A DNA stretch of 64,000 bases from positions 461,256-525,255 of the forward strand of contig NW_008705576.1 of the NCBI RefSeq assembly GCF_000186865.1, written 5' to 3'. Source of the stretch: Aureococcus anophagefferens (Eukaryota; Sar; Pelagophyceae; Pelagomonadales; Pelagomonadaceae). The notes under the pieces are model-generated. The model was not told the origin of the DNA. It did no database searches and saw nothing but the letters and a program-made list of their open reading frames with translations. A program made the translations under genes and the position numbers. Position 1 is the stretch's first letter. Every line of letters starts with the position of its first letter. Shown piece by piece: positions 1 to 64,000 of the stretch.

Positions 1-44
1 CGCGACGGCCGGGCCGACGGCGTCTCCTCCCCGTCGTCGTCCAT
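1..44 (-). CDS. possible 5' end of a minus-strand gene running off the left edge
   Basis: Reading the minus strand from an ATG at 44, an open frame runs off the window (MDDDGEETPSARPS). Acidic starts of this kind are common in this genome and codon third positions are G/C-rich, but 14 codons cannot establish a gene. The stretch 45-231 between it and the FGGY kinase would then be a divergent promoter region; nothing else is recognisable there. Confidence 0.25.
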   Translation of the reverse strand, partial: MDDDGEETPSARPS

Positions 45-231
45 TGTTGCCGCCCGCGTTTCCGCGCCCACAGTTGTTGACGATTGGCTGCCCGGGGTGC
101 AGTTTCGCGATGCCTTCACTTCAGCTCCGGTGAACGACGACCTTCACCACGGCACCGTGCAGCCTCAAAAGCTCCGCATGGGCATCGTCATTGCGGGTCG
201 AAACTAGCATCGTCATTGCGGCTCGTAACTA

Positions 232-1852
232 GTGCCATTCATGCGCATTATCATCGCGCTCGCTCTCATGGCGACGACGACGGACGCCCTCGTGGGCCTC
301 GGCGTCGACCTCGGCACGTCCGGCGTGCGCGTCTGCGTCGTCGAGCGCGGCGCTCGGGGCGTGTCGATCCTCAGCGAGGGGGCGACGCGCTGGACCGACG
401 ACGAGGGCCGCGAGCCCGCCGTCTGGCTGCGCGCCCTGCGCGAGACCATCGCGAAATGCGACGACGCCGCCGTGGCGCGCGTCGGGCGCGTCGCCGTCTC
501 CGGCACGTCCGCGTCGACGCTGCTCGTGGACGGCGCGACGGGCGCGGTGCGGCGGCCGCCGATGATGTACTCCGACGCCGTCGGCGGCGACGCCGGCGCC
601 GCGGCGCTCGGCGCCATCGACGCGCACGCGCCGCCGGGCCACACGTGCCGCGGCGCGACGTCGGCCCTCGCGAAGCTCCTGGCCTGGGCCGCCGACGCGC
701 CGCTGGGGGCACAGGACGTCGCGGCGCACCAGGCGGACTACGTGGCGGCGGCGCTCTGCGCGGGCGTCGACGGCGAACAACTCGCCGCGCCGCCGGCGCT
801 GCGCAGCGACTGGCACAACGCTTTGAAGATGGGCTTCGACGTCGTGGAGCTGCGATGGCCCGCCTGGCTCCTCGAGGGCGCGATGCCCGCGGTCGGCGCG
901 GCGCCGGCCGCCCTCGAGCGCCTCGGCGTCCTGCGCCCCGGCGTCGCCGACGAGCGGCGCGCGGTCTCCGAGGCGGCGGCGGCGCACTGGCGCCTGCCCG
1001 AGGGCGCGGCCGTCGTCGGCGGCACGACGGATTCCATCGCCGCGTTCCTCGCGTGCTCCTGCGACGCCGCGGCGGGCGTCGTCCGCGTCGAGCCCGGCCG
1101 CGCGGTCACGTCCCTCGGCTCGACGACGGCGCTCAAGCTCGTGAGCGACGTGAAAATCGACGACGCGGCGACGGGCGTCTACAGCCACCGCCTCGACCCG
1201 CGCGGAACTCGAATCTTCAACCCGACTTCAATGTGCGCCTATGCGACGGTCGTGATGCGAGCTTTTTCACCGTGCTTCGAGAACTCGACGAGAGCGATCG
1301 ATTCGTCCAGAAATCAGCCGAATCGACGTCGAATCGACCGAGCGAGAGAGTTCCGAAGTTTGGTCGGGAGAACCCAGCTCACTGTTTGATTTCGGCACAG
1401 GCCTCGACGACGCGTGGCTCGTCGGCGGCGCGTCGAACGCGGGCTGCAAAGTCCTCCGCGACTTTGCCTTCGGCGACGACGAGCTCGCGGCGCTCTCCCT
1501 GACGCTCGACGCGGCGCGCACCAACGACGCGGGCATCTACCCGCTCTCCAAAACCGGCGAGCGCTTCCCGTTCAACGACGCCGCGAAGGAGCCGAAGCTG
1601 CCCGGCGGCGACGACCGCGAGGCCGTGCTCCACGACCTCCTCGTGGGCATCGCCGACGTCGAGCGCCTCGGCTACGCGGCGCTCGCGGACCGCGGCGCGA
1701 CGCCGCTCCGGAGCGTGCAGACCGCGGGCGGCGGCGCGAAGAACCCGCAGTGGCGCGCGCTCCGCGAGGCCATGCTCGGCGTGCCCGTGGTCGGCGCGGA
1801 GAACACGGACGCGGCCTTCGGCGCGGCGCTGCTCGCGCTGCGCGAAGCGTAA
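232..1852 (+). CDS. FGGY-family sugar kinase, D-ribulokinase/XK1-like, interrupted by an introner
   Basis: Exons 232-1189 and 1401-1852 give 469 aa. The N-terminus looks like a signal or plastid-targeting peptide (hydrophobic IIIALALMATTTDALVG), then the FGGY phosphate-1 motif GVDLGTSGVRV begins about residue 23. Residues around the splice junction read SHRLDDAWLVGGASNAG, a segment typical of the cyanobacterial/plant D-ribulokinase (XK1-like) group, and GGGAKNPQWRALR near the C-terminus is the family's adenosine-binding region. Expected activity is ATP-dependent phosphorylation of a ketopentose, probably D-ribulose, in the plastid. The intron is a complete family-2 introner with target duplication; splicing GC(1190)-AG(1400) is phase 1 and restores the conserved junction. 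The gene converges on the DUF2214 gene with a 27-bp gap. An alternative start is Met at 241. Family is clear; substrate is inferred. Confidence 0.85.
1198..1400 (-). mobile_element. introner element G (family 2), body antisense to host gene
   Basis: This is a 203-bp element inside the FGGY kinase. The direct 8-bp target duplication gcctcgac lies at 1190-1197 and 1401-1408. Termini are ccgcgcggaactcgaa and, on the other end, ctgtgccgaaatcaaa read inward, so the inverted repeat is diverged. The intron is 1190-1400 (211 bp): donor GC from target copy 1, acceptor CAG from the element end. The core shared with family 1 lies in the opposite direction to the gene, so this copy splices antisense. Close relative: the copy at 21012-21214. 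Confidence 0.9.
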
Positions 1853-1879
1853 CGCGCCCGGGGAAGCGGCCGGCCCAGC

Positions 1880-2743
1880 TTACGCCTCCTGCCAGTCGAG
1901 GGCCTCCTTGGCGTACTTGTAGCCGAAGCCGCCGAGCGCGAGCGCGACGGGCGCCGCGCCCGCCTGCCAGGGCAGCCAGTCCGCGTAGGCGACGCCGCGC
2001 GCCATGAGCGTCGCCGCGAGCGGGATTGACGCGATGGCCAGCAATTCCGCGTTGACGATGGACGTCATCCGCTTGACGAGCGCCGGCGACGGCGGCGGGA
2101 TGGACTCGCCCCGATCCGTCGCCTCCTTCTTCGCGATCGCGTGCTGCACGATCTTGATGGTCGGGAAGTAGGAGGCCGAGCCCATGATCGCGAAGAGCAC
2201 CATCTTGCACCAGAAGATGGGCTCGTGCGCGTAAAAGTCCCAGCCCTTGCCGTACTGCGTGACACGTTCGTACCCCGAGACGAGCACGAGCACGCCGGCG
2301 ACGCCGTAGGCGATGTCCGCGTTCGCGAGGCGGTCGAACTCGTCGTCGCTCATGTCCTCGTTGAGCGTGATGCGCTCCGTGACGAGAGCGCCGACGACGC
2401 CGATAAGGCCGGCGTAGTGCGCATACGCCGCCAGCGCGCTCGGCAGCGGCGCGGCCGAGGTCGCGGCGGCCGCGGGGGATGTCGTGGCGAGGGTGAGCGC
2501 GACTGCGACTGCGGATGCGCTTGCAGCACTGTGCCGTGCCTTGGTGGGCGCATGTGGGAATGCGGATGCAGCGCTTTGCCGCTGCGGCGCCTTGGTTGGC
2601 GCCTGTGGCGCTGTCGCAGGCCCAGGCGGTCCACACCGGCGTGTTTTCAACCGTGGTGCATGGCTGCGGCTTCGAGGCACGTTTAGCGCCGACGTAGCGG
2701 TAAGCACAATAGCATAGAGACAGGCACGCATTGTCGCGCCCAT
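1880..2743 (-). CDS. DUF2214-family plastid membrane protein
   Basis: The frame encodes about 287 aa from Met at 2743 (Met at 2731 is also possible). The start MRACLYAIVLTATSALNVP resembles a signal peptide plus plastid transit start. A low-complexity Ala/Pro/Thr stretch, probably the transit region, precedes a mature domain beginning near LPSALAAYAHYAGLIG. Four hydrophobic helices and the segment YGKGWDFYAHEPIFWCKM match the DUF2214 membrane family found in cyanobacteria and algae, whose role is unknown. The C-terminus ends ...ALDWQEA. It converges on the kinase gene (27 bp) and is divergent from the next plus-strand gene. Confidence 0.75.
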   Translation of the reverse strand: MGATMRACLYAIVLTATSALNVPRSRSHAPRLKTRRCGPPGPATAPQAPTKAPQRQSAASAFPHAPTKARHSAASASAVAVALTLATTSPAAAATSAAPLPSALAAYAHYAGLIGVVGALVTERITLNEDMSDDEFDRLANADIAYGVAGVLVLVSGYERVTQYGKGWDFYAHEPIFWCKMVLFAIMGSASYFPTIKIVQHAIAKKEATDRGESIPPPSPALVKRMTSIVNAELLAIASIPLAATLMARGVAYADWLPWQAGAAPVALALGGFGYKYAKEALDWQEA

Positions 2744-3457
2744 AATGCGAGCCAGAACGACAAGGTAGAGGGCAAGGACAGATAGTGAGGTCAAGGACGA
2801 TCGAATCGGCGTTGGCGCGCCGTCCGCCGGTCGAGATCTCGCGCGCGCGCGAAGCGATTGGCTGGGCGGACGCGGAGCACCGCACGCGCACGGCGCACGG
2901 GAAGCCCGACTCTCCAAGCGGTGATGGTCGAATGTGTTGATGGCCTTGAGGGATCTCGGAGGCGAGATCCCTCGTTCGATTTACACATTGTTTGCCCTTG
3001 CAGACATCACGATGATGGGGCTCTCGGCCAATCGTCGACGCGCATCGCGCAGCTCATCTCGGCCAGCGCGTTGTCATGGCGCCCTTCGTCGTGGTGCGCG
3101 GCCTCGGCTGGCGGCGGCAGCGCGGTGCGATGGGCGCCCTCGGGGCTGCCCTCGAAGCCGCTGGGCTCCCGCGGGACCGAGCTTGTCTGCGTCGCCTCCG
3201 TGCCGACGAGGCCCTCGCTGAAAGCCGTCCGGACCTGCAGATCCTCGCGCGCGCCGCCGCTTTGCTCCACCGTGCGCCGCGGCGTCCACCATCGCGCGCG
3301 CACACACCCGTCGCATAATCTGCCGCGCGCGCCGCGCGGCGGGGTCGCGGGCGCCCCGAGAGTGTCCGACGATGTTCACCACCTGATCTCCTTGCAATCA
3401 CAGGTCCTACTGGTCCGACTGCAGCACGACGTCGCGTCGCCCGAGTCGAGCGGCCTG
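2744..3457. other. 714-bp divergent intergenic region
   Basis: This lies between the DUF2214 start (2743, minus) and the chosen start of the repeat protein (3458, plus). It contains an 11-bp-arm hairpin at 2948-2973. The plus-strand frame of the downstream gene is open from 2858, so a longer N-terminus cannot be excluded, but the encoded sequence lacks recognisable features and has many codons unlike the neighbouring genes. Confidence 0.5.
2948..2973. repeat. perfect inverted repeat, 11-bp arms, 4-nt loop
   Basis: The arms gagggatctcg (2948-2958) and cgagatccctc (2963-2973) are exact reverse complements separated by gagg. It lies in a divergent promoter region. A hairpin of similar size and ending occurs at 25101-25123, also between divergent genes. 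Confidence 0.8.
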
Positions 3458-3527
3458 ATGCCGACGCCGACGCCACCGACGGAGCCGCCGACGCCGCCGC
3501 CGGACCCGCCGCCGCCGACGCCGCCGC

Positions 3528-3569
<42 letters not shown>

Positions 3570-5668
3570 GGCCGCCGCGCCGCTGGGGCCGCTGGCTCGA
3601 CCCTCCGATCCCGGAGAAGGTGGGCGTCGGGCTCGACGTCGACGACGACGAAGCGGCGCGGCTCGCCGCCTGCGAGGCCGACGAGTCGCAGACGGTGCCG
3701 GTGACCGCCGCGCTCAACGAGGACTCGCCCGGCGAGGCCTGCGACGGGGCGGCGAACTTCGCCGGCGGCCTGCAGGGCGTGCTCATGGCCGCCGTGCTCG
3801 GCTGCATCATCGGCGACATGGGCGAGTCCGTCAACGTCGCCACGAGCTCCGTCGCGGCCGTCATCCTCGCGGCGCGCATGGGCCGCACGGCCTGGCGCGA
3901 GGGCACCAACCGGCGCTCCCTGTCGATCCACGACAGCGAGGACGCCCAGAACCAGTCGATCTGGGACAGGCTCGAGTGGCTCGCGCCGCACGGCGTCGCC
4001 GGCGTCAAGGCCTTCACCGAGTTCGTGTTCCCCGCGGGGCCCAACAAGCACGTCCGCATGCACGTCAACGGCCCGACGCAGCAGGGCTACGTCGCCCTGG
4101 GCACGCACCTCGACGCCCACATGTGGGACTGGCTGAACTGCCAGATGCGCCTCGTCTTCGCGACGGCCACGGCGACGATCGTCTTCACCGTGATGGCCGT
4201 GGACGGCAACCTCGACCCGCTTTCCTCCAAAGTCTATGCCGCCTTCAAGCTCACGGTCCCCGCGGGCACGGCCTACCTGCTCGGCCCGCTCCTGGCGGGC
4301 CACAGGAACATCGGCTTCGTGTTGATCAACGGCAAGCGCTGCGCGCTGCGCGTTTTTCACACCGTCTTAGGGATTCGCGACTGGCGCTACGGGCTGATCC
4401 TATCGTGGTCGGTCACACCCGACGAGGTCGACGGCGAGGTGGCGCGCGTGCGCGCCCTCGCGGCGGAGCTCGTCGAGCTCGACGACGACGACCCGGATGT
4501 GCTCGCGGCGCTCGAGGACGAGGAGTCGGAGAACGCGCGCAAGGACATCCGGGCGGAATACGTCCGGTACCAGCTCCTGGAGCGCCGCAAGCGCGAGGCG
4601 CTGTACCGCGCGACGCACCGCGACGAGATCCGCGCGCGCAAGGCGCTGCACTACGCGACGCACCGCGACGAGATCCGCGCGTACCAGGCGCAGTACTGCG
4701 CGACGCACCGCGACGAGATCCGCGCGAGCCAGGCGCAGTACAAGGCGACGCCGAGCGGCCGGTGCGCTGTTTTGTCGAGCCAGCTCCGCGACAAGTACGG
4801 CACCGACGACGTCGCGGCGTTCTCCATCGCGGATCGCTGCCGCCTCGCGGCGGCGCTCCGCGCCGCGGCCGCGGCCGACGGCGTGCCCACGCTCGGCCCC
4901 GTCGCGGAGATCGCGGCGCTCGAGACCGCCATCTTCGTACCCCGCGATTTCGCGGGCAGCGTCCAGCAGTTCCAGGTGCCGCCGCCGTACTACGTCCGCT
5001 TCGATCCGACGTCCGACGTCGACGTCCGCTGCTGGGCCTGCGGCTACGAGATATGCCCGGTCGATCTCACGCAAAAGGGGACGCAGTGCTTCTCGTGCCC
5101 GCACTGCCTCGCGGCCGTGCTGCGTCCGAACTGCGCGACGCACCGCGACGAGATCCGCGCGAGCCAGGCGCAGTACAAGGCGACGCCGAGCGGCCGGTGC
5201 GCTGTTTTGTCGAGCCAGCTCCGCGACAAGTACGGCACCGACGACGTCGCGGCGTTCTCCATCGCGGATCGCTGCCGCCTCGCGGCGGCGCTCCGCGCCG
5301 CGGCCGCGGCCGACGGCGTGCCCACGCTCGGCCCCGTCGCGGAGATCGCGGCGCTCGAGACCGCCATCTTCGTACCCCGCGATTTCGCGGGCAGCGTCCA
5401 GCAGTTCCAGGTGCCGCCGCCGTACTACGTCCGCTTCGATCCGACGTCCGACGTCGACGTCCGCTGCTGGGCCTGCGGCTACGAGATATGCCCGGTCGAT
5501 CTCACGCAAAAGGGGACGCAGTGCTTCTCGTGCCCGCACTGCCTCGCGGCCGTGCTGCGTCCGACTCGGAACCAGTGCCGCGTCTGCGGGAAGCGCTTCG
5601 ATACCGCCCGCCAGCTTAGCGGGCACCTTTACAACCAGCACACCGCGCTCGAACGCGACGGCTACTAA
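3458..5668 (+). CDS. proline-rich, ATHRDEIRA-repeat and zinc-finger protein with internal duplication
   Basis: The frame encodes 736 aa from the chosen Met. Order: a Pro/Thr-rich stretch (about residues 2-40); an acidic linker; a domain with hydrophobic segments (GVLMAAVLGCIIGDMGE and, later, TVPAGTAYLLGPLLAGH) that may be membrane-associated; an acidic helix; then basic 16-residue repeats containing ATHRDEIRA; then a module with a possible zinc ribbon (CWACG ... CFSCPHC). That module is repeated once by an exact 145-codon duplication. The protein ends with a C2H2 finger (CRVCGKRFDTARQLSGHLYNQH is slightly over one finger; key residues C, C, H, H). It may bind DNA or RNA. No family is recognised for the N-terminal half. 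An upstream start (2858 frame) is possible. Confidence 0.6.
4696..5564 (+). repeat. in-frame 435-bp tandem duplication
   Basis: Copy 1 is 4696-5129 and copy 2 is 5131-5564, with a period of 435 bp (145 codons). By eye the copies are identical, and their translations are identical. It adds a second ATHRDEIRA repeat plus zinc-ribbon module. Within copy 1's start the 48-bp ATHRDEIRA unit is itself tandem (starts near 4611, 4659, 4707). Either a very recent duplication or an assembly duplication. Confidence 0.9.
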
Positions 5669-5766
5669 GCATAATTGCCCTCGCGCCCGAGCAAAGAGAA
5701 CAGTGACTGTGTATGTAACCGAGCCAAGAACCTCAACGACCCGTAGTTGAGGCGAATCGGCGACGC

Positions 5767-8023
5767 ATGGCGCTCCGCGTGGCATTGCGAGCGGTGCGCG
5801 CCGCGCCGCGGCTCGCGCGTCGACCGTCTCTCTACGCTGCGCGCGCGTTCTCGACCAGCGAAGCAGAAGCGCCGGCGGCAGAAACTCCCAAACCCGACGC
5901 GCCGCCGCCGCCGTCCACAGAGGAGCACACGTTCCAGGCCGAGACGCGGAGTCTGCTCAACATCGTCAGCAACGCCCTGTACACGGAGCGCGAGGTCTTC
6001 CTGCGCGAGCTGCTGTCCAACGCGTCCGACGCCCTCGAGAAGTGCCGCCTGCGCCGCGTGAGCAACGAGCCGACGGCCGACGGCGACGACGAGCTCCACA
6101 TCGCCGTGACCGTCGACAAGGAGCGCAAGACGCTGACCATCGAGGACAGCGGCATCGGCATGACGGCGTCGGAGCTCGGCACGAACCTCGGCACCATCGC
6201 CCTCAGCGGCTCGAAGAAGTTCGCGGCGGAGGCGTCGAAGAAGGGCGACGACGCGTCGTCGATCATCGGCCAGTTCGGCGTCGGCTTCTACAGCGCCTTC
6301 ATGGTCGGCGACGCCGTCACCGTGGAGTCGCGGTCCGCGGACCCGGGCGCCGGGCCGGCCTACTGGCGCTCCGAGGACGGCGCGGAGACCTACGGCTTGG
6401 GCGACGGCGGGTCGAAGACGACGCGCGGCTCGAAGATCACGATCCAGCTCAAGGACGACGCCGCGGAGTACCTGGACTCCACCGCCTCAAGGAGGTCGTC
6501 CAGAAGTACAGCAATTTCGTCGCCTTCCCCATCAAGGTCGCCGGCGAGACCGCGAACGGCGTCGGCGCGGTCTGGGCGGCGGACCCGCGCGAGGTCACGG
6601 AGGACCAGTACGCCGAGTTCTACCGCCACACCTTCAAGGGCGCCTGGGACACGCCCTTCTTCCACCACCACTTCCGCGCCGAGGCGCCCCTGGACGTGAA
6701 GTGCGTCCTCTACGTGCCGTCGTTCCACGCGGAAAAGGGCGGCATGGCGCGCCTCGAGCCCGCGGTCGCGCTCTACTCGCGCAAGGTGCTCATCGAGGAC
6801 CCCTGCGAGGCCGTCGCGCCGGACTGGATGCGCTTCGTCAAGGGCGTCGTCGATTCCGAGGATCTCCCGCTGTCGATCTCGCGCGAGAAGTCGCAGGACC
6901 GGCGGCTGCTCGACAAGCTCCAGGACGTCGTCGTGCGCAAGTTCCTGCGGTTCTTACTCGATAAGGCGAAGCAGGACCGGGCCAAGTACCTCGAGTTCTA
7001 CGCGGAGTACGCGACGTTCCTCAAGGAGGGCGCGTGCCACGACCACGGCCGCCGCCAGGGCAGGACAAGAGAGCGAAATTCTCAACTTCAAAGGCTCCTT
7101 TCTCGGCCGTTTTCCACTCGTTTCGGCTGATTTTTGGACGAGCGATCATCTCTCGGAGCGGTCTCGACGCGTGGGCGCTTTTTCCGGAACGCGCGCGCGC
7201 GGAACACTCACGTTGAAGCGACGTTGAATCTCTCTTGTCCTGCCCAGGCCGCCGCGCGGATCTCGCCAAGCTCCTCTACTTCGACACGTCGTCGTCGGCG
7301 GAGCTCACGAGCTTGGACGAGTACGTCGGCCGCCTGCCCGGCGACGCCAAGGACGACGACGACAAGATCTACTACCTGCACGCGCCGACGCGGGAGCTCG
7401 CGCTGGCGTCGCCGTACTACGAGGCCTTCAAGGACTCGAAGCGCGAGTGCTTGTTCGTCTACAACGCGATCGACGACTTCGTCATGTCGAACCTGGGGAC
7501 CCACAACGGCCGGCCCATCGTCGCCGCGGAGCGCGCGACCTTCGCCGCCGGCGGCGCGGCCGAGGAGAAGACGGAGGAGAGCGGCGGCGACGAAAACGCG
7601 CCGGCGTCTCGCACACTCGACGACGCGGAGTCCGCGTTCCTCGCGCGGTGGATGGTGCGCACGTTGGACGACCGCCTCGAGTCCGTCGTGCCCACGGACC
7701 GCCTGTCGTCGTCGCCGGCGGTCCTCGCGGACGCGGAGTCCGGCGCCATGCGGCGCATGATGGCCCTCGTCGCTCAGCAGTCGACGGGCGAGGCGCTCCC
7801 GCCGCTGCCGAAGCAGAAGCTCGAGGTCAACCCGAAGCACCCCGTCGTCCTCGCGCTCCACGACGCCGCGAAGCGGTCCTCCGACGACGCGACGGCGCTC
7901 CACGCGGCGCACCAGCTCCTCGACACGGCCATCGTCGCCGCGGGCTTGATGGACGACGCGCGGACCATGATCCCGCGCCTCAACAAGCTCCTCGAGCTCG
8001 CGCTGCTCAAGCAGGATAAGTAA
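5767..8023 (+). CDS. TRAP1: mitochondrial HSP90 (TRAP1), with introner and an apparent 1-bp frameshift
   Basis: Exons 5767-7047 and 7248-8023 give 685 aa if one base is restored near 6480. The N-terminus ALRVALRAVRAAPRLARRP is a mitochondrial transit peptide. GHKL ATPase motifs: N-box ELLSNASDAL (about 81-90, E and N), DSGIGM (127-132), GQFGVGF (169-175). Middle domain: VVQKYSNFVAFPI, AVWAADPREV, SREKSQD. C-terminal domain: IVAAGLMDDARTMIPRLNKLL. The first frame ends in nonsense after AAEYLDS and the correct sequence HRLKEVVQKYSNF resumes one frame over. Loss of a single C in the run at 6479-6480 explains this. Removing the introner (GC 7048 to AG 7247, phase 1) joins FLKEGACHDHG to RRADLAKLL as in TRAP1. 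A chaperone of the mitochondrial matrix. Confidence 0.9.
7056..7247 (+). mobile_element. introner element A (family 1), sense, in TRAP1
   Basis: 192-bp element with exact 8-bp target duplication gccgccgc at 7048-7055 and 7248-7255. Inverted termini are gggcaggacaagag and its perfect complement (14 bp). The intron is 7048-7247 (200 bp), donor GC inside target copy 1, acceptor the element-terminal CAG. It includes a (CG)n tract about 50 bp from the 3' end and the motif cacgttgaagcgacgttgaa, where a branch point may lie. Confidence 0.95.
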
Positions 8024-8124
8024 CGCGTCGAGGGGACTTGGGTTTTTTTTTCGGGCAGCGATTCACGCACACGGAAACGTCCGGCAAGGTGCACTGCTCT
8101 GAATTTGGTTGCACCCTTGCAGGC

Positions 8125-8586
8125 ATGGGTTGCAAGATTCTCGCGACGCTCGCGTGCGCGTTCGCCACCGCGGCGGCCTTCCAGCGTCCCAGCGGTCGCC
8201 GCGCCGCGGCGCTCACGCGGACGCACTTCCTGTCGCCGGAGATGAGCGGCGCCATCGCCAAGTTCACGGACGGGGAGAACTACGAGGCCATCGTCAGCGA
8301 GACCATGCGCAAGGAGGACTGCAGCCGGAAGGAGGCCGAGGACCGCTACAACCAGTTCCTCTTCGACCCCGACGGCTACAGCATCCTCAAGATGAACGAG
8401 CAGCTCCGCGACGAGGGCTACGCGACGTTCGAGGAGAAGTTCGTCGCCGAGAACGGCCAAGAGGCGTGGGACAAGCGGCAGGCCGACGCCGCGGCGGCGA
8501 AGGAGGCGCGAGGGAACAACTCGCTCATCATCGTGGGCGTCCTGTTCACGGCCTTCGCGGTGGCGCAGAACGCGGGCGTCGTCTAG
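8125..8586 (+). CDS. small plastid-targeted single-pass membrane protein
   Basis: The frame encodes 153 aa from Met at 8125; an upstream in-frame Met at 8038 is possible but yields no better signal. MGCKILATLACAFATAAAFQ is a signal peptide followed by the AAAFQRP motif for complex-plastid import. The mature part is acidic/charged (MSGAIAKFTDGENYEAIV, DGYSILKMNEQL) and ends in one helix, SLIIVGVLFTAFAVAQ, likely a thylakoid or envelope anchor. Not a family I recognise; algal photosystem- or antenna-associated proteins have this build. It follows TRAP1 by 101 bp on the same strand. Confidence 0.65.
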   Translation: MGCKILATLACAFATAAAFQRPSGRRAAALTRTHFLSPEMSGAIAKFTDGENYEAIVSETMRKEDCSRKEAEDRYNQFLFDPDGYSILKMNEQLRDEGYATFEEKFVAENGQEAWDKRQADAAAAKEARGNNSLIIVGVLFTAFAVAQNAGVV

Positions 8587-8699
8587 GCGCGCGCGCGCGC
8601 TAAGAACGTCGGCGCGTCGTACGGAGCCGGTCGAACGCGACCGCGCGGGCTACGAGCCGGCGGCACACGCCCGAGCATGCTACGACCACGGCCGATGGA

Positions 8700-9917
8700 T
8701 TACAACCCGCAGTACGTGAGGTAGAGCTGGAACAGGAAGGACAGGGGCACGGCGGCGGCGGCGTAGATGACGAGGAGCGCCTTCGCCTGCTTCGCCGCGA
8801 GCCGCGGCGCGTCGCGGAGCTGGTACATGACGACCGTGTTCTGCGCCGGCGGCATGGCGAACTGCGTCAAGAGGAAGAACCAGAGCAGCGGCCGCGCCTT
8901 CGCCGACGGGAAGAGGCCGACGGCCTCGAGGCCCGCGAGCGACGCGAAGCCGAGCGCCGGGATGACGGCGTATTTCAGGAGGCAGATGAGCGCGACGCGC
9001 CGCGGGAAGCCCGCGTCGGCGTCCTCCGCCGCGGGCCCGCCGGAGATCAGCGAGCCCGCGAGGACGAGCGACGCGGACGGCAGGTACGCGCCCGCGAAGC
9101 GCTCGAGCGCGCGGAACACCGTCGCCAGCGGCGCGCCGTCGCCGACGAGCAAGGTCGCGAGGGGCGTCGCCGCGACGCCCAGGGCCACGAGCGACGCGAG
9201 CACCGGCGGCGGCCGCGCGACGCGCGCGACGGCCTCGGCGAGCGACCGCTTCCCGCCGGCCGCGTCGCCGCCGTCGAGGATGCGGTTGCCGAGGGACCAG
9301 TACAAGGGCGTGAACCCCATGAGGTAGAACGACGTCGACGCGACGAGGCGCGGGTAGAGCGCCGGGTCCGCGTGGTTCCTGAACAGCGCGTCGAAGAAGA
9401 GCAGCGGCAGCACGCCCGGGTTGTTGAACGTGCCGGACAGGAGGAGCTGCTTCGCGCCGTCCTCGTCCGTCGGGTCGACGGCGACGGACGCGACGAGCCG
9501 CGACGCGACGTGCGCGACGACGATCTGCGCCGCGGCGAAGACGGGCATGAGCAAGAGCGTCGGTTCCAGGCCGTAGGTCGTCACGGTCTTGACGACGGAG
9601 CAGAAGAGGAAGCACGGCAGGAAGAGGTTGTAGATGACGCGCGCGAGCGCCGTGATCTGGTCCGGCGTGACGACGCCTTTTTTGACCGTGAGCGCGCCCA
9701 CGGCCGTCGTGACGACGAGTTGGCCGACGGCGCCGACGGCCGCGCGGAACACGACCGAGCCCGCGGCCGGCGCCGCGGCGCCGGCGCGCAGCCGGCAGAG
9801 CGACCGCTGCCGATTGGTCACGGAGCGCCGCTGCATGGGCGGCGCCAAGCGCGGCCGCGCGGGCTGGAACGCCGCGCTCGACGCGAGCACGGCAGCGGCG
9901 ACGACGAACCGCGCCAT
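8700..9917 (-). CDS. auxin-efflux-carrier (PIN/PILS)-like plastid membrane transporter
   Basis: The frame encodes 405 aa. The start VVAAAVLASSAAFQPARP is a signal peptide with AF motif, so plastid targeting is likely. About ten hydrophobic helices follow, split around a hydrophilic loop near residue 220. FNNPGVLPLLFF and QFAMPPAQNTVVMYQ correspond to the two conserved crossover motifs of the membrane-transport (PF03547) superfamily, which includes PIN and PILS proteins. Substrate is unknown; algal members need not move auxin. It converges with the small plastid protein (113-bp gap) and diverges from the next gene. Confidence 0.75.
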   Translation of the reverse strand: MARFVVAAAVLASSAAFQPARPRLAPPMQRRSVTNRQRSLCRLRAGAAAPAAGSVVFRAAVGAVGQLVVTTAVGALTVKKGVVTPDQITALARVIYNLFLPCFLFCSVVKTVTTYGLEPTLLLMPVFAAAQIVVAHVASRLVASVAVDPTDEDGAKQLLLSGTFNNPGVLPLLFFDALFRNHADPALYPRLVASTSFYLMGFTPLYWSLGNRILDGGDAAGGKRSLAEAVARVARPPPVLASLVALGVAATPLATLLVGDGAPLATVFRALERFAGAYLPSASLVLAGSLISGGPAAEDADAGFPRRVALICLLKYAVIPALGFASLAGLEAVGLFPSAKARPLLWFFLLTQFAMPPAQNTVVMYQLRDAPRLAAKQAKALLVIYAAAAVPLSFLFQLYLTYCGL

Positions 9918-10110
9918 GGTACCGCGGTGTCTCGCTATCCGGTGGAAGCCAGGCGGCGAGAAGCGCCGTCCAGCTGCGTCTTGATTGTCGGATGGTCGTC
10001 CGATCCGCAGCTATGCCCTCGCGTTGACGGAGCTCATGCTCCGACGGAGTGCTCCACTTGTAGGTTGAACTCAACGTTGCAGCTCTAAATCTTTCGAGGC
10101 CACTTCGTCC

Positions 10111-10824
10111 GTGATGGCCGCCCAAGCGCTCGAGCCTTGGTGCATCTGGCCCGGGGGGCACGGGCAGAGCGACGGCCGGGAGCCGGCGCCGGACGCCTCG
10201 GGCCTCCAGACCTCCCCCTGCCTCTGCTTCCCGATCGACCCGGCGCACGCGCTCCTCGGCGGCGCGCACCAGTGCCTGGGCCAGCCCGCGACGTTCGACC
10301 TCGGCTACGTGGGGCTCGAGCAGGCCCGGGTCTTGCGCGCGCAGCGCAACCGCAACCGCATGCTTGAGTGCCAGCTCGCCGCCGAGGACACGCTCGACGC
10401 GCTCCACAACCTCGCGAGCCAGCACTTCGTGCGGAGCTTGCCGCTCTTGATGTTCCAGCAGCAGATGGGCTACGGCATGTACCAGAACCTGCCGCCGGCG
10501 CCGGGGCCCGCGCCGGCGCCGGCGCCGGCCGCGGCGGCGCCGGGGCCCGCGCCGGCGAGCCGCGTCACGACGAGCGACGAGGACTACGCCGCCGCGGTCC
10601 ACGCGGCCGACGACGCGCGCGCGCTCGCGTCCGAGCCCGAGGTCGCCCAGAAGAAGGCCGCGTGCGAGCGCGCGGAAGCCAAGGCCGGCGAGGACTGCAC
10701 GCTCCGGAAGCTGCAGGCCTTTCTCTGCGACGACTACGACGACCGCCAGCTCTCCCTCGCCGGCGGCCTCACCGCCGTCGTGCTCTTCGTGCTCTTCCAG
10801 ATCTTCCTCCGGATCCAGCGCTGA
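10111..10824 (+). CDS. uncharacterised C-tail-anchored protein
   Basis: The frame encodes 237 aa. The N-terminal third is Cys/Trp/Gly-rich (EPWCIWPGGHG, CLCFPIDPAHALLGGAH), followed by a helical region (LEQARVLRAQRNRNRMLECQ), an Ala/Pro linker (about 125-150), an acidic Ala-rich helix, and a single C-terminal hydrophobic segment GGLTAVVLFVLFQIFLRI ending in QR. That suggests a tail-anchored membrane protein with a cytosolic domain. No family recognised. Confidence 0.55.
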   Translation: MMAAQALEPWCIWPGGHGQSDGREPAPDASGLQTSPCLCFPIDPAHALLGGAHQCLGQPATFDLGYVGLEQARVLRAQRNRNRMLECQLAAEDTLDALHNLASQHFVRSLPLLMFQQQMGYGMYQNLPPAPGPAPAPAPAAAAPGPAPASRVTTSDEDYAAAVHAADDARALASEPEVAQKKAACERAEAKAGEDCTLRKLQAFLCDDYDDRQLSLAGGLTAVVLFVLFQIFLRIQR

Positions 10825-10970
10825 GCACTCCGGCGAATCCTCCGCCTTCCCCCGGCCGGCCGCAGCGCGGCGCTCGCGCGCGTCTCGAGCCCTCCTCAAG
10901 TCCCTCCTCCGCGATTCCCGCCTTTCGTTGAAGTTTAAAACGAATTTTGTTGAACCTTTGTGGCAAAAAG

Positions 10971-11820
10971 ATGGCCTCCATCACAGTCGCGCTGCTCTGG
11001 GCGGCGTCCGCCGCTGCCTTCGCGCCGCCGCCGATCCCGCGACACCGCGCCGCAGCCCTACGCGCGACACCCTGCGATGCGGCCATGTACGACACCTACG
11101 ACGCGCTCGCCGAGCGCTGCGCCGCCCTCGTCGAAAACGCGTCGACCCCGGTCTGGGTCGGCATCGCCGGCGGTCCCGGCGCGGGCAAGTCCACGGTCGC
11201 CGCGGCCGTCGCGCAGCGCTGCGAGGCGCGGGGCGTCGCGGCCGTCGTGCTGCCCATGGACGGCTACCACTTCTCCAAGGCCGAGCTGCGGGCGCTCGAC
11301 CCGCCCGACGCGGCGGCCTACCTGCCCCGGCGCGGCGCGCCCTGGACCTTCGACGCCGAGCGCTTCAGTCGGGACGTTTCGGCGGCGCGCGCGACGAACG
11401 CGGCGACGTGGCCCACGTACTCGCGCGAGCTCAGCGACCCCGTGGCCAGGCGGCGCCGAGCTCGAGCCGAGGCACGCGCTCGTGCTCTGCGAGGGCAACT
11501 ACCTGCTGCTGGGCGGGCTGGAGGGCTCGGACGACCCAGCTGTCGCCGCCGAGGCGTCGCGCTGGCGGCCCGTCTTCGGCGCCTTCGACGAGACGTGGTT
11601 CGTGGCTCCCGAGAACGGCGTCGCCGCGCAGCGCGCGCGCCTCGTGCGGCGCCACCTCGAGACGTGGACCGACGAGAAGACGGCGGCGTGGGGCGCGGCG
11701 ACGGCGCTCGAGGGCGCCGAGAAGCGCACGGACGCGAACGACGTCCCCAACGCGGAGCTCATCGACGCGTGCCGCCCCTTCGCGGACCTCGCGGTGGTCT
11801 CCCTCGACGCGCCGCCGTAA
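10971..11820 (+). CDS. plastid-targeted P-loop kinase (uridine/pantothenate kinase-like), frameshifted
   Basis: Starts MASITVALLWAASAAAFAPPP, a signal peptide plus AF motif. GIAGGPGAGKST (about 58-69) is a Walker A, and LPMDGYHFSKAELRALD, RRGAPWTFDAERF, WPTYSRELSDPV and LVLCEGNYLLLGG follow the order seen in the YggC/YFH7-like branch of the PRK/pantothenate-kinase superfamily. The reading frame breaks at 11441-11450: one frame gives ...SRELSDPVA and the other resumes PGGAELEPRHALVLCEG, so one extra base is present (DPV-PGG expected). Stop is at 11820. Either an assembly error or a disabled allele; the spacing is otherwise intact. Substrate unknown. Confidence 0.7.
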
Positions 11821-12062
11821 TTTTCCTGCGGCGCGCACGCGTTGCTTGAGAGGCGTTTGGATCACCGTCCGAGTTCCGATGCGCGGCCGACAGCGGCGGC
11901 GAGCGCGGCGGCGAGCGCTCGAGCTCTCTCGCGTCGAGATCGTCGAGCGCTCTCCTCACCAATTTTGCCAGCACTCCGTCTCGCGCTGCGGCCGCGGGCG
12001 ACCGCGAGATCGCGCCTTCCGCGCTCCGCGGACCGCAGCTCGACGCGCTTAGAAAAGCCGCC

Positions 12063-12740
12063 ATGGCCGACGACGGGCTCAGCGACCGCGAGCGGCGGAA
12101 GCTCCAGGCCATGATGGCGCGGGAGGCGCAGGCGCAGGCCAAGGCCGCGCGGCGCGGCGGCGGCGGCGCGCGGCCGCGGGCCGCCCCCGCGCCCGACACC
12201 GCCGCGAGCGCGGCGCCCCCCAACGCGAGAAAGGGCCGCGGCGGCGGCGGTCCGCGCGACGGCGTCGACCGGCGGAAGCTGTCCGCTGAGCGAAACGCCG
12301 CGGACCTGCACGCGCGCCTCGACGCCGCGAGCGCGGCGGACCTCGCCGTCCTGAACGCCGGCGACCCGGGCGTGGTCACGATCTTTAGCCTGGACGGGTA
12401 CGCGGCCTACGCGCGGTGGAAGGACCGCGAGCTCGAGGCCATGGACGACCGCGTGAACGCAAACAGCCTCGACGCGCTCGAGGCGCGCGCGCGCGGCGAC
12501 GCCATGAACCGCGCGGCGCGCCGCGAGGCCGCGAGCGCGCCGCCGGCGCCGCCGGCGGAGGCGCCGCGGCCGCGGAAGCGCGCGAAGCGGGCGCCGAAGC
12601 GGCGACAGGCGCCGCCGGAGGCGCCGCTCCCGGAGACGCCGCGGTCCAACGAGGCGACGGCGTCCTCGGGCGCGGACAGCGACGACTCCGACGACGTTCC
12701 CCTGACCCACCTCGCGCGGAGGACCGCCGTGGACCTCTAA
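12063..12740 (+). CDS. uncharacterised basic, low-complexity protein
   Basis: The frame encodes 225 aa. It starts with a charged helix (LSDRERRKLQAMMAREAQAQ), then Gly/Pro/Ala-rich linkers around a conserved-looking core (RNAADLHARLDAASAADLAVL, FSLDGYAAYARWKDRELEAM), then a basic segment with a nuclear-localisation-like RPRKRAKRAPKRRQ and an acidic Ser/Asp tail (SGADSDDSDDVP). Probably nuclear. No family recognised. Its stop is 3 bp from the convergent neighbour's stop. Confidence 0.55.
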   Translation: MADDGLSDRERRKLQAMMAREAQAQAKAARRGGGGARPRAAPAPDTAASAAPPNARKGRGGGGPRDGVDRRKLSAERNAADLHARLDAASAADLAVLNAGDPGVVTIFSLDGYAAYARWKDRELEAMDDRVNANSLDALEARARGDAMNRAARREAASAPPAPPAEAPRPRKRAKRAPKRRQAPPEAPLPETPRSNEATASSGADSDDSDDVPLTHLARRTAVDL

Positions 12741-12743
12741 GTT

Positions 12744-14039
12744 CTACATCGCGAGCGGGCCGTGGTGCCGCTCGTGCCACCGCGAGTACTCTTCCACCGC
12801 GCGACGAATGCCCTCGCTCGAGAGGTCGGGTCCGCCGCCCGTTCTCTCGGCGCCGATCGCCGCGAGGTCGACGGCGTCCTCGGCGACCTCCGCCTCGTGC
12901 ACGAGCACGCGGCGGCAGAGCTGGAGGTTCGTCGCCACGGCGCGTCGGAACCGCAAAAACTCGTCGGGCTCGAAGAACTCGCCGGGCCCGTGGACCTTGA
13001 GCTTCTCCGCGGCCTCGAGGTGGGGGAGCCCGAGACCCGCCTGGTTGGACGTCAGGTAGGCCAGCCCGAGCTTGCAGCGCGCGTAGCTCTCGCCCTGCGC
13101 CGTCTCCGCGACGCGGAGCGCGGCCGTCGAGGACGCGATCGCGCCGCGGAAATCTCGTAAATCGATCTGCGCCGTCGTCGCCTCGCAGTAGGCCTGCACC
13201 ATGAACTCGTTGCCCAGGCCGAGCTTGCCGTACATGGTCGCCTGTCTCATCGCCGCGGCGGCGTACGCCTCCATCTCCCCGAGGTTCCGGAACGCGGCCT
13301 TGGTAACGTCCATGACGACCTGCGCGACCTTGACCGCCCACGCGTCGCCGCGCCGCTCGGAGAAGAGCTCGGCCTTGGCCACGTAGCCGAGCGCCTCCCG
13401 GTACGCGCCCCGGGACTCGAGCGTGCACGCGTACAGCGCCATGCTCTCGAAGACGTGCGCTTCGACCTGGCGAAGCAAATGCGATGCGAAGTCCTCCTCC
13501 AGCCCCGGGTAGGTCCGCCGGAACGCGGCGATCTCGCGGAGTATGCGCTCAAGGTTCGCCTGCGCGAGCTCGAGGGCCGCGAGCGACCCGCGGTCCGCGT
13601 TCTGCATCGCCTCCAGGCGCCGGCAGTCCGCGAGGAGCTCGGCGCTCATCGTGTAGGTGACTTCCCGGACCGGCTCCGCGGGCTTCTTCTTCTTCTTCTT
13701 CTTCTTCTTCTTCTTCTTCTTCTTCTGCTGCAGCAGCGCGTCCACCTCGGAGGAGGAGATGGACTCACCGTCGTCGCTGAAGGACGCAGCAAAGGCCGCG
13801 TCCATCTCCTTCAAATCTTCCATCATCTTCTCGTGCTGCATCTCGAGGTATTCGGCCTCACCTTCCTCGAGATCACCACACACATTATCATCCGCCACCT
13901 CGCCGATCTCCGAGTCCTCCTCGCTGTCGAACGGGTTCGTTCGCCGTCTCGCCGCCTTGATCTCCTTCGAGTCCTCCTCGCTGAGGAAGTCAGCCATGGG
14001 ATGATCGTCCAGCGCGGCGTCGAGCGGGATGCGCTCCAT
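12744..14039 (-). CDS. acidic/poly-lysine protein with TPR-like helical domain
   Basis: The frame encodes 431 aa from Met at 14039 (MERIPLDAALDDHPMADF). An acidic N-terminal region (SEEDS, NPFDSEEDSEIGEVADD) is followed by a run of 14 lysines encoded by an (AAG)n microsatellite. Then come paired helices resembling tetratricopeptide units (ESMALYACTLESRGAYREAL, AAMRQATMYGKLGLGNEF, ARCKLGLAYLTSNQAGLG). A protein-interaction scaffold is likely. The frame stays open further upstream to 14501 but that part overlaps the divergent RPN5 gene and is rejected. The promoter region shared with RPN5 is 159 bp. Confidence 0.65.
   Translation of the reverse strand: MERIPLDAALDDHPMADFLSEEDSKEIKAARRRTNPFDSEEDSEIGEVADDNVCGDLEEGEAEYLEMQHEKMMEDLKEMDAAFAASFSDDGESISSSEVDALLQQKKKKKKKKKKKKKKPAEPVREVTYTMSAELLADCRRLEAMQNADRGSLAALELAQANLERILREIAAFRRTYPGLEEDFASHLLRQVEAHVFESMALYACTLESRGAYREALGYVAKAELFSERRGDAWAVKVAQVVMDVTKAAFRNLGEMEAYAAAAMRQATMYGKLGLGNEFMVQAYCEATTAQIDLRDFRGAIASSTAALRVAETAQGESYARCKLGLAYLTSNQAGLGLPHLEAAEKLKVHGPGEFFEPDEFLRFRRAVATNLQLCRRVLVHEAEVAEDAVDLAAIGAERTGGGPDLSSEGIRRAVEEYSRWHERHHGPLAM
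13683..13725. repeat. (CTT)n microsatellite coding for poly-lysine
   Basis: About 14 tandem CTT units on the plus strand read as AAG on the minus-strand gene, giving 14 consecutive lysines after DALLQQ. Length polymorphism would change the protein without shifting frame. Confidence 0.9.
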
Positions 14040-14198
14040 CCGCTTCAGCTCAGCCAGCCGCCCATTGCCACAGCCGTCAACTTTGCCCGGCCGCCAGGGA
14101 ATCGCGGTCGAGCTGCGCGCGCGCAGTGGAGGGTGTGTCCGGCGGCTGAAGCGCTCGCGAACGCGCCACCGACCGGGGCCCGTCGCGCGCTTCGCACC

Positions 14199-15626
14199 AT
14201 GTCGATCCGCGACAAGGAGAAGGTGGACCAGATGCCCTGGGCGAAGGAGCGCATCGCCGAGGCGCAGGCGGCGCTCGACGCGACGGGCAACCTCGAGGAC
14301 CCCGCGGTCATCGAGGCGCTCCTCAACGTGGAGAAGAAGTGCCGCCTGTCGAACGACAGCATCGCGACGAAGCTCGTCGCGGCGACGATCCTCCAGATGT
14401 GCCGCGCGAAGCGGGCCTGGGCGACGCACATCGCGCGGACCCGCGCCCGTCCCGCCGCGCGCGCGCGCGCGCGCCGACTCGAAGACCCCCCGCAGGCGCA
14501 CTGCACGCTCCTCGCGAAGCGGCGGTCCCAGTCCAAGGCGGCCATCGGCGGCATCGTCGCCGAGGGCCTGGCCGTGCTCGAGGCCGAGCCCGCGGAGATG
14601 ACGGACCTCGCGGACCGCGAGGCGCTGCTCAAGGCGCTCTGCGAGATCACGGACGGCAAGATGTACTGCGAGGGCGAGCGGGCGAAGCTGACGCGCATGC
14701 TAAGCGCGCTGAAGGAGGCCGCGGGCGCCGTCGGCGAGGCGGCCGACATCCTCCAGGGCGTGAACGTCGAGACGTACGGGTCCCTGTCGAAGCGGGAGAA
14801 GGTGGACTACATCCTCGACCAGGTGCGCCTCATGCTGGCCAAGGGCGACCGCGTGCGCGCCTACATCCTGTCCAAGAAGGTCCAGCGGAAGACGCTCCTC
14901 GAGGACGATTTGCAGGACCTCAAGGTCCGCTTCTACAAGCTCATGGTCGAGTACCACGTCCTCGAGGACGAGCCCTTCGAGCTCGCCCAGGACTTCTTCG
15001 CCATCTTCTCCACGAAGTGCGTGCTCGACGACGAGGCCGCGTGGCGCGACGCGCTGTCGTCGACGGCCATCTTCCTCGCGCTGAGCGACCACGCGCCGGG
15101 CGTGTCCGACATGATGCACCGCGTGCTCGCCGACGCCGCCGCCGCGCCGAAGCTCGACGCGCTGCCGACGTCCAAGGCGCTGCTCGCGCTCTTCACGACG
15201 GACGAGATCATCGCCTACCCGATGCCGGACCACCAGGCCGCCGTCGAGGACCACCCGTGCCTGAAGACGGCGGGCGACGACGTCCACCTGCGCTGGAAGA
15301 AGACCCTCCACACGCGCGTCGTCCAGCACAACGTCCGCGTCGTCGCCAAGTACTACCGCCAGATCTCCGTCGCGCGCCTCGCGAACCTCCTCGGCCTCTC
15401 CGAGGACGAGGCCGAGCGCCACGTGTCCCACATGGTGTCGTCCAACGGCCTCTACTGCAAGATCGACCGCCCGGCGGGCATCGCCCAGTTCCACAAGCCC
15501 AAGCCCCCGGACGAGGTCCTCCAGGACTGGGCCGGCGACATCTCCAAGATGCTCAACCTCGTCGAGATGACGTGCCACCTCATCAACAAGGAGTCCATGC
15601 TCCACAAGGACGTCCTCGGCCTCTAG
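14199..15626 (+). CDS. RPN5: 26S proteasome regulatory subunit RPN5 (PSMD12)
   Basis: The PCI-domain lid subunit. It is colinear with PSMD12: NVEKKCRLSNDS, LLAKRRSQSKAAIGG, EGERAKLTRMLSALKE, ILQGVNVETYGSLSKREKVD, CVLDDEAAWRDAL, LHTRVVQHNVRVVAKYYRQI and the winged-helix IDRPAGIAQFHKPKPP, ending ...HLINKESMLHKDV. A 63-bp stretch (14433-14495) reads as unlike-family Arg/Ala/Pro sequence and is bounded by GC and AG. Removing it gives WATHIAHCTLLAKRR, matching family spacing, and a 454-aa product, almost the length of the human protein. I therefore infer exons 14199-14432 and 14496-15626. It acts in the nucleus and cytoplasm in the proteasome lid. Confidence 0.9.
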   Translation: MSIRDKEKVDQMPWAKERIAEAQAALDATGNLEDPAVIEALLNVEKKCRLSNDSIATKLVAATILQMCRAKRAWATHIARTRARPAARARARRLEDPPQAHCTLLAKRRSQSKAAIGGIVAEGLAVLEAEPAEMTDLADREALLKALCEITDGKMYCEGERAKLTRMLSALKEAAGAVGEAADILQGVNVETYGSLSKREKVDYILDQVRLMLAKGDRVRAYILSKKVQRKTLLEDDLQDLKVRFYKLMVEYHVLEDEPFELAQDFFAIFSTKCVLDDEAAWRDALSSTAIFLALSDHAPGVSDMMHRVLADAAAAPKLDALPTSKALLALFTTDEIIAYPMPDHQAAVEDHPCLKTAGDDVHLRWKKTLHTRVVQHNVRVVAKYYRQISVARLANLLGLSEDEAERHVSHMVSSNGLYCKIDRPAGIAQFHKPKPPDEVLQDWAGDISKMLNLVEMTCHLINKESMLHKDVLGL

Positions 15627-15756
15627 GGGCGGGGGGCAGGGGAGTCTAAAGGGCGCTTTGGTCGCACGGCAACTTTGAGGCATCGTGAAGCATGCTCAGG
15701 CTCCTCTCAAGCTCTTGATCGAGAGCGCACCGATGCTCAAGCACTACCACCAAAGC

Positions 15757-16465
15757 ATGATCGTCGCCTTCCTCCTTGCCTTGGCCGCCCTGGCCGACGC
15801 GCAGGAGTGCTCGGAGAAAACTGCCATCGATGGCCGCGAGTACGCGCAGTGGATCGTCAGCGGCGGCGCCAAGCAGCTCCTCACGGGCGGCGGCCAGCGT
15901 CCTGCGGCTGTGGCGGTTTTCGAGAGATTTCGGAATGGAAAACTTTGAATATTTGTTACCGACGTGCTCGGTAGGCGGCGGCACGCGCTACAAGTACGGC
16001 GTGGCCAAGGTCTACGCGGTGGGATTGTACGTCGACGAGGCCTCCGTGGCCGGCGCGCTCAAGGCCTACGCCGACGTCGACGGCAAGGCCCTCGCCAAGG
16101 ACGCGTCGTTCTACGCCGCGGTGGCGAAGGTTCCCGTCACCCTGCTCCTCAACTTCCACCGCTCCGTCGACGGCGCGACGATCGCGGGCGCGTTGAAGGA
16201 CAGCCTCGCGAAGAAGCTCGACGCGGCGACGCTGGCGAGCTTCGAGGCGAGCCTGACCGGGGTGCTGAAGGACGGCGTCAAGCCCGACACGAAGCTCTAC
16301 TTCGCGTGCGGCGGCGGCGACCTCGGCATCGGCCTCGGCGCGCCGGACGTCCAGGCGACGGCGCCCGGCGCCGCCTGCGGCGCGCTCATGGACGTCTACT
16401 ACGGCGCGTCGCCCGTCTCCGCGCAGGCCAAGGAGGGCATGGCCCTCGGCTTCGCGAAGCTGTAG
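15757..16465 (+). CDS. secreted/organellar chalcone-isomerase-like protein
   Basis: Exons 15757-15898 and 15975-16465 give 210 aa. MIVAFLLALAALADAQE is a signal peptide. GGTRYKYGVAKVYAVGLYVD, KVPVTLLLNFHRSVDG and the later strands match the chalcone-isomerase-like fold. Family members include fatty-acid-binding proteins as well as true isomerases, and the catalytic set cannot be assigned here. The two frames are joined by a 76-bp GT-AG intron (15899-15974, acceptor ctcggtag), phase 1. Met at 15685 would extend the N-terminus by 24 residues but weaken the signal peptide. Confidence 0.75.
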
Positions 16466-16850
16466 GCTCGAGGGCCGCGGTAACCATGAAGTTTATCCGG
16501 GGAGACCTCGGGGGCGACGTCGTCCTGGCGCGGCCGCTCGCGCGACTCCACGCGCGACAGCGCGACAGCGCTGCGTGCCGTGCGAACATAAGAATCAGAG
16601 CGACCTTGGTGAGAGAGCATTGAAGTACACCTTGAAGTCTCCTTGCGGGCAAAAGACCTCAAAAGGCGTCTCAAAGAGGCAAAGAGGCGTCAAAAGTCGC
16701 CAAACATTGGCCGTGGCAAAACCTTTGAGCCCGCATATCCGCACGGGTGTCGCGCGCGAGAAACGCGCGCCTCACGACGCCCAGCGGCTCCCCCCTCCTA
16801 TCGACGCCCGTCTCTCGGCGCAGATCGCATCAAGGGGGGCTTGATCGCAC
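16466..16850. other. 385-bp intergenic region
   Basis: It holds the 3' end of the chalcone-isomerase-like gene and the promoter of the next plus-strand gene. A purine-rich patch with imperfect repeats of aaagaggc/aaaaggcgtc lies at 16650-16700. No coding or RNA gene seen. Confidence 0.5.
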
Positions 16851-17750
16851 ATGGCCGTGACCCAAGAGCAGGTCGACCCTGGGGACTACTGGGCCGAGGC
16901 CTGGATGGACGCCGTCGTCGCCGGCGAGCCCTGGTGGCTCCGCGCGTCCATGAAGTGCAAGCTCTGGTGGGAGCAGGTCGAGGCCTTCCTCGCCTGGTTC
17001 ATGGTCAAGCACGGCGCGCCGGCGGCGCGCGAACTTGGTGCCGCTGTGCAAGGCCTCCTCAAGGCCGTCGACGACGCGTCCGCGCCCCTCGCCGATCGCC
17101 TCGAGGCCGGCGCGGGCGGCCGCTTCTGCCTCGCGGCGCTCGCCTTCTGGTGCGTCGCGCCGACGGCGCGCTACCGCGCGAACGAGACCGAGGCGTTGGC
17201 GCTCGTGCTCTGGCTCTGGGCGCGGCGCGGCGCGGCCGTCGACGCGGGCCTGGCCAGGGCCGCCCTCGCCGAGGCGCGCGCGCTCCGCCGCATCGCGGAC
17301 CTCGCCTTCGACGGCGTCGCCGGCGACAAGAAGACGCGCGCGCTCCGCCTCGTGTCCCACGCGGCCAAAGACCTCAACGCGTCGCTGCTCGTCGGCGCGG
17401 CGCCGGGCCCGCTGCCGCTCCGGGGCCTCCACGCCTACGTGGGCCACGTCGCGGAGGCCGGCGCGATCCTCGCCGCCGCCGAGTCCGCGGAGGCCGCCGC
17501 GGCCGAGCGCGAGGCGCTGCTCCTCGACTCGTTAGCGCCGCCGCGCCGCGTCGCGCTCGTCGCCGCGCTCGTCGCGGCGACGCTGGTGGTGGACGTGGTG
17601 GGGTCCTATCCGAAGCTTGCGGCGGTGCTCGCCGCGGCCCTCGCGATCGTCGCCGACGCGCTCCACGGCCCGGGGCCCGCGAGGGACCGCGCGGCCCGCG
17701 AGAACGGCCTCCTCGTCGACGACCTCGACGGCTACCTCCGCGCCCACTAA
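16851..17750 (+). CDS. uncharacterised helical protein with C-terminal membrane segments
   Basis: The frame encodes 299 aa. The N-terminus is Trp-rich (DYWAEAWMDAVVAGEPWWLR, CKLWWEQVEAFLAWFMVKHG), the centre is Ala/Arg-rich helical, and two hydrophobic stretches follow near the end (VALVAALVAATLVVDVVGSY, LAAVLAAALAIVADALHG). The tail ENGLLVDDLDGYLRAH is hydrophilic. A membrane-associated protein of unknown role; codon third positions are strongly G/C, supporting a real gene. Confidence 0.55.
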   Translation: MAVTQEQVDPGDYWAEAWMDAVVAGEPWWLRASMKCKLWWEQVEAFLAWFMVKHGAPAARELGAAVQGLLKAVDDASAPLADRLEAGAGGRFCLAALAFWCVAPTARYRANETEALALVLWLWARRGAAVDAGLARAALAEARALRRIADLAFDGVAGDKKTRALRLVSHAAKDLNASLLVGAAPGPLPLRGLHAYVGHVAEAGAILAAAESAEAAAAEREALLLDSLAPPRRVALVAALVAATLVVDVVGSYPKLAAVLAAALAIVADALHGPGPARDRAARENGLLVDDLDGYLRAH

Positions 17751-18092
17751 GATTGTCGCCCTGTGTCGCCCTCTCTCGCATGAGGCGAGTTACCTCGCGG
17801 GACCACTAGCCGCTGTGGAGTTTGCACTTGGAGTACGCGCTGGTGTCGCCGCCCGCGAGGAAGGGACTGCCGCAGACGAGCTCGATCCTCTCCCTAGCCA
17901 GACGGAGACCTCCGACGCCTCGTCTGAGCCGTAGGTTTAGTCGAGGTTGAGCCCTTTCGACGCCAGGCGGCGAGGCGTGCGGCGCTCGGCGCCGGGCACG
18001 TTCTCAGGTGCAACCAAAGTTGTCGCCGGTTTGCAAGTGGGCCAACCGGATCGCGCAGCTGCGGCCAGAACCGACGCGCGCACGCCTCCTTT
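17751..18092. other. 342-bp intergenic region
   Basis: Between two plus-strand genes. Nothing recognisable; short open frames here lack the strong G/C third-position bias of genuine exons. Confidence 0.45.
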
Positions 18093-18428
18093 ATGAGCTC
18101 GCCGCTCTCGCCGGTCATGGCCCAGGTGCACAACCCGCAGGGCTCGCCCTCCCAGGGCTCCCTTCAGCGCCGCCTCACGAACGGGTCGGCCAGGGAGCGA
18201 ATCAGACGCATCAACTCCAAGGAGGCCAAGATCCACGTCCTCAACATGACCGCGCGGGACGACGCGGCGGCGGACTTTACGAAGTCCGCTTACGAGTCGC
18301 CGCTGCTCTCGAACCGCATCCTCGACCCGAAGCCCGCCCACGGCAACGCGTTCGCGCGAGAGGAGGCCCGCCGCGCCGAGAAGCCCGTGCAGGCCCCGGG
18401 CGCGGGCGACGCCTGCGCGCTCATGTGA
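18093..18428 (+). CDS. small protein ending in a CaaX prenylation box
   Basis: The frame encodes 111 aa, hydrophilic and basic (QGSLQRRLTNGSARERIRRI). The segment NSKEAKIHVLNMTARDDAAADFTK precedes a tail ending GDACALM. C-A-L-M fits a farnesylation CaaX motif (Cys, two aliphatic, Met). No family recognised. It could be a small membrane-tethered regulator. The codon bias is gene-like. The start is one of two in-frame Mets (18093 or 18117). Confidence 0.55.
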   Translation: MSSPLSPVMAQVHNPQGSPSQGSLQRRLTNGSARERIRRINSKEAKIHVLNMTARDDAAADFTKSAYESPLLSNRILDPKPAHGNAFAREEARRAEKPVQAPGAGDACALM

Positions 18429-18770
18429 CGCGACGACTCCCCGATGAACCCCACACCCTCGACTCGCTCTCGCATCGTCTGCTCGGCGGAGGCATTCCCG
18501 AACCCGTCGCCTCGCCGAGCCGTCGATCTCGAGAACGCGAGTGCGGCATATTTCCACTAAATATCCCCTCTGATCCTCCTCGGGCGCGAGCATGTTCGCG
18601 CGCGTCGCTGTGGGTGCCGCTTCTAAAAATTGGGCTCTTACGGAGTCCTCGGGACCCCCGAGAGGCGCTCCCGGCGTCGGGCGTCCTCGCGCGGGCCGGA
18701 TCTCACGCGGCGGCAGACTCGCCGGTCCCGCTCCCGGCGTCCGCGCGAGCGTTCCCACGCGGATCGGACC
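18429..18770. other. 342-bp convergent intergenic region
   Basis: Lies between the CaaX protein (plus) and the stop of the small membrane protein (minus). It presumably holds both 3' UTRs. Nothing else seen. Confidence 0.45.
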
Positions 18771-19073
18771 TCACGCGTTTTTCTCGCCGGAGAACCCGAA
18801 ACCTTCGAGCGCGCCATCGCCGGAGAGCCGCGACCCCCGGAGCCGCGCGCCCGAGCGCCTCGAACCGCGGAGCGCGGCGTCGGCGCCGAGCTCGTTGGTG
18901 TTTACGTAGTACGCGCCGTGGTCGATAACGATGATGACCGCCCACATGACCACCAGGAAGAAGATCATCCAGTAAAACACCTTGTTCGACATGCGCATTT
19001 GGCGCAGGTCGTCGTCCCTGATCGGGAGGCCCGGTGTCTCGTCGCTCAGGCCGAGCCGCCGTTTCGAGAGCAT
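18771..19073 (-). CDS. small single-pass membrane protein
   Basis: The frame encodes 100 aa from Met at 19073 (MLSKRRLGLSDETPGLPIRD); it stays open to 19148. One strong hydrophobic helix (VFYWMIFFLVVMWAVIIVID) follows a 35-residue cytosolic-type N-terminus. The C-terminal tail holds repeated R-G-S-R/L units (LRGSRRSGARLRGSRLSGDG). Unknown function. Confidence 0.5.
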   Translation of the reverse strand: MLSKRRLGLSDETPGLPIRDDDLRQMRMSNKVFYWMIFFLVVMWAVIIVIDHGAYYVNTNELGADAALRGSRRSGARLRGSRLSGDGALEGFGFSGEKNA

Positions 19074-19405
19074 TGTTTGCGACGCGTTCGTGCGAGATCG
19101 CGCGACGCGTCGACTCGGAAGGCCTCTGAACTGATCAAAAACTGCCACACTCCTGCCACAAGCAACCTCTCATCGCCCGCACTCGACGCGCCGCGCAGCG
19201 CTGCGCGGCTGCAACTCAAGGCCTTTTCCGTGCTCTCCAGACTCGTCTAGCAGCGCTGCGTCGGCGCCGTGCAACGCGCCACGCTTTCCAGCGCGCGCGG
19301 AGCCGCAGCAGCTCGCATCAGCTCGCAGCGGCTCGCAGCAGCCCGCCGCAGCTCGCCGCAGCTCGCACCAGCTCGAGAGACCGCGCCGCGCAAACCGCAG
19401 CACCC

Positions 19406-19843
19406 ATGGCCGAGATTTTGACCTCGGACAAGACCGACGGCGAGGAGGAGTACGAGGTCGAGACGGCCGTCAAGGCCTGGGTCGACGCGCGGGTCGACGC
19501 CGAGGTCGCGCGCGCCGAGGGCCTCGGCCAGCGGACGATCAAGCTCACGGTCAAGAACTGCGGGCTCGTCTTCCGCGACGGCGCCGTCGAGAACAGGGTC
19601 GAGGTCGACACGGGCTTCAACTTCGATACGGTGGAGCAGATCATGCTGTCGCCGCCCGTCGACGTGCCCTGCAAGCGGGGCTACGCGCTCCGCTTCGTCA
19701 TCCTGTCCAGCGGCAAGCCCATCGTGCTGCTGCTGCCCTACGTCTACGAGCTCGGCGTCGCGAAGCACACGCTCCAGCGCTGGGAGTTCGTCAACAAGGC
19801 GCTCGCGAGCTCGCACCACGTCGTCGACGCGGAGCTCACTTAA
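19406..19843 (+). CDS. uncharacterised small soluble protein
   Basis: The frame encodes 145 aa. Starts MAEILTSDKTDGEEEYEVE. It has a beta-rich look (RTIKLTVKNCGLVFRDGAVE, ALRFVILSSGKPIVLLLPYV) and ends in a helix. Upstream (19310-19370) are several short agctcgca-type repeats in the putative 5' UTR. Unknown family. Converges with the next gene (26-bp gap). Confidence 0.55.
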   Translation: MAEILTSDKTDGEEEYEVETAVKAWVDARVDAEVARAEGLGQRTIKLTVKNCGLVFRDGAVENRVEVDTGFNFDTVEQIMLSPPVDVPCKRGYALRFVILSSGKPIVLLLPYVYELGVAKHTLQRWEFVNKALASSHHVVDAELT

Positions 19844-19869
19844 ACACGCCTCGTTCATGAGAAACCGAC

Positions 19870-22800
19870 TTAGACGTCGACGTTGATCTGCTCGGGCGCG
19901 GCGCGCCGCGGGCACTTGCAGGCCCGGCGGCAGAGGCCGCAGGGCACGAGGGCGCGCCGCGGCGGCGCCGGCGCCGGGCCCTCGACGGCGAGCACGTTCG
20001 CGAGCTTGAGGCAGTCGAGGGCCACGGGCGCGTCGCGCGGGTGGCGCCGCTGGCGCGGCCGCAACAGGAAGCCCCGGTCGAGGCAGCAGCCCCCGAGCTC
20101 GGCGACGGCGAGGAGCTCGTCGACCATCGCGTGCGTGAGGGGCCGGGGCCCGAGCGTCGTCAGCGCGCGGCGCAATTCGTGGTCGTGGACGACCTTGGCC
20201 TCGTCGCCGTCGTCGCCGCCGGGCACCTGGTAGATGGTCCGCTCCGCCGCCTTGACCTCGGACTCGTCCGCGAGCGCGCTCAAAGCTTTCAGCGCCTCGA
20301 AGACGGGCCGCGCGTCGCGGAGCTCGTCGCGCCAGTCGACGCGCTTCGCGTCGCCGTCGCGCGGCGACGCGTCGGCGTCGGGCGCCGCGGCCTCCCTGGC
20401 CAGGAGGTGGGCGTAGGCGTCGGGCGTCGGGCGGTCGCGCGGCGGCTCGCCGCCGTCCGCGTCGGCCGCCGGCGGCGCCCACGGCGCCGTCCGCGTCGCG
20501 TCGACGCCGTCGTCGTCCCAGGGCGCCTCGTCGAGCATGGCCGCGCTCTTGCCGGCGTTGAGCTCGTCCTTGGCGCCCCGGTAGTGCGCCGGCGGCAGGC
20601 CCGACGCGCCGCGGCGCGTCGGCGGCAGGCCGGGCAGCGGCCGCGCCGCGCCGTCGTCGGGCGCGGGCGACTCGCGGCCCCGGCGCTGGCTGAACGTCAA
20701 CGGGTGACGGTCCTCGTGGTCCTTCGTGTCGCGGAGCGGCGCGTTGAGCAGCTTGCGGCAGAGCGCGCGCGCGCGCGGGAGCGCCGCGGCGTCCGGCGCC
20801 TCGCAGAGCGAGTGGAGCCGCTCCAGATCCCGGCGCCAGACCGTCGTCGCCGGCAGGTCGAAGTCCGCGGGCGCGTAGCTATAGAGCGGCGGCAGGCGGT
20901 CCCGGTTCACGCGGACGTAGAACTCGCCGTGCGCGTCGACGCCGTCCGGGATCTCGCACTCGAGGTCGACGCCGGAGACGCGGATCGCGACGCGCATGCC
21001 CGCGGACCAGCCTGTGCCGAATTCAAATCTGCAACTCGACTTCAATGTGAGCGTACGCGACCGTTTCGACGCAACCTCTTCGGCCGTGCTTCGAGAACTC
21101 GACGAGAGCGATCGATTCGTCCAAAAATCAGCCGAATCGACGTCGATTTGACCGAGCGAGAGAATTCTGAAGTTTGGTCAGGACCACCCAAACCAGCGGT
21201 TGAATTCGGCACAGGGACCAGCCGCGCCTCATGACGACGCGGTGGCGCACGACGGCCTCGGACCCCGGCGCGGGCGGCTTCTTCTTCTCGGGCCGCTGCG
21301 AGCCCCGCGCGCGCGAGTGCTGCCGCGCAAAGCCGCCGCCCTGGGGCACGAGCTCGACCGTGCGCTGCGCGGGCGGCAGCGACGCGGGCCGGCCCAGCGG
21401 CGCCATGGACGGCGCCTTCTCCTCCGACGAGTCCGCGGCCGGCGGCGCGCCCGAAGACGGCGGCCGGTACCGCGCCCAGCCCGCGCCGGGCACCTCGGGC
21501 CACTCGTAGGCCGCCGGGTCCTCGGGGGCCGGCGGCGCGCCGCTCGGCGCCTCGAGCGCCGACCGGTCCTCGGCCGACGGGCCCGCCGTCGGCGACGCGC
21601 GGCCCGTGACGAAGCCGGCGAGCGACGCGGCGACGGACGACGGCGCGAGGGACGCGGCGACGTCGTCGGCGAGCGACGGCTTCGGCGGCGCCTCCTCGGC
21701 CGCCGCGGGCGGGTCCTCGACGCCCGCGACGTTCGCGTCCAAAAACCGCAGCAGCGAGCTCCGCTCCGGCGGCTCCGGCGGCGACAGGGCCTCGGCCTTC
21801 TGTTTGAGCGCCGACGTGCGCCGGCGGATCGTCGCCAGCGCGTCGTCGGACGCCGCGCGCGCGTTGACGGCGCGCGAGAAGACGCGCCACGCGTCCTGGA
21901 CGACGTTCGCGGCCGCGTGCAGGCTCCCGAAGTGCGTGTTGTAGAGCACCTCGTTGCCGAGGAGCACGGGCACGCTCGGCCGGTCGTGGGCGCGGCAGTC
22001 CCTCGCGCGCTGCAGCGCGCCGGTCAGCGTCGCGTACTGCCGCGGGTTCCACGGCGTCGGCTGCGACCCCCCAAAGTACTCGAGCAGGAGCTGCTCCGAG
22101 TACTCGTGGCCCGGGAACAGGAGGCACTTGCCGCCGCAGCGGTGCCAGATGCGCCGGAAGTTCGCCGCGACGTCCCGGGCGTCGCCCTCGAAGGGCGCGC
22201 CGCAGCCGCCGCAGAAGAGCGTGTCGCCCGTGAAGAGGCCCTCGACGGTGCGCCGGTCCTCGCCCAATAACCCGAACATGACGTGGCCCTTCGTGTGGCA
22301 GGGCGACGGGATGACCTCGATATCTAGCGCCCGCCCCACGCGGAACCGCTGGCCCGGCTTGGCGAAGTGGCTGCAGCGGTCGACGAACTCGTGCTCGCCG
22401 CCGACGACGGCGATCGTGCCCGGCGCGGCCCATAAAATCTCCGGGTTCCGCGGCGTCGCGTCGGCCTCCAGGAGCGCCCGCGCGTCCCGCGTCGTCTCCC
22501 GCTCGGCCCGGAGCACGTCGCGCACGCCCGCCTGGTGGTCCCAGTGGTGGTGCGTGACCAACAAACCCGTGAGCACGACCGGCGGCGGGCCGCCCGGCTC
22601 GGACCGCGGCGACCCGTCGTAGTTCGACGCGTAGTGCTGCTCCCGGAGCTCCGTCAGCGCACCCAGCACGGCGCCCGCGTCGCCGGGGTCGACGACGACG
22701 CAGCGCAGGGGCCCCGACGGCCGCAGCTCCACGACGACGTACGCGTAGTTGTCGAGCAAGCCCGCGACGACGTGGACGCAGCTCCGGGGCGCCTCGTCGG

Positions 22801-23125
22801 CCGGCGGCGCTTTCCAGCGCGGGCTCCGCGCCTGCGACGCCCGCAGCTCGACGCGGATCGGCGCCGCGTGGCGCCGCCCGCCGAGGTAGTAGCGCCGCAC
22901 GAAGAGCATGAACCACACGTGCGCGCGCCCGAACCGCGTGGGATAGATGTGGCGGACGACGGCGAGGAACCCGCGCCGCAGCAGCGGCGACGCGACGAGC
23001 ATGAGGAGCCCGAAGCAGAGCTGGGCGACGCCCAGCGTCGACCCCATGACCAGCAGCGCCGCCAGCGCCACCCAGGCCGCCGGCAGGGCCAGCCAGGCCG
23101 TGCAGCAGTCGCGGAGCCGACCCAT
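19870..23125 (-). CDS. large metallo-beta-lactamase-fold (glyoxalase II-like) protein, interrupted by an introner
   Basis: Exons 23125-21223 and 21011-19870 give 1,014 aa. Two or three N-terminal hydrophobic helices (LALPAAWVALAALLVMG) anchor it. The hydrolase domain has THHHWDH (about 191-197), then PSPCHTKGH, FTGDTLFCGGCG and LFPGHEYS, the metal-ligand order of hydroxyacylglutathione-hydrolase-like proteins. The long C-terminal half is disordered/Pro-rich, includes a beta-rich patch (RVAIRVSGVDLECEIPDGVD) and ends with a Cys cluster (CGLCRRACKCPRR) that may bind zinc. The intron is a perfect-TIR introner; splicing GC(21222)-AG(21012) is phase 1 and joins RRG-WSAGMRV. Likely a membrane-bound thioester or related hydrolase; substrate unknown. 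Confidence 0.8.
21012..21214 (-). mobile_element. introner element H (family 2), sense to host gene, perfect TIRs
   Basis: 203-bp element with exact 8-bp duplication (gctggtcc in gene sense) at 21004-21011 and 21215-21222. Termini ctgtgccgaattcaa are perfectly inverted. The intron is 211 bp, donor GC from the target, acceptor CAG from the terminus. Because both ends read CTGTGCC inward, the element offers an AG at either end. Confidence 0.95.
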
Positions 23126-23576
23126 GGCGGGGCGGCGCGCCAGGCGACGGTAGCGGCCCCCGCTGCCCTCGATGAGCGGCGACTTGAGTGCGGGCTCCAG
23201 CTCAAGGCGGCGCGGGACGAGCGATGCGGTCGGCTAGAGCCGGGTGATCATAATTTACCACAGAGAGGAGGAAGATTGTGCCCTGCAAACCTCCTGCACC
23301 ATCGGCAAGTTGCAGCGCCGATCATGATGAATCCCGTGGCGTCTTTTAACGCGGAGGTTTGAGGTTGAAGTCCAAGTTGAAGCGGCCTTTAACATATCCC
23401 GCCGGCGGGATATGTTACGGCCTCGCGCGGGGCGCGCGAGTGGCGCGCCGAGCTCGCGCGGCGGTGGTGAGCGGCGGGCGTGTTTTTTCGCGGACGGGCG
23501 CCGCGCTCGGGGCCGGCGGCGGCGACGGGGCCGCGGGCAGGGGGCCCCGGAAGAGAGAAGCAGGGGGGGCGCGGCG
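23126..23576. other. 451-bp intergenic region with a long palindrome
   Basis: Between the start of the MBL protein and the stop of the phosphopantetheinyl transferase, both on the minus strand. Contains the 28-bp palindrome at 23390-23417. No coding or RNA gene seen. Confidence 0.5.
23390..23417. repeat. 28-bp perfect palindrome
   Basis: Left arm taacatatcccgcc and right arm ggcgggatatgtta are exact reverse complements with no spacer. It could be a hairpin, a dimeric factor site, or part of a 3' end for the gene at 23577. Confidence 0.85.
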
Positions 23577-24974
23577 CTACTTCTTGAGCGTCGCGAGGTA
23601 GTCCGTGAGGCGGTCCGGGGGCACGAGGTCGCGCACCGTGAGGACCACGAACTCGGGCTTCGGCGCGTCCAGGTGCGCCTTGTCGACGCGCTGGTGGCCG
23701 ATGGTGGCCTTGAACTCGCCCTGGGCGTCGATGATGTCCTCCGGCGGGCCCCGGGCGACGGTGACGATGTGGCCGTTGTCGAGCTCCTCGCCCGCGAAGC
23801 GCCAGTTGTCGAGCCGCTTGCCGTCGACGGCGACGGTCGCGTCGAAGGCGAGCTTCGGCCCCGGCCGCAGGTGGATGTCGAACTCCGCGCGGCCGAGGCC
23901 GAAGGCGAGGCCGTCGCCGCGCGCCTTCGTGAAGGCCTCCTTGCAGGACCAGAAGTAGCGGAACCGCTCGGCCATCGCCGCGGGCTCCGGCGTCCGGCGC
24001 ACGTAGGCCCACTCCTTCTTCGACAGGATGTCGCGCATGGTCCCGAAGAACTTCTCGACGTCCTGCTCCGGCGCGCCGGAGCGGCGGAACTGGTCCGGCG
24101 CGGCGACGTCGACGCCGCAGACGCAGAACGGCTCGGACGCGATGACGACGTACTGGCCCTCGTGGGACACGTTGAAGTTGAAATTCGGCTTCGCCTCGGC
24201 GACATCCAGCGAGCTCAGGGACCGGGACCGCTGGGAGAGGTAGGGCTTGCGGCCCTTGGTCCGCGCGACGGTCACGTCCGCCTGCTTCAGTCCCAGCGCG
24301 AGCGCGGAGCAGCGCCGCGAGAGCAGCCGGCTCATGAGCGCGCGCACGCGGTCCTCCCAGCGCAGGTACTGGGTCACGCCCTTGCGCTCGCTCTCCTCGC
24401 CGATGAGCGCCAGGAGGAACTGGAACTCCGCGGACTTGTCCTGCTTCTTCGGATGCCACGCGGAGCTGTCGACGGCCCAGCGCGCCATGCCCGTCTCGAC
24501 GACGGCGGCCTCCCAGGCCGCGGACGTGACCTGGCGCAGGCATTTTTTCGACGCCCAGCCGGCCACGGGCTTCACGAGGCGCACGCGCTCCGAGCCCGCG
24601 GCCGAGAGCGCCTCCTCCGCGCCGGAGCACCGCGTCCCCACGGCGAGCGTCGTCACCTGCGCGCGGATGCGGCGTCGTCGCGGGGGTCCCGCGGGGCGGG
24701 TCCGCGGGGCGGCGCGCGCGGCGCGGTCCCGGGACGGGAACGCGTCGCGCGCGTTCCCCGGACGCGGCGGCCGCGCCTCGACGGTCGTGAGCTCGACGCC
24801 CTCGCGCACGAGCATGCCCTTGCGCGCGGTCACCTCGTAGGTCTTGGGCTCCATGCCGTCGACGACGGACGTCGGGCTGTGCGGCGACGGATCCAGGCGG
24901 CCGTAGATGGAGTGCGCCGCGGCGTTCTGGAGGTTCAGGGGCAGCTCCTCCCGCGCGGCCGCCATCTCCGCCAT
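23577..24974 (-). CDS. 4'-phosphopantetheinyl transferase (AASDHPPT/Sfp-like)
   Basis: The start is taken as Met at 24974 (MAEMAAAREELPLNL). KPNFNFNVSHEGQYVVIAS, GVDVAAPDQFRR and FWSCKEAFTKARGDGLAFGL are the three conserved PPTase motifs, with the acidic Mg2+ ligands (D of GVDV, E of CKEAF). It transfers phosphopantetheine from CoA to acyl-carrier domains, activating fatty-acid or polyketide synthases. An Arg/Pro-rich stretch unlike the family (24657-24782) is bounded by GT and AG, and its removal joins ELTT to VTTLAVGTRC. I infer a 126-bp phase-0 intron, giving 423 aa. It diverges from ThiD. Confidence 0.85.
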   Translation of the reverse strand: MAEMAAAREELPLNLQNAAAHSIYGRLDPSPHSPTSVVDGMEPKTYEVTARKGMLVREGVELTTVEARPPRPGNARDAFPSRDRAARAAPRTRPAGPPRRRRIRAQVTTLAVGTRCSGAEEALSAAGSERVRLVKPVAGWASKKCLRQVTSAAWEAAVVETGMARWAVDSSAWHPKKQDKSAEFQFLLALIGEESERKGVTQYLRWEDRVRALMSRLLSRRCSALALGLKQADVTVARTKGRKPYLSQRSRSLSSLDVAEAKPNFNFNVSHEGQYVVIASEPFCVCGVDVAAPDQFRRSGAPEQDVEKFFGTMRDILSKKEWAYVRRTPEPAAMAERFRYFWSCKEAFTKARGDGLAFGLGRAEFDIHLRPGPKLAFDATVAVDGKRLDNWRFAGEELDNGHIVTVARGPPEDIIDAQGEFKATIGHQRVDKAHLDAPKPEFVVLTVRDLVPPDRLTDYLATLKK

Positions 24975-25283
24975 GGCCCCCAACCCTCGAGTACCGGCTC
25001 GACGCGCCCCACGCGCCGAGGGCAGCCCACCGGTGCCAGAAACGCCCGGACCTTCTGTGGCGGCGGCGCGGCGACGTAACACGATGGATTGTAGACTGCC
25101 AAGGGGATCTTGAAGATCCCCTTGAGACTGCACTCGACAGATGGAGCATTGAGTACACTAGTTCACCATTGGCCACGCTGAAAAACCACTTCTCCCACCT
25201 CGCGTGTAGACGGCTCGCCGTGCGCGCGCGTTGCAACGCGACGCCCTCTCCAAAGCAGCGACGCTTCCGTCGCCGCTCCAATT
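24975..25283. promoter_or_regulatory. 309-bp divergent promoter region with hairpin
   Basis: Between the phosphopantetheinyl transferase (minus) and ThiD (plus). It contains a 23-bp near-palindrome at 25101-25123. No TPP-riboswitch-like core is evident upstream of ThiD by eye. Confidence 0.4.
25101..25123. repeat. inverted repeat, 11-bp arms, 1-nt centre
   Basis: Arms aaggggatctt (25101-25111) and aagatcccctt (25113-25123) are exact reverse complements around a single g. It shares the ggatct core with the hairpin at 2948-2973, and both sit between divergent genes. Confidence 0.85.
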
Positions 25284-26168
25284 ATGCCTCCGAAGGTGCT
25301 GCTCATCTCGGGCTCGGACAGCGGCGGCGGCGCGGGCCTGCAGGCGGACGTCAAGGCCTGCGCGGCCCTGGGCTGCTACAGCGCCAACGCCGTCTCCGCG
25401 CTGACGGCGCAGAACACGGTCGGCGTCCACGGCGTCTTCGGCGTGCCGCCGGCCTTCGTCCTGGCGCAGATGGACGCCGTGCTCGACGACATCGCGCCCG
25501 ACGCGGCGAAGACGGGCATGCTCGCGACCGTCGACGTCATCGAGGCCGTCGCCGGGCGCCTCGCCGCGGCCGTGGCGGCGGGCGGCCTGGCGAAGGGCGT
25601 CGTCGTGGACCCGGTCATGGCCGCGGCGTCGGGCGACGCCTTGGTCGAGCCCGACGCCGTCGCGGCGATTCGCGACGCGCTGCTGCCCGTCGCGACCGTC
25701 GCGACGCCGAACCGCTTCGAGGCGGGCATGCTCCTGGGCGAGGCGCCGCCGGCGTCCCTCGCCGCGGCGCGGGACGCGGCCGCGCGGCTGCGGACCGCGC
25801 GCGGCGCGCGCTGCGTGGTCCTCAAGGGCGCGCCGCTCGGCGCCGGCGAGGCGCTGGCGGGCGACGCCGCCTGGGTCGGCCCGCCGCGCGCGCCGGGCGC
25901 CGCCGTGCTCGTCGACGTGGTCTGCGGGGACTGGGGCACGCGCGAGCTCGCGTGCAATCGCGTGGACACGCGGAACACGCACGGCACGGGCTGCACCTAC
26001 GCGTCGGCCATCGCCGCCCGGCTCGCGGCGGGGCTCGACACGCTCGACGCCATCGCGGCGGCGAAGGCGTACCTCGACGCCGCGCTCCGCGCGTCCGCGG
26101 ACCTCCGCGTCGGCACCGGCACGTACGGCCCCATCAACCACGCGTTCGAGACGGCGAATTGGGCGTAA
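25284..26168 (+). CDS. thiD: hydroxymethylpyrimidine/phosphomethylpyrimidine kinase
   Basis: The frame encodes 294 aa, the usual bacterial/plant domain length. GSDSGGGAGLQADVK at the N-terminus and THGTGCTYASAIAA near the C-terminus (anion hole and catalytic Cys region) are the ThiD signatures. AQNTVGVHGVF and VVDPVMAAASGD also match. It phosphorylates HMP and HMP-P in thiamine pyrimidine synthesis. No transit peptide is obvious. No fused TenA or ThiE domain. Confidence 0.92.
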   Translation: MPPKVLLISGSDSGGGAGLQADVKACAALGCYSANAVSALTAQNTVGVHGVFGVPPAFVLAQMDAVLDDIAPDAAKTGMLATVDVIEAVAGRLAAAVAAGGLAKGVVVDPVMAAASGDALVEPDAVAAIRDALLPVATVATPNRFEAGMLLGEAPPASLAAARDAAARLRTARGARCVVLKGAPLGAGEALAGDAAWVGPPRAPGAAVLVDVVCGDWGTRELACNRVDTRNTHGTGCTYASAIAARLAAGLDTLDAIAAAKAYLDAALRASADLRVGTGTYGPINHAFETANWA

Positions 26169-26561
26169 TGTGGTTAGTTTTGGTTTGCTTTGTGGGCGAA
26201 CGCGGTTCCTCGCGCTGGCTCTGGAGAAAGACCACGCACGCAGCTCGGCATCCCAGGCGCCATCTCGGCGCTCGTGTCGCCACTTGTGTCGCGTGAGTAT
26301 TCAAATGAACTCGAGAAACCGCCGCTCGACTGCAGTTTCCTTGCACAGCGCTGCGTGTGGGGCCTAGCGGCTGAGCTATGAGGCGCATACTGGTAGTGGT
26401 CGGCCGGGGTCGGCGTCTTGACGTCGCCCAAAAACGGCCGTGGAAGATCGGCCAGCTCACGCGTTACCCCGGCCAGCTCTGAGGCGGTCACAACTTCCGC
26501 CGCCGCTCGTTGAAACCAAACTGATCGAGCTCGTTCCCGCCGACCGTTCGTCCAGTCTACC
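26169..26561. other. 393-bp intergenic region
   Basis: Between ThiD and the RNR small subunit, both plus. It should contain the RNR promoter. Nothing recognisable. Confidence 0.45.
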
Positions 26562-28096
26562 ATGGCCGCCCTCGCCGACTCCACGCTCCACAACGTGACG
26601 AAGGACGTCGCCGCGTGCAAGCTGTCGCCGCAGCGCTCGGTACGTNNNNNNNNNNNNNNNNNNNNNNNNNNNNNNNNNNNNNNNNNNNNNNNNNNNNNNN
26701 NNNNNNNNNNNNNNNNNNNNNNNNNNNNNNNNNNNNNNNNNNNNNNNNNNNNNNNNNNNNNNNNNNNNNNNNNNNNNNNNNNNNNNNNNNNNNNNCGCGC
26801 GCGCCGCGTCCGCCGAATTCAAAGCGGCGCACACGCCGGCATGCGCCGCGGCGAGCGCCGCGCGGGCCACGGCGGGGCCCGGGCGCGCGGCGCACGCCGC
26901 GCGCACGCCGCGCGCGCCACGAGCGCCGCGCCCCGCGCCTCCGCCCCCGGGCCGCGCGCCGCGCGCGGCGTCGGGTCGCCTCGCTGACCTCGGCGCGCGT
27001 TCTTTCGCCGGTATTTCCGCGCGCGCGCGCGATCTCGAAAAAAACGACACCCGTCTCGGCCCCGACCCCACTCCCACCCTACAAACACACACATCACTCA
27101 ACGCTCACCCGTGCGCCCGCCCAGGTCGCCGAGCCGCTCCTCACCGAGGACCCGCACCGCTTCGTGCTCTTCCCCATCGAGCACGACGACGTCTGGCAGA
27201 TGTACAAGAAGGCGGAGGCGTCGTTCTGGACGGCGGAGGAGATCGACCTCTGCCACGACATCAAGGACTGGGACCAGAAGCTCAACGACAAGGAGCGCCA
27301 CTTCATCAAGCACGTGCTCGCGTTCTTCGCGGCGTCCGACGGCATCGTCAACGAGAACCTGGCCCAGAACTTCGCGACGGAGGTGCAGTGGGCCGAGGCG
27401 CGCTGCTTCTACGGCTTCCAGATCGCCATCGAGAACATCCACTCCGAGGTCTACAGCCTGCTCATCGACACGTACATCCGCGACGCCAAGGAAAAGCACG
27501 AGTGCCTCACGGCCATCGACACCATGCCCTGCGTGACCAAAAAGGCCCAGTGGGCGCTGCGCTGGTGCGACCCGGACCGCGCGTCCTTCGCGGAGCGCAT
27601 CATCGCCTTCGCGGCCGTCGAGGGCATCTTCTTCTCCGGCTCGTTCTGCGCGGTCTTCTGGCTCAAGAAGCGGGGCCTCATGCCCGGCCTCTCCTTCTCC
27701 AACGAGCTCATCTCCCGCGACGAGGGCATGCACTGCGACTTCGCGTGCCTCCTCTACTCGAAGCTCCGGAACAAGCTCCCCGTCGAGACGATCAACGCGC
27801 TCATCGGCGACGCGGTGACCATCGAGAAGGAGTTCGTCGTCTCCGCGCTGCCCGTGGAGCTCATCGGCATGAACTCGCGGACCATGTGCCAGTACATCGA
27901 GTTCTGCGCGGACCGGCTCCTCCTCGCGCTCGGCTGCCCGAAGCTCTACGAAGCGACGAACCCCTTCGACTGGATGGAGCTCATCTCGCTCCAGGGCAAG
28001 ACGAACTTCTTCGAGAAGCGCGTCGGCGAGTACGCCAAGTCCGGCGTCGGCGTCACCAAGGAGGAGGCCGCGTTCTCCACGGACGTCGACTTCTAG
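26562..28096 (+). CDS. ribonucleotide reductase small subunit R2 (class Ia)
   Basis: Exons 26562-26639 and 27125-28096 give 349 aa. The first exon (26 codons, ...CKLSPQRS) ends at a strong donor gtacgt (26640) just before the assembly gap. The second begins after cgcccgcccag with [18 protein letters not shown]. Iron and radical residues are present: D67 (AEEIDL), E129 and H132 with radical Tyr136 in ENIHSEVY, plus the later [14 protein letters not shown] helix. The C-terminal tail FSTDVDF is the R1-docking peptide. It makes dNTPs with R1 in the cytosol. Phase-0 splicing. Confidence 0.95.
26646..26795. other. assembly gap (150 N) inside an intron
   Basis: 150 unknown bases start 6 bp inside the RNR intron (26640-27124). 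The intron's true length and any element inside it are unknown. Sequence to its right (26796-27124) is strongly GC-rich and has no recognisable repeat. Confidence 0.98.
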
Positions 28097-28204
28097 GCCG
28101 CCGCCCGCCCGGACGCCCGCAAGACCCAAGCTCGCCTCGCCCCCAGCCCCCCGAAAAAAGAAAAAAAAGCCCCGGCCTCGGGTACGTAAGAGAACCTGCC
28201 ACCG

Positions 28205-29059
28205 TTACCCGTCCTCGCGGCCGCTCCGCGAGTCGTCGAGCGCGGAGAGCCACGCGGACAGCGGCGCCCACGCGAGCAGGAGCCGCTTGTACTTGCGCTG
28301 CGACGACTTGAGGCGGTGGATCTTCTCCGCGACGCTCTCCTGGTACTTGATGAAGCCGCCGAGCGCCTCGAGCCCCAGCGACGCGCCGGCGAGGAGGATC
28401 GCGACGAGCGGCACGCCCAGGTAGAGCAGGCGCCAGAGGCCCGACCGCTGCGACGCGAGGGCCGACGCGTGGACCGCGGTCTGCAGGTCGTCCATCATCG
28501 CCTGGAGCGAGTCGATGCGGCAGCTCTGCACCGCGAACCAGCGCGCGTGGTCCGGCTCGCCGCCGCCCCTGGCCTCCGACAGCGCCGTCCGGAGGCCGAC
28601 GGCGTCGTGGACGCACGGGAGCGCCGCGTGCTTCGCGTAGGACGTGACGAAGCGCCGTGGCGCGAAGGCGAGGAACGACTGCAGCGCCGCGTCCTGTAAA
28701 GCGACGACGCGGCCGAGGCGCGCGAGCGTCGCCGGCGACGCGCGCGCGGCCCCGCGTCGCGGCGGCGAGGTCCGCGGCGACGAGGCCCCGCTCGACGGCG
28801 ACGTGCTCCTTCGGCGGCCCGGCGCGAGGCCGCAGAACGACGACGCCGCCAACGTCGCGCCGTCGGCGCACAGGCCCTCGACGCGGAGCTTCGAGCCCGG
28901 GCTGAGGCCGACGACGAGGGCGCCCACGAGCACGGCGGCGACGCGCGTGAGCGCCGAGGTCGGCTGCGGCGGCGCCGCGGGCTCGTCGGCCGTCGGCGGC
29001 GCGCCGGCGTTGCTGCCGTTGCGCGCGGCGGCCTTGCCGCGGCGCAGCTTGGCAACCAT
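28205..29059 (-). CDS. uncharacterised membrane protein, probably three exons
   Basis: The start is Met at 29059 (MVAKLRRGKAAARNGSNAG). Read straight through, residues 28694-28882 look unlike coding sequence in that frame, while another frame gives EHVAVERGLVAADLAAATRG with strong G/C third positions. Two short introns repair this: 28809-28882 (74 bp) and 28694-28739 (46 bp, acceptor ctttacag), both phase 0. The joined protein has 244 aa. It has two hydrophobic helices (VAAVLVGALVVGLSPG; LWRLLYLGVPLVAILLAGA) and a C-terminal basic helix (AEKIHRLKSSQRKYKRLLLA). No family recognised. Confidence 0.55.
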   Translation of the reverse strand: MVAKLRRGKAAARNGSNAGAPPTADEPAAPPQPTSALTRVAAVLVGALVVGLSPGSKLRVEGLCADGATLAASSFCGLAPGRRRSTSPSSGASSPRTSPPRRGAARASPATLARLGRVVALQDAALQSFLAFAPRRFVTSYAKHAALPCVHDAVGLRTALSEARGGGEPDHARWFAVQSCRIDSLQAMMDDLQTAVHASALASQRSGLWRLLYLGVPLVAILLAGASLGLEALGGFIKYQESVAEKIHRLKSSQRKYKRLLLAWAPLSAWLSALDDSRSGREDG

Positions 29060-29269
29060 GAATGCAGTTGGCGAGGTCAACGCTCAGTGCGATCGGGCAC
29101 ACATCTCGATGGTCGACCGGTCGAGGTGCAACCCAGCCGGCCGGAGCCGATGTTCACGCAACGAGGCCTGCAACGTTGGCGGCATGATCGACGACGGCAG
29201 CCCGCTCGATTCCCGCTCGGTCGCAACGACGCCTCAAAGGGAAAACATTGCGCCTTAAGAACCCCCCCC

Positions 29270-30361
29270 CTAGGGCCCGTACTTGGGCCCGTTGGGCCCG
29301 CAGGCCGCGTCGTCGCCCGTGCACCAGCGCGCGTAGATCTCGTCCTTCGCGCGCTTCTGCGTGTGGAGGCCGAAGCGCAGGTTCATGGACTCGCGGTTGC
29401 CGTCGTCGCAGAAGAGGCCGTGGACGCAGACGTTGCGCGCGTCGCCGCTGAGCGCGTAGCAGTGGCCCTCGGGCACCTCGACGCGCCACTCGCGCGGCGG
29501 CGCGCCGTCGTCGCCGTCGTCGCGCAACAAAACCGTCGCGGCGCACTTGACGGCGACGGTGACGATGACGACGCCGAAGCCGTCGTTGCGGGGCCAGTCG
29601 AGGTGGCAGGGCAGGTGGCGCGCGCCCGCGTGGACGTTCGGCTGAACGGCCACAAGATTGCCGTAGGTCGCCTCGGCGTCGTAGGGCCGCGGCAGGGCGC
29701 GCGCCGCCGCCGCCGCGACGCGCGCGAGCGCCGCGGCCGCCGCCGCGTCGGGCGCGTAGTCGACGCAGGACGCCCAGTTCCGGTCCGACTCCTCGACGCG
29801 CTTCGCCGCGCCGGCCGTCTCGAAGCTGTGGAAGCGGATGGCGCGCCGGAGCCGCGTGCGGCCGTCGCCGAGGAGGCCGTAGCCCCGCCAGCGCGTGTCG
29901 CGCTCGTCGCTGCCGCCGGCCCAGGGGATGGGCGTGTCGATCGACCGCTTCACGTGGTCGTGGACGCGCCGCAGCTCCTCGAGGTCGCCGGGCGCCAGCG
30001 GCCAGCAGGCGAGGCCCGCGGGCGCCTTGGACGGGTCCGCGGGCGCGCCGCCGGCGTCGAAGACGACGGGCGGCAGGCGCCGCACGCGCGCGCACTCGCG
30101 CCTCGCGTCGACGGCGACGCTCCGCGCGTCCGCGTCGCGGCGCTTCGCGGCCTCGGCGGACGCGCGCTCGGCGGCCAGCGCCGCGACCTGGGCCGGGTCG
30201 CGCCGCGCGCTCCGCCGCGGCGCGTCCGCGGCCGGGAGCTGGAGCCGGCGGCGCGTGGCCTGGGCCGTGGGGATGGGCAGGGCCGGGGACGTGAGCGCCG
30301 GCGGCGACACCGGCGACGGGGTCTTGCGCTTCTTCGAGCGAGCAGGCGGTGGGCTGTCCAT
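29270..30361 (-). CDS. 2OG-Fe(II) dioxygenase-like (AlkB-like fold) protein
   Basis: The frame encodes 363 aa from Met at 30361 (MDSPPPARSKKRKTPSPVSP, a basic, possibly nuclear N-terminus). An Ala/Arg helix precedes a C-terminal domain with GNLVAVQPNVHAG, H-L-D in LPCHLDWPRND, a later His in NVCVHGLFCDDG and an Arg in NLRFGLH. That H-x-D...H...R order is what AlkB-type 2-oxoglutarate oxygenases use for iron and 2OG. Similarity is weak, so treat this as an inference. Unknown substrate; nucleic acid or protein demethylation would be typical. Confidence 0.5.
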   Translation of the reverse strand: MDSPPPARSKKRKTPSPVSPPALTSPALPIPTAQATRRRLQLPAADAPRRSARRDPAQVAALAAERASAEAAKRRDADARSVAVDARRECARVRRLPPVVFDAGGAPADPSKAPAGLACWPLAPGDLEELRRVHDHVKRSIDTPIPWAGGSDERDTRWRGYGLLGDGRTRLRRAIRFHSFETAGAAKRVEESDRNWASCVDYAPDAAAAAALARVAAAAARALPRPYDAEATYGNLVAVQPNVHAGARHLPCHLDWPRNDGFGVVIVTVAVKCAATVLLRDDGDDGAPPREWRVEVPEGHCYALSGDARNVCVHGLFCDDGNRESMNLRFGLHTQKRAKDEIYARWCTGDDAACGPNGPKYGP

Positions 30362-30550
30362 ATGGTGAACGTCGTCCAGGGTAGGGCTGCGTGCAGCGCG
30401 CGTTTCCGTTCTCGTCGAGGCTCGTGAGGCGTCGGCCGGACCACGCTCGTGGACGAGAGAGACTTTGCCACAGACCACAACTTGTGGCAAAAGGGTTTGC
30501 GCTCGCCGAGCAACACCAGCCTCGCCGCCGTCGCTGCCGTCACAGCAACG

Positions 30551-32129
30551 ATGGTCGAGACGCGGTCCGCGCGCAAGGCGAAGCGCGAGCCCAACGGCGC
30601 TTCGTCGCCGCGCGCCAGATCTCCCGCGGCGAAGGCCAGGAAGGCGCCGGCGAAGGCGGCGCCGAAGCACGTCGAGTTCGAGTTCGGCGGTCCCATCGGC
30701 GCCGGCGCCAACGTCGTGCTCCTGCCCTGCGTCGTCGTGGGCCTCGCCGTCGCCTGCGACGGCGCCTTCTGCCTCGGCCCGTCGCCGCTCGCCGCCTTCG
30801 CGCCGCCGGCGCTCGGCGAGCTTTTGCAACCGAAGGCCTTCGCCGTCGTTTTAGGATGGCTCGCGTTCCAGGCGTCGCTGCAGGTCGCCCTGCCCGGCGA
30901 CGTCGTCGAGGGCACAAAGCTCGCCGACGGCACGCGCCTGCCCTACCTCATGAACGGCCACCTCGCCTTCTGGGTGTCGCTCGCGGCCCTCGCGTGCGGC
31001 GTCCCCCGATTCGACGCGACCGGCGGCTTCGTCGGCCTCGGCGCCGCGGACCTCGCGTTCCTCTACGACGACTTCGCGCCCCTCGCCGTCGCCGCGTCGG
31101 TCGTCTCGGCGCTCCTGGCCCTGGGCCTCTACGCCGCGTCGTTCCGGCCGTCGAAGCCCCCGCTCGCGGAGCCGGGCGACACGGGCCGCGCCGTCTACGA
31201 CTTCTGGATGGGCCGCGAGCTCAACCCGCGGATCGGGTCCTTCGACCTCAAGTGCTTCTGCGAGCTCCGGCCGGGCCTCATCGGCTGGGCCGTGCTCAAC
31301 GCGGGCATGCTCTGCAAGCAGCGCGAGCTCGACGGCAAAGTCTCCGGCGCGATGGTCCTCGTGAACGCGTTCCAGCTGCTCTACGTCTGGGACGCGCTCT
31401 TCTACGAGAAGGTCATCCTGACGACCATGGACATCACGACGGACGGCTTCGGCTACATGCTGGCCTTCGGGGACCTGGCCTGGGTGCCGTTCACCTACTG
31501 CCTGCAGGCGCGGCACGGCGCGGGACACACGGGCGCGAACTTCCCAAAGGCTCCGCTCTCGGCCGGTTTCCGCTCGTTTCGGCCGATTTTTGGACGAGCG
31601 ATCGTGTCTCGGAACGGTCGCGACGCGCGGATGCTTGTTCTTTTGAGAGCGCGCGCGCGGAACGCTCACGTTGCATCACTCGTGTCCCGCCCAGGCGCGG
31701 TACCTCGTGCGCCACGACCCGGGGCTCGGGCCGGTCGCGCTCGCGGCGATCGTCGCGCTCAAGGTCGTCGGCTACGCCGTCTTCCGCGGCGCGAACAACC
31801 AGAAGGACGCCTTCCGCCGCGACCCGGCGAAGGCCATCGCCGAGGGCACGACGTTCCTCGACACGCGGCGCGGCACGAAGCTCATCACGTCCGGCTACTG
31901 GGGCGCCGCGCGCAAGGTCAACTACACGGGCGACTGGCTCATGTCCCTGGCCTGGTGCCTCCTCGCGGGCTTCGGCTCGCCCGTGCCCTACTTCTACTGC
32001 GCCTACTTCCTCGTCCTGCTCGTGCACCGCGCGCTCCGCGACGACCACGCGTGCGCGCTCAAGTACGGCGCGGACTGGCCCGAGTACAAGAAGAAGGTGC
32101 CCTACCTCTTCGTCCCCTTCGTCTTCTAG
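30551..32129 (+). CDS. Delta14-sterol reductase (ERG24/TM7SF2/DHCR7 family), interrupted by an introner
   Basis: Exons 30551-31507 and 31695-32129 give 463 aa. A basic N-terminus precedes about eight membrane helices. DFWMGRELNPRIGSFDLKCF, ILTTMDITTDGFGYML, VFRGANNQKDAFRRDP and the C-terminal LLVHRALRDDHACALKYG are family signatures. It reduces a sterol nucleus double bond with NADPH in the ER, most likely C14. DHCR7 (C7) is the alternative. Removing the introner (GC 31508 to AG 31694, phase 0) joins YCLQ to ARYLVRH exactly where homologues are continuous. Confidence 0.9.
31516..31694 (+). mobile_element. introner element F (family 1, variant termini), sense, in the sterol reductase
   Basis: 179-bp element. 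The 8-bp duplication has one mismatch: gcgcggca (31508-31515) and gcgcggta (31695-31702). Termini are cggcgcgggacac and ...gtgtcccgcccag. The mismatch is a C/T: the exonic copy encodes conserved Tyr (ARYLV), so the intronic copy is the one likely to have drifted. The body is shorter and more diverged than copies A-D, suggesting an older insertion. Confidence 0.9.
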
Positions 32130-32315
32130 GACCTAACAAGAAGGAGCGGCCAATTGGAGTGTCGTCGCGGCTCGACGCGTCGCGACGCGAGGCCTGGCAC
32201 GGACTTGCGGGCGTCGGCCGAAGTTGGTGCAAGCGCTGCGCTTCGGCTGATCGATCCTGCACGAAGCGATTCAAACGAAGCGATTCAAAGCAGCAGCGCA
32301 TTGTCCAGGCAAACG

Positions 32316-33906
32316 ATGGCCGTCGGAGCAGAACCAGCGCCGCCGGCGTACGATATTGTGGAGATGAAGGAGGGCGTCGTCGTGAAGACGCTGCACGATT
32401 CCTTCGACGGCTGGATGGCCGCGCGCACGGAGCGCGTTGCCCAGCGTCGCTTTGCACGCGCGCCGCGCGCGACGACGACCCCACCCCGCCCACAGGTTCG
32501 GCAAGGTGCGCAACAGCGTCGAGGGCAAGGCCGCCAAGGAGGCGGGCACCGTGCTCCAGCTCCGCGTCAACGGCGCGGTCAAGATGACGACGGGCGAGGA
32601 GCCCAAGAAGGGCAAGAAGCGGCCGTCGAAGGAGGGCGCGGCGAAGAAGGCCGCGCCGGCGAAGAAGAAGCCCAAGAGCTCCGAGGAGGGCGCCGCGCCC
32701 GCGGCGCCCGCGGCCGAGGCCGCGGACGGCGACGCCGCGGACGGCGGCGACGGTTCCGAGGAGCCCGAGACCGTCATGGTCAAGCAGAGCGGCTACGCCC
32801 ACTTCTCGGCCGTCAACCGCGAGGGCGTCAAGGCCGCCATCGAGGGCGACGCGGCGAACGCGGAGCTGCCGCCCAAGGAGCGCAACCAGATGGTCATGAC
32901 GAAGCTCGGCGCGAACTGGTCCGCGCTCGACGACGCGGCCAAGGCCAAGTGGAAGGACGAGGCGCCCATGGTCGAGAAGAAGGCCAAGAAGAAGGCCGAC
33001 AAGGACGACGACGACGGCGAGACCGTCATGGTCAAGCAGACGGGCTACGCGCACTTCATGGCCGTCAACCGCGAGGGCGTCAAGGCCGCGATCGAGGGCG
33101 ACGCGGCGAACGCGGAGCTGCCGCCCAAGGAGCGCAACCAGATGATCCTGAAGAACCTCGGCGCCAACTGGTCGGCCCTCGACGACGCGGCCAAGGCCAA
33201 GTGGAAGGACGAGGCGCCCATGGTCGAGAAGAAGGTCAAGAAGGCCAAGGAGCCCAAGGAGCCCAAGGCGCCCAAGGAGAAGAAGGCCGGCGGCCGCGAC
33301 ACGATCCGCGACCAGGCCGAGCTCCAGGAGAAGATGGACGCCGACGGCTGGACCAAGGAGGAGAAGCCGCGCGGCGGCGACTCGGCGCACGTCGACAAGT
33401 ACTACCTCCCGCCCGCGGGCTCCGGCGGCAAGCGCTGCCGGTCCATCCTCGAGGTCGCGCGCGCCGCCTACCCGGAGCACGTCGTCGCGGGCACGAACGA
33501 GAAGAAGGAGAAGAAGGCGCCCGCGGAGAAGAAGGCCAAGAAGGCGCCGGAGCCCGCGCCGGAGAAGCCCGCGACGAAGTCCATCGAGGAGTACTACCTC
33601 GGCAACCTCAAGCCGGGCAAGCCCGACGCCAAGGCGCCGGAGCCCGAGGAGCCCAAGAACCCCTTCGAGGACGACGGCGACGCGAAGATGGACGACGCGC
33701 CCGCGGCCGACGAGCCCGCCGCCGAGGAGCCGGCCGCCGCCGAGGAGGCCGCCGTCGAGGAGGCGCCCGCGGCCGTCGAGGAGGCGCCCGCGGCCGTCGA
33801 GGAGCCCGCGGAGGAGCCCGCCGCGCCCGCGGAGGAGCCCGCCGCGCCCGCGGAGGAGCCCGCGGCCGCCGCCGAGGCGAGCGACGCGGCGCCCATGGAG
33901 GAGTGA
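32316..33906 (+). CDS. chromatin protein with two HMG-box-like domains and an MBD-like domain
   Basis: Starts MAVGAEPAPPAYDIVEM; the first exon runs to about 32425-32436 and the second begins after cccacag at 32496 (FGKVRNSVEGKAAKEAG). The exact donor is unresolved: a GC donor at about 32430 fits phase 2. Two near-identical segments (SGYAHFSAVNREGVKAAI...LGANWSALDDAAKAKWKDEA) resemble HMG boxes. Then GWTKEEKPRGGDSAHVDKYY plus GKRCRSILEVARAAYP resembles a methyl-CpG-binding (MBD) domain. Lys/Ala/Glu/Pro-rich spacers and a long acidic Glu/Ala/Pro tail complete it. Probably nuclear DNA-binding. HMG and MBD assignments rest on pattern only. Confidence 0.65.
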
Positions 33907-34248
33907 GCGCGACCAAGCGCGCCACGCAAGATCAAGCCGTGGAGGAGGCGCCCCGCGCGCGCCGCGCGCGAGTAAGGCCTCCGTACGACGACGGGTACGA
34001 CGCGTGGTACGGCGCGGACGCGTCGTGCGGACGTCGTCCGACGACTCGGGCGCCGACCCCCGGCGACGCGGGCCTCGAGGCTTTTTGATAGCTCGAGGTG
34101 CGCGCCCCGTGCGCTCGACGCTCTCGCGCGCACCGCTGCACCGCCGCACAGTTCCCGGCCGTCGCACGTATTGCGCGAGCGCGTCGCGCACGAACGCGCG
34201 CGACGCGGACGCGGTCGCCGCATCGACCAGTTTGAACAGAGCACGCCC
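33907..34248. other. 342-bp intergenic region
   Basis: Between two plus-strand genes. The codon-like bias fades after 33906. It contains repeated gcgcgcgc tracts and tgcgacgg-like words, but no feature I can name. Confidence 0.45.
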
Positions 34249-34701
34249 ATGGTGGACCTGTCGGCGTCGATCCGGTTGGGCTCGCAGCGGTTCCTCGCGC
34301 GGTCGCAGGCCATCTTCGACGCCGAGGCGGACAAGTTCGAGCTCTACTACCTGAACAACATCGCCGCGCTGCCCGTGGAGACGGCGCCGACGTCCGGCAT
34401 CGCCGACGGCGCGCCGACCGGCGCGACGGCCGACGACGAGGACGCCGTCGACGCCGAGATCGCCGAGCTCCTGGCGCGCCTGCGGACCGCGGAGCAGCGC
34501 GAGCGCGACCTCGGCGGCGCGCCGGAGGCCGCGCCGACGTCGCCGCTCCTCGAGGAGCTCCGCGCGAGCTCGAGCGAGGTCCTGTCCGCCGCGTGGCACT
34601 CCAAGTGGAGCGCCGAGCTCCAGCGGCTCCACAAGCGGTGCTGGGAGCTCATGAGCGAGCTCGCGGACTACAGCGCGCTCGAGGACGCGGCCGCCGCGTG
34701 A
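34249..34701 (+). CDS. small helical protein, possibly Mis12-like kinetochore subunit
   Basis: The frame encodes 150 aa from Met at 34249. The segment FDAEADKFELYYLNNIAALP resembles the DKFELYxLxNxxxxP signature of Mis12/MTW1 proteins. It is followed by an acidic linker and coiled-coil-like helices (DAEIAELLARLRTAEQRERDL, WSAELQRLHKRCWELMSEL). The usual Mis12 N-terminal region is shortened. The call is tentative. If wrong, it is an uncharacterised coiled-coil protein. Confidence 0.4.
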   Translation: MVDLSASIRLGSQRFLARSQAIFDAEADKFELYYLNNIAALPVETAPTSGIADGAPTGATADDEDAVDAEIAELLARLRTAEQRERDLGGAPEAAPTSPLLEELRASSSEVLSAAWHSKWSAELQRLHKRCWELMSELADYSALEDAAAA

Positions 34702-34849
34702 CGGCGCGCGGCCCCTCCTCCCTCGGGCGAGTACGGCCTAAGGCACTATGTTGTGGCCGCCTGCCCCGCCCTGGACAAGCTTCTGATTTTACTATCGACA
34801 GGGGCGCGGCCGTCCCGCGCTCGCCGCGCGCGCGGACTCGCCGAACCGC

Positions 34850-35458
34850 CTAGCCGTCGGCGACGTTGTACTTGGCGAAGAGCCACTCCGGGTTCGACAT
34901 GTGCTTGAACTCGAGGTTGTTGCCGCTCGGGTCCTTGAAGAAGCAGGTCCACTGCTCGCCCGGCTCGCCCTCGAAGCGCAGCGTCGGCTCGATGACCCAG
35001 GGGATCTTCGCGGCGTTGACGCGCGCGACGATGGCCTCCCAGGCCTCGAGCGTCGGCATCTGGAGGCCGTAGTGGGGCACGGGCACCTCGTCGCCGTCGA
35101 CGGGGTTCACGTAGTCCTGGCACCGGTAGTCCTCGCCGACCCAGTGGACGACGACCTGGTGCCCGTGCATCGCGTAGTCCTGCCACTTCGTGCTCGACCG
35201 GCCCTCCTCGCAGCCCAAAATGCCGCCGTAAAAGGCCTTGGCCTCGTCGATGTTGTGCACGGGAATGGCGACGTGGAAGGGCACGCCGGGCGCCGGCTGC
35301 GCGCGGATCTCGTACTTTGACGCCTTGGCGGAGAGCGGGCGCGCGCCGTTGGGCCGCGCGCGGGTCTCGAGCTGGCGCGCGCCGTTGGGCCGCGCGCGGG
35401 TCTCGAGCCGGCGCGCGGAGCGCAGCGATCCGCGGGCGATGGTCGCGGCGCGCTGCAT
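34850..35458 (-). CDS. VOC (glyoxalase/bleomycin-resistance fold) family protein, organelle-targeted
   Basis: The frame encodes 202 aa. The Arg/Ala-rich N-terminus (MQRAATIARGSLRSARRLET) is a mitochondrial-type transit peptide and contains an exact 12-residue tandem duplication. The VOC domain: FHVAIPVHNIDEAKAFYGGI, then VVVHWVGEDY, VPVPHYGLQM and WTCFFKDPSGNNLEFKHM, with His/Glu metal-ligand candidates. Closest in pattern to dioxygenase-like VOC proteins of unknown substrate. It converges on the Mis12-like gene (148 bp) and diverges from the next. Confidence 0.75.
   Translation of the reverse strand: MQRAATIARGSLRSARRLETRARPNGARQLETRARPNGARPLSAKASKYEIRAQPAPGVPFHVAIPVHNIDEAKAFYGGILGCEEGRSSTKWQDYAMHGHQVVVHWVGEDYRCQDYVNPVDGDEVPVPHYGLQMPTLEAWEAIVARVNAAKIPWVIEPTLRFEGEPGEQWTCFFKDPSGNNLEFKHMSNPEWLFAKYNVADG
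35342..35413. repeat. 36-bp tandem duplication in a transit-peptide coding region
   Basis: Two adjacent 36-bp units (ggcgcgcgccgttgggccgc and following) encode LETRARPNGAR-type sequence twice. The duplication lengthens the presequence of the VOC protein by 12 residues and is in frame. Confidence 0.8.
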
Positions 35459-35627
35459 GGTCGCGCGGCTGCGGACGAGGACGAGGCAAGAGGCCGTGGA
35501 GGTGACGACGGGAGGTGGAGGAGGTCATTGAACTGCTTCTTGAGGTCGAGGTTGCTCAAGAAACTCCGGGGGCGGGGCTGCCTCGACGTCTGGCCCACCA
35601 GTTCCGACGCCGTCGTGCCGCGCAACC

Positions 35628-38159
35628 ATGAAGGCCATGTACAAGAGCGTGAAGCGCGCCGTGGGCATCAAGAGCAGGAAGCCCCCGAAGGACGGCGACG
35701 ACGAGCTCGCCGCCGTCGCCTCCGAGGAGGCCGGCCTCTGGAGCTCGCCCGACGAGGACGCCAAGCAGGCGTTCCAGCGCGACAAGTGGCTGCCCTTCTT
35801 CCGCGAGGTCGACGGCGCCGTCAAGGCGACCCGCAAGCGCTACGAGGAGGGCGTCGGCTTCGAGGCCGTGCTGCCGCCGCAGGCCGACTGGGCCGCGTGG
35901 ACGACGCGATGCCGCGCGCTCACGCTCGAGTGGCACGGCTCGCCGAACGTGTCCATGCTCTACGAGGCGCTCATCGAGTGCAGCGAGCACGACGGCGAGG
36001 CGCCCTACCGCTTCGAGCAGGTGCCGCACAGGGCAGCACAAGAGAGCGAAATTCCCAACTTCAAAGGCTCCTCTCTCGGCCGGGGGTTCCGCTCGTTTCG
36101 GCTGATTTTTGGACGAGCGATCATCTCTCGGAACGGTCTCGAAGCGTGGATGTGTTTTCCCTAACGCGCGCGCGCGGAACACTCACGTTGAAGCGACGTT
36201 GAATCACTCTTGTGCTGCCCAGGTGCCGCAGACGAGGTCCGCCGACGGCTGGGTCCGCGCGCTCGACGCGGGCGTCCGCGGCTCCTTCTACGGCAAGGGC
36301 GTCGCGCGGCCGGAGCGGCACGACCCGCTCAAGCAGCAGGTCGGCGAGTCGCCCATCGACAACACCATATTGCCCGCGGTCATGACGACGCACGAGGCGC
36401 GCGTGCTCCTCGTGGGGAACCGCATCCGCGGCTTCCTCGTGACCTACGTCCGCAAGAAGCAGCGGAAATACGTCGCCGCGCTCGTCGCCCAGGGCGCGTT
36501 GGAGCCGGGCGTCGACGAGGGCGGCCGCGAGGCCTTCGGCGCCGCGCTCGCGGCCGTGCCCGACGCGGCGCTCGCGGCCGCGGGCGTCGACGCGGCGTCG
36601 ACGGCCTGGGCGCGCCTCAAGGCCAAGGGCGCCTTCATGGTGTCCTTCGGCCAGCTGACCATCGAGCGCCAGCGGAGCGTCGACGCGTTCCTCGACGACG
36701 CTTTAAAACGAGTCTCCGCGTCGCCGAAGAAGGCGAGCCGCCGCTTCTCGAGCGTCGCCGCGCGCGCGCTCGCGGACGCGCGGCGCGCGGACGCGCCGCC
36801 GCCGCCGCCCGAGGACCCGGCGCTCCTCGCGGAGTTCGTCGCCTTCGAGCACGCCCACCCGGGCCGCGTCTTCCGCGGCGACGATTCGCTCCACGAGCGC
36901 CTCGTCATGGCCGCGCTGCTCTCGCCCGAGTTCCGCGTGCTGAAGCGCAGCGTCGTCGAGCAGTTCACGGACCACCGCTACATCGCGACGCCCTGGACGC
37001 GCAAGGTGCCCCTCGTGGGGCTCGGGGACGGCGGCGAGCGGGCGGTGCTCCGCGACGCGGGCGCCGCCGAATTCTCGCGGCTGCGGAAGAACGCGTTCCC
37101 CTACGCGGACAGCCACGGCCTCGGCGTCACGTCCGGCGGCGTCGCCGAGGCCGTGGCGGACGACGGCGGCGCGGCGCCGAAGAGCCTCGCCTACGAGCTC
37201 GGGAACCTCCACGTCGTCGACGGCGGCGCGAAGCTCGGCAACTGGTGGGACTCGGCGTCCTGCGGCCGAGACGCTTTGGGGTGGGAAAACAATGAGACAT
37301 CGTCACCGCCATGCTTCATAGGTGGAACAGCGACTTCGAGAAGAACTTGTCCGAGGTCGTCGCGCTGAACCCGCTGGGCCCGCCGCTCCGGGGCGAGGCC
37401 TACCACGACGTCGGCCAGAACCCGCGCGCGGCGTCGTCCATCGGCGCCACGCAGCACACGCAGCTCATGCGCGGCGGCGCCTACTGCTGGCCGCTCCTCC
37501 GGCTCGCGTCGCCCGCGCGGACGCGCGTTACCATCCTCGGGGAGCGCGGCGGGCCCGACGCGACGGACGTGGACGTCGACATCTGCACCGTGGGCGCGCA
37601 CGCCGACGCGTTCCTGCTGGTCCTGGAGTCGTCGTACGTGTCGTCGCCGCCCGTCGTCCGCCTCCTCCAGGACCTCCGGCTCCATCTGATAGACAAGTAC
37701 GAGGCCAAGGCCATCGACTTCAACCTCATGTCGGCGCCCCTGGGCCACGACGGCGAGTCGACGAACCGCTTCCGCGCGAACCTGGCCGTCGTCGCGGCCC
37801 TGCGGAAGGACTGGCCCGTCTACGAGAACCCGCTCACGGGCGAGAAGACGAGCGACGAGGCCGTCAAGAGGGACCTGCCCTGCCCGACCGTCGACGCGAG
37901 CCAGGGCAAGGGCAACTTCTTCTACAACAACGACGTCGAGCAGGAGATCGCCATGCGCGGCCGGCCCGCCGTCGCGGCGCTCTACGACTTCAACCGCGTC
38001 CCCGGCGCGCGCGCGATCGTCGCGGCCTACCTCGCCGACAAGTTCGGCTTCGCGGACCAGCCCGACGTCAAACCGACCTGCGTCGACGTACCCTTCCCGC
38101 GCGTCGGCCACAAGTCCGCCTTCGCGGGCAAGAAGGCGTCGAGGAAGTCCCTCGCCTAG
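35628..38159 (+). CDS. uncharacterised 750-aa protein, three exons, one intron an introner
   Basis: Exons 35628-36020, 36223-37244 and 37322-38159 give 750 aa. It starts MKAMYKSVKRAVGIKSRKPP, with a basic, possibly membrane-binding N-terminus. Features: WLPFFREVDGAVKATRKRYE, NTILPAVMTTHEARVLLVGN, a helical linker, LLRLASPARTRVTILGERGG and ATDVDVDICTVGAHADAF, and C-terminal NFFYNNDVEQEIAMRGRPA. I do not recognise the family. Intron 1 is an introner with a GT donor (the only GT among the eight), phase 0, joining RFEQ-VPQTR. Intron 2 (37245-37321, 77 bp, acceptor cttcatag) joins GNW-WNSDFEKN. The gene diverges from the VOC gene (169 bp). Confidence 0.7.
36029..36222 (+). mobile_element. introner element B (family 1), sense, GT donor
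   Basis: 194-bp element with exact 8-bp duplication gtgccgca at 36021-36028 and 36223-36230. TIRs gggcagcacaagag are perfectly inverted and differ from copy A by a matched G/C change at both ends. The intron is 36021-36222 (202 bp), a canonical GT-AG because the target happened to start with GT. Confidence 0.95.
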
Positions 38160-38231
38160 GGCCTTGTTTCTAAAAGTGGACGTTTCTCCGTTTGTTGCAG
38201 CCCGAGCTCGAAGTGAGAACCACCACCTACG

Positions 38232-38783
38232 ATGGGCAGCGTGCGGATCCTGCTTCTCGCCGTCGTCCCCGCGGCCCTCGCGCAGCGGGCCCTGCTCACG
38301 GACGCGGTCGACGCCCTCGAGGCGCGCATCGCGGCCCTGGAGGCGCGCCTCGCGCCGCCGGACCCCTGCGACTCCCAGCTCCTGGACCTGAGCGGCGCCC
38401 TCGCCTGGACCTATAGCGGCTGCAACCGGAACGTGCACCGGAACACGACCCAGTCCGTCGAGACCTGCCAGAACGGCACGGTCGCCGTCTACAACGTTTC
38501 TCGTGCCCTCTTCGACATCAAGATCTCGCACCCGCCGGACGCGTGGCACTTTGTGTGCGGGACGGCCGTCGACAGGCCCAAGGTCGCGACGTGCACGCTG
38601 ACCTACGAGGAGCCCGCGCGGCCCGAGGGCCCGGCCTGGGTCGAGATCCGCTTCGACGACGTCCACTTCGACGGCGAGAAGTGCGCGCCGTCGAAGGCGA
38701 CGATCGTCGGCACCTACTTCTACGACTACCTGACCTCCGACGCCGGGGTCTACGTCTTCGACGCCGTCGTCGCCGCCCAGTAG
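38232..38783 (+). CDS. small secreted protein
   Basis: The frame encodes 183 aa. MGSVRILLLAVVPAALAQ is a signal peptide. A short coiled helix (VDALEARIAALEARLA) leads to a beta-rich domain with five or six cysteines and two N-glycosylation sites (NTT, NGT, NVS). YDYLTSDAGVYVFDAVVA ends the protein. No family recognised. It lies 72 bp after the 750-aa gene and converges on the oxidase (49 bp). Confidence 0.6.
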   Translation: MGSVRILLLAVVPAALAQRALLTDAVDALEARIAALEARLAPPDPCDSQLLDLSGALAWTYSGCNRNVHRNTTQSVETCQNGTVAVYNVSRALFDIKISHPPDAWHFVCGTAVDRPKVATCTLTYEEPARPEGPAWVEIRFDDVHFDGEKCAPSKATIVGTYFYDYLTSDAGVYVFDAVVAAQ

Positions 38784-38832
38784 GGAGCCAAGGCGACGCG
38801 GCGGTTCAATAAACCCAAATTAGCCAAACCTC

Positions 38833-41294
38833 CTAGCGCCCCGCGACCGCGACCGCGACGACGGCGGCCGCGGCCGCGGCCGCGACCGCGCGCGCGAGCT
38901 TGACCAGGCCCGCGCGGCGGTCGCGGGCGGCCCAGCGCGCGACCTTCGCCGCGTCCGCCGATGCGTCCGCGCCGCGGGCGAGCCTCCGAACCAGACCGTC
39001 GCTGACGACCTTCGCCAGGGCCATGGTCGTGATCATGGGGTTGACGCCCGACGCCGTCGGGAAGAGCGACGCGTCGACGACGTAGAGGCCCGGCAGCTCC
39101 CAGGACTCGCCGGCGGCGTCGACGACGGAGTCGCGCGGCGAGCGCCCCATGCGGCACGTGCCCATCTGGTGCGCCGAGAGGAGCCTGGGCAGGACAAGAG
39201 TGCGAAATTCCCAACTTCAAAGGCTCCTAGCTCGGCCGGTTTCCACTCGTTTCGGCTGATTTTTGGACGAGCGATCATCTCTCGGAACGGTCTCGAAGCG
39301 TGGATGCTTTTTCTAGAACGCGCGCGCGCGGAACACTCACGTTGAAGCGACGTTGAATCACCCTTTTGCTGCCCTGAGAGGAGCGTCGACCGGTTGTCCG
39401 ACGCGAGGCCCCGCGCGCGGACCTCGGCCGCCCAGGCGTCGACGCGCTCGTCGCGCTCGGCGCCGTCGCGGCCCGCGAGGTCCGCCGTCGGCGGCGCCGC
39501 GGTGTGCATCGACGCGATTCGGGTCGCGCCCGCGGCCGCGAGCACGCGGCCGCAGGTCACGAGGGCCTCGGTCATGCTCGCGGCGTCGCGCGGGTCCAGC
39601 GCGTAGTCGACCAATGGCTCGCGGTCGCCGGCGCTCAGGCGCACGCGGCCCTCGCCGACGTCGCGCTGCAGGACGAGCGCGGACACGAGATGCGACGCGC
39701 CGTAGACGAGCTCGCGGCAGTCGCGCGCGCCGAGCCAGGGGCAGGCCGTCAGCGCGATGCCGAGGCCGCTGTGGGGCACCTCGATGAGCGCGCCGTAGCC
39801 GTCGCCCTTCGGACCGGAGACGTGGGCCTCGCACGCCGCCGTCATGGGCGCGCCGTCGCCGATGGCCAGCAGCCCGCTCGCCGACAGGGCGCGCGCGTCG
39901 ACGCCGTCGAAGCGCGACGCGCAGGGCGTCACGGGGTGCAGGCGGAGGTGGCGGCCCACGTGGTCGTTCGGAAACCCGCCGGGCGTCCGCAGCAGGATCG
40001 CGGGCGTGTTCAGCGACCCGCCGCTGAGCACGACGGCCTTCGTCGCCCGCACGTCCCGCGCGACGCCGCCGCGGGTGCAGCGCACGCCGACGCAGCGGCC
40101 GCCCGCGCGGAGCACGTGGTCGACCTTGACGCCGTCGGCGAAGAAGCAGCGGCCCGTCTCCGCCGCGTCGCGGAGCCACGTCATCGGCGTCGACATCTTG
40201 TTCCCGAAGCGGTCCCCGTAGGCGACGTAGGCCGCGGACTCGTCGGTCCGGTCGAGGTTCTGGGGCAGGACCCGGCAGGGGAGTTTCAAAGCCGCGGACC
40301 CGCGCAGAATCGCCCTGTTGCCGAAGTCGTGCGTCACGCCGGCGTCCGAGACGCCGAGCCGCGCGCAGACGGCGTCGAGCGCGCCGTCGAAGGGCGTCGC
40401 GCCGTCCGCGCGCGCGCAGCACGGCACGCCCAGCGCCGCCCAGTCGTCCTGGACGCGCCGCGGCGTCCGCAGCGAGCACGCCCAGTTGATCGTGCTCCCG
40501 CCGCCGAAGGCGGACCCCGCGAGGATGCCCAGCGACCCGTCGGTCGTCGCGACGAGGGCCGACCGCTCGTAGAGCTTCTCGAAGGCCGGCCCCTCGCGGC
40601 CGTCGAAGTCGTCGCCCTGGAGGAGCGGCGCCTTCTCCAAGACGAGCACCCGGTGGCCCGCCGCGCTCAGCGTCGCCGCCGCGACGCCGCCGCCGCAGCC
40701 CGACCCGACGACGACGACGTCGTAGGCCTCGTCGAGGCGGCCCCGGGGCCAGGCGTAGGTCGCCTTCGCCGGCGCGGGCGCGTCGAAGAGCGCCGGAGGC
40801 GGGCCCCGCCAGCCCGCGGCGACGTGCACCGCGTTGCGCCCGACGCCGTCGTCGACGGCGAGGGCCGCGACGCCGCCGCAGAGCCGCTTGAGGGCGTTGA
40901 AGGCCTTGCGGCGGAGCGGCAGCCTCGAGGCGGCCATGCCGAGGAGGTCCGCCTCGCGGGCCGCGAGCGACCGGTCCGGGAACGCGGCGACCCCGGAGCC
41001 CGCGAGCAGCGCCGTGCCGACGCGCGAGCCGAGGAGCGCCAGGAGCAGGCGCAGCTCGCCGCGCTCGCCCAGCGTGAGCCGGTTCAGGGACCGCTCGAAG
41101 GCGGCGCGCACCGTCTCGGACCAGCCGCCGGCCATGAGCGCCGCGAGCCGCTCCGGCGACGGGTCGGCGTCGCCGCAGGCGCGCGCGACGTCGAGCGCCT
41201 CGTCTCTCGAGACGGGCGGGATGAGCGCCGTGACGAGGCTCTCGACGACTGTGGCTTCCGCGGGCGTGAGCTTGATCATGGTCGAGGCTGCCAT
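38833..41294 (-). CDS. long-chain fatty-alcohol-oxidase-like GMC oxidoreductase, interrupted by an introner
   Basis: Exons 41294-39385 and 39184-38833 give 753 aa. After an N-terminal helical region the FAD-binding Rossmann motif appears (VVVVGSGCGGGVAAATLSAA, about 193-212) with LEKAP following. FGGGSTINWACSLRTP is the first GMC signature region. The junction region TLLSAHQMGTCRMG is typical of FAO-type oxidases, followed by LYVVDASLFPTASGVNPM, the catalytic C-terminal motif. A final hydrophobic helix may anchor it. It would oxidise long-chain alcohols to aldehydes using O2. The introner is spliced GC(39384)-AG(39185), phase 2, and its body is antisense to the gene. Confidence 0.88.
39185..39376 (+). 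mobile_element. introner element D (family 1), body antisense to host gene
   Basis: 192-bp element with exact duplication (gctcctct in gene sense) at 39177-39184 and 39377-39384. The plus strand matches copy C almost throughout, but the host gene is on the minus strand. In gene sense it begins cagggcagcaaaag and ends cttgtcctgcccag, so the terminal CA...AG follow the gene while the body is reversed. The intron is 200 bp. Confidence 0.95.
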
Positions 41295-41453
41295 TGCCTC
41301 GGCGCGTCTCTAAACGTAGAGTCGGAGCTCTCAGGCGGCCATTGCCACAAGAGCTCCGATCGCAAAAAATCTTTGAGAGGTCGACGATGCTGCCGTCTGT
41401 GCTGTGATTCGTCTGAGCTGGGCAGCAGGCTCCTTCTCACCTCGCCCGCCGTC

Positions 41454-42866
41454 ATGACCATGGCGTGGGTGCGCGTGCCGCGGCGCGAAGTGCTGCTGAC
41501 CGGGCTGAGATTGCTGCTGGGCATCGTGCCCACGGTCATCATGCGCCAGCACATCCCACTCCGCGTCCTCGAGCTCGAGCACGGCGACGACGACGCGGCG
41601 GCGAGGGTCACGTCGCGCATCTCCGTCGCCGCGGCGGCCTGCGGCCTGCTGAGCATCTGCCTGCTGACGACGGCGTCGGACGCCGTGGGCCGGCGCGGGG
41701 CCCTCTGCGCCGTGCAGCTCGGCTGGGTCCTCGACGGCGCGGCGCGGCGCCCGGACGCGCGTGTCCGCGCGGCGCGCGCGCGGAAGGACGGCCGCTCTCG
41801 TAGGCGCGTGCTGCGCGCTCGCGCCGAACTCGCGCCTCCTCTTGCTGGGCCACGGCGCCGCGTCGCTGCTGGGCAGCCCCTGGTCGCTGCTGGCGCTGAG
41901 CTTCGCGGCCCTCGCGGACACGAAGGACGACGGCGCCGACGCGAGGGAGACGGCGCTCGATTTCGCCTTCGTCGAGTCCATGGTCTTCCTCGCGGTCGTC
42001 GCGTCGCCCGCGGGCGCGGGCTACGTCGCGGGGACCTACGGCGAGCGCGCGGCCTTTGCGCTCGCCGCGGCCGTCGGGTTGGTCAGCCTCTTGGTCCACG
42101 CGACCATGCGCGACGCGACCCAGCGCGCCGGGCGGCGGGACTGGGTCGCCTACACGCCCGTCGGCGGCCTCCGCTACTTCTGCCGCGACGCCCACCACGG
42201 CCTGATCGGTTTGTGCTGCTTCCTGCACTGGACAGGCATGCGCGCGCCCGGCGTCCGCGCGCGCGAGTTTCGCGGGACGTGTTCCCGCGCAGGCGGGGCT
42301 TCGAGTTCCTCCTCCCGCTGGAGATGGCGCGGCTCTTCGGCTGGGGCGCCGCGACGCAGGGCTACGTGCAGTCGACGATCTCCGCGCTCGGCTTCCTGAG
42401 CTCGAACCTGCTCATGAACGGCGTCTCCGGCGGGTCCTACGAGCTCGTCGCCAAGTTCGCGTCCGTCGGCGCGCTGGGCACGGCGATCGCGGCCCTGTCG
42501 GGCCTCGCGCCGACGGCGCTCGCGCGACAGGCGCTCTTCGTCGGCGGGTGCGTCGTCTACGCGACGGAGGTGCCCGCGTCGCCGGCGATCCGCGGCGCCA
42601 TCGTCGACGCGCGCGAGCCGGGCGGGCCGGGCCTCGGCGAGATCCTCGGCGCGGCGGCGCTCGTGGAGGGACTGACGGCCTTGGTCGCCGCCGCGGCCTA
42701 CGGCGAGATCATCGACGCGCTGCCTGCGACGGCGCCCTATGCGCCCGCGTCGCTCTGCCTCCTCCTCGCGGCCCCCGTCGCGCTCCTGGCGAAGCGCGCC
42801 AAGGCCGCGGGCGCCAAGGACGACTACCGGCCCCTCGCGGCGGGGGAGCCCGCGCTGAACGCGTAA
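41454..42866 (+). CDS. MFS-type membrane transporter with very short introns
   Basis: Starts MTMAWVRVPRREVLLTGLRL. Residues carry about twelve hydrophobic helices (LLGIVPTVIMRQHIPLRV, ISVAAAACGLLSICLLTTAS, ESMVFLAVVASPAGAGYVAG, FALAAAVGLVSLLVHATM, GALGTAIAALSGLAPTAL, ASLCLLLAAPVALLAK). SDAVGRRG after helix 2 is the MFS loop motif. The frame changes twice. A 43-bp GT-AG intron (41761-41803) repairs the first (DAR-ACCALAP). A second short intron lies within about 42199-42277 but its exact ends are unresolved. Substrate unknown; it resembles tetracycline-efflux-like carriers. Confidence 0.65.
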   Translation: MTMAWVRVPRREVLLTGLRLLLGIVPTVIMRQHIPLRVLELEHGDDDAAARVTSRISVAAAACGLLSICLLTTASDAVGRRGALCAVQLGWVLDGAARRPDARVRAARARKDGRSRRRVLRARAELAPPLAGPRRRVAAGQPLVAAGAELRGPRGHEGRRRRREGDGARFRLRRVHGLPRGRRVARGRGLRRGDLRRARGLCARRGRRVGQPLGPRDHARRDPARRAAGLGRLHARRRPPLLLPRRPPRPDRFVLLPALDRHARARRPRARVSRDVFPRRRGFEFLLPLEMARLFGWGAATQGYVQSTISALGFLSSNLLMNGVSGGSYELVAKFASVGALGTAIAALSGLAPTALARQALFVGGCVVYATEVPASPAIRGAIVDAREPGGPGLGEILGAAALVEGLTALVAAAAYGEIIDALPATAPYAPASLCLLLAAPVALLAKRAKAAGAKDDYRPLAAGEPALNA

Positions 42867-42988
42867 AAGGGGACATTGAGGCCTACGGCGCGTCGCCCTG
42901 CACTTTGCAGTCAACCTCAGGCAGGAGCTCTCCATTGAGCTCTCCGTCGCCCCGTCGCCGCGCTCACCGCAGCGCGCAGCGCGACACC

Positions 42989-43594
42989 ATGGGCGAGCGC
43001 ATGGGCCCGAACACGGTCGCGGCGTTCCACGCCGGCGCCGACTTCATGCGCGACCAGGAGGCGGACGATGAATCCTCCGACGACGACGCCTACCTCGACG
43101 ACGCGGCGCTGGCCCAGTTCCGCGACGTGCGCGTCGCGGAGATCAGCGCGAGCCGCGAGGCCGCCGCGCGGGCCGCGCGCCGCATCGAGCGCATCGCGAA
43201 GGACGACTGGCGGCATCGGGTCGTCGACGCGTCCGAGGGCCGCTGGGTGCTCGTGCACCTCCACGACGAAAACAACGCGCTCTGCGAGGCGACGCTCGAG
43301 GCGCTCGAGCAGCTGCCGCCGGCGGTCGTGGCAGGCGTCGACGTGCTGCAGATCCCCGCGGAGCACGCGATGCCGCGGTCGCAGTTCCACCTCCTGCCGG
43401 CCATCTTCGGCTACCGCGGCGGCGCCCTCGCCGCGCGGCTCATCGGCGCGGAGCTCCTCCGCGACGCGCGCGCGGCGCCGACGGCGCACGAGCTCGAGTT
43501 CAAGCTCGCGCAGCTCGGCATCGTCGAGTCCGCGCTCCTGTCGAAGGAGACGCAGCGCGACTCGGCCCTCTCCGACGACGACGACGACGACTAA
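42989..43594 (+). CDS. phosducin-like protein (PDCL2/3-type thioredoxin fold)
   Basis: The frame encodes 201 aa. An acidic helix (DDAALAQFRDVRVAEISASR) is followed by a thioredoxin-like domain without the CxxC: WRHRVVDASEGRWVLVHLHD, ALEALEQLPPAVVAGVDVLQ, LPAIFGYRGGALAARLIGA, and an acidic tail (ALSDDDDDD). Such proteins work with the CCT chaperonin on tubulin and actin folding. Cytosolic. It converges on the sulfotransferase (53 bp). Confidence 0.8.
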   Translation: MGERMGPNTVAAFHAGADFMRDQEADDESSDDDAYLDDAALAQFRDVRVAEISASREAAARAARRIERIAKDDWRHRVVDASEGRWVLVHLHDENNALCEATLEALEQLPPAVVAGVDVLQIPAEHAMPRSQFHLLPAIFGYRGGALAARLIGAELLRDARAAPTAHELEFKLAQLGIVESALLSKETQRDSALSDDDDDD

Positions 43595-43647
43595 CTTGAG
43601 AAGGGACGTAAAACTCGGGCGGGGAAGCGGGGGCGGTCGCGGGCGTC

Positions 43648-44592
43648 CTACATGGTGAGGCCCTCGCCGAAGTTGAAGGCGAGGCCCGTGCCGGCCATCT
43701 TCTGCGCGTAGACCGCGTCGAAGAGGTTGGACTGCGTCACGGTGAAGTAGTCGCGCCAGCCGCCGACGCCGCCCTTGCGGAGGTGGTTCATGCCGATGTT
43801 CGCCTTCTTGTTGGCCTGCATGGACTTCATCGTCGAGTTCGCGACGGTCTTGGCCACGACGTCGCCCGCGTCGGGGAGGCCGAGGAACGCCGCGATCTTG
43901 GCGACGGAGCCCGCGTGGTCGTCGATCATGGCCTCGTAGGTGAGCCAGAGCACGTGGTCCGGGTCCGCCCTGGACGCGGCGTGCCACTCGACGACGTGCT
44001 TGAACCAGGAGCCGTTCTCCGCGTTGCCGGACAGGAAGACCTTGAGGAACGTCGTGAAGTCGCCCTTGTAGCCGAACTCGGGTTTCGACGACGCGTGGTG
44101 GAAGAGGCTCACGACCGTGTCCTTGGGGTTGCGCGCGATGGCGATGACCTTGACGCCCGGCGCCTTGCCCCGCGGCAGGTCGCCGAAGGTCGCGTGGCTC
44201 TTGAAGAAGCGCGGGTCCGCCATCGCGTCGATGGACTCGAGCGTGTAGCCCGGCGCCTCGCGCTCGGCCAAGGTCTCCGGCGCGGCGAGGGCCTCGAGCC
44301 AGGGCACCTGCTCGCCGTAGGACTTGTCGCCCTGCTCGCCGCCGTTGCAGAGCAGCGTGACGATCTGCTGCGCCCACGTCGTCCCCGCCTTCACGTACGT
44401 GCAGATGAAGACGTCCGTGTCCCGCGTCTCGAAGGTGTCGATCATCGACTCGAACATCTTGACGTCGAAGAGCGGGTTCTGCGGCACGCCGCGCACCTTC
44501 GTCATGATGTAGCCCACGGGCGCCGCCTCGACGGGCTCGAAGAGGTCGGCGCAGGCCGGCTCCTCGTAGGCCTTGGAGCTGTCGGCGCCCAT
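43648..44592 (-). CDS. cytosolic-type sulfotransferase
   Basis: The frame encodes 314 aa from Met at 44592 (MGADSSKAYEEPAC, an N-myristoylation-like start, Gly2). PAPS-binding motifs: TYVKAGTTW (5'-phosphosulfate loop, Lys near 68), RNPKDTVVSLFHHAS (3'-phosphate) and RKGGVGGWRDYFT near the C-terminus. A catalytic His candidate is in FKSHATF. It transfers sulfate from PAPS to a hydroxyl acceptor; acceptor unknown. Met further upstream (44637) is in frame but adds only basic low-complexity sequence. Confidence 0.9.
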   Translation of the reverse strand: MGADSSKAYEEPACADLFEPVEAAPVGYIMTKVRGVPQNPLFDVKMFESMIDTFETRDTDVFICTYVKAGTTWAQQIVTLLCNGGEQGDKSYGEQVPWLEALAAPETLAEREAPGYTLESIDAMADPRFFKSHATFGDLPRGKAPGVKVIAIARNPKDTVVSLFHHASSKPEFGYKGDFTTFLKVFLSGNAENGSWFKHVVEWHAASRADPDHVLWLTYEAMIDDHAGSVAKIAAFLGLPDAGDVVAKTVANSTMKSMQANKKANIGMNHLRKGGVGGWRDYFTVTQSNLFDAVYAQKMAGTGLAFNFGEGLTM

Positions 44593-44813
44593 CGTCGCTG
44601 CGAACGGCGGCGCGCGACGGCCGCGCCGCGGTGGCAAGAGGCGGCGACGACGACGCGGCGGCGACGGTCACCGCGGAGCCCGGCGCAACAGGCTGCGACG
44701 ACCGCGCGGTGACGAGCTGTGTCACCGATGGCGCGGAGGTCGGATCGGCAAGATTGTGTGAGGGGAAGTTTGACGGCAACATAGGTGGAGGGAGGCGGGG
44801 ACGCGGTCCGGAC

Positions 44814-45845
44814 CTAGGGCTCCCCCGGCGCTGAAGAGGCCGCCGCCGCCGCGGTGCCGCCTTCGAGGAGCGCGACGACGCGCGCGTGGTTCGGGCCGCG
44901 GGCCGTGCGCGCGAGCGAGAGCGCCGTCGCGCCCGGCGGCGCGTCGAAGAAGGCGCGCGTCGAGCGGATCGACGCGTCGGCGCCGTGGCCCAGGAGGAGC
45001 TCGACGACGCCCGTCTCGCCGTTGGCCGACGCGACGTGCAGGGGCGTGAAGCCGTAGGCCGTCGCGCCGCGGTCCGCGTCCGCGCCGTTGGCCAGGAGCA
45101 GGACGAGGCACGCCTCGTGGCCCTCGGCGGCGGCGCTGAAGGCGGCCGTGTGGCCCGCGGCGTCGGCCGCGTCCGCGTCGGCGCCGGCGGCGAGCAGCAG
45201 CGCGAGCGCCTCGGCGTCGCCCCTGGCGCAGGCCGCGTGCGCGCAGGTCCTGCCGCAGTCGAAGGACATGGGCATGTTGACGTCCGCGCCGGCCGCCAAT
45301 AGCTGTCGGATCAGCGACGCGTTGCCCCGGTCCACGGCGACGGCGAGCGGGAACGCGCCCTGCGCGCTCGTCGCGTTGACGTCGACGCCGTGCGCGAGGA
45401 GGACCGCGACGCAGGCCTCGCTGCCGGCGTCGACGGCCGTGAGGAGGAGGCCCTCGCCGTGCGACACGCTCTCGACGCGGCATCCGGCCGCGAGCAGGAG
45501 CCTCAGCGAGGCCGTGTCGCCGTGGGCCGCGGCGAACACCGCCGGCGACGGGCCGCCGCTCGGGTGTTGCGAGTCGAAGTCGAAGCCGTGCTCCAGGAGC
45601 AGCGCGATCATGTCCGCGTCGTGCGCGCACGCCGCCGTGACCATCGGCCACGCCGACGCGCGGAGCGCCGCGCCCGTGGCGGACGCGGGCGGATGCGCCG
45701 CGAGGATCAGCTTCGCGTCGTCGATGTTCTTACCGACCTTCGTGCTGTTGATCAGGGAGTTCAGCTGTTTGACGATGTCGCTTTCCGGAAGGAAGGGATC
45801 CATCAATTGCGTCGTCGGCGTCTCACCATCGGCGAAGGAGTCCAT
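44814..45845 (-). CDS. ankyrin-repeat protein
   Basis: The frame encodes 343 aa. It starts MDSFADGETPTTQLMDPFLP. From about residue 65 there are seven or eight ankyrin units (for example FAAAHGDTASLRLLLAAGCR, GFTPLHVASANGETGVVELL), with the family G-x-TPLHxA and LLxxGAD pattern. No other domain. A protein-interaction scaffold. A 26-bp tandem repeat sits immediately upstream of the start. Confidence 0.85.
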   Translation of the reverse strand: MDSFADGETPTTQLMDPFLPESDIVKQLNSLINSTKVGKNIDDAKLILAAHPPASATGAALRASAWPMVTAACAHDADMIALLLEHGFDFDSQHPSGGPSPAVFAAAHGDTASLRLLLAAGCRVESVSHGEGLLLTAVDAGSEACVAVLLAHGVDVNATSAQGAFPLAVAVDRGNASLIRQLLAAGADVNMPMSFDCGRTCAHAACARGDAEALALLLAAGADADAADAAGHTAAFSAAAEGHEACLVLLLANGADADRGATAYGFTPLHVASANGETGVVELLLGHGADASIRSTRAFFDAPPGATALSLARTARGPNHARVVALLEGGTAAAAASSAPGEP

Positions 45846-45848
45846 ATT

Positions 45849-45900
45849 GTGAGTCGCTCGGGGTGAGCAGATCAGTGAGTCGCGCGGGGCGAGCAGATCA
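45849..45900. repeat. 26-bp direct tandem repeat in a divergent promoter
   Basis: Two adjacent 26-bp units (45849-45874 and 45875-45900), each beginning gtgagtcgc and ending gagcagatca, with two differences, followed by a partial third (gtagatgatcagt). They lie just upstream of the ankyrin gene start. Confidence 0.85.
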
Positions 45901-46066
45901 GTAGATGATCAGTGGCAAGACCCAGGCTCGCCAAAATTTTTGCCAAAGCAGGCGCTGTTGCGAGCAAGACAACTCTTGAGGGGCGTCGCTTGTGGACGCG
46001 TAGTCCATCGTTGGCCGTTGTCGAGCGTGGACGGGGCAACTCTACCCGCGCCAAGAATCGCACGCG

Positions 46067-47002
46067 ATGACGCCTCGCGACGACATCGACTTCTCCGACA
46101 ACTACAGCTCGGACTCCATCGAGTCGGGCCTCGAGGAGATCATCACCGAGAGCCGGTCGAACGGCTCGGACTCCATCGAGTCGGGCCTCGAGGAGATCAT
46201 CACCGAGAGCCGGTCGAACGGCCGGAGCGTGACCTGGGACGACGACCCCCGCGACGACGAGGGGTCCGACGTCCCCGCAATGCTCGCGGCGACGGAGGCG
46301 CGCGTCGACCGCGCGGAGGCCGCCGCGGAGTACGCCGAGGGCCTCGCGGCGGAGACGGCCTTCGCGATGGAGCGGACGCTCGCGCTCGCGCAGAAGCGCC
46401 TCGACGACGCGGGCCTCGAGCTCTACCGCGCCCAGGAGACGCTCGCGTCCGAGCGCGAGGCCTGGCGCGCGGAGAAGCGCGCCCTGCTCGAGGACCTCGT
46501 GCGCGCGCGCGAGGACGCGCTCGTCGCCGTGCGGGCGGCGGCCGACGCGCGCCGCGCGGCCGCGGCCGCGGCGCCGCCGCCCGGATCGGCGCAGAAGGAC
46601 CTCGACGACGCCATCGCGCGCCTGTCGCTGCTCCAGTGGCTCGACGACCCGGCCTGGCGCGACCTGCGGCCCGCGGCGGAGACGCCCGCGCCGGCGGACG
46701 CGGCGCCCGCGCCAACGTACGCGACGCCCGCGCCGGCGGCGACGACGCCCGCGCCGCGCCGCGGCGACTGGAGCGACGCGCGGGCGCCGGCGGCGACGAC
46801 GCCCGCGCCGGCGGCGGACACGCCCGCGCCGCGCCGCGGCGGCTGGAGCGACGCGCGGGCAGCGCCGGAGACGCCGCCGCCGCTCGAAGCCGACCCGAGC
46901 CGCAGCCTCGAGTCCCTCGTCGAGGAGGTCAAGCGGTGCGCCGCGAAGCTCTCGCGCCAGTCCGAGTCGCCCCTCAGCGACGCCGCGCCGGGGGCCTATT
47001 AG
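46067..47002 (+). CDS. coiled-coil protein with N-terminal tandem repeat
   Basis: The frame encodes 311 aa. SDSIESGLEEIITESRSNG occurs twice in tandem (57-bp units, near-identical DNA at about 46109-46223). An Ala/Glu/Arg coiled coil follows (residues about 75-185). Then a Pro/Ala/Thr linker contains a repeated RRGxWSDARA motif, and the last part is a short helix (SLESLVEEVKRCAAKL). No family recognised. Its stop is 4 bp from the convergent methyltransferase's stop. Confidence 0.6.
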   Translation: MTPRDDIDFSDNYSSDSIESGLEEIITESRSNGSDSIESGLEEIITESRSNGRSVTWDDDPRDDEGSDVPAMLAATEARVDRAEAAAEYAEGLAAETAFAMERTLALAQKRLDDAGLELYRAQETLASEREAWRAEKRALLEDLVRAREDALVAVRAAADARRAAAAAAPPPGSAQKDLDDAIARLSLLQWLDDPAWRDLRPAAETPAPADAAPAPTYATPAPAATTPAPRRGDWSDARAPAATTPAPAADTPAPRRGGWSDARAAPETPPPLEADPSRSLESLVEEVKRCAAKLSRQSESPLSDAAPGAY

Positions 47003-47006
47003 CCAC

Positions 47007-47690
47007 CTATCGCGTGAAGACCAGAAGCCGGTTGTTCGCGGGCATGGGCACGACGTCGGCGAGGGCGTAGCCGTGGGCCTCGGCGCGCGCGGCGACGTCC
47101 GCCGTGTCGCGGACGCCCCAGGCCTCGTCCTGCGCCCGGAGCCGCGCGTCGAAGGCCTCGTTGGACTCGGAGACGTGCGCGCCGCCGACGGCGAAGGGCC
47201 CGTAGGCGAAGAGCGTCGCGCCCGCGGCGGCGGAGCCGCGCAGGATGCCCTCGGCGACGGCCCAGGGCGCGATGTGCATCACGTTGCAGCAGACGACCGC
47301 GTCGAAGGCGCCGGCCGCGGCCCAGGGGTCCGCCGCCGCGTCGAGGGCGAGCGGTTCGAGGACGTTGTCGAGGCCGTGGGCGTGCGCCTCGATGGACGCG
47401 AAGACCGCGGCCAGGTCGCCGTAGGGCGGCGCCTCGGGGCCCGGCGACCCGCCGGCGTACTCGGTGGGCTGGAACGACACGCGCGGGAACGTTCGGGCGA
47501 AGTGCGCGACGTGCTGCCCGGAGCCGCTCGCGATCTCGAGGCAGCGCGCCTCGGCGCCGCTCGCGAACGGCTCGTAGCGCGCGAGCACCTCCGCGATGGG
47601 CTGCTTGTTGCGCTCCGCCGAGGGAGACACGATCATGCTCCGCGACCGCCGCCAGGAGTACCAGGCCGCCACCAATGGCTTCAGGAGCAT
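47007..47690 (-). CDS. DUF938/METTL26-like SAM-dependent methyltransferase
   Basis: The frame encodes 227 aa; the METTL26-like core starts at SPSAERNKQPIAEVLARY. LEIASGSGQHVAHFARTFP is the SAM-binding motif I, then FQPTEYAG, VVCCNVMHIAPWAV, LFAYGPFAVGG and WGVRDTADVAARAEAHGY, in family order. The substrate is unknown. The first 18 residues could be a short targeting peptide; Met at position 19 is an alternative start. Confidence 0.85.
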   Translation of the reverse strand: MLLKPLVAAWYSWRRSRSMIVSPSAERNKQPIAEVLARYEPFASGAEARCLEIASGSGQHVAHFARTFPRVSFQPTEYAGGSPGPEAPPYGDLAAVFASIEAHAHGLDNVLEPLALDAAADPWAAAGAFDAVVCCNVMHIAPWAVAEGILRGSAAAGATLFAYGPFAVGGAHVSESNEAFDARLRAQDEAWGVRDTADVAARAEAHGYALADVVPMPANNRLLVFTR

Positions 47691-48648
47691 GTAATCGTTG
47701 CCGCGAAGCCTCGGAGACGGTCGACTGTGGTCTCAGAGACGCGCAAGGGCGTCCATGCCTTGATTGAGCCAGTGGTTTCTACCTCTCCGTTCAAGAAAAA
47801 TAAAATGTTTGGGAATTGAAATTGCGCCTCAATATTATTATTATTATTGGTGATTTAGCGTCGGAGGAGCCGCATGCCCAAGAGCACACACGGCCTGTAG
47901 GCCTCGGACGGAAGAAGTTGAAGTAGGTGGGGCAGCTGCCCCCCAGCAGGGGCCGAAGGCCCACGGGGGGAGGATCAGCCTCCCCGGCGCCACAAGTGGC
48001 GAAGCCCCGAAGGGCGAGAAAAATAATCAATATGGTGCATGTTCTCCAAGTGCGGGCCATCCAGCCGCACGAAGCGTGAGCCAAGGAATCTGACCGTCTA
48101 ATTTTTTCGCGAATCGACTTCGATACGGCTGAGAACGGCTCCCCTGCGCCCAGGAGCGCCGTCCATAAGCTACCCTGGCCAAAAAAACAACGTTTTGCCC
48201 CCGCGACCGCCGAAGCCCGGTACATCGACGCGATAGAGCTGAGCTTCGGCAGCTTCTGCAGCGCAATGGGCCGCCTCTCAGGGTCTTCGGACGTCGACAC
48301 GCCCTTCAAAGCTCGAGTCTCGCGGGAGTTTCAACGTCGTGGCGGCGCGGACACGCGCGGTGCGGCGGCTCAGACGGCGCGAGCGTTTGACATGCGCGAC
48401 AGCGGCGCGGCGTCGCGCGTGAAGCGGTACGACGAGGAGATTCGGACCAACGACGCGCGGCGGAAGACTGGGGGTGTCGTTCGGTACCTCCTCGGCGCGT
48501 CTAGGGCTCCTACAATGTCCGTATTCCCCAAACATTTTATTTTTCTTGAACGGAGAGGTAGTGGTTGAGGTAAATTTGTAAAACTTGACTCGCCGAATCG
48601 GCATGGCTGCGACTCTCCGATAGGCCGTAGCAACCAGCAAATAACACC
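47691..48648. other. 958-bp divergent intergenic region holding an inverted-repeat element
   Basis: Between the methyltransferase (minus) and the CRT-like carrier (plus). Most is occupied by the element at 47779-48561. The flanks (47691-47778 and 48562-48648) presumably carry the promoters. Confidence 0.6.
47779..48561. mobile_element. 783-bp MITE-like element with 35-bp perfect terminal inverted repeats
   Basis: The left terminus 47779-47813 and right terminus 48527-48561 are exact 35-bp reverse complements (ctacctctccgttcaag...). Both are flanked by tggtt (47773-47777, and 48562-48566), so a 5-bp target duplication with one extra base on the left is possible. The interior has an (att)n run near 47832, lower GC than the genes, and no convincing transposase frame. 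The longest minus-strand frame has no recognisable domain. It is unrelated in sequence to the introners. Confidence 0.75.
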
Positions 48649-50151
48649 ATGACCACCGCCACCATGGAATCCAAGAGCTCCGGCAACGAAAAAACCCAGC
48701 TCCTCGAGCGCATCGCCCGGGAGCGCGCCGCGGCGGACCGCGAGCGGTCCGGGTCCCGGCCGCCCCAGCAACCAGCCCCGCGGCGCAGCAAGCGCCTCCA
48801 GACGTCGCGGCTCACGCCCGTGCTCGTGATCCTGCTCTACGTCGCCACGTCGGCGGCCAACGCGCTGACCTTCAAGCGCATGACGGACGTCTACGCCGAC
48901 GCGGAGTTCTTCGCGAGCCAGTGGAACGTGCTCCTCTACACGGCGATGGCGCTCTTCGTCGTCGCCAGCAAGGCCTACCGCGAGCCGACCTTCCTCAAGA
49001 CGCAGCGCGCCTGCTTCGGCTGGCACCAGATCGTCATCATGGCCATGCTCGACAGCGTGTCCAGCGTCTGCTCGACGATCGGCGGCGCGAACACCGCCGG
49101 CGCCGTCCAGAACCTCATCAACCAGACGCTCATCCCCATGACTTTAGTCATGTCCGCGGGCTGCCTCGGGAGCACCTACTCGCCGCGCCAGATCTCCGGC
49201 GCGGCGATCATCCTCGCGGGCGCGTGCTGGGCCGTGTCGTCCGCGGGCGGCAAGGGCGACGCGTCGACGACGTGGGCGGGCGCGCTCGTCTTCACGGTGG
49301 GCATCCTGCCGAGCGCCTACAGCAACGTCTACAAGGAGGGCGTCTTCAACCTGAGCGTCAAGGCGCGCGCGGCGGACGTCTTCTACCTCACGACGGTGAT
49401 CTCGGGCCTGCAGGTCTTCCTCGGGTTCCTCATGGTGCCGTTGCTGCCCCTGCCCGCCTTCGGCGGCACGCCCCTGGGCGACGTGCTCCCGCAGCTCGGC
49501 CGGGGCTTCGCCTGCTTCGCGCCCACGGGCGTCTGGGCGCGCGACTCGTCGCCCATCCGCGAGGCCCTGTTCGGCGACGACGACAAATACGACGCGTACG
49601 CGGACCGGCTCTTCGCGCCGAAGCCGCCGTCCCACGACCTCTGCGACGAGGGCTTCGTGGCCATGATGGCCTACGTATTGGTCAACTTTGGCTACAACAT
49701 TTTGCAGCTGCTCATCTGCCAGCACTCGTCCGCGGCGACGTTGGTCATGGCGACGGCGCTCGCGCTGCCGGCGACGTCGCTCATGTTCTCGTCGAAGCGG
49801 CTCGTGGGCCGCGACGCCATGCCCTACGGGCGGTCGGACCTCGTCGGCCTCCTCGTCGTCGTCGTCGGCTTCGTCGTCTACTCCGCGGCGAACCCGGACG
49901 AGGACGGCGTCATGCCGCCGCAGGCCGCCGCGGGGTCGACGATCTACGTGCGCCGCCCGCGCGCGGACAGCGACCCGCCGACGCCCGCCGTGCTCCGCGC
50001 CTCCGACGCCCGCGGCCTCTCCCCGGGCATGCCGCGCCGCGCGCGGGCGACGTCCTTCGACACGCGGCACCACGTCTCCAGCCCGGGCGACCTCATCACG
50101 CTCGAGCTCAAGCGAGGCGCGCCGCCGAAGGGCGACGACGCCAACGTGTAA
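48649..50151 (+). CDS. CRT-like (chloroquine-resistance-transporter-like) membrane transporter
   Basis: The frame encodes 500 aa. A hydrophilic N-terminus (about 55 residues) is followed by ten hydrophobic segments. TSAANALTFKRMTDVYADAE, MLDSVSSVCSTIGGANTAGA and QNLINQTLIPMTLVMSAGCL are the CRT/CLT-family pattern. CLTs in plants move thiols such as glutathione across plastid envelopes; apicomplexan CRT acts in the digestive vacuole. The C-terminal 80 residues are hydrophilic. Probably organelle membrane; direction unknown. Confidence 0.85.
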   Translation: MTTATMESKSSGNEKTQLLERIARERAAADRERSGSRPPQQPAPRRSKRLQTSRLTPVLVILLYVATSAANALTFKRMTDVYADAEFFASQWNVLLYTAMALFVVASKAYREPTFLKTQRACFGWHQIVIMAMLDSVSSVCSTIGGANTAGAVQNLINQTLIPMTLVMSAGCLGSTYSPRQISGAAIILAGACWAVSSAGGKGDASTTWAGALVFTVGILPSAYSNVYKEGVFNLSVKARAADVFYLTTVISGLQVFLGFLMVPLLPLPAFGGTPLGDVLPQLGRGFACFAPTGVWARDSSPIREALFGDDDKYDAYADRLFAPKPPSHDLCDEGFVAMMAYVLVNFGYNILQLLICQHSSAATLVMATALALPATSLMFSSKRLVGRDAMPYGRSDLVGLLVVVVGFVVYSAANPDEDGVMPPQAAAGSTIYVRRPRADSDPPTPAVLRASDARGLSPGMPRRARATSFDTRHHVSSPGDLITLELKRGAPPKGDDANV

Positions 50152-50255
50152 CGTGTGTCGCTTCGACGTTAGGTTCGTGGTGTTCGCCGCCGACGGGCGC
50201 CACCGCGCCACGTCCGCCGCCGCCCGTCGATCCGGCGGACCGCGCGCTTCGCGCG

Positions 50256-52007
50256 TTACGTCCGCCGCCACCAGTCGATCCAGCGGACCGCGCTCTTCGT
50301 CGCCGCGAGGGACTCGGCGAACGCGTCGACGAGGGCCTGCTGCTTCTCGTAGAGCGCGAAGCCGTCCCCCTCCCCCTCGAGCGCGGCCTCCGCGTACTCA
50401 CGGCAGCGGCCCTTCGCGTCGTCCGTTGCCGACGCGCGGACGGCGACGTGGAGGTGGTGCATGGCGAGGTCGAGCGCGTTCGGCCGCCGGTCGGGGTCGC
50501 CGACGGCCGCGTCGGGGAAGAGCGGCCACGCGAGCCCCGCGGCGACGCGCGATATGGCCCGCCGCATGAGGGCGACCTGCTCGGAGTCGACGCGCGACAG
50601 AATCTCCGCGAGGCGCGGCAGCTCCCGGACGTCCAAAATGATCGACGTCGCGCCCTGAGAAGGCCAGTTCCAGGGCCAGACGTCGCGCTGGTCCTTGGCG
50701 CTGACGTAGCTGTGGCTCCGGGGCTCCGACGACGACAGCACGGGGATCGCGCCGGCCAAGAGGCTGTCGACGATGCCCTTGCGGACCGCGCTGTGGCCGC
50801 AGGGCTGGAGCGCGAAGGTCGAGTTGCGGTAGGCCGCCTCGTAGTAGCCCGCCGCGGGCAGGGACAGGCGGCAGGCGTCCCAGGCGTCGCAGGCGTCGTG
50901 GAACGCCTCGCGCGCGCCCGACGGGTCCGTGAGCGCGTCCTTGTCCCAGACCGAGAAGAAGCCCGACGCGAGCCAGCGCCGGTCGCCGGCCCCGAACCAG
51001 GCGTCGCCCCAGGTCTTCGAAGAGGCGTAGGGGAGGAAGCTCTGGTAGGGCAGCGGGTGGACGCTCGCGCAGAGGCGGTTGAAGTCGTACTGCGACTCGA
51101 GCACGAGGCGCTGCGCGCCGCGGAACCCGCTCCACCGGTAGGCGCAGTCCTCGAGCGCGCCGTACTGCTCGAGCTGGCGCAGCTGGTCCTTCTTCTTGCG
51201 GTCGCCGGCGAGGTGCCAGGCGCGGCCCACGACGAAGAAGTGGTCGCGGCGCCCGTTGCGCCGGAGGTACGACGTCGCGCCGTCGTGGAACGTCCGCAGG
51301 TGGTCGCGCCAGATCGGGCCGACGGCGCGGCACCACTGCTCCCGCGTGAGCTTCTGGCGCTGGAGCGTCGTGTCGATGAAGTGGTCCGGGATGAAGAAGA
51401 GGTCCGCTTCCTTCGGGTCGTCGACGCGGTTTGGATAGTTTTCGAAGAGCGACCGGTGGATCGTCAACCCCAGCGCGTGCTGCGAGAAGCCCGCGTGGAC
51501 GCAGGACCCGGGGATGGATTCGTCGCAGGGCGCGCCGGCCGTCGCCGCCTTGTAGCGGCCGACGCCCGCGGCCGACGGCCGCCACTCGGAGCCGTGGATA
51601 TTGCGCGCGGAGCCGTGGCTATCGCGCGCGGACCACGTCTCGTTCCGGCGGTTCTCGCCCATGAGGCCGCCGGCGAAGTCGAAGTAGGACGCGTTCGGGG
51701 GCAGCTTCTTGACGCCCGGGACCGCCGAGAGCACGGCGCGCATGTCCGCGAACGCGGGCGGGAACGGGTAGACGAAGACGCGCGGCAGGTCCAGGTCGCC
51801 GACGCGGTCGTCCGGGCCGTCGAGCCACGCGCGCACGGCGTCGCGCTCGGCCGCCGTCCAGTTGGGCGAGCCCCGGGGCATGGGCCGCTCGAAGGGCCGG
51901 CGCAGCGCCGCGTCCGTCGTCGCGCACCAGCCGTCGCCGAGCTGGTCGCCCGCGCCGCACCACTCGGCCGCGACCCGCGCGACGGCGAGGCCCAGCAGGC
52001 GCCTCAT
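50256..52007 (-). CDS. exostosin-like (GT47) glycosyltransferase
   Basis: The frame encodes 583 aa. The short hydrophobic N-terminus (RRLLGLAVARVAA) may be a signal/anchor. The GT47 features follow: LPRVFVYPFPPAFADM, KEADLFFIPDHFIDTT, DHFFVVGRAWHL, FALQPCGHSAVRKGIVDSLL, AGAIPVLSSSEPRSHS. The last two correspond to the nucleotide-sugar-binding region of exostosin domains. It would add a sugar to glycan in the Golgi. Acceptor unknown. It diverges from the beta-lactamase-fold gene (160 bp). Confidence 0.8.
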   Translation of the reverse strand: MRRLLGLAVARVAAEWCGAGDQLGDGWCATTDAALRRPFERPMPRGSPNWTAAERDAVRAWLDGPDDRVGDLDLPRVFVYPFPPAFADMRAVLSAVPGVKKLPPNASYFDFAGGLMGENRRNETWSARDSHGSARNIHGSEWRPSAAGVGRYKAATAGAPCDESIPGSCVHAGFSQHALGLTIHRSLFENYPNRVDDPKEADLFFIPDHFIDTTLQRQKLTREQWCRAVGPIWRDHLRTFHDGATSYLRRNGRRDHFFVVGRAWHLAGDRKKKDQLRQLEQYGALEDCAYRWSGFRGAQRLVLESQYDFNRLCASVHPLPYQSFLPYASSKTWGDAWFGAGDRRWLASGFFSVWDKDALTDPSGAREAFHDACDAWDACRLSLPAAGYYEAAYRNSTFALQPCGHSAVRKGIVDSLLAGAIPVLSSSEPRSHSYVSAKDQRDVWPWNWPSQGATSIILDVRELPRLAEILSRVDSEQVALMRRAISRVAAGLAWPLFPDAAVGDPDRRPNALDLAMHHLHVAVRASATDDAKGRCREYAEAALEGEGDGFALYEKQQALVDAFAESLAATKSAVRWIDWWRRT

Positions 52008-52167
52008 GGCGTCATCGCGCGGGGCTGCGTCCGAATATTTTTATCATCGTGGCTTCTTGCAGGCCCCGGGCGGCGGCAACAAGCCATGCTTGCATGTGCA
52101 ATAATCCGAAGGGAGAAACGCTGCCCCAAAAGTTCCAAGGGCTGGCGGCCGTCCGTCGGCGCCGGCC

Positions 52168-53442
52168 ATGGACTACCTCTGCTGCTCGGAGCAGAGCAGC
52201 CGCCTCGACGGCGAGGACTTCCTCGAGACGAAGCTGCGGCGGCACCCGAGCATCGCCGGCGTCGTCGTCTCGGAGCTGGACCCGTCGAGCCCGACGCTCT
52301 GCGCGACGACCTGCGCGGGCTACGCGACGCGGCCGCCGTCGGGCCGCGACGACGAGGCCGGCGGCGTGCTGATGGCGCCGGAGCTGTCCTTGCAGGTCGG
52401 CGACCTGTCGAAGACCGTCGCCGCGGCCTTTGCGCTCGAGGTCTTCGCGGAGCGGGGGTTCGACGTCGACGCGCCGGCGAACGCGCAGCTCCGGGAGCTC
52501 CACAGCGACTTCGTGCTCGGGGGCTCGAACGACGACGCGGCGGGCTGGGCCGAGGACGTCACGCTGGGCCAGCTCTGCGAGCACACGGCGCTCGGGGCCT
52601 ACTCCGTGCCCGGCATGCGCCCCGGCGAGCTCCCGGGGCCCATGCAGCTGCTCCGGGCCGCGCGCGACTCCAAGCCCATGCTCGTGGACCGGCCGCCGGG
52701 CATCGAGTTCAAGTACGGCGATCTGGGCTACCTCGTGCTCGAGATGATCCTCGAGCTGATCCTGCGGCAGCCCGTGCGCTACGCGATCAAGCCGTTCCTG
52801 CGGAAGCTCGGGTTGCAGGGCTACACGTTCTACTCCGCGTCCAACGACCAGGTCGACGGCTACGCGGACGACGGCGGGCGCGTCGAGCCCCACGGGGGCC
52901 TGGTCTACCCGCCGCTCGCGACGGGCGGCCGCTGCCCGGCGCCCGTCTACGCGCACTTCCTCTGGCACCTCGCCCGGGCCTACGCCGTCGACGACGACGC
53001 GGCGCCCATCTCGCGGGCCACGGCGGCGCGCATGCTCGGCGAGAGCCACCTCGTCGACGGCGGCGCCGTCGACGACCTCGGCGCGCGCGCGGGGCTCGGC
53101 GTCTTCGTCCTCGACTGCGGGCCCAACAAGGTCATGGCGCACCAGGCGGCGACGGAGGGCTTCCGCGGCATCTACGTCGTCTGCTTCGACGGCCCCGCGG
53201 CGGCCAGCGGGCCGTCGGGCTTCGTCGTCCTCGCGAACGGCGACGAGCAGGCGTCCTTCCTCCTCGCCGACGTCTGCCAGTCCATGCTCCGCAAGCTCGA
53301 CTGGGACGGCCTCGACCTCAGCAAACTGGAGAACCCGGCCTACGCGGCGGACATGATCAAGCACACGCCCAAGGAGCTCGTCGCCAACACGTCCTACAAG
53401 GAGCTCGTCTTCAAGGCCTTCGCCCCGGCCTCGGCGGCCTGA
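52168..53442 (+). CDS. serine beta-lactamase-fold (class C/LACTB-like) protein lacking the catalytic serine
   Basis: The frame encodes 424 aa. The fold is recognised by QVGDLSKTVAAAFALEVFAE (about 76-95), the YxN-like element FKYGDLGYLVLEMI (Tyr183-Gly-Asp185) and PISRATAARMLGE plus GLGVFVLDCGPNKVMAHQAA. In active members the first motif is S-x-x-K; here it is D79-L-S-K82, so the serine position is Asp while the lysine and tyrosine remain. Ser81 is shifted by two and unlikely to serve. An enzymatically dead scaffold or regulatory protein is likely. Cys5 and Cys6 near the start (YLCC) might be palmitoylated. Confidence 0.75.
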   Translation: MDYLCCSEQSSRLDGEDFLETKLRRHPSIAGVVVSELDPSSPTLCATTCAGYATRPPSGRDDEAGGVLMAPELSLQVGDLSKTVAAAFALEVFAERGFDVDAPANAQLRELHSDFVLGGSNDDAAGWAEDVTLGQLCEHTALGAYSVPGMRPGELPGPMQLLRAARDSKPMLVDRPPGIEFKYGDLGYLVLEMILELILRQPVRYAIKPFLRKLGLQGYTFYSASNDQVDGYADDGGRVEPHGGLVYPPLATGGRCPAPVYAHFLWHLARAYAVDDDAAPISRATAARMLGESHLVDGGAVDDLGARAGLGVFVLDCGPNKVMAHQAATEGFRGIYVVCFDGPAAASGPSGFVVLANGDEQASFLLADVCQSMLRKLDWDGLDLSKLENPAYAADMIKHTPKELVANTSYKELVFKAFAPASAA

Positions 53443-53555
53443 GGTGGAGGCGGCGCGGGAGACGCGTAAGCAGCTGCAGGCGGGTGCGTGCCCTGCACTT
53501 GCAGGCAAGTTGACCAAGACTTTGCATCGAGACCTTCGGCATGACGAGGACGCAG

Positions 53556-53645
53556 CTCGCACGGCCGTCATCGATGTCCGCCGTCGTCCGCCTCGTCACA
53601 TCTCTCGCACGGCCGTCATCGATGTGCGCCATATTCCGCCTCGTC
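53556..53645. repeat. 48-bp tandem duplication at the start of a plastid-protein gene
   Basis: Units 53556-53603 and 53604-53645 both begin ctcgcacggccgtcatcgat and encode LARPSSM(S/C)A...RLV twice. The copies have diverged toward their ends. The duplication creates several in-frame Met codons, so the true start could be 53541, 53574 or 53622. Confidence 0.8.
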
Positions 53646-54995
53646 GCCGTCGCCGCCCTGACGGCGGCGCTCCAGCAGCCGCAGCCGTTCTGGCCGCCGG
53701 CGGCGACGCGGGACTGCGCGCGCTGCCGGCCCCTGGGCATGGGCGAGTTCGGCGGCGCCCCCGCGCTCTTCCTCGCGTACCGCGGCGGCGGCGACCGCGC
53801 GCTGGCCGTGGCCGTGGGCCGCGACGCGGCGCTCGCCATGGAGCGCGCCTGCCGCGGCGAGGCCGTGGGCAAGGTCGCCACGCTCAGCGTCGCGCAGGGC
53901 CTCGTGAACCGCGACGGCGGCGTCTTCGACAACCTCCCGTACGAGCTGGCGCCGACGGCCTTCGCGAAGAAGGATCTCTTCGACCGCGTCAAGGGCAAGG
54001 ACTGGCCCGGCCGCTCCCTGACGCCGGGCAACGTCGTCGACGGGCTGCTCGAGCGCTGGGGCGCCGCGCCCCGCGACCGGGGCGACGACGGCGGCGGCGG
54101 CGATATCGCGCCGCCGTACCGCGGCGCCTACGGGTTCCGGCCCGCGGAGGAGTCTGAGGCGGACCGCGCCTTCGCGGGCTACGCGAGCCCCTACGCGCTC
54201 CTCCTCGAGGCCATCGGGGACATGCTGAACTGCGACGTCGCGGAGGTGCTCTTGGAAGACGCGTGCCCGCTCGACGACGTCTTCGAGCTCGCGGGCGCCG
54301 TCAAGCTCGTGGAGCGGGGCGGCGGCGGCGTTCACGTCGTCGACTGCTACGCCGACGAGGCGCTCGGCCTCGCCCTGGCCGCGCAGTGCGCCGTCCACGC
54401 GGGCCGCGACGTCGTCGACGCGTGCGGCGTCGCGCCGACTTTTGGCCTCGAGCGGCGCACGGCCGTCGCGCCGCTGAAGCTCCGGCTCCGCGCGGACGAC
54501 GACCGGCCGCGCGCGTCGGCCTCGGACCGCGGCGGCGCCAAGCCCGAGGAGGTCCGGTCGGGCGCCGACTACGAGGCGCTGTCCGTCGACGACAAACTCC
54601 GGTGCCTCCTGGCGTCCGACGAGTTCGAGCGGCGGCGGGAAACGCTGCCGCGGCCGCGGGCCCTCGCGGACGACGCCGACGGCCCCGTGGACGCGCTGCT
54701 GCTGCCGCTCGTCGACGAGATCGTACGGCGCGAGGTCCGCATCGAAGCGGCGCTCCGCGACGGCGACGTCGGCGGCGCCGCGCGGTTGATCGCGGGCAAG
54801 TCGGACCGCCACAAGGCCCGCGACCGCGCCCGGGCCGCGTCGGCCGGCGGCGACCTGGCCGCGGAGGCGTCCGCGCGCACCGAGGACGCCATCCTCACGG
54901 CGATCCGCGCGGACGTCACGCAGGAGCCCGGGAGCTACGACCCCTACCTGGACCAGGACCGCTGGTACGAGGAGCAGCGGCGCCGGCTCTCCTAA
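53622..54995 (+). CDS. uncharacterised plastid-targeted protein
   Basis: The frame encodes 457 aa from Met at 53622. MCAIFRLVAVAALTAALQ is a signal peptide followed by QPQPFWPP, a plausible transit start. The mature protein has a Cys pair (DCARCRPLGMG), a mixed alpha/beta region (DRALAVAVGRDAALAMERAC, VVDCYADEALGLALAAQCAV), an Asp/Arg-rich linker, and a helical C-terminus ending WYEEQRRRLS. No family recognised. Its stop overlaps the stop of the convergent gene (CTAA). Confidence 0.55.
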   Translation: MCAIFRLVAVAALTAALQQPQPFWPPAATRDCARCRPLGMGEFGGAPALFLAYRGGGDRALAVAVGRDAALAMERACRGEAVGKVATLSVAQGLVNRDGGVFDNLPYELAPTAFAKKDLFDRVKGKDWPGRSLTPGNVVDGLLERWGAAPRDRGDDGGGGDIAPPYRGAYGFRPAEESEADRAFAGYASPYALLLEAIGDMLNCDVAEVLLEDACPLDDVFELAGAVKLVERGGGGVHVVDCYADEALGLALAAQCAVHAGRDVVDACGVAPTFGLERRTAVAPLKLRLRADDDRPRASASDRGGAKPEEVRSGADYEALSVDDKLRCLLASDEFERRRETLPRPRALADDADGPVDALLLPLVDEIVRREVRIEAALRDGDVGGAARLIAGKSDRHKARDRARAASAGGDLAAEASARTEDAILTAIRADVTQEPGSYDPYLDQDRWYEEQRRRLS

Positions 54996-56920
54996 GGCTC
55001 GTTATCGCGGTGGTGGCGCGCGGCGAGCGCAGGCGCGCAGCCCGGCCCGCCGGCGATCTCCAGGCAGCTCGTCCGCGGGAGGATCGCCAGCACGTTGAGC
55101 GCGCACGAGTAGACGATGCCCACGGCCACGAGGATGACGGAGAACCAGGCGTAGCGGTCCCGCCGCTCCCAGGTCGCCTTGCGCTCCTGCGCCTCGGCCT
55201 TCTGGTCCGGCAGCAGCGGCAGCGTGAGGCACGAGAGGAACGTGAACCCGTAGCTCACGACGAACGACAGCGCGACGACGTCGCGGAAGCGGGCCGAGTC
55301 CTCGACGTAGTTGTCCCGGAGCGACAGCGACGGCGTGAAGAGGCCGAAGAGCTGGTTCGAGATGGCCTGCGCGAAGGGCGTGCCGATGTTGTACGTCGTC
55401 GTCAGGAGCCCGTAGACGATGCCCTCGTCGCCGCCGTCGGCCATCTCGACGATGACGAACGTGGACACGACGAAGTTGATTGCCGCGGGGATCTCCGTGA
55501 GCACGGCCTCGCCGAGGTAGAAGTACTGGTTCCGCACGACGCCGTAGATCGTGCAGAAGGAGAACGGCATGTCGACGACGTTCAGGAACACGGACGTCAC
55601 GAGCACCATGCACCGCCAGCTCTTGTGCAGCAGGCGCCGCTTCACGAGCAGGAGGCCGAACGTGAACAGCACGAGCCCCACGAGCGAGAACGTCGCGTTC
55701 TGGAGCGCCTTGACGCCCGCCCACTCCTGCTTGACCTCGGGCCCCGCCGTCGTGAAGATGGACCCGACGAGCGGCGTCAGGAACTGGTAGAGCACGCAGT
55801 AGAACATGGCCTTGGACCGCAGCAGGCTCCAGACGGACCGGCGGTACTGCGAAAAGGTCACCGTCGCCTTGACGCGCGCCGTCAGGTTCGGCGTCGCCTC
55901 CACGGGCAGCGCGCGCGGCTCCGCCCGCGGCTCGCGGACGTAGCAAAAGGACACGGGCACCATCGCCGTCGCGACGGCCGCGAACGCCGCGGCGACGCCG
56001 TTGAGCGACAGCCCCCGGTCGAAGGACCCGTTGTACATCCAGCCGTTCATCGCCAGGCCGACGAAGGCGACGGCCGCGATGTTGCCCACGCTCCGCACGA
56101 GGTACACCGACGTCTGCGTGTGGCCCCGGCGCTCCGGGGACTCGCGCCGCGCGAGCGTCACCGTGAGGCCGTCCGCGGCGACGTCGGAGACGCAGTAGCC
56201 GAAGCTCGCGACCATCATCCAGAACGCGAAGGGCGCGCCCGCGACCGCCGCCGCCGGGTTGCAGGGCTCGGCGGCCTTGACGCCCCGCGCCGTCGCGATT
56301 TCCGTGACGTAGGCGCCGTCGCCGACGCACCAGTAGGGCTCGGGCAGCGGCGTCGCGGCCAGCGCCCAGAGGCTCAGCGCGCAGACGACCCAGCCTAAGA
56401 CGATGTAGGGCCGCCGCCGCTCGCCGCCGATGGGCACGCAGTCGTTGACGGCGCCGAACAGAAACTTGAAGGACCAGGGCAGCGCGACGATCGTCGACGC
56501 CGTCGCGTAGACGTAGGCCTCGACGTTGAGGTAGCCGAGGAAGAAGCCGTACATCGTCGACGGCAGGCCGCCGTAGACGACGCCCACGGCGAAGTACTGC
56601 GCGTAGAGGCCGAAGCGCAGGCGCCCCTCGCGCGCGGCGCGCGCGCCGTCGCGCGCCGCGGCGCCCGCGCCGGGCTTTGCGGCCGCGACGAGTTTTCGCA
56701 GCGACGCGGGCGACGCGCGCGCGTCCGGCGACGCGACGGCGTCGAAGGACCGCGCGCGGGACCGCGGCGACTGGAGCAGCGGGCTCGCCTCGCCGTCGCG
56801 CGACCGCCAGCGCTGCAGCACGGACGCGAGGCGCGCCGGCGACCAGGTCGGCGCCGCGGGCTGCTGCCGCCGCAGCGCGCCGGACAGGCTCGCCGGCGAC
56901 TTGCCGCCGATGCGGCTCAT
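54992..56920 (-). CDS. BT1/FBT-family (folate-biopterin-like) MFS transporter
   Basis: The frame encodes 642 aa. A Ser/Arg/Ala-rich N-terminal 95 residues precede 12 membrane helices. LPWSFKFLFGAVNDCVPIGG and SDVAADGLTVTLARRESPE (the loop after helix 4) are characteristic of the BT1 family, as is GLLTTTYNIGTPFAQAISNQ. Members carry folates, pterins or S-adenosylmethionine; substrate here is unknown. Many BT1 members in algae are plastid- or vacuole-located. Stop overlaps the convergent neighbour by 3 bases. Confidence 0.85.
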   Translation of the reverse strand: MSRIGGKSPASLSGALRRQQPAAPTWSPARLASVLQRWRSRDGEASPLLQSPRSRARSFDAVASPDARASPASLRKLVAAAKPGAGAAARDGARAAREGRLRFGLYAQYFAVGVVYGGLPSTMYGFFLGYLNVEAYVYATASTIVALPWSFKFLFGAVNDCVPIGGERRRPYIVLGWVVCALSLWALAATPLPEPYWCVGDGAYVTEIATARGVKAAEPCNPAAAVAGAPFAFWMMVASFGYCVSDVAADGLTVTLARRESPERRGHTQTSVYLVRSVGNIAAVAFVGLAMNGWMYNGSFDRGLSLNGVAAAFAAVATAMVPVSFCYVREPRAEPRALPVEATPNLTARVKATVTFSQYRRSVWSLLRSKAMFYCVLYQFLTPLVGSIFTTAGPEVKQEWAGVKALQNATFSLVGLVLFTFGLLLVKRRLLHKSWRCMVLVTSVFLNVVDMPFSFCTIYGVVRNQYFYLGEAVLTEIPAAINFVVSTFVIVEMADGGDEGIVYGLLTTTYNIGTPFAQAISNQLFGLFTPSLSLRDNYVEDSARFRDVVALSFVVSYGFTFLSCLTLPLLPDQKAEAQERKATWERRDRYAWFSVILVAVGIVYSCALNVLAILPRTSCLEIAGGPGCAPALAARHHRDNEP

Positions 56921-56924
56921 CGCT

Positions 56925-57020
56925 GCGGCGGCCGGCGCTGGACCGGATCCACGTGCGGCCGCGGGCGCTGGGCCGGATCCAACTGCTGCGGCCGCGGGCG
57001 CTGGGCCGGATCCAGCTCCA
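56925..57020. repeat. 33-bp minisatellite, about three units
   Basis: Units 56955-56987 and 56988-57020 differ at few positions; a partly degraded third unit precedes (56925-56954). Each carries gcggccgcgggcgctgggcc and ggatcca. It lies directly upstream of the BT1 start, in its 5' UTR/promoter. Confidence 0.85.
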
Positions 57021-57114
57021 GACCACTGTCCAGACCGCGATTTACGAGCCCTCGCCTCCTGGTAGTTGATGTCAACGTGCCCTCAAGACGCTTAGACACA
57101 CTCATCAGATCTCA

Positions 57115-58371
57115 TCATCGCCGGAGCTTGGGCTTGGGCTTCTGGATCTGGCTGTCGTCGAGGCCCGCGTCGCGGAGCGCGCGGCGCTCCGAGGGCCGCA
57201 GGCCCCGGCGCTTCTTCTCGTTCGGGTCGACGACCGCGACGGGCACGAGGGACGCGTTGTCGTCGACGAGCGGGTTCACGATGACGGGCTTGAGGTGCGC
57301 CGCGGGCATCCAGCACTCGACGAACTCCTCGCCGCCGCGCGCCTCGGCGATGGCCTCGTACGTGTGCGTGCCCTTGTAGCTCAGCACCTCGTTCCGACTC
57401 AGCTTCAGCCACCTGTCCTTGACGACCTCGACCTCGACGCAGCACCACTTGCCCTTGACGCCGAAGGTGAAGGGCTTGGAGCCGTCGCGGTTCGCCGCGA
57501 GGGGGCTCGACTTGACGACGACGCCGGACCTGCGCGCGCGGCCTCGCGAGGACGGTCCTCGGGGGGGGAAACAAAGGACGCCGCGGCCGCGCTCGATCTC
57601 GACCTTGTAGTGCAGGCTCACGGCCTTGATCGTCGACCGCGAGTCGAGCTTCGTCGGGTCGACGACGAAGAGCGTCTCCATGTCGACGCCGACGACGTCC
57701 CGGATCAGCTCCCGCGGCGCGAAGAGGACGCCGTCGGCGCCTGCGCGAGAAAAGAGAGATTCGACGTCGCTTCAACGTGAGCGTTCCGCGCGCGCGCGCG
57801 TTCCGGGAAAAGCATCCACGCTTCGAGGCCGTTCCAAGAGATGGTCGCTCGTCCCAAAATCAGCCGAAACGAGTGGGAAACGGCCGAGAGAGAAGTTGGG
57901 CACGTCGCGCTCGTTTCCCGCGCCGGCCGGCGCCCGCGAGGTGCGCGGCCATGGGGTCGATGGCGTCGCGCTTCGGGTTCGCGTTGTAGCTCTTCGCGAA
58001 GGCCTTGACCTGCGACGACGGCGTCGCGCGGGTGCGCGGGGGCCCTCGCGGCGCCGGACGCGCGCGAGCTTGGCGCAGGGCTTGTCGAGCCACGCCGGCG
58101 GGATCGTGAGCTTGATCGTGAGCCGGCTGCCGTCGTCGGCGTCGCCGCCGTTCTGCTTGTAGGCGAGGTAGACCTGCTTCGGCCGCTCCGCCGGCGCCTC
58201 CTCGACGGGCGTCGGGTTCGCGCGCTCCTCGCGGAGCCGCTCGAGCAGCGCGTCGCGCTCGCGCTCCTTCCGCTCCTGCAGCTCCTTCTTCCGCAGGTCG
58301 TCGGCGCCGATGGCGTTGACGATCTTGTAGCGGTCCGCCGCCGACGGGAACTTGCCCTTCTCCGGCGCCAT
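57115..58371 (-). CDS. uncharacterised protein, three exons, one intron an introner
   Basis: Exons 58371-58060, 58009-57934 and 57740-57115 give 337 aa. MAPEKGKFPSAADRYKIVNA starts a charged helix with ERKERERDALLERLREERAN. The domain RLTIKLTIPPAWLDKPCAKL continues across a 50-bp GT-AG intron (58010-58059) into VKAFAKSYNANPKRDAIDPM. The introner then joins AHLAG to ADGVLFAPRELIRDVV. The rest includes METLFVVDPTKLDSRSTIKA and a basic C-terminus (GLRPSERRALRDAGL, QKPKPKLRR). I cannot name the family. A Gly/Arg/Pro patch at 57540-57590 could be a further intron. Confidence 0.65.
57741..57925 (-). mobile_element. introner element E (family 1, variant termini), sense
   Basis: 185-bp element. In gene sense the duplications are gcgccggc (57926-57933, intronic) and gcgccgac (57733-57740, exonic), one mismatch. 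It begins cggcgcgggaaacgag and ends ctcttttctcgcgcag; the inverted repeat is a variant of the family-1 ends. The intron is 193 bp, GC-AG, phase 1. The body keeps the family-1 core (attttgggacga). Confidence 0.9.
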
Positions 58372-58651
58372 GGCGCGGGCGGAACGGCGGAAGACGACAC
58401 GGAGAGGCGGCGGGGCTGCTGGGTGTCGAGCTTCAACAAAACTTTGGCGGCCAAGTTGAATCGGCGCCCAAAAATTTCTCTGTGCGCAGGTGGTCGAAAC
58501 TCGCCACGCCGACCGCCCCTCGCGCCGTCGACACGCCCCCGGGGGTCCGGGGTCCGTCCCACGCGTTCGGCCGAGCGGCACAGGAGTCACAGACGAACCC
58601 CCCCGACTTTAGAGAGCGTAACGAAGCGTCGAAGCGAGGAACGGCGAAAAG

Positions 58652-61600
58652 ATGCGCCGCGCCCTGTTCGCCCTCGTGCTCCCCCTCGCCGCGGCCCTCG
58701 CCGCCGGGGCCCCGTGTAAGGCCGCCACGCGCAAGTTCTGCAAGGGCGTCAAACCTGGAAAAGTCGGCGATGCCAAGGCCGCGCGGCGCTGCGAGCGGGC
58801 CGAGTACGCCGAAGCGTGCGCCGCGTGCGGCCGGTGTAAAAAAACCACCACCCCGACGGACCGGGCGGTCTGCAAGGAGGCGCGCGGCAAGAAGAGTTGC
58901 AAAAAGGTCAAGCGCGGGGAGACGGACAAGAAGTGCGAGAAGTCAAAGTACAGGGACCGGTGCCCGGCGTGCGGCGTCTGCGGCTATTGCGGCGACTCGA
59001 AGGCGTGGCGCTACCGCGAGACCTCCGAGTTCGACGTCGGCAAGAAGAAGTGCCGGCACCTCGCGAAGAAGGCCAACAAGATGGTCGCGAAGGGCAAGAA
59101 GTACGACAAGGCGCTCAAGAAGGCGTGCAAGGTCGTCGGGCTCGACGGGACGCGCGGCCGCGACGCGTGCCCCGACACCTGCGGCACGCCCCTCGACGCC
59201 GCGACCTGCGCCGACCACATGCCGACGCCGCGGCCGACGCCGCGGCCGACGCCGCGGCCCACAGGCCCCTCGAAGACGTGCTTCGACGCGGACGGCGACG
59301 GCTGGCCTGGCGCCGGCTGCGACCAGGGCAGGACAAGAGAGCGAAATTCCCAACTTCAAAGGCTCCTATCTCGGCCGTTTTCCACTCGTTTCGGCTGATT
59401 TTTGGACGAGCGATCATCTCTCGGAACGGTCTCGAAGCGTGGATGCTTTTTCCGGAACGCGCGCGCGCGGAACACTCACGTTGAAGCGACGTTGAATCAC
59501 CCTTTTGCTGCCCAGGCTGCGACTGCCACGCGGACTGCGCGACGTGCCGGGGCGGCGCCGTCGAGGACGACGACCCGCCGGTGGCCGTCTACCAGTGCGC
59601 CACGTGCCGCCACGGCGACCTCCACGCCGTCATGACCGATCCTGGGACCGGCGCGAACTACTCGACGTGCGGCCGGACGTCCTTCTACCGGCCGGGCAAG
59701 CCGAACGCCGGCGGCGCCTGCCACCACACCTGCGAGACCTGCGGCTTCAGCTTCAACCCGCTGGGCCCCGACGAGTGCGTCACGTGCCCGCGGGGCCGCG
59801 CGTTCGCGGAGACCGCCGCCGCCGACCCCGACCGCGGGACGCCGGCGACGGGCTCGTGCGTCCCGGCGCCGACGCCGAAGCCGACGCCGGCGCCGACGCC
59901 GGCGCCGACGCCGGCGCCGACGGGCCTCTCGGCGTCCTGCTACATCACGCCGGACACCTTCGCGTTCAACGACACGTGCGCGTGTCACGAGACCTGCGCG
60001 ACGTGCGGCTTCTACGCGCCCGCCGGCGCCGGCGCGCCCGCCGCGGCGGCGTTCGACGCGTGCCTCTCCTGCCACGCCGACGTCGAGCTCCTGCCCTGGC
60101 GCGAGACGGGCTTCGACGACACGGGCTTCGCCGCCACGGGCACCTGCGGCTACACGGCGTTCGCGGCGCCGGCCGTCCCCGCGGCCGGCGCGTGCCACGA
60201 GTCGTGCTACTCGTGCCTCGGGTCGACGGCGACCTACGACGAGCCGGACCGCTGCCTCGCCTGCCCCGGCGGCGGGGCCCTGGCCGTCGTCCGCAACGAC
60301 ACGGCGTTCCCGACGGGCACGTGCGGCGGCGTCAAAACCGCGACCGTCTTCGTGCTCGTCCAGTTCTCGTTCGTCTTCGAGGCGCTGGACGCGGCGGCGT
60401 TCAACGGCGACGCGGACGCGGTCGCGGCCTTCACGGACGCGCTCGTGGACCAGCTCGACAGCGTCGTCAACGCCACGCAGGTCGCGGACGTCGTCGCCGT
60501 CGACGTCGTCCGCGACGACGCGCCCGCCGTCGCCGTCGCCTTCGACGTCGCCGTCGACGCGGTCGTCGCCGCGGGCGCGAGCTTCAACGTCACGGCCGCC
60601 GCGGCCGCCGTCGCGGCGGGCGTCAAGGCGGAGCTCTTCGGCGCGCTCGACGACGCCGCGTTCGCGGCCGCCATCGAGGAGGCCGTCGACCAGACCGGCG
60701 CGTCGCTCGACGTCACCGCGTCCAAGGACGAGCCGTTCCTCGCCCACGACTACTCCCCCACGCGCTCCCCGACGCTGACGCCGACGTCCGAGCCGACGGG
60801 CCCCTCCGCGGCCTGCTTCGCGCGCCTCCCCGGCGGCGACGTCGCCGCGAACGTCACCGCCGACGAGGGCGGCTGCGCGTGCCACGCGACCTGCGAGACG
60901 TGCGGCGTCTACGGCGCCGACTTCGCCGCCGCGTGGCCCGGCGTCGCGGCGCCGGCCGCGGGCGCGGCCGACGCGTGCCTCAGCTGCGCCGACGACGACG
61001 CGCCCTTCGTGGCCTGGCACGCCAACGGGACCGCGGCGCTCGGCGGCACGTGCGGCGCGGTCGCCTTCGCCGCGCCGGCGGCGCCCATCGCCAACGGCAC
61101 GTGCCACGCGACCTGCGCGGCCTGCCTCGGCGACGCCGGCGCGGAGACCGGCGCGCACGACGCGCCGGACCGCTGCGTCGCGTGCGCCGGCGGCGCCGCG
61201 CTCGCCGTCGTCTACCCCGCCGACGAGCTCGCCGCCGCCTACAACGCGAGCGTCGGCCTCTTCGCCGGCGCGGGCACCTGCAACGGCACCGTCGTCGACG
61301 ACGTCCGCGTCCGTTTGGAGGCGTGGATCTCCTTCCTCGGGCTCGACGCGGCCGCGTTCAACGCCGACTCGGCGAGGGTCGCGGCCTTCAAGGCCGCGGT
61401 CGCCGTCGCCGTCGCCGTCGTCTTCAACGCCACGGCCGTCACCGACGTCGTCGCGACGACGACGGTCGACAACCACCGGCTCCAAGTCGACGACTCGGCC
61501 GTCGCCTTTGCCGCGACGGTCCACACGGTCGTCGTCGCCGACGACGTCGCCGCCGAGGCGGACGCCATCGCGGCCGCCTTCCGGGCCCAGCTCACGGCGG

Positions 61601-61992
61601 CCATCAACGACACCCGCGTCGCCGAAGACCTCGCCGAAGCCGTCGGCGCGGAGTCCCTGAACGTCACCGCGTCGCTCGCGGCCGCCGCGGCCGCGACCGC
61701 CACCGACGCGTCGCCGACGCCCGCGCCGACGGCCGCCCCGACGTCCGCGCCCACGGCCGCGCCCACGGCCGCTCCCTCGGCCGCTCCCTCGGCCGCCCCG
61801 ACGGCCGCGCCGACGGCCGCCCCCACGGCCGCGCCCACGGCCGCTCCCTCGGCCGCTCCCTCGGCCGCCCCGACGGCCGCGCCGACGGCCGCCCCCACGG
61901 CGGCGCCCACGGCGGCTCCCTCGGCCGCTCCCTCGGCCGCGCCGACGGCCGCGCCGACGGCCGCGCCCACGGCCGCGCCGACGGCCGGGTGA
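58652..61992 (+). CDS. large secreted Cys-rich protein with PT-repeat linkers, interrupted by an introner
   Basis: Exons 58652-59315 and 59516-61992 give 1,046 aa. MRRALFALVLPLAAALAAGA is a signal peptide. A Lys/Cys-rich N-terminal domain is followed by Cys modules of CHxxCxxC type (GCDCHADCATC, GGACHHTCETCGF, CACHETCATCGFYAP, GACHESCYSCLG, CACHATCETCGVYG) separated by Pro/Thr linkers (PTPRPTPRPTGPS and alike). Two beta-domains of about 120 residues (starting VKTATVFVLVQFSFVFEALD; VVDDVRVRLEAWISFLGLD) recur, with N-glycosylation sites. The protein ends in a long Ala-Pro-Thr/Ser array. The introner splices GC(59316)-AG(59515), phase 1, joining GAG-CDCHADC. A cell-surface or wall protein is likely. 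Confidence 0.75.
59324..59515 (+). mobile_element. introner element C (family 1), sense
   Basis: 192-bp element, exact duplication gctgcgac at 59316-59323 and 59516-59523. Begins cagggcaggacaagag, ends cccttttgctgcccag. It is nearly identical to copy D and close to A and B. The intron is 200 bp, GC-AG. Confidence 0.95.
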
Positions 61993-62093
61993 TGATGGGG
62001 TCGACGACGGCGCCGACGGCCAAGCCGACGGCCGCGCCGACGGCCGCGCCGACGGCCGCGCCGACGGGGCCGTCGGCCAAGCCGACGGTCTGA
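61715..62093 (+). repeat. Ala-Pro-Thr/Ser-coding tandem array running past the stop codon
   Basis: Degenerate 12-bp units (gccgcgccgacg and variants, some with ccctcggccg) extend from about 61715 to 62090. The reading frame used by the protein ends at 61992 (tga), but the array continues about 95 bp in another frame, ending PTGPSAKPTV with a stop at 62091-62093. PTGPS is the wording that elsewhere in this protein precedes a Cys module. A frameshift inside the array is implied. Confidence 0.8.
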
Positions 62094-62327
62094 GCCCACG
62101 CCCGCCCCAATTGCGTGATGCGATCCCCCCCCCCCCCGCTCGGGCAAGCACAAGGCTTGCATCGAACCGAGACGTAAGACGTATAGATCGACCCCGGCGG
62201 GCCGCGATGCACCGCGCGCGCGGGCGGCGCCCCGCGCGACGCGCTGGACGCGCGCGCGGCTCTTGGGAGTGGCGCGCCGATGGCGCCGCTCCGCCGCGGA
62301 GCTTGTCTCCGGGACGGCGGCGGGGGC

Positions 62328-63271
62328 CTAGTCGCGCTTCTGCTTGGCGGCCTTGTTGACGAACTCGCGGCCGACGAACTTGAGGACCTCGTCGATGGCG
62401 ACGACGGCGACGGAGAAGGCGAGGACGAGGAGCCACTCGCGGCCGTCGAGGGGCACGACGTGGAAGACGGCCGCGAGGGCCGGCACGTACATGACGAGGA
62501 AGTGGAGGCCGAAGCTGAGGGCCATGGCCGCGAGGAGGTAGGGGTTCACCCAGGGCGGCTGCGACACGAGCGAGCAGTCCTCGCTGAGCGCGTTGAGCGC
62601 GTTGAACATCTCGATGGACACGAGCACGCTCAGCGACAGCGTCGACGCCTTGACCTTGCCGGCGCGGAAGTAGTCGCAGGGCGTGTCGAAGGAGACCTCG
62701 CCCGTGAGCGTCGCGTAGGACGTGGCCACGTCGAAGCCGTCCCAGGCCTCGCAGTCGCCCCAGGTCGCGAGCTGGCCGAGCGTCACCGTCGAGTGGCCGT
62801 CGCGGCTTAGGTCGATGCCGAGGAACGACGTCCGCGTGAACCAGACCGCGAAGACGCCGACGGTGGCCACACCGACGTAGGCGCCGACGACGAAGTAGCG
62901 CACGAGGATCCAGGGCGTGAGGAGCGCGTCGTCGGCCCGCCGCGGCGGCAGGACCATGTTGTCCGCGTCCGGCGGGTTGAAGCCGAGCGCCGTCGCGGGC
63001 GGGCCGTCGGTGACGAGGTTCACCCAGAGGAGCTGCACGGGGATGAGGCCCTCGGGGAAGCCCAGGGCCGCCGTGAGGAAGATGGACGCGACCTCGCCGA
63101 CGTTCGAGCTGATCATGTAGCGGATGAACGCCTTCATGTTCGTGTAGATCGCGCGGCCCTCCGCGATGGCCGCGACGATGGACGAGAAGTTGTCGTCGGC
63201 GAGGACCATGTCGCTCGCCTCCTTGGCGACCTCCGTGCCCGTGATGCCCATGGCGATGCCGATGTCCGCGA

Positions 63272-63305
<34 letters not shown>

Positions 63306-64000
63306 CGTCATGGCGACGACGTCGCCCCGCTCCTTGAGGAGGCGCACGATGTCCTGCTTGTGCGTGGGCTCCGCGCGCGAGAAGACGCGGCCGCCGGAGC
63401 CGCCGAGGAACGCCTTCTGGTCCGCCCTGGCCAGCCTCGCGAAGGCCGCGCCCGTGATCGACGACGCGTCGTCGGGGGGGCCGTCGAGGACGCCGATGGA
63501 CGCGCAGACGGCCTCGGCCGTGAGCTTGTTGTCGCCCGTGATGACGATGACGCGGACGCCGGCGCGGCCGCAGGCCTCGATGGCGCCGGGCACCTCGGGC
63601 CGCGGCGGGTCCCGGAGGCCCACGAGCCCGACGAACGTGAGGCCCGACTCGACGGCCGCGTAGCCTTCGACGTCCTCGAGGAGTTTCGCGGCCGCGGCGG
63701 CGTCCTTCTTCGTCGCCTTCTTCGTGCCGTAGGTCGCGAGGGCGCCGAGGCCCGACCGCTTCTCCGCGAGCGCGAGCACGCGGAGCGCGCCGCCCGAGAG
63801 CCGCGCGGCCTCGGCGTCGAGCTGCTTCCGCCGCGCGGCCGTCAGCGGCGGCGTCGACCCGTCGCCGAGGCGCAGGAACGCGCAGCGGTCGAGGACCGAC
63901 TCCGTCGCGCCCTTGACGTAGAGCGCGTTCGCGCCGCCGGCGTCCACGAGCACGGACATGGACTTGCGGTCGCGGTCGAAGTCGAGGAGCGCGGATCGCG
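62328..64000 (-). CDS. P-type Ca2+-ATPase (SERCA-like), 3' portion, continues past the right edge
   Basis: The part in the window (about 557 codons) covers the nucleotide-binding region, hinge and the last six membrane helices. [12 protein letters not shown] and [13 protein letters not shown] belong to the N-domain, [16 protein letters not shown] and [20 protein letters not shown] are the hinge motifs. [40 protein letters not shown] and [20 protein letters not shown] hold calcium-site residues (N and D in helix 6; N/E in helices 5 and 8). The phosphorylation site DKTG lies beyond the window. The C-terminus ends in lysines (NKAAKQKRD), an ER-type ending. It pumps Ca2+ into the ER or a related store. 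Confidence 0.92.

Follow-up and report, generated by a model that had tools for sequence, protein, structure and literature searches.

Introners of Aureococcus anophagefferens as probable transposon-derived introns flanked by 8-bp target duplications

Coding exons of the pelagophyte Aureococcus anophagefferens carry short elements with inverted ends and 8-bp flanking repeats which are, very probably, non-autonomous DNA transposons that are removed from transcripts as spliceosomal introns, that is, introners. A first-pass annotation had proposed that eight elements in a 64,000-nucleotide stretch of contig NW_008705576.1 (hereafter the window, meaning the whole stretch analysed) are introns derived from transposons. 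This reading is supported by thousands of similar copies in the genome, by the 8-bp duplications and inverted ends, and by the reading frames restored on removal. In gene sense the copies follow a common rule: the upstream repeat begins with GC or GT and the element ends with AG (GY...AG). From these features we infer that the elements are actually spliced.

In the mechanism that we propose, insertion of an element would duplicate 8 bp of exon. The upstream copy of this repeat, starting with GC or GT, would then act as the 5' splice site, and the terminal inverted repeat of the element would act as the 3' splice site; in one of the two element types described below (F1) this end is pyrimidine-rich and finishes with CAG. 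Splicing would leave exactly one 8-bp copy in the message, and the coding sequence would therefore be unchanged. The elements would have been moved by a transposase, most likely a hAT, that duplicates 8 bp of its target, and insertions in the unspliceable polarity, or at targets without an initial GY, were presumably lost to selection.

Results and discussion

Eight elements in eight genes

On re-reading the sequence we found all eight elements, 179–203 bp long, at the positions first assigned to them (Table 1), each with inverted ends. Their 8-bp flanks were likewise as annotated, exact in six cases and with a single mismatch in the two others, those of the elements starting at 31516 (GCGCGGCA/GCGCGGTA) and at 57741 (GTCGGCGC/GCCGGCGC on the + strand). 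In this window, which has a GC content of 71%, the 20-mer TCGTCCAAAAATCAGCCGAA (up to 3 mismatches) had eight matches, one per element, compared with a mean of 0.00 in 100 shuffles. The upstream repeat starts with GC in 7 of the 8 genes and with GT in the remaining one when read in gene sense, and the element ends with AG in all of them.

Table 1. Predicted introns in the window, and the complete hAT element found elsewhere in the genome. Repeats of introns are in gene sense.
Feature	Position	Strand	Host gene	Type	Element	8-bp repeat	Remark
Predicted intron 1	1190..1400	+	FGGY-type carbohydrate kinase	F2	203 bp, 1198-1400	GCCTCGAC, upstream copy 1190-1197	intron includes upstream repeat; downstream copy 1401-1408 is exon
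Predicted intron 2	7048..7247	+	TRAP1/HSP90	F1	192 bp, 7056-7247	GCCGCCGC	
Predicted intron 3	21012..21222	-	no Pfam match	F2	203 bp, 21012-21214	GCTGGTCC, donor copy 21215-21222	
Predicted intron 4	31508..31694	+	delta14-sterol reductase family	F1, diverged	179 bp, 31516-31694	GCGCGGCA/GCGCGGTA	
Predicted intron 5	36021..36222	+	no Pfam match	F1	194 bp, 36029-36222	GTGCCGCA	GT donor
Predicted intron 6	39185..39384	-	GMC oxidoreductase	F1	192 bp, 39185-39376	GCTCCTCT, 39377-39384	core flipped relative to gene
Predicted intron 7	57741..57933	-	no Pfam match	F1, diverged	185 bp, 57741-57925	GCGCCGGC/GCGCCGAC	
Predicted intron 8	59316..59515	+	cysteine-rich protein, no Pfam match	F1	192 bp, 59324-59515	GCTGCGAC	
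Complete hAT	C6:239891-246378				6,488 bp, 16-bp inverted ends	GCGGGGGG	

Removal of the element together with one repeat left, in all eight genes, an open frame whose gene-sense codon use resembles that of coding sequence, and codon-usage scores favoured the same frame on both sides of every element. The restored frames had been called open and consistent with a gene family. Openness across the junction held in 8/8, but family consistency was found in only four, where homology spans the junction: TRAP1/HSP90, delta14-sterol reductase, the C domain of a GMC oxidoreductase and an FGGY_C kinase domain. The naming of TRAP1 and sterol reductase as hosts was thereby upheld, with homology continuous across both junctions. 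Joined proteins from the hosts of the elements at 36029, 57741, 21012 and 59324 had no Pfam match at E 0.001.

Thousands of copies in coding sequence

We surveyed the genome (49,050,692 bases in 86 contigs) with family sequences. A 31-mer from the F1 core (up to 3 mismatches) had 2,083 matches and a 16-base F1 end had 797 exact matches, with none for the reversed control of either. Copies were examined in 96 rows representing 90 distinct copies, 61 of F1 and 29 of F2, the family being assigned by the search that retrieved the copy. The rows consisted of the 8 window elements, sets of 8 and 20 F2-like loci, 30 F1 matches out of the best 40, and 30 exact core matches, these last being the first 30 among the listed matches and all on contig 1. 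The sample is thus non-random, with 58 rows being best matches and 30 being listed exact core matches from contig 1.

The 8-bp repeats were exact in 71 of the 90 copies, agreed at 7 of 8 bases in 12, and agreed at 4–6 of 8 bases in 7. The reading frame was continuous across the element in all 85 copies that could be scored, the flanks of the other five being too weak for scoring. Stop-free coding context surrounded 86 of the 90 copies, versus 66% of 2,462 element-free positions in the window (P 1e-11); this test, like the tree tests below, used the rows of the base-count analysis, in which six F1 rows are out of register. Many similar copies in unrelated genes, and frames that stay intact after removal, are marks of introners, and both are seen here. 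Two loci, L002 and L005, each yielded different copies, so that each seems to hold two introners. No convincing empty site was found among the retrieved loci. In viral contigs, blastn revealed no introner among 22 single matches to the F1 end, and one 20-mer match had no similarity past its 20 bases.

Any miniature transposon could show target repeats and inverted ends, and the elements could in principle be ordinary unspliced insertions that disrupt genes or mark pseudogenes. Retention, however, would shift the frame in all eight window genes, none of the predicted introns having a length divisible by 3, and would introduce an in-frame stop in six of them. The continuity of the flanking frames, the GY...AG rule (89/90 copies in gene sense) and a polarity that tracks the AG-bearing end also speak against unspliced insertions, which we consider very unlikely.

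Donor from the target, acceptor from the element

For spliceosomal removal, the predicted intron most likely consists of the upstream repeat, with its GC or GT start, and the element up to its AG. The predicted donor, formed by the two bases that open the repeat, is GC in 58 and GT in 31 of the 90 copies; in the single exception, L085, the repeat starts with CG and the upstream flank does not look coding. The predicted acceptor is the terminal CAG of the element in 90/90 copies, under a register that was picked by the repeat match and by ends starting with C followed by A or T, a choice mildly biased toward the AG outcome and made without use of the donor. GC donors are unusual among spliceosomal introns. 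An Rfam search of the genome for U1 snRNA was silent, as were its controls, and the lone match to a U1 5'-end pattern (3 matches in the reversed control) is not U1 by Rfam.

A transposase preference for GY....RC targets was considered as the source of the donor rule and rejected. The signals in the target were G at base 1 (z 12.2), C at base 8 (z 3.2), A at base 7 (z 2.8) and C at base 5 (z 2.8), with z-scores uncorrected for many tests and six F1 rows out of register. Because the mirrored signals are weak relative to that of the first base, the donor rule looks to be mostly a matter of survival rather than of target choice.

Two end designs and their orientation in genes

The elements belong to two types. 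F1 is about 192 bp long, with ends CAGGGCAG...CTGCCCAG, and the diverged copies at 31516 and 57741 align to it with 85% identity over 136 columns and 90% over 146 columns, respectively. F2 ends resemble CTGTGCCG...CGGCACAG, with the copy at 1198 differing at its start (CCGCGCGG). Since the two types align with 75% identity over 93 columns, in opposite orientation (E 5e-9), they are, judging from this alignment, branches of one family with two end designs. Folded as RNA, one predicted F1 intron was no better than shuffles (z 1.36), whereas one predicted F2 intron had a slight edge over them (z -1.57, equalled by 11 of 200 shuffles).

The ends of F1 are unlike, with CAGGG on the gene 5' side and CCCAG on the 3' side, and AG is therefore supplied by one polarity only. 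The ends of F2 are alike (CTGTG...CACAG), so that both polarities supply it. Read in gene sense, the 5' ends of the 61 F1 copies are CAG in 54, CGG in 6, CCG in 1 and CTG in none, and their 3' end is CAG in every copy; the 5' end of F2 is CTG in 25 of 29. Most F2 copies have T at both ends, giving AG on the other strand.

The F1 core faces one way in 50 of the 61 copies and the other way in 11, with a split of 20 and 10 among the 30 copies of the contig 1 set, which was retrieved by the interior alone. Ends of the 11 flipped copies are still right for the gene, and thus the core has reversed with respect to the ends. A tree of 59 rows was built with the termini left out and with 57741 and 31516 excluded. 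Core orientation changes 3 times on it, compared with 10.4 times for shuffled labels (0 of 500 shuffles as low); by this measure the flipped state is passed on by descent and forms one main branch. Three copies that sit near unflipped ones hint at another origin of the flip, but tree support is low and a single origin is possible. For F2, the core orientations are 18 and 11 of 29, and orientation is unclustered, since it changes 10 times on the tree versus 8.5 times on average for shuffled labels, with no shuffle out of 300 exceeding the observed number.

The simplest reading of these patterns is that elements land both ways and are kept only when AG lies at the gene 3' side, the opposite polarity being absent from the 90 copies examined. 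The orientation pattern of F1 and F2 fits DNA transposition filtered by spliceability. The concentration of copies in coding context (86/90), all with an AG end in gene sense, would also be expected if the copies had arisen from intron RNA through reverse splicing, and not from transposed DNA. However, 8-bp target repeats, inverted ends and the presence of F2 in both orientations would be unexpected from one RNA strand, and the donor bases come from the target and not from the element. Reverse splicing is thus a highly improbable origin for these copies.

Which transposase moved the elements

A hAT transposase is suggested as the mobilising enzyme by the duplications of 8 bp, by the short inverted repeats at the ends and by the CAGGG of the F1 5' end, all features of likeness to hAT miniature transposons. 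The hAT terminal pattern is C/T-A-A/G-N-G at both ends. It is found at the F1 5' end (CAG in 54/61). At the F1 3' end and at both ends of F2 the second base is mostly T instead of A, and the pattern is missing. The duplications are of hAT size, as the available text of one paper gives 8-bp repeats and ends of 10–25 bp for this superfamily (PMC3942097).

A search of the genome with PF05699 revealed four hAT loci. Initial scans for inverted termini flanked by 8-bp repeats gave nothing convincing. A protein search, followed by comparison of two deleted copies, yielded the terminal sequence of a hAT family, CGGGGTYSGACGTAAC, which has 22 matches in the genome at up to 1 mismatch and led to a single complete element (Table 1). 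The long open frame of this complete hAT matches zf-C17orf113, and its hAT dimerisation domain scored 17.4 bits against a Pfam cut-off of 21.4 in an ORF scan and 22.4 bits, above the cut-off, in the genome search. Two internally deleted hAT copies are flanked by exact 8-bp repeats. We rejected this element as a partner bearing introner ends, from which its own ends differ. In a post hoc comparison they agree with F1 at 8/11 bases (p 0.018) or 9/16 (p 0.06) and with F2 at 6/11 (p 0.11), and because this similarity is weak and post hoc we do not name the element as the partner.

P, Merlin and Zisupton are also transposases with 8-bp targets. That one of these, or another non-hAT enzyme, moved the introners is a serious possibility. 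An exact-pattern search for an autonomous element, in the form of F1 ends followed by an atypical continuation, found none, its two matching places both having introner interior sequence by eye; the ends of the complete hAT differ as described above. A search for KDZ (PF18758) was silent, as were its controls. Weighing against a non-hAT enzyme, CAGGG at the F1 5' end suits the hAT end pattern, the target size is that given for hAT (PMC3942097), and hAT elements with 8-bp repeats exist in this very genome.

Relation to described introners

Introner elements of Aureococcus anophagefferens were reportedly described by Huff et al. 2016. The annotation had called the class established, rightly so, as introners of this species are already in the literature. 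In the accessible text of three papers they have direct repeats, inverted ends, both orientations and a characteristic length of about 210, and are reported to insert between nucleosomes (PMC7789003, PMC9481584, PMC10228655). Our elements resemble them in host, direct repeats, inverted ends, orientation both ways and introns of ~200–211 bp, a likeness judged from those descriptions and not from sequence identity. As to the host, a protein encoded across one of the junctions has its best database match, out of 2,075, in this species, at 96% identity. One of the accounts ascribes canonical splicing motifs to the described introners, whereas GC donors dominate here (58/90).

This proportion is also above the 0–50% of GC donors per introner family given in the available text of Gozashti et al. 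2022 (PMC9860276). The Aureococcus sp. example in the same text has both splice sites of its own and leaves an additional 12 bp in the transcript, whereas the elements studied here are predicted to add 0 bp and to take their donor from the repeat. Elsewhere in that text the legend to 2B concerns Symbiodinium with 4-bp repeats, and mobilising transposases were sought via end matrices (PMC9860276). A literature search for introners together with hAT found nothing joining the two, a fungal genome paper aside, within a coverage that left out most subscription papers. Elements of this kind have been described before, probably including these very copies, and the contrast in end design between F1 and F2 may already have been published.

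Implications

We tentatively put forward one joint reading of these findings. The elements may be hAT-derived, with the second base of the end deciding whether an insertion can make an intron, because T at this position would turn the terminus of the opposite strand into an AG acceptor. One end would have changed in F1 and both ends in F2. Hence F1 would be polar and F2 would be spliceable in either direction. The F1 interior would have flipped later between its polar ends, at least once, with insertions following the ends and not the interior. If true, one substitution could be enough to take a transposon to an intron.

For the origin of introns in bulk, introners provide some of the best direct evidence, and in this set the source of both splice signals is legible in plain sequence. 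F1 and F2, related but differing in whether their two ends are alike, constitute a natural experiment, in which orientation in genes tracks the end that carries AG. The contrast between F1 and F2 thus makes the step of selection for splicing testable, and it narrows the features to be expected of the missing transposase.

hAT transposons and introner target repeats

The hAT transposon found complete on contig C6 is bounded by perfect inverted ends of 16 bp and by an 8-bp target repeat, GCGGGGGG, and its long frame is stop-free. Its ends have 22 matches genome-wide (≤1 mismatch). A second hAT-like gene was observed in both of two 4-kb stretches, at C1:940600 (L044) and C13:596900 (L045), which are 99% identical and lie on separate contigs.

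Location of the transposon and of an F1 introner copy
Feature	Location	Basis or target repeat
Complete hAT transposon, 6,488 bp (L046/L100)	C6:239891-246378	Inverted ends, target repeat, long frame
F1 copy	Locus L085, around 1501	CGCGCACC

For protein P0001, from the delta14-sterol reductase family gene around 31508-31702 of the window, five residues (SGAMV) are missing from the A. anophagefferens database protein at a point where the frame of the window gene is unbroken. This gap could stem from a genuine deletion or from a boundary mis-set at an introner that the other strain carries.

Because of its target repeat, the F1 copy at L085 has no GY donor; its upstream flank is not coding-like. 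For the element at locus L112, the repeat reads GTTTAGCG on the intronic side versus GCCTCGCG on the exonic side, with GT in the intronic copy where the exonic copy retains GC. The intronic copy seems to have drifted.
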